NCBI RefSeq assembly: GCF_003010935.1
Contig: NZ_PGGN01000004.1
Span: 1-64,000, forward strand
Direction of reading: 5' to 3'
DNA: 64,000 bases
Source: Phyllobacterium endophyticum
GTDB taxonomy: Bacteria; Pseudomonadota; Alphaproteobacteria; Rhizobiales; Rhizobiaceae
Made by a program: the position numbers and the translations under genes. Below, piece after piece: positions 1-64,000 of the stretch; positions within the stretch are counted from its first letter, which is position 1; every line of letters begins with the position of its first letter. Under the pieces are notes generated by a model. It saw only the letters and a program-made list of their open reading frames with translations, was not told the DNA's origin and did no database searches.

Positions 1-530
1 CTCGTGCGCTCACCAATGATGCTCCCATACTTCTGATGGACGAAGCTTTTTCCGCACTCGATCCGCTGATCCGGATGGACATGCAATCTGTCCTTCTCGA
101 CCTGCAGAAAGAGATCAAGAAAACGGTGGTCTTCATCACTCACGATCTTGATGAAGCATTGCGCTTGGGGGACCGGATCGCGATTCTGCGCGATGGTGAG
201 GTCGTTCAACAGGGGACCGGCCAGGATATCGTCCTGCAACCCGCGGACGAGTATATCTCCAGCTTTGTGAAGGAGGTTAACCGGGGACGCGTAATCATGG
301 TTGACACCATCGCCACGCAGTCGGGCATGCCGGCGTCCACAGGCGGCGTAACCGTCAGAACCGGCACCATTCTCGAAGAAGCGGCCAAGACCATGACCGA
401 CGCCAACCAGCAGTTTGCTACCGTCGTGGACGACAATGGAAAGGCCACAGGCATCATCAGCATGAACAGCCTGATTCAGGCAATGGTCACGCCGATAAGC
501 CATCTCACGTCCAGGGCTGCGGCTGAATAG
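1..530 (+). CDS. Quaternary-amine (glycine betaine/proline type) ABC transporter ATP-binding protein, C-terminal part
   Basis: The gene is cut by the window edge. The reading frame is open from base 3 and runs into a Walker B segment (ILLMDEAFSALDPLIR), so the true start lies upstream and Walker A is not visible. The D-loop is followed by the H-loop in FITHDLDEALRLGDR, the form typical of ProV/OpuAA proteins, and then by about 70 residues resembling one CBS repeat, also typical of ProV, where CBS repeats sense osmolarity. The protein would energise import of a quaternary ammonium compound from the cytoplasmic face of the inner membrane. It sits 124 bases upstream of an MttB-family methyltransferase on the same strand, which suggests uptake and demethylation of the same compound. 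The substrate is inferred. Confidence 0.85.
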   Translation, partial: RALTNDAPILLMDEAFSALDPLIRMDMQSVLLDLQKEIKKTVVFITHDLDEALRLGDRIAILRDGEVVQQGTGQDIVLQPADEYISSFVKEVNRGRVIMVDTIATQSGMPASTGGVTVRTGTILEEAAKTMTDANQQFATVVDDNGKATGIISMNSLIQAMVTPISHLTSRAAAE

Positions 531-654
531 CTGGAACGCCAGGGAACGGTGTCGCTTCCCTTGCGCTCAGCGTCGCTCACGCCGCGCACCCTCAAAGCTC
601 CTCTGGCGATATTGGTTCATCGCCTGCCGGGGGCGCGAAATGAGGGCATAGGAA

Positions 655-2235
655 ATGGCTGAACCTGCAATCGAATCCAACACAAGTGCATCCTCGCGGG
701 ATCATGGCAGGCGTGGTGGTCGGGCACGGCCGCGCAGCGTGGAGAGCGGCGCGTTCGATCAGCCGGCCACGCGCCAGCTCAGAATCCCTTTCGCCCCAAC
801 GAAGGTCGTTTCCGACGATGAACTGGAATCTATTCACGACGCTTCGCTGAAGGTCCTGCAGGAAATCGGTGTCGACGTGTTGCACAATGGTGCGCGCGAA
901 ATCATGAAAAAGGCAGGCGCCGATGTAGCCCCCGGCACGATGCGCGTTCGATTCGAGAAGGACATGATCCTCGACTATGTCGGGCAGGCGCCGTCCGAGT
1001 TTACGCTGCACGCGCGCAATCCCGCTCACAATGTCCGTTTCGGCGGCAATAATCTCATCTTCGCGCAGATGGGTTCCGCCCCGAATTGTTCGGACACCGA
1101 CAATGGCAGGCGGTCGGGTAATCAGGCTGATTTCCGCAATTTCCTGAAACTGGCGCAGATGCATAATATCATCAATGCGACAGGGGGATATCCTGTAGAA
1201 CCCATCGACATTCATCCCTCGGTGCGTCACCTCGAGTGTATTCGGGATCTGGCCACCCTGACCGACAAGCCGTTTCACATTTATTCGCTGGGCAAGGAGC
1301 GCAACCAGGACGGGATTGAGATCGCGCGCCTCGCTCGCGGCATTAGTCAGGAGCAAATGCAAAGCGAAGCGTCCTGTTATACGATCATAAATACCAATTC
1401 TCCGCTCAAGCTTGACATACCGATGATGGAGGGCATCATTCAGATGTCCGGCAACGGCCAGATCGTCATAGTGACGCCGTTTACTCTCGCAGGCGCCATG
1501 GCGCCGGTGACGATCGCCGGTGCTTTGGTCCAGCAGAACGCCGAAGCGCTAGCTGGAATATCCTTTACCCAGATGGTGAAGAAAGGCGCGCCGGTAGGCT
1601 ATGGCGGATTTACGTCCAATGTCGACATGAAGTCCGGCGCGCCGGCTTTCGGCACCCCCGAATACATGAAGGCGCAAATGATCGGCGGCCAATTGGCCCG
1701 ACGCTACAATATCCCCTATCGCACATCGAACGTTTGCGCTGCCAATACCGTAGATGCTCAAGCGGCCTATGAATCGGTCTTCTCCCTTTGGGGTGCCATT
1801 CAGGGCGGCGGGAATTTTATGCTCCACTCGGCCGGTTGGCTCGAGGGTGGGCTCTGCTGTTCTTATGAGAAGATGGTTCTCGATTTTGATCTCCTGCAAA
1901 TGGTCGCGGAATTCCTGACGCCACTCGACCTTTCCGATGATGCGCTCGGCCTAGATGCGATGCGGGATGTGGGCCCAGGCGGCCATTTCTTCGGCACTGC
2001 TCACACGCAATCGCGCTACAAGAATGCTTTCTACGCGCCCATCATCTCCGATTGGCGCAATTATGAGAGCTGGCAGGAAGCTGGCTCGCCGACGGCTATC
2101 GAGCGGGCAAATCGCGTGTGGAAAGAACGGCTGGCCACCTATGTCAAACCCCCGATCGATCCCGCGATTGAAGAGGAAATCAATGCCTTCGTTGCAGGAC
2201 GCAAGGCAGAGGGCGGCGCTCCAACCGATTTCTGA
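655..2235 (+). CDS. Non-pyrrolysine MttB-superfamily (trimethylamine methyltransferase family) corrinoid methyltransferase, paralogue 1
   Basis: A 526-residue member of the MttB superfamily, TIM-barrel enzymes that move a methyl group from a methylamine to a corrinoid protein. The frame has no internal stop, so it lacks the amber-encoded pyrrolysine of true trimethylamine enzymes and belongs with the non-Pyl homologues, of which a glycine betaine methyltransferase (MtgB) is the known example. Residues about 10-30 are an Arg/Gly-rich disordered stretch (HGRRGGRARPRS); the conserved fold starts near residue 40. The ATG at 655 follows AGGGCATAGGAA, a reasonable ribosome site. It is 58 bases ahead of a dimethylglycine-dehydrogenase-like gene, probably in one operon, and shares clear block similarity (SINTNSPL/INANSPM, GAGWLEGGL-type segments) with the gene at 9495-11081. 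The quaternary amine substrate is inferred from context. Confidence 0.9.
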   Translation: MAEPAIESNTSASSRDHGRRGGRARPRSVESGAFDQPATRQLRIPFAPTKVVSDDELESIHDASLKVLQEIGVDVLHNGAREIMKKAGADVAPGTMRVRFEKDMILDYVGQAPSEFTLHARNPAHNVRFGGNNLIFAQMGSAPNCSDTDNGRRSGNQADFRNFLKLAQMHNIINATGGYPVEPIDIHPSVRHLECIRDLATLTDKPFHIYSLGKERNQDGIEIARLARGISQEQMQSEASCYTIINTNSPLKLDIPMMEGIIQMSGNGQIVIVTPFTLAGAMAPVTIAGALVQQNAEALAGISFTQMVKKGAPVGYGGFTSNVDMKSGAPAFGTPEYMKAQMIGGQLARRYNIPYRTSNVCAANTVDAQAAYESVFSLWGAIQGGGNFMLHSAGWLEGGLCCSYEKMVLDFDLLQMVAEFLTPLDLSDDALGLDAMRDVGPGGHFFGTAHTQSRYKNAFYAPIISDWRNYESWQEAGSPTAIERANRVWKERLATYVKPPIDPAIEEEINAFVAGRKAEGGAPTDF

Positions 2236-2293
2236 TCTTTGACTCAAACTCTCAACACGTTGAATCACATTTTCATAGACGAGGCATAAGATT

Positions 2294-4870
2294 ATGAAAT
2301 CCCACGTTAAAGCAGTTGTCATTGGCGGCGGCGTTGTCGGGTGTTCCGTGCTCTATCATCTTGCGCGTGCCGGGTGGACCGATGTGCTGTTGATCGAACG
2401 GTCGGAACTTACGTCCGGTTCGTCCTGGCATGCTGCTGGCGGCTTTCACACTCTGAATGGCGATCCGAACGTCGCAAAGCTGCAGGCCTACACTGTCAGC
2501 CTCTATAAGGAGATCGAGGAACTTTCCGGTCAGTCCTGCGGACTGCATTTAACCGGCGGCGTGATGATGGCGGACAGTCCGGAACGGATGGACTTCCTGC
2601 GTCTCGCCCATGCCCGTGGCCGCTATCTCGGCATGGACACGGAACTGATTACGCCATCCGAAGCCAAGGCAATGTTCCCGCTGATGGATGAGACGAATTT
2701 CGTAGGCGCCATGTGGGATCCCGTGGAAGGTCATCTCGATCCATCCGGCACCACTCACGCCTATGCCAAAGCCGCACGTAAGCTCGGCGCCGATATATCG
2801 TTGCGAAATCGGGTCGTTGAACTGACGCAAGAAGTCGATGGGACCTGGAATGTCGTTACGGAGCAAGGGACCGTCAAAGCCGAGCACGTGGTCAATTGCG
2901 GCGGTCTCTGGGCGCGGGAGGTCGGACGCATGGTGGGCCTCGAATTGCCCGTCCTGGCGATGGAGCACATGTATCTTCTGACCGAAGACATGCCTGAGGT
3001 CATGGAGTTCAACAAGTCGACGGGCCGCGAACTCATTGGCGTGATGGATTTCAAGGGCGAGATATACACCCGTCAGGAGCGCAACGGCATTCTGCTCGGC
3101 ACCTATGAAAAGGCGGCCAAGCCATGGTCACCGGTCAACACCCCCTGGGACTTCGGCCACGAACTTCTGCCACCGGATATCGATCGAATTGCCCCTTCCC
3201 TTGAAGTCGGGTTCAAGCATTTCCCTGGAATCGAGAAGGCCGGTATCAAGCAAATCATCAATGGCCCCTTCACCTTCGCGCCTGATGGCAATCCGCTCGT
3301 GGGTCCTGTTCCTGGCCTCACCAATTACTGGACAGCCTGTGCGGTAATGGCCGGCTTCAGCCAGGGAGGCGGCGTTGGCCTTGCGCTCTCAAATTGGATG
3401 GTGCACGGCGAACCCGGCTTCGACGTGTGGGGCATGGACGTGGCGCGCTTCGGCGAGTGGGCGACTTTGCGCTATACCAATGCTAAAGTCCGCGAAAATT
3501 ACTCACGGCGCTTCTCCATACGTTTCCCAAACGAGGAGTTACCGGCAGGACGTCCACAGCAGACGACCCCGCTTTACGATACGATGCTTGCCCAAAACGC
3601 TGTCATGGGCGACTCATGGGGTCTTGAAACACCGCTCTGGTTCGCTCCCAAGGGTACTGATCCGCGCGACGTCGTTTCCTATCATCGTTCCAACGATTTC
3701 GAGCATGTCGGGAATGAAGTTCGCGCCACGCGTAACAGCGTCGGAGTCACCGAAATAGCCAACTTTGCCAAATACGAGGTAACGGGCTCGGGTGCTGACG
3801 CCTTCTTGTCCCGCCTGATGACCAACACGATGCCGAAGGTCGGACGACTTGTTCTTACGCCTATGCTCAACCACGAAGGCAAGCTCATTGGCGATTTCAC
3901 GATCGCAAGAGCCGCTGACGAGCGGTTCCTTATCTGGGGATCGTCTGCCGCTCAACGCTATCACATGCGCTGGTTTCGAAAACAGCAGCCGAGGGACGGC
4001 TCCGTGCGCATCCATCGCTTCGACCAGACGCTCGTCGGGCTCTCGATCGCAGGGCCAAAAGCTCGCGCTGTTCTCGGCAAACTCGTCGACGAAGATGTCT
4101 CCAACGCAGCGTTCCGCTTCATGGACTTCCGTGAAATGGCTGTCGGCGGTGCACCTTGCAAAGTGAATCGGATCTCCTACACGGGCGATCTCGGCTATGA
4201 GATATGGATGGAACCTGCCTATCAGCGTCTTGTCTACAAGGCGATCAAGGCAGCCGGCGCCGAATACGGGATCGTTGATTTTGGTATGCGCGCCCTGCTC
4301 TCGATGCGGCTCGAGAAGAATTTCCCCACCTGGTACCGCGAGTTACGACCGATCTACGGGCCCTATGAAGGATCGATGGACCGATTTGTAAAGCTGTCGA
4401 AGAATGATTTCATTGGGCGCGAGGCCGCTGCGCGGGAAAAAGCAGAATTCGACTCGGGCGACACGGCCAAACTTCGCCGGATTTCGTTGATGGTTGACGT
4501 TCCCGAAGGAGAAGGTGCTGCCGACGTGATGGGTGACGAGCCGATCTGGGCCAAGGTCACTAAAGACTACGGCGTCGTGCAGGCGAGCCACGGGGTGGGC
4601 GCACCACGCTTTGACGGAACTGGACAAGTGGTTGCCAATGAAGGTGATATTGGCGCAGTGCAGGGTGAGTGGCGGGTTGTCGGATGGGTAACATCCGGCG
4701 GCTATGCCCACTATGTCGGGAAGTCGATGGCGCAAGGCTACGTACCGGCAGAACTTGCCAAGAGCCAGGAGCGAGGATTGTTCGAGGTGGAAATCCTCGG
4801 TATTCGCCGGCCGGCCCAAATCAACCTTGAGCCGCCATTCGATCCCTCAGGCGAAAAGATGCGCGGGTAG
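2294..4870 (+). CDS. FAD-dependent oxidoreductase with C-terminal GcvT domain (dimethylglycine/sarcosine dehydrogenase-like)
   Basis: 858 residues. The N-terminus has a Rossmann FAD motif (VVIGGGVVGCSVLYHL, residues 8-23) and the segment TSGSSWHAAGG, whose His46 matches the histidine that carries covalent flavin in dimethylglycine dehydrogenases. From about residue 430 the protein is a GcvT/T-protein-like folate-binding domain, which would catch the released C1 unit as methylene-THF. Start ATG 2294 is the first in frame, and the stop lies inside the convergent next gene (24-base overlap). Downstream of an MttB enzyme, it may act on the secondary or tertiary amine left after the corrinoid step. 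A related but distinct protein is encoded at 24198-26714. The exact N-methyl substrate cannot be told from sequence. Confidence 0.88.
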   Translation: MKSHVKAVVIGGGVVGCSVLYHLARAGWTDVLLIERSELTSGSSWHAAGGFHTLNGDPNVAKLQAYTVSLYKEIEELSGQSCGLHLTGGVMMADSPERMDFLRLAHARGRYLGMDTELITPSEAKAMFPLMDETNFVGAMWDPVEGHLDPSGTTHAYAKAARKLGADISLRNRVVELTQEVDGTWNVVTEQGTVKAEHVVNCGGLWAREVGRMVGLELPVLAMEHMYLLTEDMPEVMEFNKSTGRELIGVMDFKGEIYTRQERNGILLGTYEKAAKPWSPVNTPWDFGHELLPPDIDRIAPSLEVGFKHFPGIEKAGIKQIINGPFTFAPDGNPLVGPVPGLTNYWTACAVMAGFSQGGGVGLALSNWMVHGEPGFDVWGMDVARFGEWATLRYTNAKVRENYSRRFSIRFPNEELPAGRPQQTTPLYDTMLAQNAVMGDSWGLETPLWFAPKGTDPRDVVSYHRSNDFEHVGNEVRATRNSVGVTEIANFAKYEVTGSGADAFLSRLMTNTMPKVGRLVLTPMLNHEGKLIGDFTIARAADERFLIWGSSAAQRYHMRWFRKQQPRDGSVRIHRFDQTLVGLSIAGPKARAVLGKLVDEDVSNAAFRFMDFREMAVGGAPCKVNRISYTGDLGYEIWMEPAYQRLVYKAIKAAGAEYGIVDFGMRALLSMRLEKNFPTWYRELRPIYGPYEGSMDRFVKLSKNDFIGREAAAREKAEFDSGDTAKLRRISLMVDVPEGEGAADVMGDEPIWAKVTKDYGVVQASHGVGAPRFDGTGQVVANEGDIGAVQGEWRVVGWVTSGGYAHYVGKSMAQGYVPAELAKSQERGLFEVEILGIRRPAQINLEPPFDPSGEKMRG

Positions 4871-5614
4871 ATCAAACTTCGAGATAAAGGGCAAGCCCTT
4901 GCGCTTGCCCGTCCAGCCCGCGACGATCAAGGCACTGGCGGCTTCGTCGTAACGCTGCGCCAGTTCCCAGGACTTGCAGTCGATTGCAGCTATGTCCGCG
5001 CGGCCGGTTGCAACAGCTTCAATCGAGTGGCGATGGCCGGCGGTTTCTCCATGGCTGGCAAATATGTCCAGCGTTTCTCCCTGGCCGGCAAGGTCCCGTT
5101 GAAGAGCGATATAGCCGGACATTGAATCGTGACTATTGAATGCGAAGCGCTTGTTCCGCATCGCGTTCAAAGGGAGTGTGGCCTTCCCGTCAGGCGGTAC
5201 GACCACCTGCATTGCCTCACCGCGCCGCATCACCAGGGCACTTGAGTAAAACTCGCCATCTCCCCCCTCGACACCGGAATAGTCATCCTGACCTACGATA
5301 TGGACATGCGCCTGCAGGCCTAGTTCAAGCGGACCCCAGCACGTTTGGGCAAACAGCAAGTCAGGGTGAAGCCAAAGCGTTGCGCGGTCTAGCTCATCAG
5401 GTGGAAGCATAGCCGGATCCGGGGCGATGACGTTGCCCGCAGCATCCCTGATTCCACCCGGGACAGCAGGTAAATCGGCGTTGCGGCGTACGAGCACGTC
5501 TGGCGCATTGAACCCGGCCGATCGGAGTCTGTCGCGCAGCATCGTCCATTGCGCGTCAACTTCGACGCGCCGTTCCGGCCAATCGTACATCGGTAAAGCC
5601 GCTACAAGGGTCAT
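4847..5614 (-). CDS. PhnD-like (phosphate/phosphonate-binding fold) protein without signal peptide
   Basis: 255 residues resembling the PhnD family of type 2 periplasmic binding proteins, with a late segment typical of the fold (FNSHDSMSGY, then a GHRHSIEAVATGRADIAAID-type helix-turn; the family uses the S-x-S-G-Y loop to bind an oxyanion). There is no signal peptide: the protein starts MTLVAALPMYDWPE, so it probably stays in the cytoplasm or acts as a sensor rather than a transporter component. No permease or ATPase gene is adjacent. It lies 9 bases downstream of a desaturase-like gene, likely cotranscribed, and its 3' end overlaps the convergent DMGDH-like gene by 24 bases. Its ligand is unknown. 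Confidence 0.7.
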   Translation of the reverse strand: MTLVAALPMYDWPERRVEVDAQWTMLRDRLRSAGFNAPDVLVRRNADLPAVPGGIRDAAGNVIAPDPAMLPPDELDRATLWLHPDLLFAQTCWGPLELGLQAHVHIVGQDDYSGVEGGDGEFYSSALVMRRGEAMQVVVPPDGKATLPLNAMRNKRFAFNSHDSMSGYIALQRDLAGQGETLDIFASHGETAGHRHSIEAVATGRADIAAIDCKSWELAQRYDEAASALIVAGWTGKRKGLPFISKFDLPAHLFA

Positions 5615-5623
5615 GCCTGATAC

Positions 5624-6670
5624 TTAGTCTTTCGGCGGCTCGGCGGGAATAGGTAAGCTTGTGCCACCTTGCAGGCTGATGCCGTGGCGACGCGGTCGGA
5701 ACGCCCGCGCTGGAGCCGGTTCGCGGCGCAAAATAGGATGTACAACTTCCTGCTTTTTACGGAATGCGTATGCGCGCAGAATCTCGAAATAATTGCGGAA
5801 CACATAGCCACCGTTCATCCGCTGCCATTCCTCTGGCTGTTCGCGATAAAGTTTCGGAAGATCATACCAGGGTGCCGTTGGCTTTTTGTGATGAACGAAA
5901 TGCAGATTGTTATTGAGAAAAATCAGCGCCAAGGGCGAGCTTTCCACGATTATCGTGCGTCCGTCGGGCCTTTCCGACCATTGATGCTCACAATAACTGC
6001 GGATGGCGATGATAGAAAGACCCCAATAAACGGAAGTGAGCACATACAGCCAAAGCGGAACGTCGAAGATCAGCCACACGATGCCGACCATGGGGACGAG
6101 CCCGGCCAAGTGCAACAACCATGCATTTCGCGTCTTCCTGTCGCCCCCAGCGACGAGTTTCACCTCGGAGATCACAAACCCGATGATCATCAGTAGGGGG
6201 CCGATGACGATCCGGCCAATCAGCGTGTTGTTCCAATTGAGCATCAGTTTAACGAATGCCGGGAATTTCCCCCAATCGCTCATGGCATGGTAATAGCTTT
6301 CCGGATCGTCATAGGGATCGGTCAGCCGTTCATCCGCGTGATGTTTCAAATGCAGATGCTTGTATCGGCGGTAGGGAAAGACAATGCCAAGAGGCAGTGA
6401 AACGAGAAGTTCGTTCAGAGAACCACGGCGTGTAGGGTGACCGTGCAGGGCCTCATGTTGCAACGACGAATGCAGTGCAACGGACAGCGCCATCGCCGCA
6501 AGAGCAACAACTGGCATGGTATGATAGACGTAGGTCCCGGATATGAACCAGAGTCCGTAACAGACTATCATCAGACCAACCGTCGGCCATTCAATGCCGG
6601 TACGTTTTCGCGGATGCTGCGATCGTGACGAGGGTATTTCGGTATGTCTTTCTGATTCCATGTTTTTCAT
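5624..6670 (-). CDS. Membrane fatty-acid-desaturase-family diiron enzyme
   Basis: 348 residues from the ATG at 6670. The frame stays open further upstream, but that part is antisense to the neighbouring regulator. Several hydrophobic segments (about residues 25-75 and 150-230) bracket the three histidine boxes of membrane desaturases/hydroxylases: HEALHGH, HLKHHADE and HFVHHKK, which bind a diiron centre. The family dehydrogenates or hydroxylates alkyl chains with O2. It is divergent from an XRE regulator (106 bases apart) and 9 bases ahead of the PhnD-like gene. The location inside a methylamine region suggests a small-molecule or betaine-lipid substrate rather than bulk fatty acids, but that is only inference. 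Confidence 0.8.
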   Translation of the reverse strand: MKNMESERHTEIPSSRSQHPRKRTGIEWPTVGLMIVCYGLWFISGTYVYHTMPVVALAAMALSVALHSSLQHEALHGHPTRRGSLNELLVSLPLGIVFPYRRYKHLHLKHHADERLTDPYDDPESYYHAMSDWGKFPAFVKLMLNWNNTLIGRIVIGPLLMIIGFVISEVKLVAGGDRKTRNAWLLHLAGLVPMVGIVWLIFDVPLWLYVLTSVYWGLSIIAIRSYCEHQWSERPDGRTIIVESSPLALIFLNNNLHFVHHKKPTAPWYDLPKLYREQPEEWQRMNGGYVFRNYFEILRAYAFRKKQEVVHPILRREPAPARAFRPRRHGISLQGGTSLPIPAEPPKD

Positions 6671-6724
6671 CGTCTCACTGTCAGTAGCTGTCAGCAACGA
6701 GATTTTTGTGAGTAAGTGTTGATA

Positions 6725-6744
6725 TTGCGCACCAAACAGCGCAA
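6725..6744. promoter_or_regulatory. Inverted repeat in the divergent desaturase/XRE promoter region
   Basis: TTGCGC at 6725-6730 and GCGCAA at 6739-6744 form a perfect 6-base inverted repeat separated by 8 bases, 33 bases before the XRE start. A direct repeat CTGTCAG (6678-6684 and 6688-6694) lies nearer the desaturase start. Either could be the operator of the XRE regulator; no footprint data are available. Confidence 0.4.
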
Positions 6745-6776
6745 ATGTTGTGGATTGTAAACGACGGGGTGAGACT

Positions 6777-7613
6777 ATGGATAAACGCGATCTGTCCCGC
6801 CTGTTCCAGGAGCGGATAAAAAGTCTCCTTCTCCGGAGTGGGGAAAACCAGTCGTCCTTTGCCGCCTCGGTTGGCATCGACCGTTCCGCCCTGTCACAGC
6901 TGTTGTCTGGCCAGTCTACAAGGCTGCCGCGGGTCGAAACCTTGCTCAACATTGCCGAACGTCATTCCGTATCCCTGGATTGGCTGCTGGGCCTCAGCCA
7001 GGATGAAGGCATCACCGGCGAGCTTCGCCCAAGTATGGAGATCGAGGAGGGATCCGATAATTTCGAACGCACCCTTCTTGTAAAATGGCATGCGGAAGCG
7101 ACCGGCAGCAAAATCCGTTATGTTCCCGCACGTATTCCGGACCTTTTGCGCACACAGGCAGTCGTTGCCTATGAAACCTCGATGGTTCATCGCGATCCAG
7201 CAATTCAATTGAGCGAGACCGCGTTCCGGCTGGACTACAACCGCCAACCAGGGACCGACATGGAAGTCTGCATGCCATTTCAGACGCTGAATGATTTCGC
7301 CGGTGGTTGCAGTATCTGGAGCGATCTTCCTCGCAAGGTGCGGCAGGAACAGCTGAAGCATATGGCTGAGCTGCTTGATGAACTATATCCATCGTTCCGG
7401 CTCTACCTCTTTGACGGGCGCGAGCGTTTTTCTGTTCCATACACCGTTTTTGGCCCCTATCGCACAGCCATATTTGTCGGAGAGATGTATCTCGTTCTGA
7501 ACACCACCGAGGCGGTATTGACCATGCAACGACATTTCGACGGGCTCATCCGTGTAGCCAGGATCAATGCGCACGAGGCCGCTCAATACATATCGTCATT
7601 GAAGGTAACCTGA
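6777..7613 (+). CDS. XRE/Cro-C1 family transcriptional regulator with a C-terminal sensing region
   Basis: 278 residues from ATG 6777, which follows GGGGTGAGACT; an earlier ATG at 6750 lacks such a site. Residues about 15-65 form a lambda-repressor-like helix-turn-helix (ENQSSFAASVGIDRSALSQL), followed by about 200 residues without recognised ligand motifs. It is read divergently from the desaturase/PhnD pair and lies 92 bases upstream of the BHMT-type gene on the same strand, so it probably controls one or both of these. The inverted repeat at 6725-6744 is a candidate autoregulatory operator. The effector is unknown; a methylated amine would fit the context. Confidence 0.82.
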   Translation: MDKRDLSRLFQERIKSLLLRSGENQSSFAASVGIDRSALSQLLSGQSTRLPRVETLLNIAERHSVSLDWLLGLSQDEGITGELRPSMEIEEGSDNFERTLLVKWHAEATGSKIRYVPARIPDLLRTQAVVAYETSMVHRDPAIQLSETAFRLDYNRQPGTDMEVCMPFQTLNDFAGGCSIWSDLPRKVRQEQLKHMAELLDELYPSFRLYLFDGRERFSVPYTVFGPYRTAIFVGEMYLVLNTTEAVLTMQRHFDGLIRVARINAHEAAQYISSLKVT

Positions 7614-7705
7614 TCCTGCGGCACGTCTTGTCGCAAATGATGATTGACCACATATAAAGACTTCCTTATATCGTTATTTAGTTGATACCCATAGGAACGC
7701 GCGTC

Positions 7706-8719
7706 ATGACGATTGCAAACCCACTCGCTGATCTCATTGCTGAAAAGGGCGTTCTGCTCGCCGATGGGGCTACGGGTACAAATCTCTTTGCTGCGGGCCT
7801 GGAAGCTGGAGAAGCGCCAGAGCTTTGGAATGAAGCGCAACCGCAAAAGATTGTTGCACTGCATCAGGGTTTTGTCGATGCGGGGGCGGATATAATTCTC
7901 ACCAATTCCTTTGGCGGCACCCGTCATCGTTTGAAGCTGCATCATGCGCACGACCGTGTGTTCGAACTTAATAAAAAGGCCGCCGAGCTGGCGCGTAGCG
8001 TCGCCGACAAGGCGGGTCGCAAGGTCATCGTCGCTGGATCGGTCGGTCCGACCGGCGAACTCCTGATACCCCTCGGTGCATTGACGGAAGAGGACGCCGT
8101 TGCGGCCTTCACCGAACAATTGGAGGGTTTGAAGGCGGGGGGCGTGGACGTCGCCTGGATTGAAACGATGTCTGCCCCTGGGGAAATACGTGCCGCTGCC
8201 GAAGCTGCTGTAAAAGTGGGCCTGCCTTACGTCTATACGGGTTCGTTTGATACAGCGGGAAAGACCATGATGGGTCTGCCGCCAAAAGAAATCCACGGCG
8301 TTGTGGACGGGCTTTCGCAACCTCCTGTGGCTGTCGGCGCCAATTGCGGCGTCGGTGCGTCGGATATCCTCGCAACACTTCTCGACATGAGTGACGCCGA
8401 TCCTTCTGCGACCATCGTCATCAAGGGCAATTGCGGCATACCCGAATTCAGGGGTGCCGAAATCTTCTATTCCGGAACTCCGGAGCTGATGGCCGACTAC
8501 GCTCACCTGGCGATCAATGGCGGCGCGAAGATCATTGGCGGTTGCTGCGGCACATCGTTCGAGCATCTGGCGGCAATGCGTAAGGCGCTCGACAGTCATA
8601 CGCACGGCGCCCGCCCTTCGGTCGAGACAATCATCGAGACCATCGGACCCATGCGCAACAAGCTTGCAGCGCACGCCGATGATATGCCAAAGCGGGAGCG
8701 GCGCGGACGCCGTGGCTGA
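7706..8719 (+). CDS. Betaine-homocysteine S-methyltransferase-type enzyme (homocysteine S-methyltransferase family)
   Basis: 337 residues from ATG 7706, preceded by AGGAACGCGCGTC; an upstream in-frame TTG at 7682 is less likely. The zinc-dependent homocysteine methyltransferase signature is complete: GANCGVG (Cys214) and IIGGCCGT (Cys280 and Cys281) supply the three zinc ligands, and DGATGTNL near the N-terminus is the usual first barrel strand. The family moves a methyl group from betaine, or another methyl donor, to homocysteine to give methionine. The protein ends in an Arg/Gly tail (PKRERRGRRG) that the fold does not need and that recurs in other enzymes of this region. Its stop codon abuts the stop of the convergent Fe-S gene. 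The methyl donor is inferred. Confidence 0.88.
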   Translation: MTIANPLADLIAEKGVLLADGATGTNLFAAGLEAGEAPELWNEAQPQKIVALHQGFVDAGADIILTNSFGGTRHRLKLHHAHDRVFELNKKAAELARSVADKAGRKVIVAGSVGPTGELLIPLGALTEEDAVAAFTEQLEGLKAGGVDVAWIETMSAPGEIRAAAEAAVKVGLPYVYTGSFDTAGKTMMGLPPKEIHGVVDGLSQPPVAVGANCGVGASDILATLLDMSDADPSATIVIKGNCGIPEFRGAEIFYSGTPELMADYAHLAINGGAKIIGGCCGTSFEHLAAMRKALDSHTHGARPSVETIIETIGPMRNKLAAHADDMPKRERRGRRG

Positions 8720-9409
8720 TCATATGCCGGCGAAAGCCGCCATATGAAAGCGCTGTTGATCCTGCGCATAGGCATGCCCTCGCCCAACCGGACAGGCTAG
8801 CCGGGCCAGGCAACCACCATCCATGCAGGTCGCACCTTGCGGTCCGGCAAGATGATGACGGCAGCTATCCACGGCGAAGCTCGCACTGTTGAAAGCCCCG
8901 GCTGGACATGTGGACAGACAGGGTTTCTCCGCGCAAGTGTCGCAAGGATGGCAAGCCGGAGCATGATGCGTCGGAAATGCCACGGGATGATCAAACAGAA
9001 GTGCGCCGCGATAAGCGTGCCAGAGACCGTATTCGGGATGGATCAGCATCCCCAAGGGAGAGGTCCGTAGACCCTCCGCACGGCCGGCCCATTGCTGGAA
9101 CGGCAAATAGGGTCTGTCGGAGGGAAACACTGACTTCGCACCGAAATCCGCGGCGATCTCGGACAACGCCTGCTTCGACCAGGCATCGAGAGGATCGATC
9201 ATGTTCGGGTGCCATTGCCGCCATTCCATAAAATGCGGCCATATGGACGAGCCGTAATGTCCAACCAGAACCACGCTTTTGGCGATCATCCCTTCGCCCG
9301 GCGGCGGCGCTTGATCCACTTCATCGAAAACAAGTCCGCCGCGGGGGACGAGACCATAGGGCTCCAGCGCGGCGGCAACTTCATCTAGAATCGAAACAGC
9401 GTCACTCAT
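8720..9409 (-). CDS. 4Fe-4S cluster protein (QueG-like ferredoxin region), candidate corrinoid redox partner
   Basis: 229 residues. The C-terminal third has two cysteine groups: CDTCAEKPCLSTCP, a C-x2-C-x4-C-x3-CP 4Fe-4S motif, then CMDGGCLARLACPVG with further cysteines for a second cluster. The arrangement resembles the ferredoxin part of epoxyqueuosine reductase QueG and other corrinoid-linked iron-sulfur proteins, but QueG's cobalamin domain is not evident and the protein is much shorter. It lies between the BHMT-type gene (tail to tail, no spacer) and the second MttB gene, on the latter's strand and 85 bases downstream of it. A role in supplying low-potential electrons to reactivate Co(II) corrinoid is plausible but unproven. 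Confidence 0.7.
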   Translation of the reverse strand: MSDAVSILDEVAAALEPYGLVPRGGLVFDEVDQAPPPGEGMIAKSVVLVGHYGSSIWPHFMEWRQWHPNMIDPLDAWSKQALSEIAADFGAKSVFPSDRPYLPFQQWAGRAEGLRTSPLGMLIHPEYGLWHAYRGALLFDHPVAFPTHHAPACHPCDTCAEKPCLSTCPAGAFNSASFAVDSCRHHLAGPQGATCMDGGCLARLACPVGRGHAYAQDQQRFHMAAFAGI

Positions 9410-9494
9410 CGGATGCCTAGCCCTTCACAGCGGAGGCCCAGACTTCCTGATGGATCAGATCGGCCACTTTAGCCCGGCCGTCATCGGGCTTCTT

Positions 9495-11081
9495 TCAGGT
9501 GAAAGCGTCGGGCATGGATGCCTTTTTCTTGGCAATGAACTCTTTGAGAGATTCGTCGATGGCGGGATCGAGATGAGGCGCCTCATAAGTCTCCAGCCAC
9601 CGGCGGGCAAGTTCATTGGCTCTTTGATCGGCGCGTTTCTCACCTTCGGCCAGCCATTGCTCATATGAGTTGTTATCTGCAATGCTCGACCGATAAAACG
9701 CCGTCTGGAAGTTGGCCTGGGTGTGGTCGCAACCGAGATAATGGCTGCCGGGCCCAACTTGCCGGATGGCGTCCATGGCCTGACCATTCTCGGACAGGTC
9801 GACACCTTCCGCGATCTTCTGCGCCATGCCAAGCTGGTCTATATCCATCATGAACTTTTCATAGGACGAGACCAACCCGCCCTCGAGCCAGCCGGCCCCG
9901 TGCAGCACGAAATTCGTCCCCGCAAGGAGCGTCGAATTCAACGTATTGGCACTCTCATAAGCAGCTTGTGCGTCGGAGACTTTCGAGGCACAAAGCGAGC
10001 CGCCGGTGCGGAATGGCAGCCCGCAGCGCCGTGCCAGTTGCGCGGCGCCATAAGATACAAGTGACGGCTCCGGCGTGCCGAAGGTTGGCGCACCGGATTG
10101 CATCGAGATCGACGACGCAAAGGTGCCAAATATCACAGGTGCGCCCGGCCGGATCAACTGCGTGAACGACGCCCCGGCCAACACTTCCGCCAAGACCTGC
10201 GTAAGCGTGCCGGCCACGGTTACCGGGCTCATGGCGCCTGCAAGAATGAACGGGGTAACGATACAAGCCTGGTTGTTGCGCGCATACACTTTCAAAGCGC
10301 CCAACATCGTTTCGTCGAAGACCATCGGCGAGTTCGCATTGATCAGGCTCGTCAGCACCGTGTTCTGGTCGAGATAATCCTCGCCGAACACCAGCTTGCA
10401 CATAGCTATTGTATCTTCCGCGCGTTCCGGAGCCGTGACGGATCCCATGAAAGGCTTGTCGGAATATTTGATATGGGCGTACACCATATCGAGATGGCGC
10501 TTGTTGACGGGCACATCTACCGGCTCGCAAACAGTCCCGCCTGAATGGTGGATGGACGGTGCCATATACGCGAGCTTCACGAAATTATTGAAGTCTTCGA
10601 TAGTTGCGTAGCGGCGATTGCCGTCAAGGTCGCGCACAAAGGGCGGCCCGTAGACCGGTGCGAAAACGGTCGCATTGCCGCCGATCTGAACGGAACGCTC
10701 CGGGTTGCGCGCGCGCTGCGTGTAGATTGGGGGGGCCGTCTTCAGCAGGGAGCGCGGCAGGCCTTTGGGGAAATGTACGCGTTCGCCTTTGACGTCGGCG
10801 CCCGCGTCCCTCCAGAGCGCCAGAGCTTCGGCGTCGTCGCGGAACTCGATACCGATCTCTTCCAGAACGGTGTCAGCGTTCGCCTCGATAATCGCCAGCC
10901 CCTCTTCGTCCAACACTTCAAAAGTGCGTATCTTGCGCGTAATATAGGTCAGCGACTTGCCGGGACCGCCGCCCGAACGGGCCGCACGACGGGCAGCTGC
11001 ACCTGCCCCAGCGCCGCGACCGCGACGTCCACTGCTTGTCTCCGCTTCCGCAGGTGCATCGACTGACGTTTCCTCAACCAT
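9495..11081 (-). CDS. Non-pyrrolysine MttB-superfamily corrinoid methyltransferase, paralogue 2
   Basis: 528 residues from ATG 11081, which follows a strong GAGGAGA ribosome site; the frame is open further upstream without one. The whole chain aligns by eye with the 526-residue protein at 655-2235, including the blocks TPFILAGAMSPVTVAGTL, SAPTFGTPE-like and GAGWLEGGLVSSYEK. There is no in-frame amber codon, so no pyrrolysine. Residues about 17-40 are an Arg/Gly/Ala-rich low-complexity stretch (GRRGRGAGAGAAARRAARSG). The gene is divergent from the corrinoid protein gene, with 242 bases between starts. It should methylate the shared corrinoid protein from a quaternary or tertiary amine; two divergent paralogues suggest two substrates. 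Confidence 0.9.
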   Translation of the reverse strand: MVEETSVDAPAEAETSSGRRGRGAGAGAAARRAARSGGGPGKSLTYITRKIRTFEVLDEEGLAIIEANADTVLEEIGIEFRDDAEALALWRDAGADVKGERVHFPKGLPRSLLKTAPPIYTQRARNPERSVQIGGNATVFAPVYGPPFVRDLDGNRRYATIEDFNNFVKLAYMAPSIHHSGGTVCEPVDVPVNKRHLDMVYAHIKYSDKPFMGSVTAPERAEDTIAMCKLVFGEDYLDQNTVLTSLINANSPMVFDETMLGALKVYARNNQACIVTPFILAGAMSPVTVAGTLTQVLAEVLAGASFTQLIRPGAPVIFGTFASSISMQSGAPTFGTPEPSLVSYGAAQLARRCGLPFRTGGSLCASKVSDAQAAYESANTLNSTLLAGTNFVLHGAGWLEGGLVSSYEKFMMDIDQLGMAQKIAEGVDLSENGQAMDAIRQVGPGSHYLGCDHTQANFQTAFYRSSIADNNSYEQWLAEGEKRADQRANELARRWLETYEAPHLDPAIDESLKEFIAKKKASMPDAFT

Positions 11082-11323
11082 TTTCTGTCTCCTCAGCGCT
11101 CGCGAGCGCGGACTTCGTCCTAAGCTAGTCGAATCTAGACGTGACGCCAGCGAGAGCGTTTCCGTGTGCGGCACCCAGTGGCGCATCGGAGACAAACTGC
11201 CGGTCGTTTTCGTCATTTACTAGGTCGCATTTAAGCGATGCGTTTTCAGCAACTTGCCCGATATGTTAAACAAACACCAGTTATGTTAGTGACATTGCAT
11301 AACGCTTGAGAGGAAGCATAAAA
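11082..11323. promoter_or_regulatory. Divergent promoter region between mttB-like paralogue 2 and the corrinoid protein gene
   Basis: 242 noncoding bases once the corrected starts are used. They must hold promoters for both genes. The half nearest the corrinoid gene is AT-rich (TATGTTAAACAAACACC, then GTTATGTTAGTGAC). A short inverted repeat, CTAG-TCGAAT-CTAG, lies near 11125-11138. No cobalamin riboswitch motif was recognised. Confidence 0.45.
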
Positions 11324-12022
11324 ATGGCCGATGATGAAATCATTCTTTCGGAGCTTTCGGACGATGAACTCGTCGAGCAAATGCATGACGACCTCTATGA
11401 CGGTCTCAAGGAAGAAATCGAGGAGGGCACCAACATTCTGCTCGAGCGTGGCTGGGCACCCTACAAGGTCCTCACCGAAGCGTTGGTCGAAGGCATGCGA
11501 ATTGTGGGTGAAGACTTTCGCGACGGTATCCTCTTCGTACCAGAAGTGCTGCTATCGGCAAATGCGATGAAGGCCGGCATGTTCATCCTGCGCCCTTTGC
11601 TTGCTGCAACCGGGGCCCCCAAGCAGGGCAAGCTTGTCATAGGTACCGTCAAAGGTGACATTCATGACATCGGAAAAAATCTCGTCGGCATGATGATGGA
11701 AGGTGCGGGCTTCGATGTCATCGATCTTGGCATCAACAACCCTGTCGAGAAGTATCTTGACGCGATCGAGGAACATAAGCCCGACATTCTCGGGATGTCT
11801 GCCCTGCTTACGACTACCATGCCCTACATGAAAGTCGTCATCGATACGATGAAGGAGAAGGGTATCCGGGACGATTATGTCGTGCTTGTCGGTGGTGCAC
11901 CCTTGAATGAGGAATTCGGCAAGGCGGTCGGTGCCGATGCCTATTGCCGTGATGCGGCAGTTGCGGTCGAAACCGCCAAAGCTTACATGAAGCGGAAACA
12001 CAACCAGCTCTCAGGAGCTTGA
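11324..12022 (+). CDS. Corrinoid (B12-binding) methyl-carrier protein, MttC/MtgC type
   Basis: 232 residues from ATG 11324, preceded by GAGAGGAAG; a TTG six codons earlier is less likely. Residues about 15-90 form the helical cap domain. Residues 104 onward form the Rossmann-like B12 domain with the signature GDIHDIGKNL; His114 in D-x-H-x-x-G is the lower cobalt ligand. The length and architecture match the corrinoid shuttle proteins of methylamine and glycine betaine methyltransferase systems. It is the only such protein in the window, so both MttB paralogues probably charge it, and the MtgA-like enzyme at 15680-16642 would take the methyl group to THF. Confidence 0.93.
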   Translation: MADDEIILSELSDDELVEQMHDDLYDGLKEEIEEGTNILLERGWAPYKVLTEALVEGMRIVGEDFRDGILFVPEVLLSANAMKAGMFILRPLLAATGAPKQGKLVIGTVKGDIHDIGKNLVGMMMEGAGFDVIDLGINNPVEKYLDAIEEHKPDILGMSALLTTTMPYMKVVIDTMKEKGIRDDYVVLVGGAPLNEEFGKAVGADAYCRDAAVAVETAKAYMKRKHNQLSGA

Positions 12023-12025
12023 GCG

Positions 12026-12054
12026 AAAAACGGCCGCATATTTGCGACCGTTTT
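12026..12054 (+). terminator. Probable terminator after the corrinoid protein gene
   Basis: AAAACGG at the left and CCGTTTT at the right, with CGCA/TGCG inside, form a near-perfect hairpin starting 4 bases after the stop codon and ending in a short T-run. Confidence 0.6.
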
Positions 12055-12078
12055 CAAAGCAATAAATCAATAACGGCT

Positions 12079-12098
12079 GAGGCCCGGACCGGGCCTTA
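12079..12098 (-). terminator. Hairpin downstream of the entericidin-like gene
   Basis: AGGCCCGG-TCCGGGCCT-type perfect palindrome 9 bases past the stop of the small lipoprotein gene on the minus strand. It lacks a clear T-run, so terminator activity is less certain. Confidence 0.4.
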
Positions 12099-12106
12099 AG
12101 CGTTAA

Positions 12107-12262
12107 TTAATTGGCAGCCTTTGCTACGCGGTGACCAGCGCCCTGGGTTGCGTTTACGGTGTTGGCCGTATCCTGACCCATTCCGCGGATAGTGTTTGCG
12201 CAACCGGCAAGTGCAACAACTGCGAGTACAGCGGCAATCGGAACGATATGTGATAGTTTCAT
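12107..12262 (-). CDS. Entericidin A/B-family small lipoprotein
   Basis: 51 residues from ATG 12262, preceded by GGGAG. A hydrophobic signal (HIVPIAAVLAVVALAG) ends in a lipobox with Cys at about residue 21 (ALAGC), followed by a short, Asn/Thr/Gln-rich mature part (NTIRGMGQDTANTVNATQG) typical of entericidins. The mature protein would be anchored by lipid in the cell envelope. Entericidins in enterobacteria are linked to stationary-phase lysis; in Rhizobiales they are common and mostly unstudied. It is transcribed away from the DUF1638 gene, with 71 bases between the starts, and appears unrelated to the methylamine genes. Confidence 0.85.
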   Translation of the reverse strand: MKLSHIVPIAAVLAVVALAGCANTIRGMGQDTANTVNATQGAGHRVAKAAN

Positions 12263-12333
12263 GGACGGTATCTCCCGTTCTGGTAATATTAAAAACCAAC
12301 GTTCGCACAACGCGATGGAGCCAGATCAGTTCC

Positions 12334-12960
12334 ATGGATGCAAGCCGAAAGTCGACTAAGTCACCGGAGATCGTAAGGGTCATCGCTTGCGGGATGATCG
12401 CACGAGAAATTCTGGCCATACGTGAACAGTGTGGGCTCGATCATATTGATCTTAAATGCCTTCCTGCGATCTACCATCACTATCCCGACAGGATTGCGCC
12501 GTCGGTCGACCGAGCGATCGTCGAAGCCAGGGCGCAGGGCATAACGCGCATCTTTGTAGGCTATGCCGATTGCGGCACGGGAGGAATGCTCGACCGCGTC
12601 TGCGAGAAACATGGAGTTGAACGCATCGCCGGACCCCATTGCTTCTCGTTCTATGCCGGGAACGAAGCGTTCGCCGCACAATGGGAGGACGACATGACCT
12701 CGTTTTTCATGACTGATTTCCTGGCTCGTCATTTCGAAGCTTTCATGGTCAAGCCTCTGGGCCTTGATCGGCACCCGGAACTGCGTGAGATGTACTTTGG
12801 CAACTATACGAAGATGATCTACATGGCACAAACGGATGATCCCGAGTTAAGCGCTAAAGCGGAGAAGGCAGCCGCGTTTCTCGGGCTTGAGTATGAGCGG
12901 CGCCTTACAGGCTATGGCGACCTCGTACCTGCGTTGACCTCCGCTGCTGCTCTCAGCTAG
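12334..12960 (+). CDS. DUF1638 protein
   Basis: 208 residues. It matches the DUF1638 pattern by eye: an N-terminal strand with Cys (VIACGMIARE), a central YADCGTGG motif and GPHCFSFYAG, three conserved-looking cysteines that could bind metal or a cofactor. The ATG at 12334 is chosen because it precedes the conserved core; its ribosome site (GGAG 13 bases upstream) is weak, and a later ATG at 12403 would truncate the first strand. It sits just downstream of the corrinoid protein gene on the same strand. The function of the family is not established; the position suggests a part in corrinoid handling. Confidence 0.78.
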   Translation: MDASRKSTKSPEIVRVIACGMIAREILAIREQCGLDHIDLKCLPAIYHHYPDRIAPSVDRAIVEARAQGITRIFVGYADCGTGGMLDRVCEKHGVERIAGPHCFSFYAGNEAFAAQWEDDMTSFFMTDFLARHFEAFMVKPLGLDRHPELREMYFGNYTKMIYMAQTDDPELSAKAEKAAAFLGLEYERRLTGYGDLVPALTSAAALS

Positions 12961-13035
12961 ATCTTGTCGCCATCAACCTGCGCGACAGTCGTTTGAATAG
13001 GTATCAACCACCAATCAATCATCCGGGTAGCACAC

Positions 13036-13617
13036 ATGATACTTCGCACGGGTCTTGGCGCGATTTTCCTGATTGCCTGCACTAATTTCGTCCAGGCGGA
13101 CGGCGCTATATCGAAAATAATCACAAAGACTGATCAAGCAAAGCTGGACGGATATGAAGAAAACAGGAGTGCGGCAGTTGATGCTGCCAGAAAAGGCGGC
13201 GCTCCGGCCGATGTAATGCAATTGGAGGAAATTCTGGCGAGACCCAGACTGGCTTTCAGTGAAAATTTTGACATGACCGGCGAATGGAAATGCCGGACGA
13301 TAAAGCTTGGTAAAGAACCGGCGCTGGTGATTTACCAGTGGTTCAAGTGCCGTGTTACCGATGATGGATCCGGTTGGATGCTTGAAAAAACAAGCGGTTC
13401 CCAACGCACGAAGGGGCGCTTCTATACCGAAAGCGACACTCGCCTCACCTATCTCGGCGTCGGCTATGTTTCAGGTGAAATGCCGGGAAAATATGGCGGC
13501 GGTCCTGACGTTGACCAGACAGGATATGCATATCGCACAGGAAAGGATGAGTTCCATATCGAATTTCCCGAACCCGCCCGCGAATCGCTGTTGGACATAC
13601 TCGAACTGAAGCGTTGA
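13036..13617 (+). CDS. DUF4893-type exported protein
   Basis: 193 residues with an N-terminal signal peptide (hydrophobic TGLGAIFLIACTNFVQADG, cleavage likely after VQA). The mature part contains the features I associate with DUF4893: a helix near LDGYEENRSAAVDAA followed by a beta-rich section around GEWKCRTIKLG and GWMLEKTSGSQRTKG. Probably periplasmic. The function is unknown. The next gene follows on the same strand, but there is no clear link to the methylamine genes on either side. Confidence 0.75.
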   Translation: MILRTGLGAIFLIACTNFVQADGAISKIITKTDQAKLDGYEENRSAAVDAARKGGAPADVMQLEEILARPRLAFSENFDMTGEWKCRTIKLGKEPALVIYQWFKCRVTDDGSGWMLEKTSGSQRTKGRFYTESDTRLTYLGVGYVSGEMPGKYGGGPDVDQTGYAYRTGKDEFHIEFPEPARESLLDILELKR

Positions 13618-13687
13618 GGGATTTTCGTCATTGCAATGTCATCGACCTCGCGCCATATGCGTCAGCATGTGGAACGAAGACGTTAAG

Positions 13688-14359
13688 ATGGCTGCAATCG
13701 ACGCCGAAGAAAAGAACGAGCCAGACCGCGCCGCTGTACATCGGACACCGGACAATGACCCTCGCTCGCTCTCGCAGGTTTTCAAGGATTTATCCTTGTC
13801 TGCAACGGCCCCCGTGTCCTTCAATGAACTTGAGGATGCCTTCACCGACCGTAGCTTTGCCGCCCTGCTCACATTTTTTGCCATCTTGAATCTCATACCG
13901 CTGCCGCCGGGAACCGGCGTCCTTACTGGCATTCCGCTTGTACTCGTCTCCGTGCAAATGGTGATGGGCCGCGAATCGGTCTGGCTCCCCGCGTTCCTGC
14001 GCACGAAATCCATAGCACCCGATCGTTTCCGGCTGATCTCGGACAGGGTCGTTCCCTGGTTGGAATGGCTGGAAAAATTCATCCGGCCGCGTAATTGGCC
14101 CTTTGGCCGCAAGCGTGGGGATCGTTGGCTGGGCGCGTTCACGACCATTCTCGGCTTGTCTGTCGTATTGCCAATGCCGCTTTCGAACTGGCTGCCTGCT
14201 TTCGCGACCGCCGTTATCGGAATTGCGCTTTGCGAGCGCGATGGCCGGCTACTGCTCGCGGGCGTCGTCGTCGGCATAGTCTCCATTGCCATTGTCACCG
14301 GCTTCGCTTTCATTGCGGCGAACGTGTTTTCATACCTCGCGACATTCTTGCCTTTTTGA
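13688..14359 (+). CDS. ExoD-family membrane protein
   Basis: 223 residues from ATG 13688 (an in-frame ATG at 13667 is the alternative; neither has a strong ribosome site). After a polar N-terminus of about 40 residues come conserved ExoD segments: SFNELEDAFTDRSFAAL, ILNLIPLPPGTG and the late transmembrane stretches LSVVLPMPLSNWLPAFAT and LLAGVVVGIVSIAIVTGF. ExoD was first described in Sinorhizobium as affecting exopolysaccharide and alkali tolerance; its molecular role is not settled. It would be an inner-membrane protein with about four transmembrane segments. Confidence 0.85.
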   Translation: MAAIDAEEKNEPDRAAVHRTPDNDPRSLSQVFKDLSLSATAPVSFNELEDAFTDRSFAALLTFFAILNLIPLPPGTGVLTGIPLVLVSVQMVMGRESVWLPAFLRTKSIAPDRFRLISDRVVPWLEWLEKFIRPRNWPFGRKRGDRWLGAFTTILGLSVVLPMPLSNWLPAFATAVIGIALCERDGRLLLAGVVVGIVSIAIVTGFAFIAANVFSYLATFLPF

Positions 14360-14474
14360 GCTGTCGCAAAAACACTAGTCGGGCACGTCGCATTTGAGTG
14401 GACCCGCGTCGTGAGATAGCAAGCTTGGCCCATGTTTTTCCGGCAAAAGAGGTCCTCGTCGGAGGATGAAATGC

Positions 14475-14777
14475 ATGGCTGATCTCATTGTCGTTTATTG
14501 GCGGGATATTCCTGCTCAAGTGACCGTCAAAAAAGGGCGCCAGGCAGCAAAGCGCGAACTACCGATCCGTTTCACCGAAGCCATCGACATGTGTGCAATG
14601 CGCATCGGTGCCAAAGATTCAGACGCCTATCTGGCGGAATGGCGCCGCGGAACTCCGGTGCCGGTAAGTGATGATCTGGAGACCGAGGCGGACAGCGCCC
14701 TCGCCCGAATTGATTCTGAATATAACCGGGAACGCCTTGTGGCGCTCGTAAAGGCAGGTGGACATGAGCATTCATGA
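14475..14777 (+). CDS. Small 'virulence factor' domain protein translationally linked to metF
   Basis: 100 residues from ATG 14475, with GGAGG nine bases upstream; an ATG three codons earlier would sit directly on that site. The sequence (LIVVYWRDIPAQV, then RELPIRFTEAIDMCAMR) fits the short uncharacterised family named 'virulence factor' (I believe PF13769); the name says little about function. The stop lies 14 bases inside the next gene, metF, which shows tight coupling. Being first in a virulence-factor/metF/mtgA-like operon, it is a good candidate for an accessory subunit or assembly factor of the one-carbon system. Confidence 0.72.
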   Translation: MADLIVVYWRDIPAQVTVKKGRQAAKRELPIRFTEAIDMCAMRIGAKDSDAYLAEWRRGTPVPVSDDLETEADSALARIDSEYNRERLVALVKAGGHEHS

Positions 14778-15669
14778 ATTCAAAGCGAAGTCGCAGCAGG
14801 ATCCAATGACCAAGATCGCAGCATCTATCGAAGTCGCGGCACGCCAGGCAATCGAGTCGCAGGATTTACCGGGTTTGTTCCCTGCTGGCACCCGCGTCTA
14901 TATCACAGATATGGGGACTGATAGCGTCGATACTCTCACGACAGCTGCCAAACGGATTTACGATCTGGGTTACAAACCCGTTCCGCATTTTGCCTCTCGC
15001 CGTCTGTCGACCAGGGTCGCTCTTGAGACACGCATCCGCCGTGCCGCCGAGGAAGCTGGCGTGACAGACGTTCTTGTCATCGGTGGTGGCCTTGAGCGTC
15101 AGGCGGGTGAATTCTCTTCCACGATGGAAGTTCTGGAAACGGGCCTCTTCGACAAGTACGGCATAAATGAAATGGGTGTGGCGGGACACCCGGAAGGCAG
15201 CCCTGAGTTCTCCGAAGCAGTTGCTCTTGAAGCGCTTCGCTTGAAGAAGAATTTCGGCGAACGTACCGGCGCAAAGCTGCGCGTCGTCACCCAGTTTGGT
15301 TTCGATGCAGAGCGCTTCATTCGGTACTCGGAATCGCTGCGCCAACATGGTGTCGACCTGCCAGTACATCTCGGCGTTGCAGGCCCTGCCAAGATTACGA
15401 CCCTGATTAAATACGCGGCCATGTGCGGCGTCGGCAATTCAATCAGCTTTCTGAAGAAGAATGCATTGTCCCTGACCGCCCTTGCCACAAGCCATTCACC
15501 GGAAGGCGTGGTCGGCCCAATCGAGCAGCACGTCTTGGCCACGCCGGCTTCTGCCATCAAGCAGATTCACGTATTCCCGTTCGGAGGGTTGAAGAAATCG
15601 TCCGAATGGCTCGTTGATCGCGGCTCATGGAATGTAAACACGCAATACGCAAACGCAGCGAGCAACTGA
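14764..15669 (+). CDS. Divergent methylenetetrahydrofolate reductase (MetF2-like)
   Basis: 301 residues from ATG 14764, which follows AAGGCAGGTGG; a GTG two codons upstream is possible. It has the TIM-barrel MTHFR pattern: VYITDMGTDSVDTL near the start, PVPHFASRRL (the conserved His/Ala-Ser-Arg strand), DVLVIGGG and an E-x-G-V-A-G-H-P-E-G strand. MTHFR uses FAD to interconvert methylene-THF and methyl-THF. Close packing with the methyl-corrinoid:THF methyltransferase downstream (10 bases) suggests that it runs in the oxidising direction, from methyl-THF to methylene-THF, as MetF2 does in chloromethane utilisation. It is clearly different from a housekeeping MetF in setting, but the direction is inference. 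Confidence 0.85.
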   Translation: MSIHEFKAKSQQDPMTKIAASIEVAARQAIESQDLPGLFPAGTRVYITDMGTDSVDTLTTAAKRIYDLGYKPVPHFASRRLSTRVALETRIRRAAEEAGVTDVLVIGGGLERQAGEFSSTMEVLETGLFDKYGINEMGVAGHPEGSPEFSEAVALEALRLKKNFGERTGAKLRVVTQFGFDAERFIRYSESLRQHGVDLPVHLGVAGPAKITTLIKYAAMCGVGNSISFLKKNALSLTALATSHSPEGVVGPIEQHVLATPASAIKQIHVFPFGGLKKSSEWLVDRGSWNVNTQYANAASN

Positions 15670-15679
15670 GGTAATCTGC

Positions 15680-16642
15680 ATGACCCGCACGATCGTCGCT
15701 TCGGCGACCAGAGAAATCATCATTGGTTTTGATCAGCCTTTCTGCGTGATTGGTGAAAGGATCAATCCAACTGGTCGCAAGAAGCTCGCCGCTGAAATGA
15801 TCGAAGGCAACTTCGACACGGTCATCAGGGATGCGCTGGAGCAGGTTGCCGCGGGCGCGACCATGCTGGATGTCAATGCGGGGGTGACCGCGGTTGATCC
15901 CAATGCGACGGAGCCGGGCCTGCTGGTCCAGACGCTGGAAATCGTTCAGAACCTCGTTGATGTTCCCTTGTCGATCGACAGCTCTGTAAGCGCTGCCATC
16001 GAGGCGGCGTTAAAGGTTGCCAAGGGCCGTCCGCTGGTGAATTCGGTAACCGGCGAGGAGGAAAAACTCGAAGCCATCCTGCCGCTGATCAAGAAGTACA
16101 ACGTTCCTGTCGTCGCCATTTCCAATGATGAGACCGGCATCTCGATGGATCCGGACGTTAGATTCGCCGTCGCCAAGAAGATTGTCGAGCGAGCGGCCGA
16201 TTTCGGTATTCCCGCCCATGATATCGTCGTCGACCCGCTGGTCATGCCGATCGGAGCCCTCGGTGACGCCGGACGACAGGTTTTCGCTTTGCTCCGCCGG
16301 TTGCGCGAAGAACTTAAGGTCAACACGACCTGCGGCCTGTCCAATATCTCTTTCGGCCTTCCGCACCGTCATGGCATCAATGCTGGCTTCATTCCGATGG
16401 TGATTGGTGCCGGCATGACGTCGGCGATCATGAATCCATGCCGACCACAAGAAATGGAGGCAGTTCACGCCGCCAACGTTCTGAACGGCACGGACGCCAA
16501 TTGCACCTACTGGATCAAGAAGTATCGCGATCATCAACCGGCTGCGCCAGGTGTAGCCGCTTCCGTTTCAGTTCCTGCCGATTCTGCCGGTGGCGGGCGC
16601 CGGCGCGGTGGCCGTGAGGCGCGGCGCGGGGTTGCAAGCTAG
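15680..16642 (+). CDS. Methyl-corrinoid:tetrahydrofolate methyltransferase (MtgA/AcsE-like pterin-binding protein)
   Basis: 320 residues. The pterin-binding TIM barrel is visible in GERINPTGRKK, GATMLDVNAG, PLSIDSS, PLVNSVTGE and TTCGLSNISFGLP, the order seen in MtgA, AcsE and the MetH folate domain. The enzyme should take the methyl group from the corrinoid protein and give methyl-THF. After the fold ends (about residue 285) there is a linker and an Arg/Gly tail (GGGRRRGGREARRGVAS) absent from typical members. The gene follows metF by 10 bases with a GAGG ribosome site. Confidence 0.9.
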   Translation: MTRTIVASATREIIIGFDQPFCVIGERINPTGRKKLAAEMIEGNFDTVIRDALEQVAAGATMLDVNAGVTAVDPNATEPGLLVQTLEIVQNLVDVPLSIDSSVSAAIEAALKVAKGRPLVNSVTGEEEKLEAILPLIKKYNVPVVAISNDETGISMDPDVRFAVAKKIVERAADFGIPAHDIVVDPLVMPIGALGDAGRQVFALLRRLREELKVNTTCGLSNISFGLPHRHGINAGFIPMVIGAGMTSAIMNPCRPQEMEAVHAANVLNGTDANCTYWIKKYRDHQPAAPGVAASVSVPADSAGGGRRRGGREARRGVAS

Positions 16643-16711
16643 TTGCGGGGTATTTAATACCTCCTTCAACCCCGATGGGGACGAACAGACGGAGCTATGG
16701 TGCCTTTCTTT

Positions 16712-16732
16712 CTTCTCCCGCTCGGGGAGAAG
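16712..16732. repeat. Palindromic hairpin, rhizobial intergenic repeat type
   Basis: CTTCTCCC at 16712-16719 and GGGAGAAG at 16725-16732 form a perfect 8-base stem with a short GC-rich loop. It lies between the mtgA-like and RACo-like genes. The sequence resembles the CTTCTCCC...GGGAGAAG palindromes scattered through Rhizobiales genomes. It may attenuate read-through or simply be a repeat copy. Confidence 0.55.
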
Positions 16733-16777
16733 TTGGTCCACAGGGCCGAATAAGGGAGCTATTTTGGAGCATAGATT

Positions 16778-18862
16778 TTGAACGCACCCGTCAAAGCACC
16801 GGAGGCAACGGCAAAGGAAGCTCTCGTTCTCTTTATGCCGTCTGGCAAGCGCGGACGTTTTGCAGTCGGCACGCCGATATTGGAAGCTGCCCGCACGCTC
16901 GGCGTATATGTTGAAAGCGTATGCGGTGGACGCGGCATTTGCGGGCGCTGCCAGGTAGAAGTCCAGGAGGGCCGTTTTGCCAAGCACGGCATCACTTCCT
17001 CCAACGATCATATTTCCGAGTTTGGGCCGAAAGAACAACGTTATGCGGAAAAGCGTGATTTAAAGCAAGGCAGGCGCCTCTCCTGCTCTGCCACCATTCT
17101 AGGCGATCTTGTCGTCGACGTTCCGCAGGACGTGCAGATCAATGCCCAAGTCGTTCGCAAAGACGTCGATACCCGCGTCATCGAGCGCAATCCAGCCGTT
17201 CGCATGTGCTATGTCGAGGTGGAAGAACCGGATATGCACAAGCCGCTGGGCGATCTTGACCGGTTGAAGATAGCCCTTGAGAACGAATGGGGCGTGCGTA
17301 ATCTAAACGTGGATGCTTATCTTCTGGCAAACGTGCAGCAGATCCTCCGCAAAGGCGAATGGGGCGTGACCGCCGCTATCCATCACGATGAAGAAACCGA
17401 TCGTCCAACCATGATCGGACTCTGGCCGGGTTTGAAGAACGAAGCCTATGGCATCGCCTGCGACATCGGCTCGACCACGATCGCAATGCATCTCTCGTCG
17501 CTTCTCTCGGTGCGGACAATTGCATCGGCTGGTACATCCAACCCCCAGATACGCTTCGGCGAAGATCTGATGAGCCGCGTTTCATACGTGATGATGAATC
17601 CGGATGGCCGCGAGGGCATGACACTCGCGGTTCGCGAGGCAATAAACGGCCTGATCGACAAGGTTTGCCTTGAGGGAGGCGTCGCGCGCGAAGATATCCT
17701 TGACGCTGTATTCGTCGGCAACCCCATCATGCACCACCTCTTTCTTGGCATAGACCCGACGGAACTTGGCGGCGCACCCTTCGCGCTGGCTGTTTCCGGC
17801 GCTGTGCATCTGAAATCTTCCGACATCGGTTTGCCGATGAACCCGGGCACGCGAGTCTATATGCTACCGTGTATTGCGGGGCATGTTGGCGCGGATGCAG
17901 CCGCAGCCACACTGGCGGAAGGCCCGCACCGCCAGGACGAAATGATGCTTCTCGTCGATGTCGGTACCAATGCGGAGATCGTCCTCGGTAACAGGCAGCG
18001 CACGGTTGCCGCGTCCTCCCCCACCGGTCCTGCGTTCGAGGGTGCAGAAATTTCCGGCGGTCAGCGTGCTGCACCCGGCGCCATCGAGCGTGTCCGTATC
18101 GATCCTGTTACGCTGGAGCCAAAATTTCGCGTAATCGGCACCGAGAAATGGTCAGACGAGCCAGGGTTTGAAGAGGCTGTGCAGGCAAGCGGAATTACCG
18201 GCATTTGCGGCTCGGCCATCATCGAAGTCATTGCGGAAATGTATCTATCCGGAATTATCTCGGAGGATGGCGTCGTCGATGGCACCCTCAGCGTGAAATC
18301 GCCCCGTGTCATGGCGAATGGGCGTACCTTCTCTTACCTTTTGCACGAGGGCTCGCCGACGATAACAATCACCCAAAACGACGTGCGCGCGATCCAGCTT
18401 GCCAAGGCGGCGCTTTATGCCGGCGTGAAGCTCCTCATGGACAAGTTAGGTATCGATCATGTCGATCAAATCCGTTTTGCCGGGGCTTTCGGTTCATTCA
18501 TCGATCCGAAATATGCCATGGTTCTTGGCCTGATCCCGGATTGCGATCTGGACAAGGTGCAAGCCGTCGGCAATGCTGCTGGCACAGGTGCCCGTATGGC
18601 CCTGCTCAATCGCAACTATCGCCGCGAAATCGAGGCTACCGTCACGCGCATCGAGAAAATCGAGACGGCGCTGGAGCCAAAGTTCCAGGAACATTTCGTC
18701 TACGCCATGGCGATGCCCAACAAGATCGACCCGTTTCCAAAATTATCGATGGCAGTCACGTTGCCGCCCCGCAAGAACGTCAGCGAGGACGGTGTCGCAG
18801 GCGATGCGTCTCCGCGCAGGCGCTCCCGTGAAGATCGGGCCGCAAGGCGTTCACGCGAATAG
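16778..18862 (+). CDS. RACo-like ASKHA-family reductive activator of corrinoid proteins with N-terminal 2Fe-2S domain
   Basis: 694 residues, beginning with TTG at 16778, which has GGAG nine bases upstream; no ATG fits. Residues about 15-110 are a plant-type 2Fe-2S ferredoxin domain with CGGRGICGRCQ and a later Cys (LSCSATI). A linker and middle domain follow, then from about residue 225 an actin-like ATPase (DUF4445) with YGIACDIGSTTIAMHL and LLVDVGTNAEIVLG phosphate loops. This is the RACo/RamA-like class that uses ATP to push an electron into inactive Co(II) corrinoid proteins. The C-terminus is Arg-rich (SPRRRSREDRAARRSRE). It lies directly after the methyltransferase genes and would be the repair enzyme for the corrinoid protein at 11324-12022. 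Confidence 0.9.
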   Translation: MNAPVKAPEATAKEALVLFMPSGKRGRFAVGTPILEAARTLGVYVESVCGGRGICGRCQVEVQEGRFAKHGITSSNDHISEFGPKEQRYAEKRDLKQGRRLSCSATILGDLVVDVPQDVQINAQVVRKDVDTRVIERNPAVRMCYVEVEEPDMHKPLGDLDRLKIALENEWGVRNLNVDAYLLANVQQILRKGEWGVTAAIHHDEETDRPTMIGLWPGLKNEAYGIACDIGSTTIAMHLSSLLSVRTIASAGTSNPQIRFGEDLMSRVSYVMMNPDGREGMTLAVREAINGLIDKVCLEGGVAREDILDAVFVGNPIMHHLFLGIDPTELGGAPFALAVSGAVHLKSSDIGLPMNPGTRVYMLPCIAGHVGADAAAATLAEGPHRQDEMMLLVDVGTNAEIVLGNRQRTVAASSPTGPAFEGAEISGGQRAAPGAIERVRIDPVTLEPKFRVIGTEKWSDEPGFEEAVQASGITGICGSAIIEVIAEMYLSGIISEDGVVDGTLSVKSPRVMANGRTFSYLLHEGSPTITITQNDVRAIQLAKAALYAGVKLLMDKLGIDHVDQIRFAGAFGSFIDPKYAMVLGLIPDCDLDKVQAVGNAAGTGARMALLNRNYRREIEATVTRIEKIETALEPKFQEHFVYAMAMPNKIDPFPKLSMAVTLPPRKNVSEDGVAGDASPRRRSREDRAARRSRE

Positions 18863-18927
18863 CTTTGTGGGCAGGGAGTTTTCCGCTATCAAACATCCAC
18901 GATGATTGATTCCGGAAATAGCTTGCC

Positions 18928-19839
18928 ATGATAGCCTGCTTTGACATTGGCGGTTCTGCCATCAAAGGCGCGATCGCCTATTCGCCTGAAGATATAAGGC
19001 CGCTGCCGAAGGTCCCGACGCCGCTCGACGACTTTGATGCATTCGCATCAGCTTTAGCCAAGATAGCAGCCGATGGCGGTGCCGATCCCACTGGCTTGAT
19101 ATCAATCTCAATAGCTGGGGTCGTCGATTCCGATACCGGCAAAATCACCTGTGCCAACATTCCATGCATACATGGACGGACATTGGTCGCCGACCTCAGC
19201 GCCAGGCTACAAAGACCAGTACTGGTGGCCAATGATGCGGATTGCTTTGCGCTCTCGGAAGCTGTCGTTGGCGCGGGACGCGAGCACCGCGTCGTGTTTG
19301 GTGTCATCCTCGGAACAGGTGTCGGCGGCGGCATCGTCATCGACGGAAAGATTCACGAAGGCGCAGGCGGTTTTGCCGGCGAATGGGGCCATGGGCCTGT
19401 CTCGGCTACGTTGGCGGGAAATCCGCCGATAGCAATTCCCCGATATGCCTGCGGCTGCGGTCAGGTCGGCTGCGTCGACCCAGTCGGCGCCGCGCGAGGC
19501 ATGGAACGGTTGCATACGCATCTGCATGGCGTGAACCTGACGAGTACTGCCATAATGGTCGCCTGGAATGCCGGCGACGCAGCAGCCGAACGTACCATAG
19601 AGGTCTATATCGACATCGTCAGTGGCCCGCTTGCGATGACGATCAATATCGTGGGCGCGTCTATCGTGCCGGTGGGCGGGGGGCTGGCCAATTCTGTTGA
19701 GCTTGTCCAGCGGCTTGACGAGGCAGTGCGCGCGCGCATCCTGCGAAAAACCGGCCAACCGCTGGTCGTGCCGGCAGAATTGAAGATTGAACCCGGTCTC
19801 ATTGGCGCAGGTGTTCTAGGACTGATGGGAATTCGCTGA
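18928..19839 (+). CDS. ROK-family sugar kinase (N-acetylglucosamine kinase-like)
   Basis: 303 residues. ROK features are clear: CFDIGGSAIKGA (phosphate 1 motif), the VANDADCFAL catalytic-Asp segment, GTGVGGGIV, the EWGHGP motif, and the zinc-binding CGCGQVGCVD. This set is typical of bacterial N-acetylglucosamine or fructokinase-like ROK kinases rather than repressors, as there is no DNA-binding domain. The stop overlaps the start of the CutC-like gene by one base (TGATG), so the two are translationally coupled. The sugar is uncertain; no transporter is adjacent, and a link to the methylamine genes is not evident. Confidence 0.85.
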   Translation: MIACFDIGGSAIKGAIAYSPEDIRPLPKVPTPLDDFDAFASALAKIAADGGADPTGLISISIAGVVDSDTGKITCANIPCIHGRTLVADLSARLQRPVLVANDADCFALSEAVVGAGREHRVVFGVILGTGVGGGIVIDGKIHEGAGGFAGEWGHGPVSATLAGNPPIAIPRYACGCGQVGCVDPVGAARGMERLHTHLHGVNLTSTAIMVAWNAGDAAAERTIEVYIDIVSGPLAMTINIVGASIVPVGGGLANSVELVQRLDEAVRARILRKTGQPLVVPAELKIEPGLIGAGVLGLMGIR

Positions 19840-20564
19840 TGAGCATTCTGCTGGAAGTCTGCGTTGACAGTCCCAGCGGGCTGGCGGCGGCTATCTCCGG
19901 AGGGGCCGACCGCATTGAACTCTGTTCTGCGCTTGAGCTCGGTGGGTTGACGCCAACATCGGGTCTCGTAGGACAGGCCGCACTAGCACCAGTTCCAGTC
20001 TACGCCATGATCCGGCCACGGCCCGGAAATTTCGTCTTTGGTGAAGCCGATATCGACGCGATGCTGCGCGAAATCGACGTGGTGCGTTCTGCCGGTTTGG
20101 CGGGTGTGGTCTTCGGTGCAAATCACGCCAGCGGTCAGCTGGAACATACCACTCTCGAACGCCTCATCAGGCAATGCGACGGTTTGGGTGTTACGCTCCA
20201 CCGCTCGTTCGATCTCGTGCCGGACCTTGCCGAAGCTGTGAATATGGCTGTCGACCTCGGATTCGAACGTGTTCTGACATCGGGCCGAGCGCTCACGTCC
20301 CTTGCCGGGCTGGACGACCTGGAAAAGACATTCCAACTCGCAGCCGGCAGGATCAAAATCATGCCAGGCTCCGGCATCAACATCGATAATGTCGACCTGC
20401 TGCTACAGCGCGTCCCCTTCACAGAAATTCACGCATCGTGCGCCGCAGCCGTCAAGCCACTCAGCGAAGCCGCAGCGAGGCTCGGTTTCGAAACCGGCGC
20501 GCGCAAGCAGACCAGCATAGAACTGGTTAGAGCACTGAAGAATTATTGCGTTGCGATCAGTTGA
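19839..20564 (+). CDS. CutC-family protein
   Basis: 241 residues with the CutC signature: LLEVCVDSPSGLAAAISGGADRIELC (in the family's N-terminal strand and helix), GGLTPTSGL, YAMIRPRPGNFVF, and TSGRALTSLAGL. CutC is a TIM-barrel protein once named for copper tolerance, but its role in copper is now doubted. Here it overlaps the ROK kinase gene by one base, so it may act on a sugar-derived compound. No copper-responsive or copper-binding genes are near. Confidence 0.88.
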   Translation: MSILLEVCVDSPSGLAAAISGGADRIELCSALELGGLTPTSGLVGQAALAPVPVYAMIRPRPGNFVFGEADIDAMLREIDVVRSAGLAGVVFGANHASGQLEHTTLERLIRQCDGLGVTLHRSFDLVPDLAEAVNMAVDLGFERVLTSGRALTSLAGLDDLEKTFQLAAGRIKIMPGSGINIDNVDLLLQRVPFTEIHASCAAAVKPLSEAAARLGFETGARKQTSIELVRALKNYCVAIS

Positions 20565-20605
20565 GCGGAAAAACCGTAACGTACGTGGAGAGACGACGAC
20601 ACGCC

Positions 20606-21514
20606 CTAGCAGCTGAGCTTGCCAGTCCGCTCGTAGCCTTCAAAATAAACGCGCAAGTGCTGGGCAACCGCTTTGACATGCGCAGCGGCATTCTTCGCGA
20701 CAAGCATGCCGAGCTTGGATTCGCCTAGCGGCGGCAAGCCATGTTCGGCGCCGAGCTGGACCATGTTGTCTTCCAGGAGAAACTTCGAGAAAGGTGCGAC
20801 GGCAAGATCGGCAACGATGGCGGCACGTTGTCCCATCGTGTGCGCACTCATATAGGCGACGCGATACTCGCGACCTGCGCTCTCGAGCGCACTGATCGCA
20901 TTGGCACGCCAGATGCACCCCTCTTCCCACATGGAAAGCGGCAGCGGATTGCGCTCATGGGCATTGCCGCATTTGGCTCCCGCCCAGATGATTTCTTCAG
21001 TCATGAGCACTTCTATGTCATCAACCTTTGCAAGTGTCTCATTGACATTGACCAGAGTGACGTCGAGGCGTTGCTCGTCGAGGCGCTTGCGAAGGTTGTT
21101 GCTCTGGTCGATGACCACATCGACGGTCACGTCCGGATGGGATTCGGCAAATCGTTTCAGAACGAACGGTAACACTTTCTCGCCAACGTCATCCGGCGCA
21201 CCAAGGCGCACGACGCCTGAAACGGTAGGCGCGATGAATTTGGCAACTGTTTCGCGGTTGAGAGCAAGCATGCGCCTCGCGTAACCAAGTAGAACTTCAC
21301 CGCTCGGTGTCAGTCTGACAGATCGCGCATCCCGCTCGAGCAAAACATGCCCGAGTGTTTCCTCCAGTTTCTTGATCTGCATGGAAACAGCCGAGGGCGT
21401 GCGGAACACGGCATTGGCAGCACTTGAAAAACTACCCGTCTCGGCGATCATCGCGAATGTGCGCAGGACGTCGAGATCCAGTATCGGGATCGGATGATGC
21501 ATCGGGGCTGACAT
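20606..21514 (-). CDS. LysR-family transcriptional regulator
   Basis: 302 residues from ATG 21514, with AAGGAG eight bases upstream; a TTG one codon earlier is not favoured. Residues about 10-70 form the winged HTH (LDVLRTFAMIAETGSFSSAA, then TPSAVSMQIKKLEETLG), followed by a typical periplasmic-binding-like effector domain. It is divergent from a DUF1127 gene, 140 bases away, and a T-N11-A inverted repeat lies between them. It may control its own gene and the DUF1127 gene; its inducer is unknown. Confidence 0.9.
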   Translation of the reverse strand: MSAPMHHPIPILDLDVLRTFAMIAETGSFSSAANAVFRTPSAVSMQIKKLEETLGHVLLERDARSVRLTPSGEVLLGYARRMLALNRETVAKFIAPTVSGVVRLGAPDDVGEKVLPFVLKRFAESHPDVTVDVVIDQSNNLRKRLDEQRLDVTLVNVNETLAKVDDIEVLMTEEIIWAGAKCGNAHERNPLPLSMWEEGCIWRANAISALESAGREYRVAYMSAHTMGQRAAIVADLAVAPFSKFLLEDNMVQLGAEHGLPPLGESKLGMLVAKNAAAHVKAVAQHLRVYFEGYERTGKLSC

Positions 21515-21566
21515 CAAGCATTCTCCTTCATCAATTTTTCTGAAACATAATGTTCCTCAATTTCGT

Positions 21567-21581
21567 TTGATTGAACATCAA
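21567..21581. promoter_or_regulatory. Candidate LysR-type binding box
   Basis: TTGAT-TGAAC-ATCAA is a perfect 5-base inverted repeat containing the T-N11-A pattern (21568-21580). It lies midway between the divergent LysR gene and the DUF1127 gene, where LysR proteins normally bind. Confidence 0.55.
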
Positions 21582-21654
21582 GACGGTGAGATAGTCAAGC
21601 TTATGAAGCCGGGAGCAAACAAAATGGCTTCCTTAATGGAGAAGGAGAAGGAAA

Positions 21655-21915
21655 ATGAGCACCTGTGACGAATTCTATCAAAGAAGCTCGAGCAGTCTTG
21701 CCGAACGATTCGTAACGTCAATCTCGGATTTCGCCACGCATCTGGCTCAACGTGTTGAGACTGCGCGCGAGATTTTCATCAGGCAACGTCGCCTGCGTGC
21801 TACGGAAACGGCCTTGGATGGGTTGCCGGACCATATGCGTTGCGACATTGGTTGGCCGGACCTCTACGAGCGCCAGGTCGGTGAACGCGATGAGCTCGGC
21901 AAAGCGCGGTCATAG
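21655..21915 (+). CDS. DUF1127-domain small protein
   Basis: 86 residues, with a good ribosome site (AAGGAGAAGGAAA). The C-terminal half (LDGLPDHMRCDIGWPDLYER) matches the short DUF1127 motif 'L-x-x-L-x-D-x-x-L-x-D-I-G' found in many Rhizobiales proteins. Small DUF1127 proteins have been linked to RNA turnover and to phosphate and carbon metabolism in Agrobacterium, but this one is longer than the minimal type. It is divergent from the LysR gene and ends in a strong terminator, so it forms a single-gene unit. Confidence 0.75.
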   Translation: MSTCDEFYQRSSSSLAERFVTSISDFATHLAQRVETAREIFIRQRRLRATETALDGLPDHMRCDIGWPDLYERQVGERDELGKARS

Positions 21916-21936
21916 ATCATGAAGCACTCCAAGCCA

Positions 21937-21973
21937 GGGAGCAGATAATCTCCATCTGCTCCCTTTTATTTTT
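21937..21973 (+). terminator. Rho-independent terminator of the DUF1127 gene
   Basis: GGGAGCAGAT and ATCTGCTCCC form a perfect 10-base stem with a 7-base loop, directly followed by TTTTATTTTT. Confidence 0.9.
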
Positions 21974-22134
21974 ATGTCATACCTGCGCGTTTGCGACACA
22001 CGTTTCTCTCTTCCATTTAGAATAATTCTATGGTTCTATCTGCAAAAAAGCTCTAGAGACCACGCCCGTAAGTTGAAGTTGTTACTTCAGTTGCGACATG
22101 GCCTTAAAGCCAGATACGGGAACCTGGAATCACC

Positions 22135-23133
22135 ATGGATCACATTGGTCTCAATAAGCGCTCTTTCGTTTTTTTCCTCGTGCCGAATTTTTCGATGATC
22201 GCGTTTGCGACAGCCATCGAGCCGCTGCGGATCGCCAATCGCATGCTCGGGTACGAAGCCTATCGTTGGCGGCTGGCATCCGTAGACGCAAAGCCCGTTA
22301 CTGCCTCCAACGGCGTTGAATGCGCGGCCAATTCCTCTCTTGAAGACGAACGCCGGTATCTGACAGGCGAAGAACGGCCCTCGATGGTTTTCGTTTGTGC
22401 TGGTGTTCATGTGGAGAAGTTCCAGAACAAATCGGTATTCGCCTGGCTTCGCGAAGAATTCAATCGGGGCGTTGCCGTGGGAGGACTGTGCACCGGCGCA
22501 CATATCCTGGCGGCTGCCGGGCTGCTTTCGGGCAAGCGCTGCGCCATCCATTGGGAGAACCTGCCCGGATTTGCCGAGGCATTTCCAAAAGCCGATGTAT
22601 ATGCCGACCTGTTCGAGGTCGATGGCAATATCTATACCTGTGCCGGCGGAACCGCAGCGCTGGACATGATGCTGAAGCTTATCGGCGATGATTTTGGCGA
22701 CAATATTGTCAACCGGGTCTGCGAACAGGCATTGACCGACCGTGTGCGCAGTCCTCATGACCGTCAGCGACTGCCGTTACGTGCACGTCTGGGCGTCCAA
22801 AACTCCAAAGTACTGACCATCATCGAATTGATGGAAGCCCGGCTCTCGGAACCGTTGTCGTTAATCGAGATTGCAGACCATGTGGGCCTGTCCCGGCGGC
22901 AAATAGAGCGGCTATTCCGGCAGGAAATGGGCCGTTCCCCTGCCCGTTACTACCTGGAAATCCGCCTTGATCGGGCCCGCCACCTGTTGATCCAGTCGTC
23001 CATGCCGATCGTGGAAGTGGCGGTAGCGTGCGGATTTGTGTCGGCATCGCATTTTTCCAAGTGCTACCGCGAGCTTTACGGCCGCTCGCCCCAGCAGGAA
23101 CGCGCCGACCGCAAGCAGTTGATGGCGGCCTGA
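22135..23133 (+). CDS. GlxA-family AraC-type regulator with DJ-1/PfpI domain (GbdR/CdhR-like)
   Basis: 332 residues. Residues about 10-190 are a DJ-1/PfpI (class I glutamine amidotransferase-like) sensor domain, with the nucleophile-elbow region VGGLCTGAHILAAAG. Residues about 225-325 are an AraC double HTH (LIEIADHVGLSRRQIERLF and IVEVAVACGFVSASHFSKCY). In Pseudomonas this architecture includes GbdR and CdhR, which sense glycine betaine/dimethylglycine and carnitine. Placement about 1 kb from a DMGDH-like gene and in a quaternary-amine region supports a similar role here. The ligand and targets are inferred. Confidence 0.88.
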   Translation: MDHIGLNKRSFVFFLVPNFSMIAFATAIEPLRIANRMLGYEAYRWRLASVDAKPVTASNGVECAANSSLEDERRYLTGEERPSMVFVCAGVHVEKFQNKSVFAWLREEFNRGVAVGGLCTGAHILAAAGLLSGKRCAIHWENLPGFAEAFPKADVYADLFEVDGNIYTCAGGTAALDMMLKLIGDDFGDNIVNRVCEQALTDRVRSPHDRQRLPLRARLGVQNSKVLTIIELMEARLSEPLSLIEIADHVGLSRRQIERLFRQEMGRSPARYYLEIRLDRARHLLIQSSMPIVEVAVACGFVSASHFSKCYRELYGRSPQQERADRKQLMAA

Positions 23134-23219
23134 GGCCGCTCCAGATCCTATGTGGATGTGAATGGTGGGACGCTCACTGGAGCGAAATAAGACACTAGTT
23201 ACAAGCAAATACGGTAGAA

Positions 23220-24071
23220 TTAACGGGATTCCCAATCCTGCATCCGCCTCTGCCAAATCCGCTCACCGGAGAGACAATCTATCTGCGGTTTGTCCTGCAC
23301 GAGCACCAGCGGCCACGCGTGCCCTGGCTTCCATTCTGCCCTCTGCATCAGAGGGGTGACGCCAGCCAGTTCCAGAACCAGTTTGCGGCGCACAGCCTCG
23401 GGAAACTGATCCCAGGAATTGACCGGTATCATGAACGCCCCCGGTCCGCCGATAACGCAATTGCTGTAGTATAAATCGAGGTCCTTCACGGCCCAGTCGG
23501 AGTAGAAGTCTCCGCGTGTCATCAACGGCAATCCGTTGATCGTTATGCCCTTGGCAACTGCCTGGTCGCGTGCGTCAGCCACTGGCCTGCCATTGTTGTT
23601 CGCGCCGTCGCCTGAAACGTCGATGACCTTTCTCAAGGCCTTGAAGCCATTGTCGTCAAAGAGCGTGCTGCCGAAATCGATGGCGCCTGAAATAGATGTC
23701 CGGCTCTGCGTCGAGGGGATCGGCTGATCGAGAGCAGCAGCCAACTTTTCGGCGGAATCCGCGCCGTCCACCAATGTCCAGGGCACTATGATCCGCTGCA
23801 CGTTGGACCCGGCCCATTCGACATAGGTGATCGCCACGCGGCCGTGTATCCCGTCGCGGATCGCATCTATGACTTCCTTGCGGCGGAATGCGGCAACATA
23901 GCCGTCGCGCTGGATCTTCTGTTCGAAGGTTTCCATGGACCTCGATGCATCGACTGCCAGAACCAACTCCACGTCGACATCGATATCGGCTGATTGTGCG
24001 CGCGTGGAAAAACTGGCCAACAGAGCCGCCAGTGACAGAAAACTACAAAGAGCCTTCATGCGCGATGACAT
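23220..24071 (-). CDS. DUF1194 protein (exported, von Willebrand factor A-like)
   Basis: 283 residues from ATG 24071. An N-terminal signal peptide (KALCSFLSLAALLASFSTRAQSA) is followed by VDVELVLAVDASRSM, which carries the D-x-S-x-S metal-ion-dependent adhesion site of VWA folds, and later VIDVSGDGANN. This is the DUF1194 pattern, common in Rhizobiales and exported to the periplasm. The function is unknown. It is convergent with the GlxA regulator and has no evident link to the neighbouring genes. Confidence 0.82.
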   Translation of the reverse strand: MSSRMKALCSFLSLAALLASFSTRAQSADIDVDVELVLAVDASRSMETFEQKIQRDGYVAAFRRKEVIDAIRDGIHGRVAITYVEWAGSNVQRIIVPWTLVDGADSAEKLAAALDQPIPSTQSRTSISGAIDFGSTLFDDNGFKALRKVIDVSGDGANNNGRPVADARDQAVAKGITINGLPLMTRGDFYSDWAVKDLDLYYSNCVIGGPGAFMIPVNSWDQFPEAVRRKLVLELAGVTPLMQRAEWKPGHAWPLVLVQDKPQIDCLSGERIWQRRMQDWESR

Positions 24072-24151
24072 GAATCGAGTGTAACTCAAATCGCCCGAAC
24101 GCAAAGCAACTTCCAGGCCGATCACACTGTGTTGAACAAAGCTGCGAACGG

Positions 24152-24177
24152 GAAATGGCGCCTCTTGGCGCCATTTC
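24152..24177 (-). terminator. Hairpin terminator of the DMGDH-like gene
   Basis: GAAATGGCGCC and GGCGCCATTTC form a perfect 11-base stem with a 4-base loop, 21 bases past the stop codon on the minus strand. There is only a short T-rich tail. Confidence 0.65.
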
Positions 24178-24197
24178 TCGATTTAGACACGGATGGG

Positions 24198-26714
24198 TTA
24201 CGCTTTCAGGCGTTCATTCTCGGCATCGAATGGAGATTCTGGAATGACGGTTGCCTTGTGGGTTTTGCCGAGGATCTTTATCTCGAGCTGCGTACCAAGG
24301 GCAGAATATTCAGGTTTCACCATGGCGAGCGCAATGCTTTTGCCAAGACGCCACCCGTAACCGCCATGGGTGGCACGGCCGATAAGTTCGCCCTTGGCGT
24401 AGATCGGCTCGCTGCCCCGCGCATCTACATCGGAAACGCCGGGAACGTGTACTTCGAGCGTGACAAAGTTCCACTTGAGGCCGTCTTCGCGCGCCTTGAC
24501 AACCGCATTGCGGCCGATGAACTCGCCCTTGTTGGGATGAACGAAGCGGTCGAGCCCGCTCTCAAAGGCGTTGTATTCAATCGACAGCTCCCGCGGAATC
24601 AGGCGGTACGATTTCTCCACCGCCATGGCTGTCATGGCGCGAATACCGAATGGCTTGATACCGAATTCCGCGCCGGCCTCAAGCAACAGATCATAGATGG
24701 TATTTTGTTGTTCGATAGGATGGTGCAGTTCCCAGCCAAGCTCGCCGACGAAATTGACGCGCAGTGCGTGAGCCGTGGCCGTGCCCACACTGATTTCCTT
24801 GCCTGACAGCCACGGAAATGCTTCGTTCGACAGATCCGCACGGGTGAGCTTTGCCAGAACCTGGCGGCTCTTGGGTCCCGCCAGAACGAGAACGCCGTAC
24901 ATCTGCGTAATTGGACGCAACACAACCGAACCGTCGTCGGGCAGCAGCTTGTGCAAATAATCATGGTCGTGATTTTCGTAAGCACCCGCCGAAACCAGGT
25001 AGAACTTGCCTGGCGACCACTCATAGACCGTGAATTCCGAACGGACGCCGCCCAACGGTGTCAGGAGGTGGCACAGCGCGATGCGGCCTTGCTTCTTCGG
25101 GATTCGATTGGCCAGTATGGAATCGAGCCACGCCCGGGCGCCCGGTCCGGAAACCTCCATCTTGGCGAAAGCCGACATGTCCAGAAGCCCGACATTGTTC
25201 GTCACATTCTTGATCTCGTGACCGACGTGCTCGAAATAGTTGGAGCGCCGGAACGACCAGAGTTCCTTGACCCTGCCGTCCGCATCCGGCCTTGGATGGT
25301 TGTGGTTCATCAGAACATCGGGCTTCTCAAGCTTGGCAACATCAAGCCCGTAGCCTTGAGGAGCAAACCAGTTGGCACGCTCCCAGCCATAAACAGTGCC
25401 GAACACCGCGCCAAGCGCCTTCTGGCGATCATAGGAAGGCGATCGCTTCAATGGTCTGGCGGCACCGCGTTCCTCATCCGGGTAATGAACCGAGAATACC
25501 TCGGCATAAGCTTCCTCGTTCTTCTCCTTGAGGTAACCCTCGGTCGCGTAGGGACCGAAGCGCCGCGGGTCCACACCCATCATGTCGATGGACGGCTCAC
25601 CCTCGACGATCCATTCGGCCAGCTGCCAACCGGCACCGCCGGCAGCGGTAACACCAAAGGAATGCCCTTCATTCAACCAGAAGTTCTTCAGCCGTGGAGC
25701 CGGTCCGATAATTGGGGAACCATCGGGCGTATAGGCAATCGCACCATTGTAGACTTTCTTGATGCCTACTTCGCCAAACGCCGGAACACGGGCAATGGCC
25801 GTTTCGATATAAGGCTCCAGCCGGTCGAGATCTTCCTGGAAGAGCTCATATTCACTCCCGTCCGAGGGGCCGTCGACATAGCAGACGGGAGCGCCCCGCT
25901 CATAGGGTCCGAGCAACAGGCCGCCGTTCTCCTCACGCATATACCAGGAACTGTCGCTTTCGCGCAGGACACCCATTTCCGGCAAGCCCTTCGCCTTGCG
26001 TTCAACAATCGCAGGATGCGGCTCGGTGACGATATACTGATGTTCGACGGGGATAACCGGCACATCGAGCCCGACCATCCTGCCCGTCTTGCGGGCGAAG
26101 TTGCCCGTTGCGGAAACCACATGGTCCGCGGTGATATCACCCTTGTCCGTCTTCACGAGCCATTGACCGGTCGGCAATTGTTCGATGCCGAGCACAGTCG
26201 TGTAGCGGTAGATTGTTGCTCCGCGATCGCGCGCACCTTTGGCAAGCGCCTGCGTCAGGTCGGCAGGCTGGATATAGCCATCGTCTGGATGCTGAATCGC
26301 GCCGATGATACCGTCCATCTCGGCAAGCGGCCAGATCTCCTTGACCTGCTCGGGCGTCAGCAATTTGACCGGAACTCCGATCGTCTCGGCTACGCCAGCA
26401 TAATACATATACTCGTCCCAGCGGTCCTGCGTCCGGGCGAGACGAATATTGCTGCAATTGGTGAAGCCGACATTCATGCCGGTTTCTTCTTGCAGTTCCT
26501 GATAGAACTTGACCGAATATTTGTGAATCTGGCCAACGGAATAGCTCATGTTGAACAATGGCAGAAGCCCTGCGGCATGCCAGGTGGAACCGGACGTCAG
26601 TTCCTTGCGCTCGATCAGGACGACATCACTCCAGCCCTTCTTGGCCAAATGGTAGAGAGTTGAAACACCCACCACACCACCGCCGATGACAACAACACGC
26701 GCCTCAGTCTTCAT
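24198..26714 (-). CDS. FAD/GcvT dimethylglycine dehydrogenase-like oxidoreductase
   Basis: 838 residues from ATG 26714, preceded by AAGGACAG; the longer open frame upstream has no start support. The FAD motif VVVIGGGVVGVSTLYHL and the covalent-flavin segment TSGSTWHAAGLL (His46) match dimethylglycine and sarcosine dehydrogenases. From about residue 430 there is a GcvT domain that would bind THF and capture the C1 unit as methylene-THF. The family demethylates dimethylglycine or sarcosine, passing electrons to an acceptor. It is the closer of the two such proteins to classical DMGDH, and the GbdR-like gene lies nearby. Confidence 0.9.
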   Translation of the reverse strand: MKTEARVVVIGGGVVGVSTLYHLAKKGWSDVVLIERKELTSGSTWHAAGLLPLFNMSYSVGQIHKYSVKFYQELQEETGMNVGFTNCSNIRLARTQDRWDEYMYYAGVAETIGVPVKLLTPEQVKEIWPLAEMDGIIGAIQHPDDGYIQPADLTQALAKGARDRGATIYRYTTVLGIEQLPTGQWLVKTDKGDITADHVVSATGNFARKTGRMVGLDVPVIPVEHQYIVTEPHPAIVERKAKGLPEMGVLRESDSSWYMREENGGLLLGPYERGAPVCYVDGPSDGSEYELFQEDLDRLEPYIETAIARVPAFGEVGIKKVYNGAIAYTPDGSPIIGPAPRLKNFWLNEGHSFGVTAAGGAGWQLAEWIVEGEPSIDMMGVDPRRFGPYATEGYLKEKNEEAYAEVFSVHYPDEERGAARPLKRSPSYDRQKALGAVFGTVYGWERANWFAPQGYGLDVAKLEKPDVLMNHNHPRPDADGRVKELWSFRRSNYFEHVGHEIKNVTNNVGLLDMSAFAKMEVSGPGARAWLDSILANRIPKKQGRIALCHLLTPLGGVRSEFTVYEWSPGKFYLVSAGAYENHDHDYLHKLLPDDGSVVLRPITQMYGVLVLAGPKSRQVLAKLTRADLSNEAFPWLSGKEISVGTATAHALRVNFVGELGWELHHPIEQQNTIYDLLLEAGAEFGIKPFGIRAMTAMAVEKSYRLIPRELSIEYNAFESGLDRFVHPNKGEFIGRNAVVKAREDGLKWNFVTLEVHVPGVSDVDARGSEPIYAKGELIGRATHGGYGWRLGKSIALAMVKPEYSALGTQLEIKILGKTHKATVIPESPFDAENERLKA

Positions 26715-26960
26715 TTGATTCTGTCCTTTGGTATCGATCGACGGCCGGAAAGGCTTCCGACAATTTTTTGCACTATGGCGTTTCGTATGTCCATCGCTAA
26801 GGCCTGTTTGCGACATGGCGAAAACACGCCGCGACGCGCATCCGGAAGGCCGTATTTTATGGTAGAACTTGGCGTATTTCCGCGCCGGTTTAACACAATG
26901 TGGAGAATTAAACCTCTAAGGATAGCGTGCACGCGCCGCGAAACCTTAGATCGAAGCCTT

Positions 26961-28688
26961 ATGCCGGATATGTCCAGCCCCTCCACCAGAACGTCGACAC
27001 GAATTTCCACACCCTTGTTGGTTCTCGCGCTCTTTCTGTTGGGCCTGGCAGTCCTTCTGTCCCTGCCCTTGGTCATTCCCATCGGGCCAATGTACTGGGA
27101 CACCTATATCTATCTCGACGCGGCCCAGCGCATCAAATTGGGCCAGGTGCCTGCAGCGGATTTTCTCGCGCCCGTCGGCGCGCTTGAATACTACCAGTTC
27201 TATTGGCTGCAGACACTGTTTCCCGCCGCGCAACCCACGTTGATTGCGCAATGGTCCGTGCTGATATCTGCAGCGCCCTTGATCGCCGTCACGATCGCTC
27301 AAATCGACAAGGAAAGCCGGAGGACCGCATTTGCCGTGCTCATTCCTTTCCTCATTTTTGTTCTATGCCCCACCAATACGCAAAGTTTCAACTCCTTCCC
27401 GGGGGTTGACGGATTCGGAATTTATAACAGGCACACGTCGCTGCTGCTCTACGTCCTGGTTACCGCACTCGTTTTCTTGCCAGCCGGTCGCAAGCTTGCC
27501 GTTGTCGCAGCCCTGTCGATGCTCGCGCTCTTCTTCACGAAAATCACCGGATTCGTCGCGGGCGGGATGATCGGGCTGTTTGCGATATTCGCCGGCCGGT
27601 TCATGTGGCGGCAAGCGTTCCTGGCCCTGTTCATATTTGCCGCGGCACTGGTGTTGCTCGAACTAAACCGTGGAATGGTTTCGGCCTATCTCGAAAGCAT
27701 CGCTTCATTGGTCCGGCTGAACGAGAGTCTGCTTCTTCCACGCTTCCTGACTGTTTTCTCAATTAAGCTTGACGTGATCCTTGCCGCGGCAGCTTTGATC
27801 CTGTTCCTGTTCTGGATCGACCGGGCAGACCTGGCGGAGCATTTGCGTTCCCGGCGCCAGAGCTCGACAGGCAAAACTACCGGAGGACTTCTGGACCGGG
27901 ATTGGTTGTGGATTGGCGTCACTTTGGCGGCCGGCATATTTCTTGAAACTCAAAATACCGGAAGTCAGGAGTTCATCTTTCTATGGCCGGTACTCCTGGC
28001 AATGTTGCGCAAGACCCCGGCGCTGGACGGGCGGCACAGGCTGATTGTCTATTGTCTCGTCGCGTTTACTGCCATTCCGACTATCACGAAAATAGTCCAC
28101 GGAAGCCTGCGTTTTGTGGCTGTGGCACCGACCTACGAGGCGGCGCCAGTCACCGACGTGAAAACCATGGGACTCGTCTCCGCCCGCCGGGATATCATGA
28201 AACGAGCCAGCCTCCTCGAATCCCACTATTCCTCGAACGCTGTCACCTATCGCCAACTGGCCGAGGCGGACCAGCTGCCCAGCTGGCAGCTTTTTTCCGA
28301 ACTCGACTACCAGATGTACTGGATCGTCTCCGCAGATCGCATGGTCAAAGCGCTTAAGGAGTTCGAGAGCAAGAATGGTGTACATCTGAACAGTCTGATG
28401 ACACTAGACTTCGTCAATCCGTTTCCGTGGATACTTGACCGCGACGCAACCCGGAATGTGCAAATCGGCGCCGATCCATTCCGCACGGTCGATGAACTGA
28501 CGGCAGCGGAAGCAACCTCGATACGGCAGACAGATGGAATATTGCGCCCATCCTGCCCCATCACAAGTGCGCGTATCGCACTGCAACATATCTATCGGAA
28601 AGCCCTGGAAGACCGGATCGTCGTAAAGCTCAATGACTGCTGGGATCTCCTCCTCCGTTCGGACGTGAAGCTTTCAGCGAAGTTCTGA
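26961..28688 (+). CDS. Multi-pass membrane protein, possible GT-C type glycosyltransferase
   Basis: 575 residues if ATG 26961 is used; ATG 26970 is equally possible and neither has a good ribosome site. About ten hydrophobic segments span residues 20-420, followed by a polar C-terminal part of about 150 residues. An early luminal loop contains GPMYWDTYIYLDAAQRIKLG, which resembles the acidic first loop of lipid-linked-sugar glycosyltransferases. It is convergent with the aminotransferase/DprE1/UbiA cluster, and could transfer the polyprenyl-linked sugar made there. No specific family could be assigned with certainty. Confidence 0.6.
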   Translation: MPDMSSPSTRTSTRISTPLLVLALFLLGLAVLLSLPLVIPIGPMYWDTYIYLDAAQRIKLGQVPAADFLAPVGALEYYQFYWLQTLFPAAQPTLIAQWSVLISAAPLIAVTIAQIDKESRRTAFAVLIPFLIFVLCPTNTQSFNSFPGVDGFGIYNRHTSLLLYVLVTALVFLPAGRKLAVVAALSMLALFFTKITGFVAGGMIGLFAIFAGRFMWRQAFLALFIFAAALVLLELNRGMVSAYLESIASLVRLNESLLLPRFLTVFSIKLDVILAAAALILFLFWIDRADLAEHLRSRRQSSTGKTTGGLLDRDWLWIGVTLAAGIFLETQNTGSQEFIFLWPVLLAMLRKTPALDGRHRLIVYCLVAFTAIPTITKIVHGSLRFVAVAPTYEAAPVTDVKTMGLVSARRDIMKRASLLESHYSSNAVTYRQLAEADQLPSWQLFSELDYQMYWIVSADRMVKALKEFESKNGVHLNSLMTLDFVNPFPWILDRDATRNVQIGADPFRTVDELTAAEATSIRQTDGILRPSCPITSARIALQHIYRKALEDRIVVKLNDCWDLLLRSDVKLSAKF

Positions 28689-28694
28689 ACTTGT

Positions 28695-28720
28695 GAAGCC
28701 GGCCCAGAGACCGGCACCCG
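28695..28720. terminator. Hairpin between convergent genes
   Basis: GCCGG and CCGGC with an 8-base loop, then a short TTTT run on the plus strand, lie between the stops of the membrane protein and the aminotransferase. It may serve both directions. The stem is short. Confidence 0.4.
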
Positions 28721-28723
28721 TTT

Positions 28724-30169
28724 TCACTTGACCTGCGCTTTGACGAAATCCTTGACGATCCGAACGATACCCCGCGACAGCACTTCATCGAGCGCCTTGA
28801 TGAATTCGTCTACATGTTCCCGCCCGCAAATCAGCGGCGGCTCCAGTCGGATGACGTTTCGATTATACTCCGTAAATGCAACCAGCACTCCATGATCGCG
28901 CAAAAGGTGACTGCCGATAAAGCCCGGGAGTGATCCCTTCAGCTTGTCATCGAGAACTGCGAGAACCGGGCGCAACACCATTGGCACCGTCTTGGAAAAA
29001 TCGTGGAATTCAAGGCCGATCATAAGGCCCTTCCCGCGCACATCCTTGATCATCGTCGGATATTTGACTTTCAGTTCATCGAGCTTTTGCAACAAATATT
29101 CGCCCGTCGCGGCAGCATTGTCGATCAAATGCTCGTCATAAAGAATGTTGATCGCTTCGATGGAGGTGACGCATGCCTCCCCGATCCCGCCGAATGTGGC
29201 CATGGCATGGATCATCGCCGTCTTGGGCGTGCCGTAAGCCTTCATGTAAACCTCGCGACGCGCGATCATCGCCCCCACGGCCGCCTTGCCGCCTCCAAGC
29301 GATTTTGCCAGGGCCGTCACATCTGGTATGACGCCCGCATGTTCGAAGGCATAGAATTTCCCCGAGCGCCCGAAGCCACACTGCACCTCATCGGCCACCC
29401 AGAGCACCCCGTATTGGTCGCATAGCACTCTAAGCCTTTGCCAATATTCGCTCGGCGCCTGGATGATGCCACCACCACCCTGAATGGTCTCCAAGACGAT
29501 GACGCCGATTTCAGGATCGGACCGGAAGGCGCTCTCAACGGCGTCGATATCGCCAAAAGGAACGCGAACAGTATTGTCGACGAGTTTGAACTCGCCACGG
29601 TAGAGTTGCCCGTCAGTGATCGACAGCACGCCCTTGGTCTTGCCGTGAAAGGAATTTTCGGCGTAAGCGATCTTCGGCTTCTTGGGGCCAGCAGCCCGTT
29701 CGGCGACCTTGATTGCCGCCTCCATCGCCTCGGAGCCGGAGGAGCCGAGAAAGACCATGTCGAGATCGCCGGGTGAGCAGGCGGCGAGATTGTGGGCTAG
29801 AGCAGTCGCGTATTGGGACATGAAAGCGATAGCTATCTCTTGGCGCCCCTCGTCTTGGAACTTTTTACGCGCCTCGACGATCCGTGGATGGTTGTGACCA
29901 AAAGCCAGTGAACCGAAGCCGCCGAAGAAGTCGAGAATGGGCCGTCCGTTCTGATCATAATAGTGCATTCCTTCAGCACGCTCGATTTTCACCTTGTGGA
30001 ATCCCAGCAGTTTCATGAAATGCAGCTGACCGGGATTGAGGTGTTTGGTGAAAAGCTCGGTCATGCGCGGCAGTGTCATTGACTTCGCATCTTCGACCGT
30101 AAGCAAATTCGGCTTGCCAGTAAGTCCCTGCGCCGTTCTCTGGAGTGATGCCGTAGCAATCTTGTTCAT
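28724..30169 (-). CDS. Class III (acetylornithine/GABA-type) PLP aminotransferase
   Basis: 481 residues from ATG 30169, which has GGGGA six bases upstream; an ATG two codons earlier is possible. Class III features are visible: GFGSLAFGHNHP, the GSSGSEAMEAAIKVA cofactor-phosphate segment, LWVADEVQCGFGRSG with the ring-stacking Asp, and ALAKSLGGGKAAVGAM, where Lys is the PLP Schiff base. The substrate is unknown. It is the most downstream gene of a minus-strand run that starts with the UbiA-HAD gene, so it may add an amino group to a lipid-linked sugar or polyol. HpnO of the hopanoid pathway is in the same class, but no other hopanoid gene is seen here. Confidence 0.85.
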   Translation of the reverse strand: MNKIATASLQRTAQGLTGKPNLLTVEDAKSMTLPRMTELFTKHLNPGQLHFMKLLGFHKVKIERAEGMHYYDQNGRPILDFFGGFGSLAFGHNHPRIVEARKKFQDEGRQEIAIAFMSQYATALAHNLAACSPGDLDMVFLGSSGSEAMEAAIKVAERAAGPKKPKIAYAENSFHGKTKGVLSITDGQLYRGEFKLVDNTVRVPFGDIDAVESAFRSDPEIGVIVLETIQGGGGIIQAPSEYWQRLRVLCDQYGVLWVADEVQCGFGRSGKFYAFEHAGVIPDVTALAKSLGGGKAAVGAMIARREVYMKAYGTPKTAMIHAMATFGGIGEACVTSIEAINILYDEHLIDNAAATGEYLLQKLDELKVKYPTMIKDVRGKGLMIGLEFHDFSKTVPMVLRPVLAVLDDKLKGSLPGFIGSHLLRDHGVLVAFTEYNRNVIRLEPPLICGREHVDEFIKALDEVLSRGIVRIVKDFVKAQVK

Positions 30170-30181
30170 CGCCATTCCCCG

Positions 30182-31192
30182 TTATTCCGCCGCTATCGAC
30201 GATGGTTGCTCTACGGCCTGGCCGTCCTTGATGTTGCGATATTCCTTATATGCCGCAATCAACATATCCTCGTCGCGATACTGCGGCACCCAGCCCAACT
30301 GGCGCTCGGCTTTGGACACATCGAGTACGCACATTTCATCCGCAATCAGATATTGCTCCGGATCCATGATCGGTCGGTTCATCCAATCGAAGAAATCCAA
30401 TGTCCTTTTTACCGCCCAGGCCGGCGTGGGCAGCAGGAACGATTTCGACCCTGCGAATTTCACGAGGTCACCGAGCAGCTTGCGGACTGGGGGCGGATTG
30501 AGGGAGCCAAGATTATATGCCTCATTCGGGACGCCAGCCTTCCATGCTGCACGTGCCGCCTCGGCGCAATCGAAGACGGAAATGAACTGGTAAGGGTTCT
30601 TTCCGGACCCGATCATCGGGACAGGCAGGTTGTAATCGATCAGCTTGAACAGCTTTTCAAGAATGCCAAGGCGGCCCGGCCCGATGATCAGGCGCGGCCG
30701 AAACAGCGAAATGTTCATTCCGCGCATGCGCCATTCTGCTGCCAGTTCCTCGGTCTTGAGTTTTGACATTCCATATTCGCCGAGCGGCGCGGCAGGATGG
30801 TCCTCAGTCTGCGGCCAGACATAGGTATGGCCATAGATCATATCGGTCGTGTAGTGGACCAGCTTCCTGGCACCCGCCTTGTCCATCGCCTTGATTATAT
30901 TCTCGGTGCCGTAATAATTTACCGGGAAGAAGAAGTCGTGGCGCTTGGATCGGATCTGCAAGGGCGAAAGCATCTTGGCTGACAGGTTGTAAACCATGTC
31001 ATCAGCCTTGACACCAACCGCTGCAACCGAGCTGGGATCGGTGACATCGCACCTGGCGAACTCCACGTCGCCGTAGTGGGCGAAATTGCTCTTCAAGATG
31101 TCAGCAACGATGACTTGCTCACCGCCCGCAACCAGCTTCGGCGCAAGGTGCCGCCCTACGAAGCCGTCCCCACCAAAAATAATGTGTCTCAT
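30182..31192 (-). CDS. NAD(P)-dependent epimerase/dehydratase (extended SDR)
   Basis: 336 residues. The cofactor loop is IIFGGDGFVGRHL (G-x-x-G-x-x-G form) and the active site YGMSK gives the Tyr and Lys of Y-x-x-x-K, with YTTDMIYG upstream. This is an extended SDR of the nucleotide-sugar epimerase/dehydratase type. It lies 13 bases upstream of the aminotransferase start and 13 bases downstream of the small transporter gene, inside a tightly packed run. It may modify the sugar before or after attachment to the polyprenyl carrier. The substrate is not known. Confidence 0.85.
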   Translation of the reverse strand: MRHIIFGGDGFVGRHLAPKLVAGGEQVIVADILKSNFAHYGDVEFARCDVTDPSSVAAVGVKADDMVYNLSAKMLSPLQIRSKRHDFFFPVNYYGTENIIKAMDKAGARKLVHYTTDMIYGHTYVWPQTEDHPAAPLGEYGMSKLKTEELAAEWRMRGMNISLFRPRLIIGPGRLGILEKLFKLIDYNLPVPMIGSGKNPYQFISVFDCAEAARAAWKAGVPNEAYNLGSLNPPPVRKLLGDLVKFAGSKSFLLPTPAWAVKRTLDFFDWMNRPIMDPEQYLIADEMCVLDVSKAERQLGWVPQYRDEDMLIAAYKEYRNIKDGQAVEQPSSIAAE

Positions 31193-31205
31193 CTGTTCAA
31201 CTCAC

Positions 31206-31628
31206 TCACGACGATGTTGTGGAGGCGGGCGGCGTTTGCTCGCCCGGTGTTTCATGACGCCCGCTCTGCGCAATCAGAATGGTGCCGATCATGATGAAGG
31301 CAATGCCCGCGATCTTGAATGTTCCGAGTTCCTCCTTGAACACTGCCCAGGCGAACAGTGCTACCGCCACGTAGGCGAGGCTGAGGAATGGATAGGCGAA
31401 GGATAGATCGACCTTTGATAGCACATAGAGGTGCGAGGCCATGGATATGACAAACATCGTCAGTCCAGCGAAGACCCAAGGATTGAAAATGATCTGGAAT
31501 ATCCGCTGGATCATCGTATCCGCACTGAAGCTGATCGGCCCCAGCGTTATCATGCCGTATTTCAGCATCACTTGGGCCGCTGCGTTGGTCATGACCGTGA
31601 ACAGGATAAACGGAATGTATTTTGTCAT
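31206..31628 (-). CDS. Small four-helix transporter of the DMT superfamily (ArnE/EmrE-like)
   Basis: 140 residues with four transmembrane segments (for example FILFTVMTNAAAQVMLKYG, VFAGLTMFVISMASHLYVL and FLSLAYVAVALFAWAVF) and a polar C-terminal tail. It fits the SMR/EamA half-size class that includes the ArnE/ArnF flippase of aminoarabinose-phosphoundecaprenol. Between an SDR and a DprE1-like gene, a role in flipping a polyprenyl-phosphate sugar across the inner membrane is reasonable. A multidrug export function cannot be excluded. Confidence 0.75.
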   Translation of the reverse strand: MTKYIPFILFTVMTNAAAQVMLKYGMITLGPISFSADTMIQRIFQIIFNPWVFAGLTMFVISMASHLYVLSKVDLSFAYPFLSLAYVAVALFAWAVFKEELGTFKIAGIAFIMIGTILIAQSGRHETPGEQTPPASTTSS

Positions 31629-31709
31629 GTCAGAACGGTCCCCACTTCATCGACTGCATAGCAAAGCTGCGTTGAGAAGACCCCAAGCGCATCGTTAAAA
31701 TTCGACACA

Positions 31710-33035
31710 TCAGGCAGTCTCGCCAGCCAATGCCGTTCGTGCCCAGAAATTCGAACTGAATGCCGGGTCGCGTTCGTACTCCAGCTCTTTCCATCTGGAA
31801 AATCCGGACTTGAAGATTGCAGGGCTCATCCGCTGGTCCTTGTATGGATTGACCCGCCCACCGGCATCGATCGTCATCCGGTCCAGGCGTTCCAGGAGCG
31901 CGAGAGTACGAGTTCCCCTATTGGGGAAATCCACCGTCAGCGTGTAGCCTGCCTGCGGAAAAGACAGGATGCCAGGTGAAGCCATGCTGCCGAAGCGTTT
32001 CAGCACTGTTAGAAACGAATGCTGCCCCGCCTGACGCGTTGCATGCAGCATCTGCGGCACCACACTTGGTGCGAGTTCTTCCGGAATAAGGCTCTGATGC
32101 TGATATAGGCCCGCCCTTCCATAGAGACGATTCCAGTTCGACACCTGATCGAGGGGGTAGAAGAAGGTTTGGTAGCTGCTGAGATGCGGGGCCTGTCTAC
32201 GGCTCTTCAGAAGAAAGTAAGCAGCGTTGAACAGCTTGAGGCTCGGATAGTTCAGCGCTGATACGGGAAGCTCGAATGGTACGCCCAGTCGCGATTTCTT
32301 CGTCGCCGCTGTGAAATTGCCGTTATCCGCATGATTTCCCGTGATCAGAATGCCACGCCCTGCATTTCTGCCTGAACTCAGCTGATCGACCCAGCCGACA
32401 GCGTATTCATTGTCCTCATCGGCGCGTTGCGCCATCTGAAAATACTCGGCAAGACCGGAAAACGGCGTAACGCGCTCTTCCACGTCAAGCGAGTTCACCT
32501 TCATCAATCGGATACGGGCGAAAAGAATGATCCCGGTTAGCCCAAGCCCGCCAACTGTCGCAGCAAACAGCTTCGAATTCATCGATGCAGAACAGGTTAC
32601 AACCTCTCCATCCGATTTCAGCAGGTCGAATTGCTCGACATGGCAGCCAAACGTCCCGCGCCGATGGTGATTCTTGCCATGCACATCATTGGCGATGGCT
32701 CCGCCAAGGGTGACGAAACGCGTGCCGGGTGTGACCGCGGGAAAAAATCCATGCGGTGCGGCGATTGCTATCAGATCTGACAACAGAAGCCCGGCCTCCG
32801 CGGCGAGTACCCCGGTTTGCGGATCGAACGAGATAAGCTTGTCGTGCCCTCGCATGTCCACCAGGGTGCCGCGGTCATTGTGACAGGTATCGCCATAGGA
32901 TTTGCCGTTGCCGAACGGCAGAAAGCCACCCTGCCTGGGATGCCCGTCTTTGAAGATCTCTCGCGCCGCCCCGAGCGATATCGCGGCGCGCTGCCGCCTG
33001 TCGACAAGCCCAAAACTGTCATAGCCAGGACTCAT
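31710..33035 (-). CDS. DprE1-like FAD-dependent oxidase (polyprenylphosphoryl-ribose 2-oxidase family)
   Basis: 441 residues from ATG 33035; it shares ATGA with the stop of the upstream UbiA-like gene. It is a VAO-type FAD enzyme: LPFGNGKSYGDTC, then VTPGTRFVTLGGAIANDVHG and KNHHRRGTFGCHVEQFDLL, very close to the mycobacterial DprE1 signature; ATVGGLGLTGI follows. DprE1 oxidises decaprenylphosphoryl-ribose at C2; a second enzyme (DprE2) then reduces it to the arabinose epimer. No classical DprE2-type SDR is adjacent here, only an extended SDR. It would act at the inner membrane. The carrier and sugar are inferred. Confidence 0.88.
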   Translation of the reverse strand: MSPGYDSFGLVDRRQRAAISLGAAREIFKDGHPRQGGFLPFGNGKSYGDTCHNDRGTLVDMRGHDKLISFDPQTGVLAAEAGLLLSDLIAIAAPHGFFPAVTPGTRFVTLGGAIANDVHGKNHHRRGTFGCHVEQFDLLKSDGEVVTCSASMNSKLFAATVGGLGLTGIILFARIRLMKVNSLDVEERVTPFSGLAEYFQMAQRADEDNEYAVGWVDQLSSGRNAGRGILITGNHADNGNFTAATKKSRLGVPFELPVSALNYPSLKLFNAAYFLLKSRRQAPHLSSYQTFFYPLDQVSNWNRLYGRAGLYQHQSLIPEELAPSVVPQMLHATRQAGQHSFLTVLKRFGSMASPGILSFPQAGYTLTVDFPNRGTRTLALLERLDRMTIDAGGRVNPYKDQRMSPAIFKSGFSRWKELEYERDPAFSSNFWARTALAGETA

Positions 33036-34492
33036 GAACGCATCCCGCCATAGAGAAGCAATACCGCGCCAATAGCGATCACGATCTGGCTGCGCCAATC
33101 GGAGATGATGAACACGACGGGATCGTCATGCATTTCGCCGCGGTGGGCCAGGATCCATATGCGGATATTCAGATAGAGAACAATCGGGCACAGGGGCCAG
33201 ATCATCCACGGATATGAATAAAGACTGACGACCGCGTCGCTGTTTACATACAGCGCCAGGACCAGCGCCGCAGCGAAAGCGGACGACACACCGCACTGCG
33301 CAACTACTTCGCGATCCGCCTGCCTGTATCCCCTGCCGGCAATGCGATTCTTTTCAACGAGTGCCGTGTTCTGCAATTCGACGTACCGTTTGACGAGAGC
33401 CAGGGAGAGGAAGAAGAACGACGAGAAGGCGAGAAGCCAGAAGGAACCCTCGATCTCGTTGGCCGCCGAGCCGGCGAGAATCCGGAGCGTATAAAGACCT
33501 GCCAGCGTCAGGACATCGATGAGCAGCATGCGCTTGAGCGAAAGCGAATAGGCTGTCGTCGAGATTAGATACACAAGGAGTACCGCACCGAATATCCAAT
33601 TAAGCTGTGCAGCCAGCAGACCAGCGAGTGCCAGCAGGAGAACAGCCATCTTCAAACCGAAGGAAATCGGCAATGCGCCGCTGGCAAAGGCGCGGTTCCT
33701 CTTTCGGGCATGCTGCCGATCCAGCGGCAGGTCGAACAGATCATTGACGATATAAATCGCCGAAGCCGCGAACGAAAAAGCAAAGAAGGCGATGACTGCC
33801 TCGATCACGATTTGCCATCGCATGATATCATGGTCGAGTATGGCGGGAACGAAGATCAGCGTATTCTTCATCCACTGATGCACGCGCAACATCTTGACGA
33901 AGGTCTTCAAGTCCGTCTTCGGAGCCTCGAACAACCGCGCCGAGTTGACGCGCTGCCACTTTGCCGCCGCCCTGTCGGGGGCAACCACAACAACTTCGCT
34001 GGCCGCGTCAAAAACTGGAACATCTGCCTTGCTGTTGCCCGCATAGGCGAACTTGGTGCCCGCGAAGGTTTCGAGCAGAAATTTTGTCTTCTGGGATGTG
34101 AGGTTACGGCTCTCGTCGGTCGCATAGACCGCGTCGAAAAATCCGAGATAGTCGGCAATACTCTGGGCAAACCTGTGTGCAGCCCCAGTGGCGAGCACCA
34201 AACGGCGCCCTTTCGCATGCTCTTCCCGCAAATAGGCGACGAACTCTGCGCGGTAGGGAAGTGTTGCCGGATCTACCGCGACACGAAGCGATATCTGGTG
34301 CTTGAGGCAACCCCTACCTTTCAAGGCCCAAACAGGCAGAAGAAAGATGTACAATAGATTCTTCTTGAGCAGCTGGAACGTACTTTCCCAGAGAAGATCA
34401 GTAGCTATCAGGGTACCATCGAGATCTACTACCAGATCGACAGCTTTATCGTCAGAACGAGCATCCACCACAACACATCCCTGAAGTCTCAT
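33032..34492 (-). CDS. HAD-UbiA fusion, DPPR-synthase-like polyprenyl-phosphate phosphoribosyltransferase
   Basis: 486 residues. Residues about 18-195 are a HAD phosphatase domain (LVVDLDGTLIATD, then LVLATGAA and AYAGNSKADVPVF). Residues about 200-480 are a multi-pass UbiA prenyltransferase domain with NDLFDLPLDRQHARKRNR, the N-D-x-x-D-x-x-x-D motif. The UbiA half resembles 5-phosphoribosyl-1-pyrophosphate:decaprenyl-phosphate phosphoribosyltransferase, and the HAD half could remove the phosphate, giving polyprenylphosphoryl-ribose, the substrate for DprE1. The fusion and the downstream ATGA-coupled oxidase support this path. Azorhizobium noeC, involved in arabinosyl transfer to Nod factor, is a known relative of the UbiA part. 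Confidence 0.88.
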   Translation of the reverse strand: MRLQGCVVVDARSDDKAVDLVVDLDGTLIATDLLWESTFQLLKKNLLYIFLLPVWALKGRGCLKHQISLRVAVDPATLPYRAEFVAYLREEHAKGRRLVLATGAAHRFAQSIADYLGFFDAVYATDESRNLTSQKTKFLLETFAGTKFAYAGNSKADVPVFDAASEVVVVAPDRAAAKWQRVNSARLFEAPKTDLKTFVKMLRVHQWMKNTLIFVPAILDHDIMRWQIVIEAVIAFFAFSFAASAIYIVNDLFDLPLDRQHARKRNRAFASGALPISFGLKMAVLLLALAGLLAAQLNWIFGAVLLVYLISTTAYSLSLKRMLLIDVLTLAGLYTLRILAGSAANEIEGSFWLLAFSSFFFLSLALVKRYVELQNTALVEKNRIAGRGYRQADREVVAQCGVSSAFAAALVLALYVNSDAVVSLYSYPWMIWPLCPIVLYLNIRIWILAHRGEMHDDPVVFIISDWRSQIVIAIGAVLLLYGGMRS

Positions 34493-34583
34493 ACCGGCTG
34501 AACGGCCAAGAAATATTGTCTACCAGTGGACGGCATATCGGGTAAATAGAAATGAAGCGTGAAGCACGCTCTCTACCGCATGG

Positions 34584-34606
34584 CGATAATGTGAAAAATA
34601 TTATCG
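34584..34606. promoter_or_regulatory. AT-rich inverted repeat upstream of the UbiA-HAD gene
   Basis: CGATAAT at 34584-34590 and ATTATCG at 34600-34606 form a perfect 7-base inverted repeat, 92 bases upstream of the UbiA-HAD start. It could be an operator for that run of genes. Confidence 0.35.
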
Positions 34607-34626
34607 ACAGTGAACAAAATATTAAA

Positions 34627-34655
34627 AAACCGGCCAAACAGATACTAGCCGGTTT
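34627..34655 (-). terminator. Rho-independent terminator of the small exported protein gene
   Basis: Read on the minus strand, AAACCGGC and GCCGGTTT form an 8-base stem, followed directly by a run of six T. It is 25 bases past the stop of the gene at 34680-34943. Confidence 0.85.
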
Positions 34656-34679
34656 AATAACTACGTTTGTTTATCAAGG

Positions 34680-34943
34680 TTATTTGATTGAAACCTTGCC
34701 ACCCTTGATTTCTACGGTTTCGCCGCCAGTCAGGGCTTCGCGATCGCCATTGGGAAATGTGACGAAGCAACCTCCATTGCAGAATTCGACAGTCTCACCG
34801 GGGCCAACCTGCAACTCTGTCTTGCTCGAGCCCTCTGTAACTACAATGGTCTGGGCGCTGGATTCATCATTCTTGACACTGGCAGCAAATGACGGTTGAG
34901 CAGAAATTATGGTCAATAGAGCGGCCCAAGCGAACTTGTTCAT
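34680..34943 (-). CDS. Small exported protein of unknown function
   Basis: 87 residues. A signal peptide (KFAWAALLTIISAQPSFAA) precedes a small, probably beta-rich mature domain with two cysteines four residues apart (EFCNGGCFVTF), which may form a disulfide or bind metal, and a C-terminal EIKGGKVSIK. I do not recognise the family. It has its own terminator and no same-strand partner, so it is probably a single-gene unit. Confidence 0.7.
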   Translation of the reverse strand: MNKFAWAALLTIISAQPSFAASVKNDESSAQTIVVTEGSSKTELQVGPGETVEFCNGGCFVTFPNGDREALTGGETVEIKGGKVSIK

Positions 34944-35379
34944 GTCTTCACGGTGTCACCACCGCCTCTGTTACAAAAAGCCCTTATTGGCTCTCTGTGA
35001 ATAGTTATAGCGGCATCAAGTTGAACGGCAACTGAACGGCGACCGATTTTCCGTTCACGCAAACACGAGGACGCGAAGATCTTTCCTCGGCGGCTCGAGT
35101 GACGGGCTCGCAACCCGGCTACGGCTTTAGCAGGCTAGGTCAAAAACGAGTCGGCAGAGCGATACTGCCTGACGTTATCGTCAGGGCTCGGACAATAATT
35201 CGACAGTAGCTTACTATAAGTAAGAAGATAATCAGGCTCATAAAGTATTTTTTCATGTGCGCATCAGACGTTTATGCCACCGCCAACCTTGACCAGTCGC
35301 AGCACTATCTGTTGATTGGTCGCAAACACGCACTTTCATCCCGATACGGCCAGGGTTTCGCGATCGAGACAATGAGACC
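34944..35379. other. 436-base noncoding region upstream of soxD
   Basis: No gene-like frame is seen. It contains a 7-base hairpin with a 4-base loop (CCTGACG-TTAT-CGTCAGG, 35168-35185) and should hold the promoters of the small exported protein gene and of soxDAG. The missing soxB gene is not here. Confidence 0.6.
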
Positions 35380-35655
35380 ATGATAATCAGATGCCCTTAT
35401 TGCGGTCCCCGCGATGTCATCGAATTCACTTATCAGGGCGACGCCACCCGCAGGCGTCCTGATCCCGCGTCGAGCGATCAGGATGCCTGGAATTCATACA
35501 TCTATGATCGCACCAACCCGGGCGGTTCCCATCGCGAGTTCTGGTTGCATGGTGGCGGCTGCCGTCAGCATCTCGTCATCACACGGGATATGACGACACA
35601 CGCCATTTCATCGGTCGCCTTCGCACGCAGTATCGTGGCAGGCGAAAGCTCATGA
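35380..35655 (+). CDS. soxD: Sarcosine oxidase delta subunit
   Basis: 91 residues, the usual length for SoxD. The N-terminus IIRCPYCGPRDVIEF has the zinc-binding cysteine pair, and ENPGGSHREFWLHGGGCRQ-like segments with a later Cys are typical of the subunit. SoxD is part of the heterotetrameric sarcosine oxidase, which oxidises sarcosine to glycine, giving hydrogen peroxide and methylene-THF. The stop overlaps the soxA start (ATGA). The usual upstream partner soxB is absent. Confidence 0.93.
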   Translation: MIIRCPYCGPRDVIEFTYQGDATRRRPDPASSDQDAWNSYIYDRTNPGGSHREFWLHGGGCRQHLVITRDMTTHAISSVAFARSIVAGESS

Positions 35656-38639
35656 CGAGTTCGCGGCTGTCAAAGGGCGGACGCATCGACCGTTCCAGGT
35701 CGATAAGGTTCCTGTTCGATGGCAAGGCTTATAGCGGCCACCCTGGCGACACGCTCGCCTCCGCGCTTCTGGCCAATGGCATCACGCTTTTCGGGCGTTC
35801 GTTCAAATATCACCGGCCCCGGGGTGTCTTTGCCGCAGGCAGCGACGAGCCGAACGCCCTTGTCACAGTTCTATCCGGCGACGTGCGCGAGCCGAACGTC
35901 CGGGCGACGGAACTTGAAATTTTCGACGGTTTGGTGACCCGTAGCCAGAATAGGTTTCCTTCGCTCGAACACGACTTCCTGGCGGTCAACCAGTTGGCTG
36001 GCCCACTATTCTCGGCGGGATTTTACTACAAGACCTTCATGGGACCGGCAATCGGTCCTCTGCGAGGCACACGCTTCTGGATGTTCTGCGAAAAATTTAT
36101 TCGCCGGGCAGCCGGGCTCGGCAAAGCGGGCACCTCGCCCGACCCCGAACGCTACGAGCGAATGAACGCGTTTTGCGATATCCTTGTCGTCGGTAGCGGC
36201 CCCGGCGGCCTGATTGCCGCCGAAGCGGCGGCAGCAACCGGAGCTCGCGTCATCATTGCCGAAGAGCGCCCGCTGGCCGGGGGCTCGCTTCTCGCTTCTG
36301 GTGAGATGATCGATGGCCGCAACCCGGCGGTGTGGGCCCGCGAGAAAGCCGAGGCTCTGGCCAGTCTGCCCAATGTGCGGTTTCTGACCCGTACGTCCGT
36401 ATGGGGATATTATGACGGCAATGTCCTGACGGCAGTCGAACATGTTTCCGATTACAAGCCGAACCGGACAAAGGGCCTCGCACGCCAGCGTCACTGGGTC
36501 ATTCGAACCGGCAGGGTGATTCTGGCGACGGGCGCATTCGAGCGCCCCATGGTTTTCCCTGGCAATGATCGCCCTGGCGTCATGCTCGCCGATGCCATGC
36601 GGCGCTACGCAATCGAATATGGTGTCGCGACAGGGAGTGCTGTCACCCTCTTCACCAATAATGACAGCGCTTATGACGCCGCGCGAGCTCTCTCCATTGG
36701 CGGGGTCAATGTGGTCGCCATTGTCGATGTTCGCCCCGATATATCCGGCACGTGCAGGGATATCGCAAGCGTTGCAGGTGCCGAGCTTTTGCTCGGACAC
36801 GCTGTTACAGCCACCCATGCCGGCAAGACATTGAGTTCCATCACCGTCCAGCATTTCAACGCGGAGACCGGCCGGGTTTCAGGCGCACCCCGCGAGATCA
36901 GGACTGATTCGCTTGGCGTCTCCGGCGGCTGGTCACCCGCGATCCATCTTGCCAGCCAGGCGGGCGGCAAGCCGGAGTGGGACGAAGATCTCCAGGCATT
37001 CCTGCCGCCGGAGCCCAATCAGAATTGGGTCATGACGGGTTCGGCCGCAGGCTACATGGACACGATCAGCGTGATGTCGGACGCTGCAACCAAGGGCTCG
37101 GCCAAGAGCAGGCTTGTGCTTCCGGCGGTCGAGGCGCCGATGCTGGATTCATCTCCTGCCCCGGTATTTGAAATCGAGCCGGCAATCAAATCCCAGAAGG
37201 CTTTCGTTGATTTTCAGCACGACGTCACAGCTGACGACATCCGCCTCGCCTATAGGGAGGGCTTTCACTCGGTCGAGCATCTGAAGCGTTACACCACGCT
37301 CGGCATGGCAACCGATCAGGGGAAAACATCCAATGTGCCCGGCCTTGCGATCATGGCGGATGTACGCGGCATATCGATCCCGCAAGCCGGTACCACAAGG
37401 TTTCGTCCGCCTTTCACGCCGGTATCCCTCGGCGCACTCGCTGCCGAACGCCACGGCGACCTGCGTCCGCACCGGCTGACGCCCATGCATGATTGGCATC
37501 TGGCCAACGGCGCGAAAACCTATGAAGCTGGCCTGTGGCATCGCCCGATGATTTATTCCAGCCACGGCGAAACGATCGAACAGGCATATACGCGTGAGGC
37601 CAAGGCAGTTCGCGACAGTGTCGGCATCGTGGATGTGTCGACGCTTGGCAAGATCGATATACAGGGCCCCGATGCTGCCGAATTTCTCGACCGCGTTTAC
37701 ACCAACATGTTTTCGACCCTGCCCGTAGGCAAGGCCCGATATGGTCTCATGTTGAGAGAAGACGGTATCGCGTTCGACGATGGCACAACGTGGCGCCTGG
37801 GGGAAACGCAGTTCCTCATGACGACGACCACCGCCAATGCCGGCCCTGTCATGCAGCATCTGGAATATTATCTCGATTGCGTCTGGCCGGAGTTGCGCGT
37901 GCATCTGACCTCGGTCACGGATGTCTGGGCAGGTTCCGCGGTATCTGGTCCAAAGGCTCGAGCAGTGCTGGAAGGATGCGTGACCGGCACCAAGGTCGAC
38001 AACGATACTCTTCCTTTCATGGGTATCGTCCGTGGCAAGATCGCGGATGTGCCGGTGATGATCTGCCGCTTGTCCTTTTCCGGCGAGCTTGCCTACGAGG
38101 TCTATTGCGGAGCCGGATACGGCGTTCATATCTGGGAGGCGCTGCTGGCTGCCGGCAAGCCATTCGCTATCCTCCCATATGGGCTTGAGGCGCTCGGGAC
38201 GCTGCGTATCGAAAAGGGTCACGTCACCGGCGCGGAGATTGACGGCAGAACCACGGCTCACGATCTGCATCTCGATTGGATGCTGTCGAAAAAGAAGCCC
38301 TTTATCGGCTCGGCAATGGTCCACCGGGAAGGCCTGAAGAATGAGAACCGCCTGTCCCTTGTCGGATTGATCTCGCTCGACAACCAGTCGATCAACGGCG
38401 GTAGCCACATCGTGACGGATCCCCGGCCGCGCGAGCCCGCTGATAGCTTTGGTCATGTAACCGCAGCGTGTTACTCACCGGCACTTGGCAAATATATCGC
38501 GCTGGCGCTGGTAAAGCACGGGACATCGATGATCGGCAATCGCGCCTTCGCGACTGACCTGCTCCGCGACAAACATTGCGCCGTAGAAATCGTCAGCCAT
38601 CATATGTTCGATGCAGAAGGGAGCCGGATGCATGGCTGA
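35652..38639 (+). CDS. soxA: Sarcosine oxidase alpha subunit
   Basis: 995 residues, a normal SoxA length. Residues about 18-95 form a ferredoxin-like domain (GHPGDTLASALLANGI, then GRSFKYHRPRGVFAAG), residues about 170-540 a pyridine-nucleotide-binding domain (ILVVGSGPGGLIAAEAAA), and residues about 600-990 a GcvT-type folate-binding domain (LGKIDIQGPDAAEFLDRVYT). It starts on the ATGA shared with soxD and runs 8 bases into soxG. In the complex this subunit binds NAD and THF and passes the methylene group to THF. Confidence 0.95.
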   Translation: MTSSRLSKGGRIDRSRSIRFLFDGKAYSGHPGDTLASALLANGITLFGRSFKYHRPRGVFAAGSDEPNALVTVLSGDVREPNVRATELEIFDGLVTRSQNRFPSLEHDFLAVNQLAGPLFSAGFYYKTFMGPAIGPLRGTRFWMFCEKFIRRAAGLGKAGTSPDPERYERMNAFCDILVVGSGPGGLIAAEAAAATGARVIIAEERPLAGGSLLASGEMIDGRNPAVWAREKAEALASLPNVRFLTRTSVWGYYDGNVLTAVEHVSDYKPNRTKGLARQRHWVIRTGRVILATGAFERPMVFPGNDRPGVMLADAMRRYAIEYGVATGSAVTLFTNNDSAYDAARALSIGGVNVVAIVDVRPDISGTCRDIASVAGAELLLGHAVTATHAGKTLSSITVQHFNAETGRVSGAPREIRTDSLGVSGGWSPAIHLASQAGGKPEWDEDLQAFLPPEPNQNWVMTGSAAGYMDTISVMSDAATKGSAKSRLVLPAVEAPMLDSSPAPVFEIEPAIKSQKAFVDFQHDVTADDIRLAYREGFHSVEHLKRYTTLGMATDQGKTSNVPGLAIMADVRGISIPQAGTTRFRPPFTPVSLGALAAERHGDLRPHRLTPMHDWHLANGAKTYEAGLWHRPMIYSSHGETIEQAYTREAKAVRDSVGIVDVSTLGKIDIQGPDAAEFLDRVYTNMFSTLPVGKARYGLMLREDGIAFDDGTTWRLGETQFLMTTTTANAGPVMQHLEYYLDCVWPELRVHLTSVTDVWAGSAVSGPKARAVLEGCVTGTKVDNDTLPFMGIVRGKIADVPVMICRLSFSGELAYEVYCGAGYGVHIWEALLAAGKPFAILPYGLEALGTLRIEKGHVTGAEIDGRTTAHDLHLDWMLSKKKPFIGSAMVHREGLKNENRLSLVGLISLDNQSINGGSHIVTDPRPREPADSFGHVTAACYSPALGKYIALALVKHGTSMIGNRAFATDLLRDKHCAVEIVSHHMFDAEGSRMHG

Positions 38640-39219
38640 ACCTCGATCTCCGCTCGGTAAGGCTTTCGTAGCGGGCGACCACGGGAACCATGCGGCCGGT
38701 ATTGGCGTGACATTACGTGAGCGCAAAAATCTGTCGATCATCCAGATTACAGCGTGGGCAGATTCGATACCTGCCGTGCTGACCGCCATCGGCAGCGCCA
38801 CTGGCCTTGTGCTGCAAAACAAGCCAGGTCTCGGACGGGTTGCTGGCGAAAAATCCGTCTTTGGTTTTGCGCCCGGCCGCTACTTCGTGGTGAGCGCAAC
38901 GCCCGATCTCGAAACCCGGTTGCGCTCCGCCATATCTGCCGAACTCGGGACGATGGTCGACCTCACCCATGGTCGCACAGTCATCCGTATCGGCGGACCG
39001 CGCTCCGAATGGGTAATATCGAAGCTCTTTGCTATCGACTTCTCCGAGCACGCCTTTCCTGTTGCCTACGGGCGCGCCACCCTCCACCACGATATTCATA
39101 CCAACATTCAGAGGATCGACGATGAAACGTTCGATCTTTATGTGTTTCGCACCTTCGCCCGTTCTTTCTGGCTGACATTGGGGCACGCGGCGGAAGAAGT
39201 CGGCTACCGCGTGGAATAG
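38632..39219 (+). CDS. soxG: Sarcosine oxidase gamma subunit
   Basis: 195 residues from ATG 38632, which has GGGAG nine bases upstream and lies inside the end of soxA; an ATG seven codons earlier would sit on that site. The SoxG pattern is visible in VTLRERKNLSIIQITAW and VDLTHGRTVIRIGGP, with the last part resembling GcvT beta-barrel sequence. It is the last gene of the soxDAG operon and its stop abuts the stop of the convergent guanine deaminase gene, with no spacer. Confidence 0.92.
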   Translation: MAEPRSPLGKAFVAGDHGNHAAGIGVTLRERKNLSIIQITAWADSIPAVLTAIGSATGLVLQNKPGLGRVAGEKSVFGFAPGRYFVVSATPDLETRLRSAISAELGTMVDLTHGRTVIRIGGPRSEWVISKLFAIDFSEHAFPVAYGRATLHHDIHTNIQRIDDETFDLYVFRTFARSFWLTLGHAAEEVGYRVE

Positions 39220-40530
39220 TCACTTTACCAGCGTGCTTTTCGCAGGGCGTCCCGCAACATAGACTTCTGCGATCGCCCGATCATCCCCCATGGTCTGCAT
39301 CAGCATGAGTTCTTCCACCAGCGTCTCCACCGTTTCCATGCGAATGCGCATCGCAGGCGTTGCCCGCGCGTCGAGCACGATGCAATCGGCCTCGGCACCG
39401 GCAGCGAACGACCCCACGACGCCCTCCAGCGACAAGGCCCGGGCATTTCCCAGCGTCGCCTGGTAGAACGAGCGCAACGGATGGTAGCGCTGCCCCTGGA
39501 TATTGAGGATTTTGTAGCCTTCATCCAGCGTTCGCAGCATGGAATATGAGGTACCGCCGCCAATATCCGTTGCGATCGCATTGCGAACATTCGATGCCCG
39601 GAGCCGTGCGAGATCGAACAGGCCACTGCCGATGAACAGGTTGGAAGTTGGGCAAAAAACAGCGATCGACCCGCTATTGGCGATGGTGCCGACTTCCGCA
39701 TCGCTCAAATGGATACAGTGGCCCAGCAGCGTCTTGGGTCCCAGAAGTTCATAATGTTCGTAGACTTGCGTGTAATCGCGGCTCCAGGGAAACAGTTCCG
39801 CCACGAAAGCGATTTCGGCAGGGTTCTCGCATAGGTGCGTCTGCACATGCATGTCGGAGAATTCTCGCGCCAGTGCGCCGCTCATTTCCAGTTGTTCCGG
39901 TGTCGAAGTCGGCGCGAAGCGCGGCGTGATCGCGTAGAGCTGGCGCCCCTTGCCGTGCCATTCTCCGATCAGTGCTTTACTATCGTCATAGCCGGACTGT
40001 GGCGTATCGAGCAGACCAGGCGGGGCGTTGCGGTCCATCATGACCTTGCCGGCAACCATGCGCATGTTGCGCCGGTGCGCCTCTGAAAAGAACGCGTGCA
40101 CCGATGGTCTGTGAACCGAGCAGTAGACGGACGCAGTCGTCGTCCCGTGCCTTATCAACTCGTCGAAGAATGCCGAAGCGATACGTTCCGGGTGACCTTG
40201 ATTGGAAAATTTCTGCTCCTCGACAAAGGTGTACCTGTCCAGCCATTCCAGCAAGGCACCGGCATAGGAGCCGACCACCTGCATTTGCGGAAAATGGATG
40301 TGGCAGTCGATGAAACCGGGCATGATCAGATGCGGATGATGATCAGTGACCTCGGCGCTTGCGCCCTCGCCTGCCCGCAATCGTGCGTAATCATCCATCG
40401 CCACGATCTTGCCGTCACGGATGAGCAGCCCGCCATCCTCGATATAGGTGAATGTTTCAGCGCTGGCTTCGCCGTTCAGCGGCTCGTCGCGAAAGGTCAG
40501 GATTCGGCCACGTAACAATATCTCCGTCAT
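39220..40530 (-). CDS. guaD: Guanine deaminase
   Basis: 436 residues from ATG 40530. The amidohydrolase metal site is visible: FIDCHIHFPQ (H-x-H), THLCENPAEI, GHCIHLSD and ATDIGGGTS (the zinc-binding Asp). The order and the surrounding sequence match GuaD, which converts guanine to xanthine in purine catabolism. The start overlaps the stop of the upstream puuD gene as ATGA, so guaD and puuD form one operon. It is the downstream member, facing the soxG end. Confidence 0.9.
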   Translation of the reverse strand: MTEILLRGRILTFRDEPLNGEASAETFTYIEDGGLLIRDGKIVAMDDYARLRAGEGASAEVTDHHPHLIMPGFIDCHIHFPQMQVVGSYAGALLEWLDRYTFVEEQKFSNQGHPERIASAFFDELIRHGTTTASVYCSVHRPSVHAFFSEAHRRNMRMVAGKVMMDRNAPPGLLDTPQSGYDDSKALIGEWHGKGRQLYAITPRFAPTSTPEQLEMSGALAREFSDMHVQTHLCENPAEIAFVAELFPWSRDYTQVYEHYELLGPKTLLGHCIHLSDAEVGTIANSGSIAVFCPTSNLFIGSGLFDLARLRASNVRNAIATDIGGGTSYSMLRTLDEGYKILNIQGQRYHPLRSFYQATLGNARALSLEGVVGSFAAGAEADCIVLDARATPAMRIRMETVETLVEELMLMQTMGDDRAIAEVYVAGRPAKSTLVK

Positions 40531-41756
40531 GGTATGGCACTCCCCGCTGTCGCGCCGCGATACCACGCGACGATTTGCGCGCGTTCATCATCGGTAATAT
40601 GCGTCAGGTTGCCCGGCGGCATGGCATGACTGGCCCCTGCCTGAAGGTAAATCTGGCTGGCGTTCACCGCGATCAATTCATCCGTATCGAGGCGGACGCC
40701 CTTTGGGGGCAGAACTATACCTTCCCAGGCTGGCTCCGCGGCGTGACACATCGAACACCGGCCGAGTATCGTATCGCGAACCTGCGGGAAATTTTCGGCG
40801 GTCAGAAAAGGTTCGGCTGCGCGGGAAATCTTCTCCTCGCCCGTCAGGACCTTGGGAACTGTCGAAAGCCAGATGATGATGATGAACAGAATGGTACTGG
40901 CGAGCCATGTCCAGTGCGGGTTGCCCCTCCCGGCATGCCTCGAGTTGAAATAATGCCGGATAAGCACTCCGATGATGAATATTATTGCGGCTATGAGCCA
41001 GTTGAACTCGGTCGAAGTAGCAAGCGGATAGTGGTTGGACAACATCAGGAAAATAACGGGAAGGGTCAGATAATTGTTGTGCGTTGAACGCTGCTTGGCC
41101 TGCTTGCCGAGTTTCGGATCGGGTGTTCTACCTGCGATCAGATCGGCCACGACTTTTTTCTGGTTGGGGATGATGAGTAGGAACACATTCCCGGTCATGA
41201 TGGTTGCGGTAAATGCCCCGAGATGCAACAGCGCGGCACGCCCGGTGAACAAATGCGTATAACCCCACGCCATGAACACGATCACCCCATAGAGAATCAG
41301 CATCAGCAGGGTATCATTGGACTCCAGCGGAGACCTGCAGAGAAGATCGTAGATCAGCCAGCCGATCGAAATAGAGGCAAGCGAGATCGCGATGGCCAGG
41401 GGCGTCGACATATCGAGCACGTTGCGATCGATCAGGAACAGATCGGCACTGCCGTAATAAATCACGCAGAGCAGCGCGAAACCGGACAGCCAGGTGAAGT
41501 AGGACTCCCATTTGAACCAGATGAGATGTTCCGGCATATGGGCCGGCGCGATCATATATTTCTGTATGTGATAGAAACCGCCCCCATGAACCTGCCACTC
41601 CTCGCCATTGACGCCGAGCGGAAGAGCGGCATGTCTGCGCAGTCCCAGATCGAGCGCGATGAAATAGAAGGACGAGCCGATCCAGGCTATTGCCGTGATC
41701 ACATGCAGCCAGCGCGCGGCAAAGCTTAGCCATTCCCAGAAAATCAGATAATCCAT
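40527..41756 (-). CDS. puuD: Membrane urate oxidase with C-terminal cytochrome c domain
   Basis: 409 residues with about eight transmembrane segments (WLSFAARWLHVITAIAWIGS onward) and a C-terminal soluble domain carrying a heme c motif, CSMCHAAEP (C-x-x-C-H). This is the PuuD/urate hydroxylase layout seen in Agrobacterium and other alphaproteobacteria, a membrane-bound, cytochrome-linked route from urate to 5-hydroxyisourate instead of classical uricase. It is operonic with guanine deaminase, so together they serve purine degradation. Confidence 0.93.
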   Translation of the reverse strand: MDYLIFWEWLSFAARWLHVITAIAWIGSSFYFIALDLGLRRHAALPLGVNGEEWQVHGGGFYHIQKYMIAPAHMPEHLIWFKWESYFTWLSGFALLCVIYYGSADLFLIDRNVLDMSTPLAIAISLASISIGWLIYDLLCRSPLESNDTLLMLILYGVIVFMAWGYTHLFTGRAALLHLGAFTATIMTGNVFLLIIPNQKKVVADLIAGRTPDPKLGKQAKQRSTHNNYLTLPVIFLMLSNHYPLATSTEFNWLIAAIIFIIGVLIRHYFNSRHAGRGNPHWTWLASTILFIIIIWLSTVPKVLTGEEKISRAAEPFLTAENFPQVRDTILGRCSMCHAAEPAWEGIVLPPKGVRLDTDELIAVNASQIYLQAGASHAMPPGNLTHITDDERAQIVAWYRGATAGSAIP

Positions 41757-41927
41757 CAGTGCCCCATGCGAAATTCAGCTTACACACAATGCTGATGTTG
41801 AGGAACCGATGCAACCAGCTATACCGGAGTGCGTGGAGAATCCGGCGGTATAATCGAGCGTAGAGCCGATCGATCATCCCCGCAGAGACAAACCATTTCC
41901 ATAGATCGCCTGGCCATATCCGCGGCT

Positions 41928-42638
41928 TTACTTCGAATCGTGGAAGATAATGCCGAGTGTATGGCGCTTGCCACTGCGCAGGCGGCTGACACCGTGGCGC
42001 ATGTTGACACGGTAATGGCCGCGCGTGCCCTTCACCGGGCGCTGACTGACTGGAAAGATCACCGCGTCGCCCTGCCCTAGCGGCACGATCTCCACTCGCG
42101 ATTGCATACGCGGCCGCTGCTCCGTCAGCACGAATTCACCCCCGGTAAAATCCTCCTGCGGCCTGGACAACAGGAACGCCACCTGCAGCGGAAAAACGTG
42201 CTCGCCGTAAATGTCCTGGTGCAGGCAATTGTAGTCGCCCTCGCCATACTCCAGCAGCAGCGGCGTCGGCCGGTCCTGGCCCGCAGCGTGACAGCGTTCG
42301 ATGAAGGCTTCATGCCGGGCAGGATAGCGGACATCGATACCCATCATTTCGTTCCAGCGGTTGGCAATCGTCGCCAACGGCGGATAGAGCGATTGACGCA
42401 ATCCGTTGATGTCGTCAGGCAGCGGATAGCTGAAATATTTGTACTCGCCCCGGCCGAACCCATGCCGTGACATGACGATGCGCTTGCGAAACTGACTGTC
42501 GTCCGGATAGCCCGCCGCTATGCTTTCGCATTGCGTTCGTGACAACGCGCCTTTCAACATGGCGCATCCGAAATTGTCGAGCTCTGCTTCGATTGTATCC
42601 CATCGAATGGTCGATACACTGTTGATCGCATCAGCCAT
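41928..42638 (-). CDS. 2-oxoglutarate/Fe(II) oxygenase family protein
   Basis: 236 residues from ATG 42638, preceded by GGAGAGG. The double-stranded beta-helix signature is present: HQDIYGEHVFPLQVAFLL (H-x-D iron ligands), then RHGVSRLRSG with the distal His and the Arg that binds 2-oxoglutarate. It resembles prolyl-4-hydroxylase-type or YbiX-like proteins. The substrate is unknown. The gene lies 171 bases downstream of puuD but in a separate unit, and the region up to the next gene shows only weak signals. Confidence 0.82.
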   Translation of the reverse strand: MADAINSVSTIRWDTIEAELDNFGCAMLKGALSRTQCESIAAGYPDDSQFRKRIVMSRHGFGRGEYKYFSYPLPDDINGLRQSLYPPLATIANRWNEMMGIDVRYPARHEAFIERCHAAGQDRPTPLLLEYGEGDYNCLHQDIYGEHVFPLQVAFLLSRPQEDFTGGEFVLTEQRPRMQSRVEIVPLGQGDAVIFPVSQRPVKGTRGHYRVNMRHGVSRLRSGKRHTLGIIFHDSK

Positions 42639-42840
42639 GATGACCTCTCCATTCAAACTAAAGTTCAAACCAGAGTGCCAACTTTCAAGTTTCGTTCCAC
42701 CCGTTTCCTGCAAAACGACATATTTCCGGCCCATTGGTATCGTTGCACGACGATTTTGAGTGACTCACGTTCCCAGACTTCATAAATAGAGTCGCTGCCA
42801 GGTGCTTTGTGCCGCAAAAAAATTGACATTGGATACTCGT

Positions 42841-43269
42841 ATGAGCCCTTGGGATAATAGGAAATCAGGAAAGCGCAGCGCAGCTCCGCTCCTGATCTCT
42901 ATTTTCTGGCTGGTATCGACTATTATTACTGCCTTGGGGACTGTCTACCTGACTGGCCCCGAGACCAATATAACTGCAAAAGATGCCGGCTCGCCCACGG
43001 GCAACGAAACGCGCGTGGCGCATGAGACCGGCGATCAATCCGCCCCTGTTCAAAGGCCGATGCGGGTCACCTCGCTGGAAGCGTTGCACCTGAAGATCAA
43101 GAGCGGCCTCCGCATGGCTGGCAACCCGTTGGACGCCTTGGCTCCCGCCGAGCCTGTCTCGATGCTGTTAGCCAGGGTGCACACCAAAGCCGTTGCAACA
43201 GGATCGAGCCTCACTTTCGGCTATAGCTCTTTTTTCAGCGCCCGCGCTCCACCCGTTGCCGTGGCCTGA
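42841..43269 (+). CDS. Hypothetical single-pass membrane protein
   Basis: 142 residues. A basic N-terminus and one strong hydrophobic segment (LLISIFWLVSTIITALGTVYL) are followed by about 100 low-complexity residues without a recognised domain. The ATG at 42841 is used; the ribosome site is poor. Codon pattern and a single anchored N-terminus make it plausible, but the unstructured C-terminal part weakens the call. It lies 109 bases upstream of secDF and is not known to be linked to it. Confidence 0.4.
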   Translation: MSPWDNRKSGKRSAAPLLISIFWLVSTIITALGTVYLTGPETNITAKDAGSPTGNETRVAHETGDQSAPVQRPMRVTSLEALHLKIKSGLRMAGNPLDALAPAEPVSMLLARVHTKAVATGSSLTFGYSSFFSARAPPVAVA

Positions 43270-43378
43270 AATCACCGTTTCCAGACAGGAAGCGACGAAA
43301 ACAAACACCGGCGGCCGCCAGGCAACTCTTGGATCAGTTCTCGGCAGCGCGCCCGCACTTCATAACGGAACATAAGAT

Positions 43379-45913
43379 ATGCGTACGTCGAGATGGGTCC
43401 TGTGGACCTACATTGCTATTATTCTGGTGGGTATTGTCCTCGCCCTTCCCAATGCGTTCACCAAGGCACAGCTGGAGGCCCTGCCGAGCTGGTTCCCCAA
43501 GAAACAGGTCGCTCTTGGTCTTGACCTTCGCGGCGGATCCTATCTGGTTCTTGAAGTTGATGCGGCAGCGCTCAAGAAAGACCGCATGCGGTCAATCCTT
43601 GATGACACGCGAGGTCATCTTCGCACGGCTAAGATCCAGCCGCAGTCTGTCCGGGTCGCCGGAGACAGCGTCGTTGTCACGCTCGCCGATGCAAGCCAGA
43701 GCGATGCAGCCGTTGCCGCGTTGCGCGATCTGACGACGCAGGTTGCGCAGGTCGGGTTCGCAGCGCCGGTCAGCGATATCGATATCACCACGAATGACAA
43801 TCAGGTTCGCCTGACGCTGACAGCAGCCGGCATGAAGGACAAACTTGACAACGCGCTGACGCAAAGTCTCGAAATTGTCCGCCGCCGCGTCGACCAGGTC
43901 GGTGTCGCCGAACCATCCATCCAGCGCGTCGGATCCGATCGTATCGTGGTCCAGCTTCCGGGTCTGCAGGATCCAAGCCAGTTGCGCGCCCTGCTCGGCA
44001 GCACCGCCAAGATGACATTCCATATGGTTGCGGATCGCAACGCTGGCGATACGCCTCCTCCCGGCGTGTCGATATTGCCTGATGCAAAGGATCCGGCGAT
44101 CACCTATCCGGTCGAAGACCGCGTTGCGCTCAGTGGTGAACGTTTGACCGATGCCCGCGCTGCGTTCGATCAACAGACCAATCAGCCGATCATTTCATTC
44201 CGCTTCGACAATGTCGGCGCTCGTCAGTTTGCCGATATCACCAGCCAGAATGTCGGCCGGCCCTTCGCCATCGTGCTCGACGGGAAAGTGCTGACGGCAC
44301 CGGTCATCCAGGTGCCAATCACCGGCGGCTCCGGCCAGATTACAGGTAATTTCACGGTCGAGGACACAGTCACCACCGCAGCTCTCCTGCGTGCCGGCGC
44401 TCTGCCCGCCCCGCTCACCGTCATCGAAGAACGGACCGTCGGTCCTGATCTTGGCGGCGACGTCATCAAAATGGGTCTGCTGACCGGGCTTATCGGATTT
44501 GCGCTGGTTGTCGGCTTCATTTTCGTACTTTACAGCGGCTGGGGTCTTATCGCCAACTTCGCGCTTGCCCTGAACGTCATCCTGACTTTCGGGATTTTGA
44601 GCCTGATCGGAGCGACTCTTACCCTGCCCGGCATTGCCGCTATTATCCTCGGCATCGGTTTTGCGGTCGACGCGAACATCCTCATCAACGAGCGCATTCG
44701 TGAAGAAGCCCGCAAAGGCATCGGGGCAATGGCGGCGGTCGACCGGGGCTTCAAACTGGCCTATTCCACCATTGTCGATGCCAATGCCACGCACCTTATC
44801 GCGACCTTCCTGCTCTTCCTGTTTGGCACAGGCCCGGTACGCGGCTTCGCCATCACGATGATCATCGGCGCGCTCGTCTCGATGTTCACCGCCGTCACCG
44901 TGGTTCGCATCATCATGACGGCAATTGTCCGCCGCCGTAAGATGAAGACCATTCGTATCGAGCATCTGTTCAAACTCGTGCCCGAAAATACTAATATCTC
45001 CTTCATGAACGCCCGTTTTTTCGGCATTGGCGTCTCCATCTTCCTGTCGATAGCCTCGGTTGTCCTGTTCATACATCCAGGGCTCAACTACGGCATCGAC
45101 TTCAAGGGCGGTATTCAGGTTGAGGTAACAACCTCCAAGCCTGCGGATCTTGCTACGATGCGCGCCACCCTCGAAGGCCTTGGGCTTGGCGAAGTTGCAC
45201 TTCAGCAAGCAGGCGGCGACGACAAGGTGCTTATCCGCGTCCAGCGGCAGGAAGGTGGCGAGGAAGCGCAGACCGCGGCAGTGACCAAGGTCAAGGCGTC
45301 CATCCAGCAGCTTGATCCTGGCGTCAAGATAGAAAGCTCCGAGGTGGTCGGCCCGAAGGTCAGCAGTGAGCTTGCGCGCTCCGGTATTCTCGCCGTCGTG
45401 CTCGCCAGCATCGCCATGCTGCTCTATATCTGGTGGCGGTTCGAGTGGCACTTCGCTCTTGGCGCTATCGCGACCCTGATCCTCGACACGACGAAGACCG
45501 TAGGCTTCTTTGCCCTGATGGGGCTTGATTTCAACCTCACGGCAATTGCCGCCCTTTTGACGATCATCGGTTACTCGGTCAACGACAAGGTCGTGGTCTA
45601 TGACCGCATGCGAGAGAACCTGCGCATTCATAAGAAAATGCCGTTGCGCCAGATCATCGACCTGTCTATCAACCAGACCCTGGCACGTTGTATATACACA
45701 TCGCTCACGGTGTTCCTTGCCATGCTTCCCATGGCGATATGGGGAGGCAAGGCGGTGGAAAACTTCGCACTGCCAATGCTCTTCGGCGTGGTCATCGCAA
45801 CCAGTTCATCCCTCTTTATCGCAGCGCCGATTCTCCTGCTGCTCGGGACGTGGTGGGAAAAGAACCATGCACACCGCATCGGCTCCAGCGAGAAGCCGCT
45901 CATCCAGAGCTGA
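43379..45913 (+). CDS. secDF: Fused protein-export membrane protein SecD/SecF
   Basis: 844 residues, a natural SecDF fusion. Residues about 1-515 are SecD: LGLDLRGGSYLVLEVD, a large periplasmic domain, and five membrane helices with GFAVDANILINERIREE. Residues about 540-835 are SecF: YGIDFKGGIQVEV and GYSVNDKVVVYDRMREN, with the proton-relay Asp in the helix region. The complex uses the proton gradient to help pull proteins through SecYEG at the inner membrane. The ribosome site is weak (GGAACATAAGAT). No yajC is near. Confidence 0.95.
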   Translation: MRTSRWVLWTYIAIILVGIVLALPNAFTKAQLEALPSWFPKKQVALGLDLRGGSYLVLEVDAAALKKDRMRSILDDTRGHLRTAKIQPQSVRVAGDSVVVTLADASQSDAAVAALRDLTTQVAQVGFAAPVSDIDITTNDNQVRLTLTAAGMKDKLDNALTQSLEIVRRRVDQVGVAEPSIQRVGSDRIVVQLPGLQDPSQLRALLGSTAKMTFHMVADRNAGDTPPPGVSILPDAKDPAITYPVEDRVALSGERLTDARAAFDQQTNQPIISFRFDNVGARQFADITSQNVGRPFAIVLDGKVLTAPVIQVPITGGSGQITGNFTVEDTVTTAALLRAGALPAPLTVIEERTVGPDLGGDVIKMGLLTGLIGFALVVGFIFVLYSGWGLIANFALALNVILTFGILSLIGATLTLPGIAAIILGIGFAVDANILINERIREEARKGIGAMAAVDRGFKLAYSTIVDANATHLIATFLLFLFGTGPVRGFAITMIIGALVSMFTAVTVVRIIMTAIVRRRKMKTIRIEHLFKLVPENTNISFMNARFFGIGVSIFLSIASVVLFIHPGLNYGIDFKGGIQVEVTTSKPADLATMRATLEGLGLGEVALQQAGGDDKVLIRVQRQEGGEEAQTAAVTKVKASIQQLDPGVKIESSEVVGPKVSSELARSGILAVVLASIAMLLYIWWRFEWHFALGAIATLILDTTKTVGFFALMGLDFNLTAIAALLTIIGYSVNDKVVVYDRMRENLRIHKKMPLRQIIDLSINQTLARCIYTSLTVFLAMLPMAIWGGKAVENFALPMLFGVVIATSSSLFIAAPILLLLGTWWEKNHAHRIGSSEKPLIQS

Positions 45914-45925
45914 TAGGCCAGAAAC

Positions 45926-45982
45926 TTAGCGTTCAACGCTAACTATTTGCGGCGCGGGAGAAAATCGCATCTCCCGCGCCGC
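45926..45982 (+). terminator. Two hairpins downstream of secDF
   Basis: TTAGCGTT-C-AACGCTAA at 45926-45942 and a 13-base GC-rich stem at 45949-45982 (GCGGCGCGGGAGA with TCTCCCGCGCCGC) lie 13-70 bases after the stop. There is no T-run, so termination would have to rely on the strong second stem. Confidence 0.45.
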
Positions 45983-46234
45983 ACTATGGACGAAATCGGT
46001 TTGCAAGCCTTCCCCGGTACGCAATACTGCTGCAACACAGATTGTTCGCAGGACATCAATCACCGCAAACAGAGTTCAGGGTGCGTTGAGATTCAGTTCA
46101 GGGCGAGCCGAAATGGTAGTTTCTAGAACCGGAGCAGCGTGAATTCGACACGTGAGCACTCGATCACAGAACAACGCCATCACAGGCCGCCGTGGCAAGA
46201 ATAGCAACGTACCTCAAGGAGGAGACGCCGACAT

Positions 46235-47992
46235 ATGCCTCATGAAACGCCGCTGATTGCGACAATCGTCATAGGCCTGGTGCTGGCCTTCATCTTCGGT
46301 GCGATTGCCAATCGTCTGCGTATTCCTCCCCTCGTCGGCTATCTTGTCGCCGGGGTGCTCGCCGGCTCGCATACTCCAGGATTTGTCGCGGATCAGGAAC
46401 TTGCCTCGGAACTCGCCGAAATAGGCGTCATTCTGCTCATGTTTGGCGTGGGATTGCATTTCTCCCTCAAGGATCTCCTTTCTGTTCGCGCCATCGCCAT
46501 CCCCGGAGCGATCGTCCAGATTGTCGCCGCAACCCTGTTGGGTGCTGCACTCGCCTGGATTCTGGGCTGGAACATGCAGGCCGGCTTCGTCTTCGGCCTT
46601 GCCCTGTCCGTTGCCAGCACCGTGGTCCTGCTTCGTGCCATGCAGGAGCGCCGTCTGATTGAGACCGAACGCGGGCGCATCGCCGTCGGCTGGCTGATAG
46701 TAGAAGACCTTGCAATGGTTCTGGCGCTCGTCCTGCTGCCCGCCATTGCCGGAGCCCTCAATGGAAGCAGCGCCAATGGCGGCGCGATACATGCGGCCAG
46801 CGATCCGCTCGTGGCCTATTTCGACCTCGGCATTGGCGGCGTCATTGCCCTCACCTTCGGCAAGGTTGCTGCCTTTGTCGCACTCATGCTGATTGTCGGG
46901 CGCCGCGTCATACCGTGGACCCTGCATGCAATCGCGCACACGGGTTCACGCGAGCTCTTCCGGCTTGCCGTACTGGCAATCGCTCTCGGTGCCGCTTTCG
47001 GTGCGTCGAAGCTGTTCGGGGTTTCGCTCGCGCTCGGAGCGTTTTTCGCGGGCATGATCATGAGCGAATCAGAACTCAGCCACCGCGCCGCCGAAGAATC
47101 CCTGCCGTTGCGCGACGCTTTCGCCGTGCTCTTCTTTGTCTCGGTCGGCATGCTGTTCGATCCCATGACGATCGTCAACGATCCGCTGCCATTGCTTGCG
47201 ACCCTTGCCATCATCGTTATCGGCAAGTCTCTCGCTGCCTTTGCGATCGTGCGTGCCTTCGGTTATCCCACGGGGACTGCCCTCATCATTTCAGCGAGCC
47301 TGGCGCAGATCGGCGAGTTTTCTTTCATCCTCGCCGAACTCGGAGTCGGATTGGGAATGTTGCCCGAAGAAGGCCGCGACCTCATTCTCGGGGGCGCCAT
47401 TCTTTCGATCCTTCTAAACCCCCTGGTATTTGCCGGCGTCACCTATCTGCGGCCAAGACTCGAAAAACGCCCCCCTGAGGAACCTGCGGCCGAAAAAACC
47501 GCCGCAGAGCTTGAACCTGACGTGGAAGAGATTCGCCCAACGACATTGACCGATCACGCCGTACTTGTAGGCTATGGCCGCGTCGGCAGCCTGGTGGGTG
47601 ATGCGCTGAAGGAAGTGGGCAAGCCATTCCTTGTCATCGAGGACGCTGATAAGACCGTGGCAAAACTGCTCGATGACAACATCGAGACGATCGTCGGCAA
47701 CGCAGCGAGTGGCGATATTCTTGCCGCAGCCAATCTGGCACAGGCGCGTCAACTCATTATCGCCATTCCGAATGCGTTCGAAGCGGGACAGATCGTAGTC
47801 AAGGCGCGCGCGGCAAACCCGCTCATCAGCATCCTGGCCAGGGCCCATTCGGATGCGGAGGTACAGCATCTTCAGGATTTGGGTGCGGACGCGGTCATCA
47901 TGGGCGAACGGGAAATCGCTCGCGGTATCGTGGCACATATTCTCGATCTGGATAAACCTGAGCTGGAGCAGCCATTGACCGAAAAACAATAA
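46235..47992 (+). CDS. Monovalent cation:proton antiporter of the CPA2 family with TrkA-N domain (YbaL/KefB-like)
   Basis: 585 residues with a strong ribosome site (GGAGGAG). About twelve hydrophobic segments in residues 1-400 include VILLMFGVGLHFSLKDL and VIVEDLAMVLALVLL-like blocks of CPA2 exchangers. Residues about 430-570 are a TrkA-N Rossmann domain (VLVGYGRVGSLVGDALKE). This is the YbaL/KefB layout, in which the soluble domain senses nucleotides and gates K+ or Na+/H+ exchange at the inner membrane. The exact ion is not given by sequence. Confidence 0.88.
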   Translation: MPHETPLIATIVIGLVLAFIFGAIANRLRIPPLVGYLVAGVLAGSHTPGFVADQELASELAEIGVILLMFGVGLHFSLKDLLSVRAIAIPGAIVQIVAATLLGAALAWILGWNMQAGFVFGLALSVASTVVLLRAMQERRLIETERGRIAVGWLIVEDLAMVLALVLLPAIAGALNGSSANGGAIHAASDPLVAYFDLGIGGVIALTFGKVAAFVALMLIVGRRVIPWTLHAIAHTGSRELFRLAVLAIALGAAFGASKLFGVSLALGAFFAGMIMSESELSHRAAEESLPLRDAFAVLFFVSVGMLFDPMTIVNDPLPLLATLAIIVIGKSLAAFAIVRAFGYPTGTALIISASLAQIGEFSFILAELGVGLGMLPEEGRDLILGGAILSILLNPLVFAGVTYLRPRLEKRPPEEPAAEKTAAELEPDVEEIRPTTLTDHAVLVGYGRVGSLVGDALKEVGKPFLVIEDADKTVAKLLDDNIETIVGNAASGDILAAANLAQARQLIIAIPNAFEAGQIVVKARAANPLISILARAHSDAEVQHLQDLGADAVIMGEREIARGIVAHILDLDKPELEQPLTEKQ

Positions 47993-48032
47993 TAAACGGT
48001 TCAGTAACAGGAATGGGTGAGCAGGAAATAGC

Positions 48033-48983
48033 ATGAAGTTGAAGGACTATGTATGGCCGGTCGTCGGGCTGGCGGCCGTCGGAATTTCCGTTTGGCTCCT
48101 TTACAAGGAGTTGCGGAGTATTTCGCTGGATGACGTGCTCCATAGCCTTTATGCCATTCCGCCGCATCGCTGGTTTCTGGCCGCCCTTGCATCCCTCGTA
48201 GCCTATGCGGCCCTGGCCGGTTATGATCGCATCGCCTTGCTGCATCTTCGCCGCAAGATATCGTGGTTGTTCATCGCGCTTTGCTCGTTTACCACCTATG
48301 CGCTTTCGCATAATATAGGCGCGTCGGTCCTTTCAGGCGCAGTTGTTCGATACCGCGCCTACTCCTCGCAAGGGATGAGCGGCCCGGAAATTGCCCTGCT
48401 GATTGCTTTTTGCTCGTTCACCTTCATTTTGGGTGTAATGGCACTGAGTGCAGTCGTTCTCCTCATCGAGCCGCAGCTCCTGCAGCGATTCAACGCGGAA
48501 CTGCCGATTTCCCTGAGTTACGTGCTGGGTCTTGGTGCTCTGGCGATTGTGTTGCTTTACGTGTTCGGCAGCTGGCTGCACTTCAAGCCGCTCCGCATCC
48601 GCCGCTTCACGCTGGAATATCCACGGCTTCCGGTCGTGGCGCAGCAATTGATCGTTGGTCCGCTGGAACTCATCGGTGCAGCCGCAATCATCTATTTCAC
48701 CCTTCCGGCCGCAGGAAATCCGGGCTACCTGGTCATTCTCGGGATATTTCTCGTTTCATTTTCTGCAGCCCTGATCTCGCATGCGCCAGGTGGCCTTGGT
48801 GTGCTTGAGCTGGTTTTTCTGACGGGATTGCCCGACATGAACCAGGCCGACGTGCTCGCGGCGCTGATCATCTTCCGGCTTTTCTACCTGCTGATTCCAT
48901 TTGCCCTCTCGCTCCTTGTGGTTTTGTACTTCGAGCGCTCGCAACTGCTGTTGCGCTGGTACAAGAAGGATGGCGAGACCTGA
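48033..48983 (+). CDS. UPF0104/lysylphosphatidylglycerol-synthase-like membrane protein
   Basis: 316 residues with eight or more predicted transmembrane segments. The family motif is visible in SGAVVRYRAYSSQGMSG and SHAPGGLGVLELVFL, the latter close to the conserved H-x-P-G-G-x-G-x-x-E of UPF0104/LPG-synthase transmembrane domains. The catalytic aminoacyltransferase domain of full MprF is missing, so this is a membrane-only homologue. It follows the antiporter gene by 40 bases and may share its operon; function is unknown. Confidence 0.82.
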   Translation: MKLKDYVWPVVGLAAVGISVWLLYKELRSISLDDVLHSLYAIPPHRWFLAALASLVAYAALAGYDRIALLHLRRKISWLFIALCSFTTYALSHNIGASVLSGAVVRYRAYSSQGMSGPEIALLIAFCSFTFILGVMALSAVVLLIEPQLLQRFNAELPISLSYVLGLGALAIVLLYVFGSWLHFKPLRIRRFTLEYPRLPVVAQQLIVGPLELIGAAAIIYFTLPAAGNPGYLVILGIFLVSFSAALISHAPGGLGVLELVFLTGLPDMNQADVLAALIIFRLFYLLIPFALSLLVVLYFERSQLLLRWYKKDGET

Positions 48984-49133
48984 AGCCAATTTCAACTTGG
49001 CGGGATCTCACGCAAGGAATATTTCCATATCCGTTGGACTTTAGTGCGCCATTTCTTCAAGAACTGGCTTCGCCGCCCTATTCATACAGTCACTTCGCCT
49101 CAACAACGCATCTACTACAAGGAGTGGTGGCGC

Positions 49134-49694
49134 ATGACGACATTGATCATTCCGGGCTATCGCGGATCGGATAAGGGCCATTGGCAACGTCAGTGGCTGC
49201 TCGAGGATGAGACAGCCCGTCTGGTTCAGCAGGACGATTGGGAAAATCCGGTCCTGACCCAATGGCTTCACGTTCTCGAGGCGGCGCTTGCCGAAACACC
49301 CGGCGCCGTTCTCGTGGCGCATAGTCTTGGATGCGTTCTCGTCACCCACCTCGCAAGCCGTCCGTCAGCGGCGCATGTCGCCGGGGCGCTTTTGGTCGCG
49401 CCCGCCGACGCTGAACGCATGGCTGTCCAGGATCCAAAGTTTCGCAGCTTTGCCCCATTGCCACGCCAAAAGCTCGGCTTCCCCTCTATCGTTGTTGCCA
49501 GCCGCGACGATCCCTATATGTCCTTTAACAAGGCACGGGCACTGTCGGAAGTTTGGGGATCTGGTTTCGTCGACGTGAAAAACGCCGGACATATCAATGT
49601 CGAAAGCGGTTTTGGCTCTTGGCCGGAGGCCCATATCCTCGCCGGTTCCCTGCGTCGGCCCCGGATTGATCTTCGCACCCGGCGAGCGGCCTAG
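49134..49694 (+). CDS. RBBP9/YdeN-family serine hydrolase
   Basis: 186 residues from ATG 49134, preceded by AAGGAGTGG; an in-frame start 30 codons upstream has no ribosome site. The short alpha/beta-hydrolase fold shows the nucleophile elbow VAHSLGC (Ser), Asp in VASRDDPYM and His in NAGHIN, the RBBP9/YdeN set. These small esterases are widespread and poorly characterised. Its last 4 bases overlap the convergent cysW gene. Confidence 0.88.
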   Translation: MTTLIIPGYRGSDKGHWQRQWLLEDETARLVQQDDWENPVLTQWLHVLEAALAETPGAVLVAHSLGCVLVTHLASRPSAAHVAGALLVAPADAERMAVQDPKFRSFAPLPRQKLGFPSIVVASRDDPYMSFNKARALSEVWGSGFVDVKNAGHINVESGFGSWPEAHILAGSLRRPRIDLRTRRAA

Positions 49695-50557
49695 CTCATC
49701 TGCTTGCGTTCAAGCAGATACTTCAAAATGAGCGTCACCACGGCGATCAATGCCAATGTCGATGAAGCAGCAAATGCTCCGGTCACGTTGTAGTCGTTGA
49801 ACAGGAGTTCAATCTGCAGAGGCAATGTGTTGGTCTGACCCCGGATGGCGCCGGAGACAACAGACACGGCGCCGAACTCTCCCATGACGCGCGCGTTGCA
49901 CAGAACCGCGCCATAAAGCAGTGCCCAGCGGATATTCGGCAAGGTGACGTAAAAGAACGTCTGCAAGCCCGTTGCGCCGAGCGTGATCGCTGCCTCCTCG
50001 TCTTCGCTACCCTGGGCTTGCATCAACGGAATGAGCTCACGCGCCACGAACGGGCTGGTCACAAACAGACTTACCAGAAAGATCGCCGGCACAGTGAACA
50101 TGATCTTGATGTCGTAGCTCTCCAGCAGCGGCCCGAGAAGACCCTGGCTGCCGTAGAGAAAAAGATACGTCACACCCGCGACGATGGGAGAAACTGAGAA
50201 TGGAATCTCGATGAACGTGACCAGAAGCTGCCTCCCGGGAAAGCGAAAGCGCGTCACCAGCCATGCCACGCAGATGCCGAAGACCATGTTGATCGGCACC
50301 ACGACCAGTGCCGTAAGCACGGTCAGCCACACTGCATGCAGTGTGGCGGGTTGGGCGATCTGCGAGAAATAGACGGCGACACCTTCCCGGAAAGCGTAGG
50401 TGAAGATCACCGCCATCGGAACGCCTATGATCAGAACCGACAGGATGATGGCAGTCATGACCAGCAACCACTGCGACCGGCGCAAGGGCGCGATGCCGTG
50501 CCGTCTCGTTGATCGGCCAGCTGTCGCGGGAACAGCGAGATTAGTTGCGGTCTGCAT
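49691..50557 (-). CDS. cysW: Sulfate/thiosulfate ABC transporter permease CysW
   Basis: 288 residues with six transmembrane segments. The coupling-helix loop of the family is visible around FVARELIPLMQAQGSEDEEA (E-A-A-x-x-L-G-A pattern, here AITLGATG). Sequence and order after the cysT gene identify it as the second sulfate permease. It is the last gene of the run; the ATPase gene cysA, normally next, is not present, because cysW ends inside the convergent hydrolase gene. Confidence 0.92.
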   Translation of the reverse strand: MQTATNLAVPATAGRSTRRHGIAPLRRSQWLLVMTAIILSVLIIGVPMAVIFTYAFREGVAVYFSQIAQPATLHAVWLTVLTALVVVPINMVFGICVAWLVTRFRFPGRQLLVTFIEIPFSVSPIVAGVTYLFLYGSQGLLGPLLESYDIKIMFTVPAIFLVSLFVTSPFVARELIPLMQAQGSEDEEAAITLGATGLQTFFYVTLPNIRWALLYGAVLCNARVMGEFGAVSVVSGAIRGQTNTLPLQIELLFNDYNVTGAFAASSTLALIAVVTLILKYLLERKQMS

Positions 50558-51377
50558 AGCGTAACTGCCAGGCTTGAATTGAGTTGGTGATGAACAGCAT
50601 CGCGAAAGCGGTTACGAGCATCACCGTGGCCAGCGCCGCGGCCGCCGGATAATCGTATTCATCCAGGCGGATAAAAACGAGAAGCGACATGACTTCGGTC
50701 TCGAACGGCAGATTACCGGAGATGAAGACGATTGCGCCAAACTCACCAAGGCTGCGCGCAAAGGAAAGGCTGCATCCCGCAATGAATGCCGGAAGGATGG
50801 CGGGCCAGATAATCCTTGCAAATATCTGCCAATTAGTCGCGCCCAGTGAACGCGCCGCCTCCTCGACGTCGGTGGCAACATCTTCCAGCACAGGCTGCAC
50901 GGTTCGGATAACGAAGGGGATACTGGTAAACATCATCGCGAGAGCGATGCCGAGTGGCGCATAGGCGACCTTGATACCCAGCGGTTCCAGATATTGGCCA
51001 AACCAGCCATTGGACGAAAAGACCGTCACCAGTGCAAGTCCGGCAACCGCCGTTGGAAGGGCAAACGGCAAATCGACCGCCGCATCGAGAAGACGGCGAC
51101 CCGGAAACTCGTATCGAACGAGGACCCAAGCCAGTAAAACTCCGAAAATGGCGTTGAACACAGTCGCGAGCGCCGCGGCGCCGATCGTAATGCGGTAAGT
51201 CGCCAGAGCTCGTTCCGATGAAACGATCGTCCAGAAATCAATCCAGCCTAGATTGTACGACTTATAGAGCATGGCCAGAAGCGGCAGGGCGACAATAATG
51301 ACGAAGTAAAGCAGGGTCACACCGAGCGTGAGACCAAATCCGGGCAATATACCACGCTGACTGGAACTAAAAAACAT
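50541..51377 (-). CDS. cysT: Sulfate/thiosulfate ABC transporter permease CysT (CysU)
   Basis: 278 residues with six transmembrane segments (GFGLTLGVTLLYFVIIVALP onward) and the E-A-A-R-S-L-G-A loop in VEEAARSLGATNWQIF. It pairs with CysW to form the membrane channel of the sulfate importer, and overlaps the cysW start by 17 bases. The ATG at 51377 has no good ribosome site. The substrate-binding gene precedes it, with a hairpin between. Confidence 0.93.
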   Translation of the reverse strand: MFFSSSQRGILPGFGLTLGVTLLYFVIIVALPLLAMLYKSYNLGWIDFWTIVSSERALATYRITIGAAALATVFNAIFGVLLAWVLVRYEFPGRRLLDAAVDLPFALPTAVAGLALVTVFSSNGWFGQYLEPLGIKVAYAPLGIALAMMFTSIPFVIRTVQPVLEDVATDVEEAARSLGATNWQIFARIIWPAILPAFIAGCSLSFARSLGEFGAIVFISGNLPFETEVMSLLVFIRLDEYDYPAAAALATVMLVTAFAMLFITNSIQAWQLRYADRN

Positions 51378-51428
51378 GAGGAAGTTCTAGCTTATGTCGG
51401 AACGAACGCAAGCGTTGGTTGAGAGAAA

Positions 51429-51453
51429 GTGGCGCGTTCACACACCGCGCCAC
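51429..51453 (-). promoter_or_regulatory. Hairpin between the sulfate-binding and permease genes
   Basis: GTGGCGCG at 51429-51436 and CGCGCCAC at 51446-51453 form a perfect 8-base stem with a 9-base loop in the 90-base gap. Read on the minus strand it is followed by a C/T-rich run. It may attenuate read-through so that the binding protein is made in excess over the permeases. Confidence 0.5.
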
Positions 51454-51467
51454 TATTGTCAAAAAAA

Positions 51468-52475
51468 TCAGCGTTTCGTAAATACCTTGTCCAGGATTCC
51501 ACCTTCTGAAAACTGGTCCTTCGTCACTTTGGTCCAGCCACCGAAAACGTCGTCAACAGTCAAGAGACGGGTTTCTGGAAATTGTGCAGCATATTTTGCC
51601 TTCACACTTTCATCGTTCACGCGGTTGTAGTTGCGCGCAAGAATGTCCTGCCCTTCCCCTGAGTAAAGGAACTTCAGATAGCTCTCGGCGATTGTGCGCG
51701 AGCCGCGCTGGTCCACGACCTTGTCGACCACTGTCACCGGAAATTCCGCCAGAAGGCTGACTGGCGGTACGACCGCCTCGTATTTGTCTTCGCCGAGCTG
51801 CTTGCGCGTGCCGAGAACCTCGGCCTCGAATGTGATGAGCACGTCCCCTATGCCGCGCTCGGCGAAAGTCGTCGTGGACCCGCGCCCGCCGGTATCGAAC
51901 ACCGGAACATTTGCAAGCAGCTTCTTCACGAATTCCTGGGCTTTTGCATCGTCCTTGTTGAACTTTTCCAATGCAAAGGCATAGGCGGCCAGATAGGTGT
52001 AGCGCGCATTGCCCGAAGTCTTCGGATTGGGGAAGATCACCTTGACATCATCACGAACGAGATCGTCCCAGCTCTTGATGTTCTTTGGATTTCCCGCCCG
52101 GACGAGGAAAGCTGGCAATGAATAATAGGGAGAAGAATTGTTCGGAAGGCGCGTCTGCCAGTCCGCAGGGATGAGGTTACCCTTGTCGTGCAATACCTGA
52201 ACGTCTGTCACCTGATTGAAGGTGACGACATCGGCCTGAAGACCTTCAAGGATCGACCGCGCCTGTTTAGAAGATCCGGCATGCGATTGATTGACGGTGA
52301 TATCCTTGCCGGATTGCTTTTTGTAGTCGGCTGCGAATGCCGTGTCGATCTGCTCGTATAGCTCGCGGGAAATATCGTAGGAAACGTTCAGGATTTCGGT
52401 TGGTTCGTCGGCGGCCTTGACCGGTGTCAAACTCACACCCAGAGCCAGGGCTGCGTATACAAAAAGTCTTTTCAT
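51468..52475 (-). CDS. Sulfate-binding periplasmic protein (Sbp/CysP family)
   Basis: 335 residues from ATG 52475, which has GGGAG upstream. A signal peptide (FVYAALALGVSLTPVKA) is followed by the mature start ADEPTEILNVSYDISRELYE, the typical Sbp/CysP opening. Later QSHAGSSKQARSILEGLQADV and the conserved NPKTSGNARYTYLAAY match sulfate/thiosulfate-binding proteins. It would bind sulfate in the periplasm for CysT/CysW. It is the first gene of the minus-strand run, divergent from an Rrf2 regulator. Confidence 0.93.
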   Translation of the reverse strand: MKRLFVYAALALGVSLTPVKAADEPTEILNVSYDISRELYEQIDTAFAADYKKQSGKDITVNQSHAGSSKQARSILEGLQADVVTFNQVTDVQVLHDKGNLIPADWQTRLPNNSSPYYSLPAFLVRAGNPKNIKSWDDLVRDDVKVIFPNPKTSGNARYTYLAAYAFALEKFNKDDAKAQEFVKKLLANVPVFDTGGRGSTTTFAERGIGDVLITFEAEVLGTRKQLGEDKYEAVVPPVSLLAEFPVTVVDKVVDQRGSRTIAESYLKFLYSGEGQDILARNYNRVNDESVKAKYAAQFPETRLLTVDDVFGGWTKVTKDQFSEGGILDKVFTKR

Positions 52476-52675
52476 TGGATTCTCCCGCTGCCACGCCTGC
52501 ATCAAGGTGCTAGACGTTTTTTGCGAGAGTGACGGTAAACCGGCCATTACGGAAGGATATTTTTTCCAACTTGCCCGGCGTAAACGGAATCGAATGCTGC
52601 GGACTGAGCGGTATTCAGCACGCGAGTTTGCCAACGACCAGGTCACGCACCTTTTGGTCAGGGACCGTCATCTCG

Positions 52676-52867
52676 TCACCAGAACCCGCGATGCTGCCAG
52701 CACCAGAGAAAATCATCCTCTGTCCGCCTGCGCGTCTTTCCGGTTGAGGCTCGTTCGCCGTCGCGCTGCCCGCAATCCGCGGCATCACCATCAAGAGTCT
52801 CTGCGGCAAAAACCTCGCGCCACAACCGTTCTGCCCGGCTGAAAATGCCTGATACTTCACTGTACAT
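52676..52867 (-). CDS. Small protein of unknown function upstream of the sulfate-binding gene
   Basis: 63 residues from ATG 52867, with a near-ideal GGAGG six bases upstream. The N-terminus MYSEVSGIFSRAERLWRE is regular and amphipathic, and the C-terminal half is rich in charged residues and Trp. The alternative reading frame next to it could continue a similar protein, so a frameshift is possible. No family is recognised. It precedes the sulfate-binding gene by 200 bases on the same strand. Confidence 0.5.
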   Translation of the reverse strand: MYSEVSGIFSRAERLWREVFAAETLDGDAADCGQRDGERASTGKTRRRTEDDFLWCWQHRGFW

Positions 52868-53081
52868 TGCCACCTCCATCTAACAGCTCGGTTGCAGTGC
52901 CTTATGAGCCAGCTGATACCTGATGATGACCGCTTGAAATCATTTGTCAATAATCACTACCAAACTAATCGTGTATCAGAACCGCTGCGCCGCGGTGCAA
53001 TAGGTTAATGAAGCATTATTTTTCAGCGCCTTACACATTGTTTTGAAGACACTTCTCCATCAGCAAAAAAACAAAATTTTA

Positions 53082-53103
53082 GCATTTTCACACTAGAAAA
53101 TGC
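53082..53103. promoter_or_regulatory. Inverted repeat, candidate Rrf2 operator
   Basis: GCATTTTC and GAAAATGC form a perfect 8-base inverted repeat spaced by 6 bases, 49 bases upstream of the Rrf2 start and within the divergent region of the sulfate genes. Confidence 0.45.
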
Positions 53104-53151
53104 GCCGCGAGGGACTATGACTGCACCACACTGGTAGTCAGGCAAAGAAAA

Positions 53152-53598
53152 ATGATATCGCAAAAGGCTAAATATGCTCTGCGGGCACTGGTCGTTCTTG
53201 CCAGGGCAGATGCCGGGAAAGCCCTCTTCATCTCGGACATCGCAGAAGAACAGAACATTCCGAAGAAGTTCCTCGAGCAGATATTGCTGGACCTGAAGCG
53301 CCAGGGTCTCGTCATGAGCCGTCGCGGTAAAATGGGTGGCTATCTACTGCTCAAGCCCGCCGAAACGATCACGTTTGGCGAGGTGCTGCGCCTCATTGAT
53401 GGTCCCATCGCCCCCCTGCCATGCCTCAGCAAGATCGCCTATCGTCGCTGCGAGGATTGCCAGGATGAAGCGACATGCGAAATTCGGCACGTCTTCAACG
53501 AGGTTGCCGATGTCACCCGCGCCGTGCTGGACAAGACGACCATCGCCGATTGCCTCGTCTACGGTCAGACCACAAAACTCGCCGAACTGATCGGCTGA
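53152..53598 (+). CDS. Rrf2-family transcriptional regulator (possible cysteine/iron-sulfur responsive)
   Basis: 148 residues. A winged HTH occupies residues 1-80 (SQKAKYALRALVVLARADAG, then QNIPKKFLEQILLDLKRQG, the Rrf2 pattern). The C-terminal half holds several cysteines (PCLSKIAYRRCEDCQDEATC) that could bind an Fe-S cluster or sense thiols, as IscR and CymR/CysR-type members do. It is read divergently from the small protein and sulfate transport genes and may regulate them. Its stop is 10 bases from the convergent thiG end. Confidence 0.9.
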   Translation: MISQKAKYALRALVVLARADAGKALFISDIAEEQNIPKKFLEQILLDLKRQGLVMSRRGKMGGYLLLKPAETITFGEVLRLIDGPIAPLPCLSKIAYRRCEDCQDEATCEIRHVFNEVADVTRAVLDKTTIADCLVYGQTTKLAELIG

Positions 53599-53608
53599 AA
53601 CAGAGCCG

Positions 53609-54382
53609 TCAGGTGAACACCGCCCGGCCGATAACCGGGGTCGAAGGCACTGCGACGTCGCGTGGCTCGAGCATCCCTGCGTGAAAAGCCGTGTACCCCG
53701 CATCAACGGCCGTCGCAAAAGCTCTCGCCATTGCCACGGGATCGCCAGCCTTCGCCACGGCCGTGTTCAGCAGAATGGCATCGAACCCAAGCTCCATGAC
53801 CGTTACAGCATGCGATGGACGGCCGAGACCTGCGTCAACGATCATCGTCACGTCCGGAAAATGGGCGCGTAAGGAACGTAGTGCGTGCAAGTTGAGCGGT
53901 CCGAGAGCAGAGCCGATCGGGGCGCACCAGGGCATCAGGACCTTGCACCCGGCGTCGAGCAGGCGTTCGGCAACGATCAGATCGTCCGTTGTATAGGGAA
54001 AGACGTTGAAGCCATCCTCCGATAGTACCCGGGCGGCCTCCACCAGCGCGAATACATCCGGCTGCAATGTATCATGATTGCCGATAATCTCGAGCTTGAT
54101 CCAGTCGGTCCCAAAAACATCCCGAGCCATTTGCGCCGTGAGCACGGCTTCTTTCACACTATGACATCCCGCCGTGTTCGGCAGCACGTGCGTCCCGAGT
54201 GATCGGATCAAGGACCAGAACCCGTCGCCGGATTTGCCCCCTGCCATTTCCCGCCGCAGCGAAACAGTGACGATCTTCGTGCCGGATGCCTTTATTGCAT
54301 CCATCAGGGTGGCGGGCGAAGGATATTGCGCCGTGCCGAGCAACAGGCGCGACATCAACTCGGTGTCATAGAGCTTCAGCAT
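53609..54382 (-). CDS. thiG: Thiazole synthase
   Basis: 257 residues from ATG 54382, with AAGGAGG seven bases upstream. The TIM-barrel ThiG features are visible: [13 protein letters not shown], the catalytic Lys strand in [26 protein letters not shown]-like (here [11 protein letters not shown]) and [13 protein letters not shown]. It makes the thiazole ring of thiamine from 1-deoxyxylulose phosphate, ThiS thiocarboxylate and iminoglycine. It lies 2 bases after thiS and ends the visible operon; thiE, expected next in rhizobia, is not present. Confidence 0.95.
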
Positions 54383-54384
54383 GC

Positions 54385-54578
54385 TCAGCCTCCTTGCCTC
54401 GGTGTAAGAATCTCGACCCGGTCGCCCTCGCTCAGGTGGCAAGTCGGACGTTCCCTCGGACGCACGAGTTCACCATTCACCGCCGTGGCCAGCCATTCGC
54501 CGTCAAACTCGAGTTCGGCAAGTAGTCCATCGAGTAATCGCGCCGACACATCATGCGGCTCTCCGTTGACGATCAATT

Positions 54579-54582
<4 letters not shown>
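54385..54582 (-). CDS. thiS: Thiamine sulfur-carrier protein ThiS
   Basis: 65 residues. The ubiquitin-like fold ends in the obligatory Gly-Gly (TPRQGG), which is adenylated and thiolated, and the N-terminus [17 protein letters not shown] is typical. The start overlaps the thiO stop (ATGA) and the stop is 2 bases from thiG. It donates sulfur for the thiazole ring. Confidence 0.93.
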
Positions 54583-57417
<2,835 letters not shown>

Positions 57418-57570
57418 TCATGAGCCATTAAAAGTGTTGCTGGCCATGATGCGTCCAATCAGTGGATGCGTGGCGCAGCAAGTGCGTGGAAACCCAGTTC
57501 TGTGCCGGAAGGATGAAAGGAGTTCGCGAGTCGGATGATAGACCGAGTGCCTGAACACTCCACGCGAAGA

Positions 57571-57672
57571 CTTTTGCACCGTCCCTACGCCAGTATGAAC
57601 TGGATCAGGTTCAACGGGTCACTGCGCTGCAAAAGCCAGCAGTATCTCAGCCCCTTGTCGGGACCCCCCTGG
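57571..57672 (-). promoter_or_regulatory. TPP riboswitch (thi box) controlling thiC
   Basis: On the minus strand the transcript carries the conserved GGGGCTGAGATACTG segment, then GTTGAACCTGATCCAG and ACTGGCGTAGGGA, the hallmark thi-box sequence. It lies about 210 bases upstream of the thiC start, so thiamine pyrophosphate would repress the whole thiCOSG operon. Confidence 0.95.
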
Positions 57673-57725
57673 TGAATGTGTTCATGTGACCCGCTGGAAA
57701 CATGATTGTCAAGCGGGTCGAGGCC

Positions 57726-58295
57726 TCAGGAAGCGCGGAGAGGCTTCAGCGCTGTCGCCCATTTGAGCAATTCGCTCAGCATTGTCGCTGCACCGGCTGT
57801 CATCGGATCGTTCGCCTCGAACACACCCTCGTCATTGATGAACTGCCTGTAATTGGGGACCGGCACACCTTCGGGAATCGGAACCATGTGCAACCCTGCA
57901 ATCAACCCCTTGATGGATTCGACCGAGCGCAGACCACCCGATATACCGCCATAGCTGACAAAGGCCGCCGGCTTGTAGCTCCATTCATTGAACAGATAAA
58001 TCAGGGCGTTGGTCAAGGATGGCGGCGCGTTGTAATCATACTCGGGCGTGACGAAAACATAAGCGTCGGCGGAATCGACGATATCGCTCCACTTTTTCGT
58101 GTGTGCATGTTCATACTTCTTCATTTTCGGATGGTTCGGCTCGTCGAGGATCGGAAGGTTCACTTCGGCAAGGTCGACAAGTACCGGTTCGAACCGCCCA
58201 TCCTTCCTGGCGAATTCGTAAAACCAGTTTGCAACCGCAGGGCCACCGCGGCCCGGCCGTGTACTGGCGATTATGGTATTCAGTCTCAATGCCAT
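57726..58295 (-). CDS. NADPH-dependent FMN reductase family protein
   Basis: 189 residues from ATG 58295, with GGAGG nine bases upstream; in-frame ATGs further upstream lack a site. Flavodoxin-like motifs are TIIASTRPGRGG (FMN phosphate loop) and FVTPEYDYNAPPSLTNAL, then YGGISGGLRSVE. The family reduces FMN or quinones and azo compounds. It stands alone between the thiamine riboswitch and rpsU, with no functional link evident. Confidence 0.88.
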   Translation of the reverse strand: MALRLNTIIASTRPGRGGPAVANWFYEFARKDGRFEPVLVDLAEVNLPILDEPNHPKMKKYEHAHTKKWSDIVDSADAYVFVTPEYDYNAPPSLTNALIYLFNEWSYKPAAFVSYGGISGGLRSVESIKGLIAGLHMVPIPEGVPVPNYRQFINDEGVFEANDPMTAGAATMLSELLKWATALKPLRAS

Positions 58296-58487
58296 CTGAT
58301 GAGCCTCCATAGGATTCGATATGTGTAACATGAGAGCGGTTGGAGAGTTCCGTCGGGCAAGTTCTCCGGAGAACGCCGCATCTTTTAACTCAAGGTGGAA
58401 CGCCGGGGTAATCACAAAAACAAACCCGCGACGGCCTGGGCCATGCGGGTTCTGCGTTTATAGAATGACCGGGTGACCGGTCATGGA

Positions 58488-58763
58488 TTATCGGTTGTTG
58501 AAATCGCTGCCATTGTTGCCGGCTGGGCGGGCAATACGTTCTTTCTTCTTCGGACCGGGCAACAGGCCTTCGCGCTGAGCCTGCTTGCGTGCAGCTTTGC
58601 GAGCGCGGCTCACGGCTTCTGCCTTTTCACGGACACGGCGCTCGGATGGCTTTTCAAACGCCTGGCGCGCCTTCATTTCGCGGAAGAGACCTTCCCGCTG
58701 CATCTTCTTCTTCAGTACCCGGAGGGCCTGTTCAACATTGTTATCACGGACGAGAACTTGCAA
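58488..58763 (-). CDS. rpsU: 30S ribosomal protein S21
   Basis: 91 residues. [20 protein letters not shown] is the typical alphaproteobacterial S21 start, and the protein is highly basic ([12 protein letters not shown]). The start codon is TTG at 58763, preceded by AAGGA; no ATG fits the conserved N-terminus. The C-terminal 20 residues extend beyond the shortest S21 forms, as is common in rhizobia. It is a small-subunit protein involved in translation initiation. Confidence 0.93.
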
Positions 58764-58988
58764 TCGTTTTCCTTACCCATGCTTGTCTCGCCTTGCAGGT
58801 GAGAATTTAACCGCAATCAGACAAGCGTTTGAAGAATTGCCACTACGGCAATCCCGGAGAAGCGCGGACTTTATTCATTTCCGCGCCAAAAATCCAGTGC
58901 GTTGAAGCAATTTACTTGCGTATTTCAGCCACAGGAACAGTTAATCTCACCAGCGTCCGGTTATTCAGCGCCCAACCGGCCGCGTGGA

Positions 58989-59333
58989 TTAAATTGCCGC
59001 GGTGACGATGATTTCAACCTTGTACTCCGGCGTTGCAAGCTTGGCTTCGCCGGTCGCGCGGGCAGGTGTATTGGCAGGATCGACCCAGGCGTCCCAAACG
59101 GCATTCATCTCACCGAAATCCTTCATATCGTCGAGCCAGATGATAGCCTGCAACAGCTTCGATTTGTCGGTGCCTGCTTCCTTGAGCAGCCGATCGACCG
59201 CAGCCAGAACATCCTTCGTCTGCTCTGTTACGCTCTTGCCGGGACCGCCGACCTGTCCAGCGAGATAAACAGTGTTGCCGTGGATGACGGCCTGGCTCAT
59301 ACGCGGTCCAACTTCGATGCGGCGGATGCTCAT
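58989..59333 (-). CDS. RidA/YjgF-family enamine/imine deaminase
   Basis: 114 residues from ATG 59333, with GAGGAG seven bases upstream. The family pattern is visible: MSQAVIHGNTVYLAGQVG, then ATGEAKLATPEYKVEI with the conserved arginine-equivalent region at the end. RidA proteins hydrolyse reactive enamines made by PLP enzymes. It is a stand-alone gene and its neighbour upstream is a tRNA-like fragment. Confidence 0.85.
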   Translation of the reverse strand: MSIRRIEVGPRMSQAVIHGNTVYLAGQVGGPGKSVTEQTKDVLAAVDRLLKEAGTDKSKLLQAIIWLDDMKDFGEMNAVWDAWVDPANTPARATGEAKLATPEYKVEIIVTAAI

Positions 59334-59360
59334 GGAGATCTCCTCTAGTTTTCTCAGACA

Positions 59361-59387
59361 TGAAAAAAGGGCCGTGCGGCCCTTTGG
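59361..59387 (-). terminator. Terminator following the tRNA-like fragment
   Basis: On the minus strand AAGGGCCG-CA-CGGCCCTT forms a stable hairpin ending in TTTTTT. It lies 9 bases after the CCA end of the tRNA-like sequence and 28 bases before the RidA start, so it most likely was the terminator of that tRNA. Confidence 0.85.
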
Positions 59388-59395
59388 CAAAAGAG

Positions 59396-59446
59396 TGGTG
59401 GGCACAGTAGGGATCGACCTGCGATCCGCTGATCAAGAGTCAGCTC
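59396..59446 (-). pseudogene. 3' fragment of a tRNA-Lys(CUU)-like gene
   Basis: Read on the minus strand: an anticodon arm GCTGA-CTCTTGA-TCAGC with anticodon CUU, a degenerate T-arm one base short (GCAGGTCGATCCCTAC), then the acceptor strand TGTGCCC and ACCA. The whole 5' half (acceptor strand and D-arm) is missing, and the T-stem has mismatches, so it cannot be a working tRNA. It is followed by a proper terminator. The pattern is that left by an element integrated into, or a deletion of, a tRNA gene. Confidence 0.65.
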
Positions 59447-59523
59447 CCTACATTTGGCGCTTGTTACCGTACTTCATCATTCGTTTGCAAGCGCAATCAC
59501 TCGGGCGATCAGGACAACCTATG

Positions 59524-59542
59524 ATCAGCGACTGACGCTGAT
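59524..59542 (-). terminator. Possible terminator of the kduD gene
   Basis: ATCAGCG-ACTGA-CGCTGAT, a perfect 7-base inverted repeat, begins 11 bases past the kduD stop on the minus strand. It has no T-run, so it is a weak call. Confidence 0.35.
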
Positions 59543-59552
59543 ATTCTCGTTC

Positions 59553-60308
59553 TTACCGCGCCAGCCATCCACCATCCACGGGAAGGATCGTGCCGTGCAC
59601 GTAGTCCGACGCGCGGGAAGCGAGGAAGACGGCCGCTCCAGCCATATCGTCGGCTCGCGCCCAGCGCCCGGCCGGGATGCGTTTCAGGATATCGGCATTG
59701 CGTTCGGCATCCGCCCGCAGCGCCGCGGTGTTGTTGGTCTCGACATAGCCCGGGGCAATGGCGTTGACGTTGATGCCATGGGCTGCCCACTCGTTTGCCA
59801 TCAGCCGTGTCAGGCCTGCAAGGCCGCTCTTTGCCGCCGTGTAGGATGCAACGCGAATGCCGCCCTGGAACGACAGGAGCGAGGCGATGTTGATGATCTT
59901 GGCGGGCATCTTGGCCGCCATCGCCACGCGAGCGAAGGACTGGGAGAGAAAGAACGCCGATTTCAGATTGGTGTCCATGACGGCATCCCAGTCCTCCTCG
60001 GTGAAATCGATCGTATCGGCCCGGCGGATGATTCCGGCATTATTGACAAGAATATTCGGGCGGTTGCCAACGGCTGCTGTTTGCTCCACCACTCCGCGCA
60101 CCTCGTCCATCCTGGAAAGATCTGCAAAAAGAGGATGAAACGACCGGCCGCGGGCCACCACAAGGGCTGCGGTTTCCTCCATTGGCGAACGCCCGACGCC
60201 GATAATGTCGGCACCGGCACCTGCAAGGCCGACGGCAATCGCCTGGCCGATGCCCGTGTTGGCACCGGTGACAACGGCGCACTGGCCGGAAAGATCGAAC
60301 GGATTCAT
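59553..60308 (-). CDS. kduD: 2-dehydro-3-deoxy-D-gluconate 5-dehydrogenase
   Basis: 251 residues. Classical SDR features: VVTGANTGIGQAIAVGLA (T-G-x-x-x-G-I-G), NILVNNAGIIRRADTI, Tyr and Lys in SYTAAKSGLAGLTR, and INVNAIAPGYVETNNT. The length and the pairing with kduI identify KduD, which reduces 2,5-diketo-3-deoxygluconate made by KduI, in the breakdown of unsaturated uronates from pectin or alginate-like sugars. Its start overlaps the kduI stop (ATGA). Confidence 0.92.
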   Translation of the reverse strand: MNPFDLSGQCAVVTGANTGIGQAIAVGLAGAGADIIGVGRSPMEETAALVVARGRSFHPLFADLSRMDEVRGVVEQTAAVGNRPNILVNNAGIIRRADTIDFTEEDWDAVMDTNLKSAFFLSQSFARVAMAAKMPAKIINIASLLSFQGGIRVASYTAAKSGLAGLTRLMANEWAAHGINVNAIAPGYVETNNTAALRADAERNADILKRIPAGRWARADDMAGAAVFLASRASDYVHGTILPVDGGWLAR

Positions 60309-61147
60309 CGCAAACCTTCCATCGGAACCTTGTCCATGTCGGTGAAGCTCATGTTATCGCCAGCCATTGCCCAGATAAAGGAATACCGGCCGGTGCCGGC
60401 GCCGGAGTGGATGGACCATCCCGGCGACAGTACCGCATCATGGCTTTTCAGAACCAGATGCCGCGTTTCGTGCGGTTCACCCATGAAATGGAAGACACGG
60501 GTCGCCTCTTCCATGCCGAAGTAGAGATACACCTCCATGCGCCGGTCATGGACATGCGCGGGCATGGTGTTCCAGACGGAACCGGGCTCGAATATCGTCA
60601 GACCGACAAGGAGTTGGCAGCTTTCGCAGACATCCGGATGCACATATTGGTTGATCGTACGGGCATTGGCCTCTTCGGCCGACCCCATGCGCACCTTCCT
60701 GGCCATCTCGAGCGTGATCAGCACTGTCGGGCAAGCACGGTGCGCAGGTGCACTCAGCAGATAGAATTCGGCAGGATTCTCCGGTTCGTCGCTGCGGAAC
60801 GAAAGACGCCCCTGGCCCATGCCGGCATAAAGCGCATCCTGAAACCCAAGAGGATAATCGGCGCCGCCAACAGTGACCATGCCCTTTCCGCCGATATTGA
60901 GAATGGCGGCCTCGCGGCGTTCGAGGAAATGGCTGGTGCCGGTTTCCTTGACCTGATCGATGACCAGATCTTCTCCCACGGGAACAATGCCGCCGACAAT
61001 CATCCGGTCGAGATGGCTGTAGGTGAGATTGACGTTGCCCTTTGAAAAGAGCCCTTCGATGAGGAAGCCTTCGCGCAAGGCTTTCGTGTTGCGCCCGGCA
61101 GCGTCTTCTGGGCCAACGACCTGGCGCACGTTTACGGAAATTGTCAC
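60305..61147 (-). CDS. kduI: 5-dehydro-4-deoxy-D-glucuronate isomerase
   Basis: 280 residues, the usual KduI length, if the GTG at 61147 (with GAGG nine bases upstream) is the start. A longer form from 61195 would overlap the upstream ATPase gene and has no ribosome site. Conserved segments include SHLDRMIVGGIVPVG and HVHDRRMEVYLYFGM, the His/Glu zinc site of the cupin-like fold, and HSGAGTGRYSFIWAMAG. It isomerises the unsaturated uronic-acid product to 2,5-diketo-3-deoxygluconate, the substrate for kduD. Confidence 0.92.
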   Translation of the reverse strand: MTISVNVRQVVGPEDAAGRNTKALREGFLIEGLFSKGNVNLTYSHLDRMIVGGIVPVGEDLVIDQVKETGTSHFLERREAAILNIGGKGMVTVGGADYPLGFQDALYAGMGQGRLSFRSDEPENPAEFYLLSAPAHRACPTVLITLEMARKVRMGSAEEANARTINQYVHPDVCESCQLLVGLTIFEPGSVWNTMPAHVHDRRMEVYLYFGMEEATRVFHFMGEPHETRHLVLKSHDAVLSPGWSIHSGAGTGRYSFIWAMAGDNMSFTDMDKVPMEGLR

Positions 61148-61178
61148 GACATTTGCCTCTTGGCGTTTGATGGAAAGG

Positions 61179-61919
61179 TCAGGTGAGAACGACATATTCG
61201 GTAAGCTGGCTGATACTGGTATCTGCCTTGTTCACATCGAACACCTTGGTCCCATGGCTCATGATCACAAACCGGTCGCAGACCTGGTAGGCGTGGTAGA
61301 GATTATGCGTCACCAGCACGCTCGACACTCCCTCGGCCTTCAGCTTCAGCACCTGCGCCAGCAGGGCTTCCGTTTCGCGCACCGACAGGGCCGAGGTCGG
61401 CTCGTCGAGAAGCAGCACTCGCCGTTTGAAAAAGACCGCGCGCGCGATGGCGACGGCCTGCTTCTGGCCGCCGGACAGGTCCCCGACCAACTTGTCGGGA
61501 GAATCTATACCGGAAATATGGACGGCCTTCTCCAGCACCTCCATGGCGATGTCGCGCATCTCGACCTGTTTGAGAAAGCCGAAAACATCGGTGCGCTCGC
61601 GGCCCATGAAGATATTGCGGGTGATCGAGAGCGAATCCACCAGCGCAGTATTCTGGTAGATCGTTTCAATGCCTGCATCGGCGGAATCCGACCGGCAGGT
61701 GAACAGCGTCCTTTGACCGTCAACGCTCAAGTAGCCGGAGGTCGGTTTGTAAATTCCCGAAATGAGATTGACTGTCGTGGATTTGCCGGCGCCGTTGTCG
61801 CCGAGAAGGCCGACGACTTCGCTTGGGCCGATGTGGAAGCTCAGATCCCTGAGCGCCGTCAGCGCGCCAAAGCTCTTGGAAATATTGTGCAGTTCGAGAA
61901 GATTGGATGCCGGCATCAT
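61179..61919 (-). CDS. Sugar ABC transporter ATP-binding protein (single-domain, FrcA-type)
   Basis: 246 residues. Walker A is GLLGDNGAGKSTTVNLI, the signature is LSGGQKQAVAIA, Walker B is LLLDEPTSALS, and the H-loop is in LVTHNLYHA. It is a single ABC domain, like FrcA, not the double RbsA form. The start shares ATGA with the permease stop. It would power a CUT2-type importer, and the kduI/kduD neighbours suggest a uronate or related sugar as substrate. Confidence 0.92.
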   Translation of the reverse strand: MMPASNLLELHNISKSFGALTALRDLSFHIGPSEVVGLLGDNGAGKSTTVNLISGIYKPTSGYLSVDGQRTLFTCRSDSADAGIETIYQNTALVDSLSITRNIFMGRERTDVFGFLKQVEMRDIAMEVLEKAVHISGIDSPDKLVGDLSGGQKQAVAIARAVFFKRRVLLLDEPTSALSVRETEALLAQVLKLKAEGVSSVLVTHNLYHAYQVCDRFVIMSHGTKVFDVNKADTSISQLTEYVVLT

Positions 61920-62935
61920 GCGGCCCCCCGGCGTTCGATGAGATGATTGAAGGCGGCTGCGACCACGATCAGCGTTGCGATAAACATGTCGAGGTAGAAG
62001 CCTGGGGCTCTGAGCAGCAGAAGCACATCGGTGATCGTGTGGATCAGCATGACCCCGAGGAAGATGCCGATGATCGAGCCGCGGCCGCCACGCAGCGAAA
62101 GCCCGCCAATGACGCAGGCGGCAATCGCCTGAAGCTCCAGCCCGGCACCCTGCCCCGGCTGAACGCTTCCGACACGCGCCGTGGCGATGATGCCGGCAAC
62201 CGCCGCCATACCGCCGGCAATGGCAAAGGCCACCAGCTTGACCCGGTCAGTGTTGATGCCGATCGCCGTTGCCGCGGCAGGATTGCCACCGGTGGCGAAC
62301 ACATGGTTGCCGAATTTGTGACGGTGCAGCAGCAAATAGAAACCGGCAACGAACAGCATGATCCAGATGAAGGCGGCATTGATGCCGAGGAGTGTCCCGG
62401 CAAACAGGCTCGAAAAGGCAGGTTCCGGATCGAACCGTACCTGGACGGCGCCGTTATAAAGCAGCACGGCGCCGCGCCAGAACAAGAGGCCACCGAGCGT
62501 GACGATAAAGGATGGCAGGCCGAAGCGCAGCGTGATCGTGCCGTTGAGGAGACCAATCATCACTCCCAGCAGAATGCCGAGCGGTGCCGCGATGAAAGCA
62601 CTCATGCCACCATCGACGAGGCTCGCCATCAGGACCGCCGTCAAGGTGTAGACGGAGCCGATAGAGAGATCGAACTCACCGGCAATCATCAAGATGCCAG
62701 CGCCCAGCGCCAGGCATCCCAGTACCGGTATGGCCTTCATGAGGATCGTCAGATTCTGCGGTGACAGGTAACGGAAGTCGTCGGGATAGGCGAGCGCTCC
62801 GGCGATGCAGACGATTTGGAGGGCCGCGAAAACCAGGAGAATCGCTCCGGCCGGCATGGTCATGATCTGCTTCAGCAGCGATTGCTTTTTCGTGCGCGAT
62901 TTCGGCACGGCACTGTCGGTCATGGCGTGGGTCAC
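61916..62935 (-). CDS. Sugar ABC transporter permease (RbsC/FrcC family)
   Basis: 339 residues with about ten transmembrane segments and the CUT2 permease blocks LCIGAGILMIAGEFDLSIGS-type (here GAGILMIAGEFDLSIGS) and VFATGGNPAAATAIGINTD. It forms the membrane channel with the ATPase. The ATPase gene start overlaps its stop, and the binding-protein gene lies 69 bases upstream. The substrate is inferred to be a uronate or pectin-derived sugar from the kdu genes. Confidence 0.93.
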   Translation of the reverse strand: MTHAMTDSAVPKSRTKKQSLLKQIMTMPAGAILLVFAALQIVCIAGALAYPDDFRYLSPQNLTILMKAIPVLGCLALGAGILMIAGEFDLSIGSVYTLTAVLMASLVDGGMSAFIAAPLGILLGVMIGLLNGTITLRFGLPSFIVTLGGLLFWRGAVLLYNGAVQVRFDPEPAFSSLFAGTLLGINAAFIWIMLFVAGFYLLLHRHKFGNHVFATGGNPAAATAIGINTDRVKLVAFAIAGGMAAVAGIIATARVGSVQPGQGAGLELQAIAACVIGGLSLRGGRGSIIGIFLGVMLIHTITDVLLLLRAPGFYLDMFIATLIVVAAAFNHLIERRGAA

Positions 62936-63004
62936 TGTCGTTACTCTGTTCCAGGAATAGGTGAGCCTTCCGGCCGTTGCCGGAAGGTCTTCACGCGCTG
63001 CGCT

Positions 63005-63955
63005 CTATCGGTAGCTGCCGATCAGCGGCTTGACTGAACTGATGCGCGACTTATCGAGAAAGGCGCCCTGGCCCGTATCGACGTCGGTCGGGGTCAGACC
63101 GTATTTCTTTGCCAGAGCGATCTGGGCAATCGGATAATAACCCTGCAGGTAAGGTTGCTGATCCATCGTCGCGAACATGGCGCCGGATTCCACGGCATTA
63201 ACGATTTCGACGGCGAGATCGAAGCCGCCGAAGGGAATGTTGACGCCGGCATCCTTGATGGCGCCTGCTCCGACCGTCGAAGTGACAGACCCGGTGCCGA
63301 ACAGTGCCTTGACTGTCGGGTTCGCGATCAGGAACTGGGCGATGATGTTCTGTGCTTCGGCCGGATCAAGCCCGGAGCGCACCGTTTCCACCTTGATGCC
63401 CTTTTCCTTCATCGCCTTTTCGATGCCGCCGCCACGCGCAACCGCGAAGCTGGCTTCGGGAATCTCGCGCGGGTTGAAGACCACGTCGCCTTCCTTCAGG
63501 CCGAACTGCTCGATCATCCGATTGCCGAGCTCGACCCCGGAGGCAAACTCGTTCATGCCGACATAGGCCTGGCGGCAATTGCCCTTGGCGCCCTCCAGAT
63601 CGTCATTGTTGAAACCGATGACGATGATGCCCGCCTTGACAGCGGCGCAGATGCTTGCATCGAACGCATCCGAACTGGAGATTGCAACGGCAATGCCGTC
63701 GACGCCGCTGACCGTGGCGCTCTCGATCAGGTCGTTTTGGCGGACCGGGTCGTTGTTGGCATATTGCACGTCGAGATCGACGCCAAACTGCGCCGCGGCA
63801 TCTTGTGCGCCTTTGACGACGGGGTTAAAGAACTGGACACTTGGATCAAGGTATATGATCATCGTCGCCTTGACATCGGCCGCTACGGCTGTCGATGTGA
63901 AGGCCAAAGCTGCGCACGCCGCAAGCATTGCGGTTTTCAATCTGGTCAATTTCAT
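63005..63955 (-). CDS. Sugar ABC transporter periplasmic binding protein
   Basis: 316 residues, with a strong GGGAGG ribosome site. Signal peptide KTAMLAACAALAFTSTAVA with cleavage before ADVKA. The mature part has the ribose-binding type 1 fold: QFFNPVVKGAQDAAAQFG, NDPVRQNDLIESATVSG and GFNNDDLEG. It delivers the sugar to the permease. It is the first visible gene of the minus-strand sugar operon; its promoter would be near or beyond the window end. Confidence 0.92.
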   Translation of the reverse strand: MKLTRLKTAMLAACAALAFTSTAVAADVKATMIIYLDPSVQFFNPVVKGAQDAAAQFGVDLDVQYANNDPVRQNDLIESATVSGVDGIAVAISSSDAFDASICAAVKAGIIVIGFNNDDLEGAKGNCRQAYVGMNEFASGVELGNRMIEQFGLKEGDVVFNPREIPEASFAVARGGGIEKAMKEKGIKVETVRSGLDPAEAQNIIAQFLIANPTVKALFGTGSVTSTVGAGAIKDAGVNIPFGGFDLAVEIVNAVESGAMFATMDQQPYLQGYYPIAQIALAKKYGLTPTDVDTGQGAFLDKSRISSVKPLIGSYR

Positions 63956-64000
63956 TTTGCGTATCCTCCCTTTGGATGTGCAATCGGGTCGAAAGACCCA

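What the first reader, a model, noticed from the sequence alone, without database searches (positions are those of the whole stretch)
655..18862. A near-complete corrinoid-dependent quaternary-amine demethylation system in what looks like an aerobic alphaproteobacterium
The sequence shows, in one region, two non-pyrrolysine MttB enzymes, a MttC-type corrinoid protein, an MtgA-like methyl-corrinoid:THF methyltransferase, a RACo-like ATP-dependent activator with its own 2Fe-2S domain, a divergent MetF, a BHMT-type enzyme and a 4Fe-4S protein, with an amine-uptake ATPase at the left edge. From known families, corrinoid methylamine systems are best studied in anaerobes, and betaine demethylation in aerobes is usually credited to BHMT or Rieske (GbcAB) enzymes; no Rieske enzyme is seen here. 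The inference is an aerobic path: betaine to corrinoid to methyl-THF, MetF running oxidatively to methylene-THF, with DMGDH and sarcosine oxidase completing demethylation.
Basis: partly seen in the sequence, partly recalled or inferred. Interest (0 to 1): 0.8.

Follow-up and report, generated by a model that had tools for sequence, protein, structure and literature searches.

The report
B12-dependent betaine demethylation gene cluster
A Phyllobacterium-like bacterium carries a vitamin-B12 enzyme set that very probably strips methyl groups from betaine; this set is already known from related aerobic bacteria, but it comes with two uncharacterised companion proteins, one of which looks like a new kind of B12-handling protein.

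Summary
The window (a Phyllobacterium-like genome) carries two non-pyrrolysine MttB-family proteins, a corrinoid protein, a methyl-corrinoid:THF methyltransferase, a RACo-type activator, a divergent MetF, a homocysteine methyltransferase and an Fe-S protein. The system is not new: it matches the aerobic MtgBCDE betaine demethylase/methionine synthase published in 2025 (PMC12478193), which reports the S. meliloti cluster too. The 'BHMT-type' enzyme matches methionine-synthase modules better than BHMT, so I read it as MtgE. Two GbcA-like Rieske oxygenases lie elsewhere in the genome. Two companions look undescribed. (1) PF13769, annotated 'virulence factor': of 44 genomes that have it among 230 alphaproteobacteria, 44 have a RACo match (one sub-threshold) and 43 MttB; in 56 of 58 named loci it directly precedes the methyl-THF reductase gene(s). 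(2) The Fe-S protein has a predicted CblC/QueG-type cobalamin-binding fold plus eight invariant cysteines; support is moderate. It would be a new class III B12/[4Fe-4S] family, beside MttB in most rhizobial loci but not obligate. Substrates, methyl direction and companion roles are inferred.

The parts
3..530 (+). C-terminal part of a betaine/proline-type ABC transporter ATPase with CBS domain (cut by contig edge; ATPase type recognised by eye)
   Evidence: PF00571; a second copy with identical protein sequence ends contig C6 (512 of 530 bases identical)
655..2235 (+). MttB-family methyltransferase a (non-Pyl), candidate MtgB
   Evidence: PF06253 662 bits; no in-frame stop; TIGR02369 303 bits, below cut-off 525; 58 bases upstream of the DMGDH-like gene
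2294..4870 (+). Dimethylglycine/sarcosine dehydrogenase-like (DAO + GCV_T)
7682..8719 (+).
   Evidence: PF02574, NF005718 556 bits; nearest PDB sequences are methionine synthases; GNCG and GGCCG cysteines present
8720..9409 (-).
   Evidence: 8 invariant Cys; Foldseek; at E <= 1, PF16690 in 17 of 23 and TIGR00276 in 14 of 23 homologues
9495..11216 (-). MttB-family methyltransferase b (non-Pyl), candidate MtgB; start codon uncertain (family match begins near 11003)
   Evidence: PF06253 782 bits; 967.6 bits to PDB 4yyc
11324..12022 (+). MtgC corrinoid protein; the only match of its kind in the genome to the MetH profile besides MetH itself
   Evidence: PF02310/PF02607; NF047996 MtgC 216 bits, below cut-off 370; B12-motif residues G111-D-I-H-D-I-G-K118 invariant in 16 homologues
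12307..12960 (+). DUF1638 protein (core 12457-12924; start uncertain), putative corrinoid reactivation factor
   Evidence: PF07796; P. inhibens homologue needed for methionine synthesis (PMC5764234, passages)
14475..14777 (+). PF13769 ('virulence factor') small protein, conserved component of the system
   Evidence: co-occurrence; neighbours
14758..15669 (+). MetF2, divergent methylene-THF reductase (7xg9-like); overlaps the PF13769 gene
15680..16642 (+). MtgD, pterin-binding methyl-corrinoid:THF methyltransferase
   Evidence: PF00809, NF005719 396 bits
16778..18862 (+). RACo/RamA-like ATP-dependent corrinoid activator with 2Fe-2S domain
   Evidence: PF14574 302 bits, PF17651, PF17650, PF00111
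22135..23133 (+). GlxA-type (DJ-1/PfpI + AraC) regulator, candidate regulator of the cluster
   Evidence: homologue near the operon in several loci
24198..26816 (-). Second dimethylglycine dehydrogenase-like protein
35652..38639 (+). Sarcosine oxidase alpha-type subunit, followed by SoxG at 38611-39219
   Evidence: TIGR01372 1400 bits, over cut-off

Best explanation
The region encodes an aerobic, cobalamin-dependent quaternary-amine demethylase of the published MtgBCD(E) type. MttB-a and/or MttB-b (MtgB) move a methyl group from glycine betaine or a related betaine to cob(I)alamin on MtgC. MtgD passes it to THF. MetF2 oxidises methyl-THF to methylene-THF for C1 oxidation or serine synthesis. 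DMGDH-like and sarcosine oxidase enzymes remove the remaining methyls. MtgE can instead take the methyl from MtgC to make methionine. RACo plus DUF1638 re-reduce cob(II)alamin when the corrinoid is oxidised, which matters most in air. The CblC/QueG-like Fe-S protein probably binds cobalamin and delivers or reduces it for MtgC. PF13769 probably acts with the folate-side enzymes or with RACo. Shown here: gene content, family membership, gene order, co-occurrence. Shown by others for homologues: need for MtgC and MtgD for betaine growth and methionine. Inferred: substrate of each MttB here, direction of MetF2, and roles of the Fe-S and PF13769 proteins.
For: Family matches for every step. One MtgC, MtgD and MtgE each found in the genome, all in this cluster, beside a separate full MetH. 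The same gene set in the same order, with other genes between, in an annotated S. meliloti record, and the counts over 80 named loci. In Azoarcus pAZKH the run corrinoid-DUF1638-PF13769-MTHFR_C-MTHFR-'dihydropteroate synthase' (MtgD slot)-ASKHA is flanked by proV, a betaine/proline permease, a GlxA regulator, purU and a betaine-binding protein, tying it to betaine uptake and THF-linked C1 oxidation. Published proteomics and mutants in R. pomeroyi (PMC12478193) and fitness data in P. inhibens (PMC5764234, passages). MtgE resembles methionine-synthase modules more than BHMT.
Against: Substrate not tested; PMC12478193 itself notes MtgB-like homologues in other bacteria that prefer other quaternary amines. 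No MttB is annotated in the 18 kb Azoarcus stretch, so the operon may serve other methyl donors. MtgC scores below the NCBI MtgC cut-offs (216 of 370, 177 of 310). Two GbcA-like Rieske oxygenases in the genome could carry betaine demethylation. P. inhibens Bmt (MtgE homologue) was reported to use betaine directly in vitro (PMC12366255, passages), against a pure MtgE role. No cobalamin riboswitch was found in the window.
Confidence: 0.8

Rival explanations
1. The corrinoid proteins are mainly a split, B12-dependent methionine synthase (MtgC-MtgD-MtgE with RACo and DUF1638), as in Phaeobacter; the MttB proteins are minor or serve rare substrates.
For: P. inhibens uses homologues of these proteins for methionine (PMC5764234, passages). 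MtgE is in the cluster and methionine-synthase-like. No MetE match.
Against: Full-length MetH is present in this genome, so a second synthase is not needed. MttB is present in 40 of the 41 surveyed genomes that have both DUF1638 and RACo. A dedicated MTHFR, DMGDH-like and sarcosine oxidase genes lie nearby.
Confidence: 0.12
2. Betaine is demethylated mainly by the GbcA/GbcB-like Rieske pairs elsewhere in the genome; the MttB system handles another quaternary amine such as proline betaine, carnitine or gamma-butyrobetaine.
For: Two GbcA-like (519 and 417 bits) and two GbcB-like (391 and 312 bits) proteins. One pair, on contig C6, lies about 1.6 kb from an ABC ATPase whose C-terminal part is identical in protein sequence to the one at the window's left edge.
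Against: Both pairs score below the curated GbcA/GbcB cut-offs of 670 and 500. Close solved relatives of the C10 oxygenase include 4qup, labelled monoxygenase/demethylase (I recall it as stachydrine demethylase), so these pairs may be the ones with another substrate.
Confidence: 0.25
3. The Fe-S protein is an ordinary ferredoxin-type electron carrier with a chance resemblance to CblC/QueG.
For: Fold E-values are modest (best 1.7e-4; TM-scores mostly 0.4-0.5); block-mean model confidence is 47-64 around the clusters. The profile match to PDB MMACHC is weak (E 0.055). The window's own protein reaches MMACHC only at E 0.059 and QueG at 0.006. The ferredoxin-type protein NapG matches 13 of 23 members about as well as QueG does (best 4.8e-5). 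The comparison with E. coli QueG covers only the ferredoxin part. S. meliloti annotates it 'ferredoxin'.
Against: All 50 listed Foldseek rows (of 177 with E <= 10) are CblC, QueG or reductive dehalogenases, all B12 proteins. At E <= 1, MMACHC matches 17 of 23 members (best 1.3e-5) and QueG 14 of 23 (best 6.5e-5); in the window's own protein these matches fall at or near the junction of the two regions.
Confidence: 0.25

Closest known systems
Aerobic MtgBCDE glycine betaine demethylase / split methionine synthase (Ruegeria pomeroyi; PMC12478193)
   Same: MtgB, MtgC, MtgD, MtgE, RamA-like activator, DUF1638, metF2; the paper says the S. meliloti genes are co-located, as here
   Different: This genome keeps full MetH and has two GbcA-like Rieske pairs; genes are co-located rather than scattered as in R. 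pomeroyi. The words virulence, ferredoxin and 4Fe-4S do not occur in that paper's main text; its figures and supplements were not seen
Split methionine synthase of Phaeobacter inhibens with RamA-like and DUF1638 proteins (PMC5764234, passages)
   Same: Three methionine-synthase pieces and two reactivation proteins
   Different: There no methionine synthase gene of the usual kind was identified and, in the passages seen, no betaine role was tested
MtgB/MtgC/MtgA of the anaerobe Desulfitobacterium hafniense (described in PMC12478193)
   Same: Non-Pyl MttB homologue, corrinoid protein, methyl-THF methyltransferase logic; MttB-b gives 414 bits to PDB 9yce, 'Glycine betaine methyltransferase' (that 9yce is the D. 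hafniense enzyme is recalled)
   Different: Anaerobe; the corrinoid protein here scores below the MtgC cut-offs
Class III B12/[4Fe-4S] enzymes (QueG, reductive dehalogenases) and CblC/MMACHC
   Same: For the Fe-S protein: predicted nitroreductase-type cobalamin-binding module followed by a two-cluster ferredoxin region
   Different: Only 229 aa, no QueG HEAT-repeat domain, different cysteine spacing, beside MttB; CblC lacks the ferredoxin part (PMC4646009, passages)
PduS corrin reductase (PMC2982820; start of abstract seen in a listing only)
   Same: Precedent for a dedicated corrin reductase serving a B12 enzyme
   Different: A different system (diol dehydratase in a microcompartment); not compared by sequence here

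Membership tests
Aerobic MtgBCDE system | pfam06253 methyltransferase without pyrrolysine (MtgB) | tested here: met
   Two, 662 and 782 bits, no in-frame stops
Aerobic MtgBCDE system | Stand-alone corrinoid protein with B12-binding motif (MtgC) | tested here: met
   PF02607+PF02310; GDIHDIGK invariant in 16
Aerobic MtgBCDE system | Pterin-binding MtgD | tested here: met
   NF005719 396 bits, cut-off 259
Aerobic MtgBCDE system | MtgE of methionine-synthase type | tested here: met
   Seven methionine-synthase sequences 135-83 bits; four BHMT sequences 48.6-42
Aerobic MtgBCDE system | RamA-like and DUF1638 reactivation proteins | tested here: met
Aerobic MtgBCDE system | mtgC/mtgD mutants lose betaine growth and methionine prototrophy | not testable with these tools
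   Shown by others for R. pomeroyi
Aerobic MtgBCDE system | Absence of metH (typical, about 70% of marine genomes in the paper, not defining) | tested here: not met
   Full MetH at C6:417143-420703; the paper notes genomes with both, typically in Hyphomicrobiales and a few other groups
Pyrrolysine MttB (trimethylamine) | In-frame UAG read as pyrrolysine | tested here: not met
   No in-frame stop in either; TIGR02369 303/286 bits below 525
BHMT (betaine-homocysteine methyltransferase) | Closest to BHMT by sequence | tested here: not met
   Methionine synthases closer, although NCBIfam names the family betaine--homocysteine S-methyltransferase
BHMT (betaine-homocysteine methyltransferase) | Betaine-binding residues of human BHMT | not tested
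   Residue alignment to BHMT was not printed; PMC12478193 reports them lacking in S. meliloti-type homologues
GbcAB Rieske route | GbcA and GbcB over curated cut-offs | tested here: not met
   519/417 against 670 and 391/312 against 500; related function still possible
Class III B12/[4Fe-4S] proteins (for the Fe-S protein) | Nitroreductase/CblC-type cobalamin-binding fold | tested here: inconclusive
   Predicted only. For: all 50 listed Foldseek rows, PF16690 and TIGR00276 hits. Weak: TM about 0.5 or less, PDB profile E 0.055, QueG comparison covers the ferredoxin part only
Class III B12/[4Fe-4S] proteins (for the Fe-S protein) | Eight cysteines for two [4Fe-4S] clusters | tested here: met
   C156,159,164,168,183,195,200,206 invariant in 23 of 23; spacing differs from QueG
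Class III B12/[4Fe-4S] proteins (for the Fe-S protein) | Binds cobalamin base-off | not testable with these tools
   Needs purified protein
QueG | C-terminal HEAT-repeat domain (PMC4646009) | tested here: not met
   Protein ends after the ferredoxin region (229 aa); TIGR00276 15.6 bits against 200

The most novel reading that the evidence does not exclude
The Fe-S protein at 8720-9409 is the founding member of a new class III cobalamin/[4Fe-4S] family: a CblC/QueG-type B12-binding module with its own two-cluster wire that reduces or loads cobalamin for MtgC. PF13769 would be a near-obligate, so far undescribed subunit of the aerobic MtgBCD methyl-transfer and methyl-THF oxidation machinery. 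Together they would explain how an oxygen-sensitive corrinoid pathway is kept alive in air.
Probability: 0.35. Interest if true: 0.75.

Novelty: new member of a known kind. Interest (0 to 1): 0.5.

Why it matters
The core result is a further, well-preserved instance of a recently published route by which aerobic bacteria use betaine with a kind of B12 enzyme usually credited to anaerobes. The added value is two concrete leads: a small protein family labelled 'virulence factor' that tracks this system across the surveyed Alphaproteobacteria, and a CblC/QueG-like Fe-S protein that could be a B12 reductant or loader. The authors of the QueG structure wrote that further class III families may exist and that finding them may await study of genes with C-terminal ferredoxin-like modules (PMC4646009, passages); this is such a candidate, with a metabolic context that makes it testable.

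Tried and rejected
Cobalamin riboswitch or other RNA control near the cluster: none at gathering score in the window except a TPP riboswitch at 57564-57680. A sub-threshold PYLIS_3 match inside MttB-b (24.7 bits against 38, E 0.23) I treat as homology to mttB DNA or chance, since the frame has no stop.

PF13769 as a partner of MetF2 only: rejected, because in 49 of 58 named loci the next gene is MetV (with MetF after it), in 2 of 58 it is MtgD, and in two class-survey loci it is RACo. PF13769 as exclusive to this system: not so across all bacteria; the family also rings in the Bacillus subtilis control, where the MTTB and RACo profiles do not. Fold match for PF13769: none with E <= 0.001 (model pLDDT 76). 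DUF1638 has no solved relative by sequence (best E 0.076).

Fe-S protein as an obligate part: rejected. 13 of 49 genomes with it lack MttB, and 14 of 50 with MttB lack it. Of 29 loci around it in other alphaproteobacteria (about 2.3-3.7 kb each), tblastn with window proteins found other system genes only in L032 (MtgD, RACo), and an AraC in L009; the flanks share no family beyond pairs. By coordinates, 6 of the 48 other genomes have it within 2.3 kb of a system gene: DUF1638 in G117, G125 and G222, RACo in G088, MttB in G037 and G165 (the MttB list was capped). It was not detected in any of the loci L037-L080, fetched mostly around PF13769. So linkage outside rhizobia is real but uncommon.

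MtgC/D/E counts in the class survey could not be used, because one search scored at most two candidates per genome.

Full report
Check of the observation. The two MTTB-family proteins are the only two found in the genome (8 candidates scored), have no in-frame stop, and score below the pyrrolysine-MttB cut-off. With the MetH profile, MtgC, MtgD and MtgE each give one match, all here, besides a full-length MetH on contig C6 (7 candidates scored). No MetE match was found. Two further genes belong to the set and were missed: DUF1638 and a PF13769 protein whose frame overlaps metF2.

Host. The closest named MtgC relatives are Phyllobacterium species (99% in P. bourgognense, 98% in Ca. P. onerii and P. 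trifolii), so the organism is a Phyllobacterium or near relative. Lineage rests on this only.

Known system. PMC12478193 (parts 1-4 of 6 read; main text searched for terms; figures and supplements not seen) reports that R. pomeroyi uses MtgB, MtgC and MtgD for betaine demethylation and MtgC, MtgD and MtgE for methionine, with RamA, DUF1638 and MetF2 more abundant on betaine and related compounds. It states that in S. meliloti MtgBCDE and both reactivation modules are co-located. [quoted passage not shown] inhibens and two likely reactivation proteins. The window is a member of this kind. An annotated S. meliloti record (labelled pSymB; at 3.7 Mb it may be the chromosome) shows, in this order and with other genes between: bmt, 'ferredoxin', MttB, cobalamin-binding protein, DUF1638, 'virulence factor', MTHFR C-terminal protein, MTHFR, methyl-THF:cobalamin methyltransferase, ASKHA protein.

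The BHMT-type enzyme. Its best solved relatives are methionine synthases (135 to 83 bits, seven sequences), ahead of a homocysteine S-methyltransferase (52) and four BHMT sequences (48.6 to 42). It is therefore read as MtgE. One paper reports direct betaine use in vitro by the P. inhibens homologue (PMC12366255, passages), so a direct activity is not excluded.

Other routes in the genome. GbcB-like proteins (391 and 312 bits, cut-off 500) and GbcA-like Rieske proteins (519 and 417 bits, cut-off 670) occur on contigs C10 and C6. The C6 pair lies about 1.6 kb from an ATPase gene whose C-terminal 175 residues are identical to those at the window's left edge; the DNA is identical for the first 127 bases and 512 of 530 in all, then diverges. 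This looks like a duplicated transporter at which the assembly broke. Sarcosine oxidase alpha subunits over the cut-off occur twice, one in the window.

PF13769. In 230 alphaproteobacterial genomes (tabulated) PF13769 is in 44. Of these, 44 have a RACo match (G228's is below the cut-off), 43 have MttB (the exception is G228, 80% complete) and 38 have DUF1638, against about 10, 10 and 8 expected by chance. With one genome per listed family (n = 101) it occurs in 28 of 32 MttB genomes and 0 of 69 others (listing bias noted under Tried and rejected). Of 44 fetched PF13769 places in the class survey (own genome left out), 42 lie within 3 kb of another system gene; the two exceptions are on contigs of 4.8 and 9.4 kb. 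The figures are 28 of 28 in a 299-genome phylum survey (own genome and four class-survey genomes among them) and 58 of 58 in the named MtgC loci (the named loci were chosen by MtgC, so the last figure is partly by construction). In the named loci the next gene is MetV in 49, MetF2 in 7 and MtgD in 2 of 58. So one slot holds either a two-gene MetV-MetF or a single MetF2 ('MetV' is my recalled name for the MTHFR C-terminal protein). In Azoarcus, a betaproteobacterium, PF13769 sits in a run of overlapping genes near a betaine transporter, a GlxA regulator and purU. PF13769 and Virulence_fact occurred in no paper of the held library (3 papers held any of four terms, these two in none; an earlier search with PF13769 among its terms listed none either). 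Against exclusivity, the family also rings in the B. subtilis control. Its fold could not be matched.

The Fe-S protein. It has no Pfam match at E <= 0.001. Alignment of 23 homologues shows eight invariant cysteines and an invariant P-L-G-x-L-x-H, G-x-W-x3-R stretch. The AlphaFold model (pLDDT 77, pTM 0.76) has block means of 88-97 over residues 11-110 except 65 for 31-40, and 47-64 over 151-210 around the cysteines. Foldseek listed 50 of 177 matches: the first 28 are MMACHC/CblC or QueG (best E 1.7e-4, probability 1.00) and the other 22 are reductive dehalogenases; 8 reach E <= 0.001. Member by member at E <= 1, 17 of 23 match PF16690 MMACHC (best 1.3e-5) and 14 of 23 match QueG TIGR00276 (best 6.5e-5); the window's own protein gives 0.059 and 0.006, far below cut-offs, and NapG matches 13 of 23. 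Against this reading: TM-scores are about 0.5 or less, the profile reaches PDB MMACHC only at E 0.055, and comparison with E. coli QueG aligns only the ferredoxin region (probability 56). QueG's own architecture is cobalamin module, two-cluster ferredoxin, HEAT domain; CblC lacks the ferredoxin (PMC4646009, passages). This protein would have the first two parts only. It is found in 61 of the 80 named loci, in 58 of them within 1 kb downstream of MttB-b. In the class survey it is in 49 of 230, 36 with MttB (10.7 expected), 13 without, and absent from 14 of 50 MttB genomes; one per listed family, it is in 23 of 32 MttB genomes and 9 of 69 others. In 6 of the 48 other genomes it lies within 2.3 kb of a DUF1638, RACo or MttB gene. 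So it is a frequent but not obligate companion. Searches for a CblC-like or QueG-like corrinoid reductase tied to MttB in the library (listings only) showed no description of it.

Mechanism. The best-supported model is given under Best explanation. Gene content and association are shown; methyl flow is supported by others' work in R. pomeroyi; the substrate of each MttB here, MetF2 direction, and the roles of PF13769 and the Fe-S protein are inferred. Verdict: a well-formed member of a newly known system, with two companion genes worth following.

Noticed in passing
L194 7933-10265 (-); L195 6046-8368 (+): Two GbcA/GbcB-like Rieske pairs elsewhere in the same genome, below curated cut-offs.
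   Followed up: partly
window 1-530 and end of contig C6 (L195): An ABC ATPase C-terminal part with identical protein sequence stands both at the window's left edge and at the end of contig C6 (512 of 530 bases identical), so the transporter is probably duplicated, one copy by MtgBCDE and one by a Rieske pair.
   Followed up: partly
named loci L109-L188, slot after PF13769: 49 of 58 have MetV-MetF where Phyllobacterium and a few others (7 of 58) have a single 7xg9-like MetF2; gene replacement at one slot.
   Followed up: partly
L199 1-15000: Azoarcus plasmid operon adds ETF subunits, proV/permease, GlxA regulator and purU, with no MttB annotated in the 18 kb shown.
   Followed up: no
L063 8571-12339; L076 8941-10567: Second MtgC copy in one genome (L063) and a repeated DUF1638-PF13769 block in another (L076).
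   Followed up: no
class survey genomes G081, G125, G187, G224, G229: RACo relatives with lower scores and mostly shorter frames in genomes without an MttB match, possibly activators for other corrinoid proteins.
   Followed up: no
class survey genomes G117, G125, G222: The Fe-S protein lies 1.1-2.1 kb from DUF1638, a second kind of linkage to the system.
   Followed up: partly
L198: The S. meliloti record labelled pSymB is 3.7 Mb long, so its replicon label may be wrong.
   Followed up: no
window 57564-57680 (-): TPP riboswitch, 75 bits.
   Followed up: no
window 4847-7613: PhnD-like protein, fatty-acid desaturase and XRE gene found beside the cluster in several Mesorhizobium, Phyllobacterium and related loci.
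   Followed up: no
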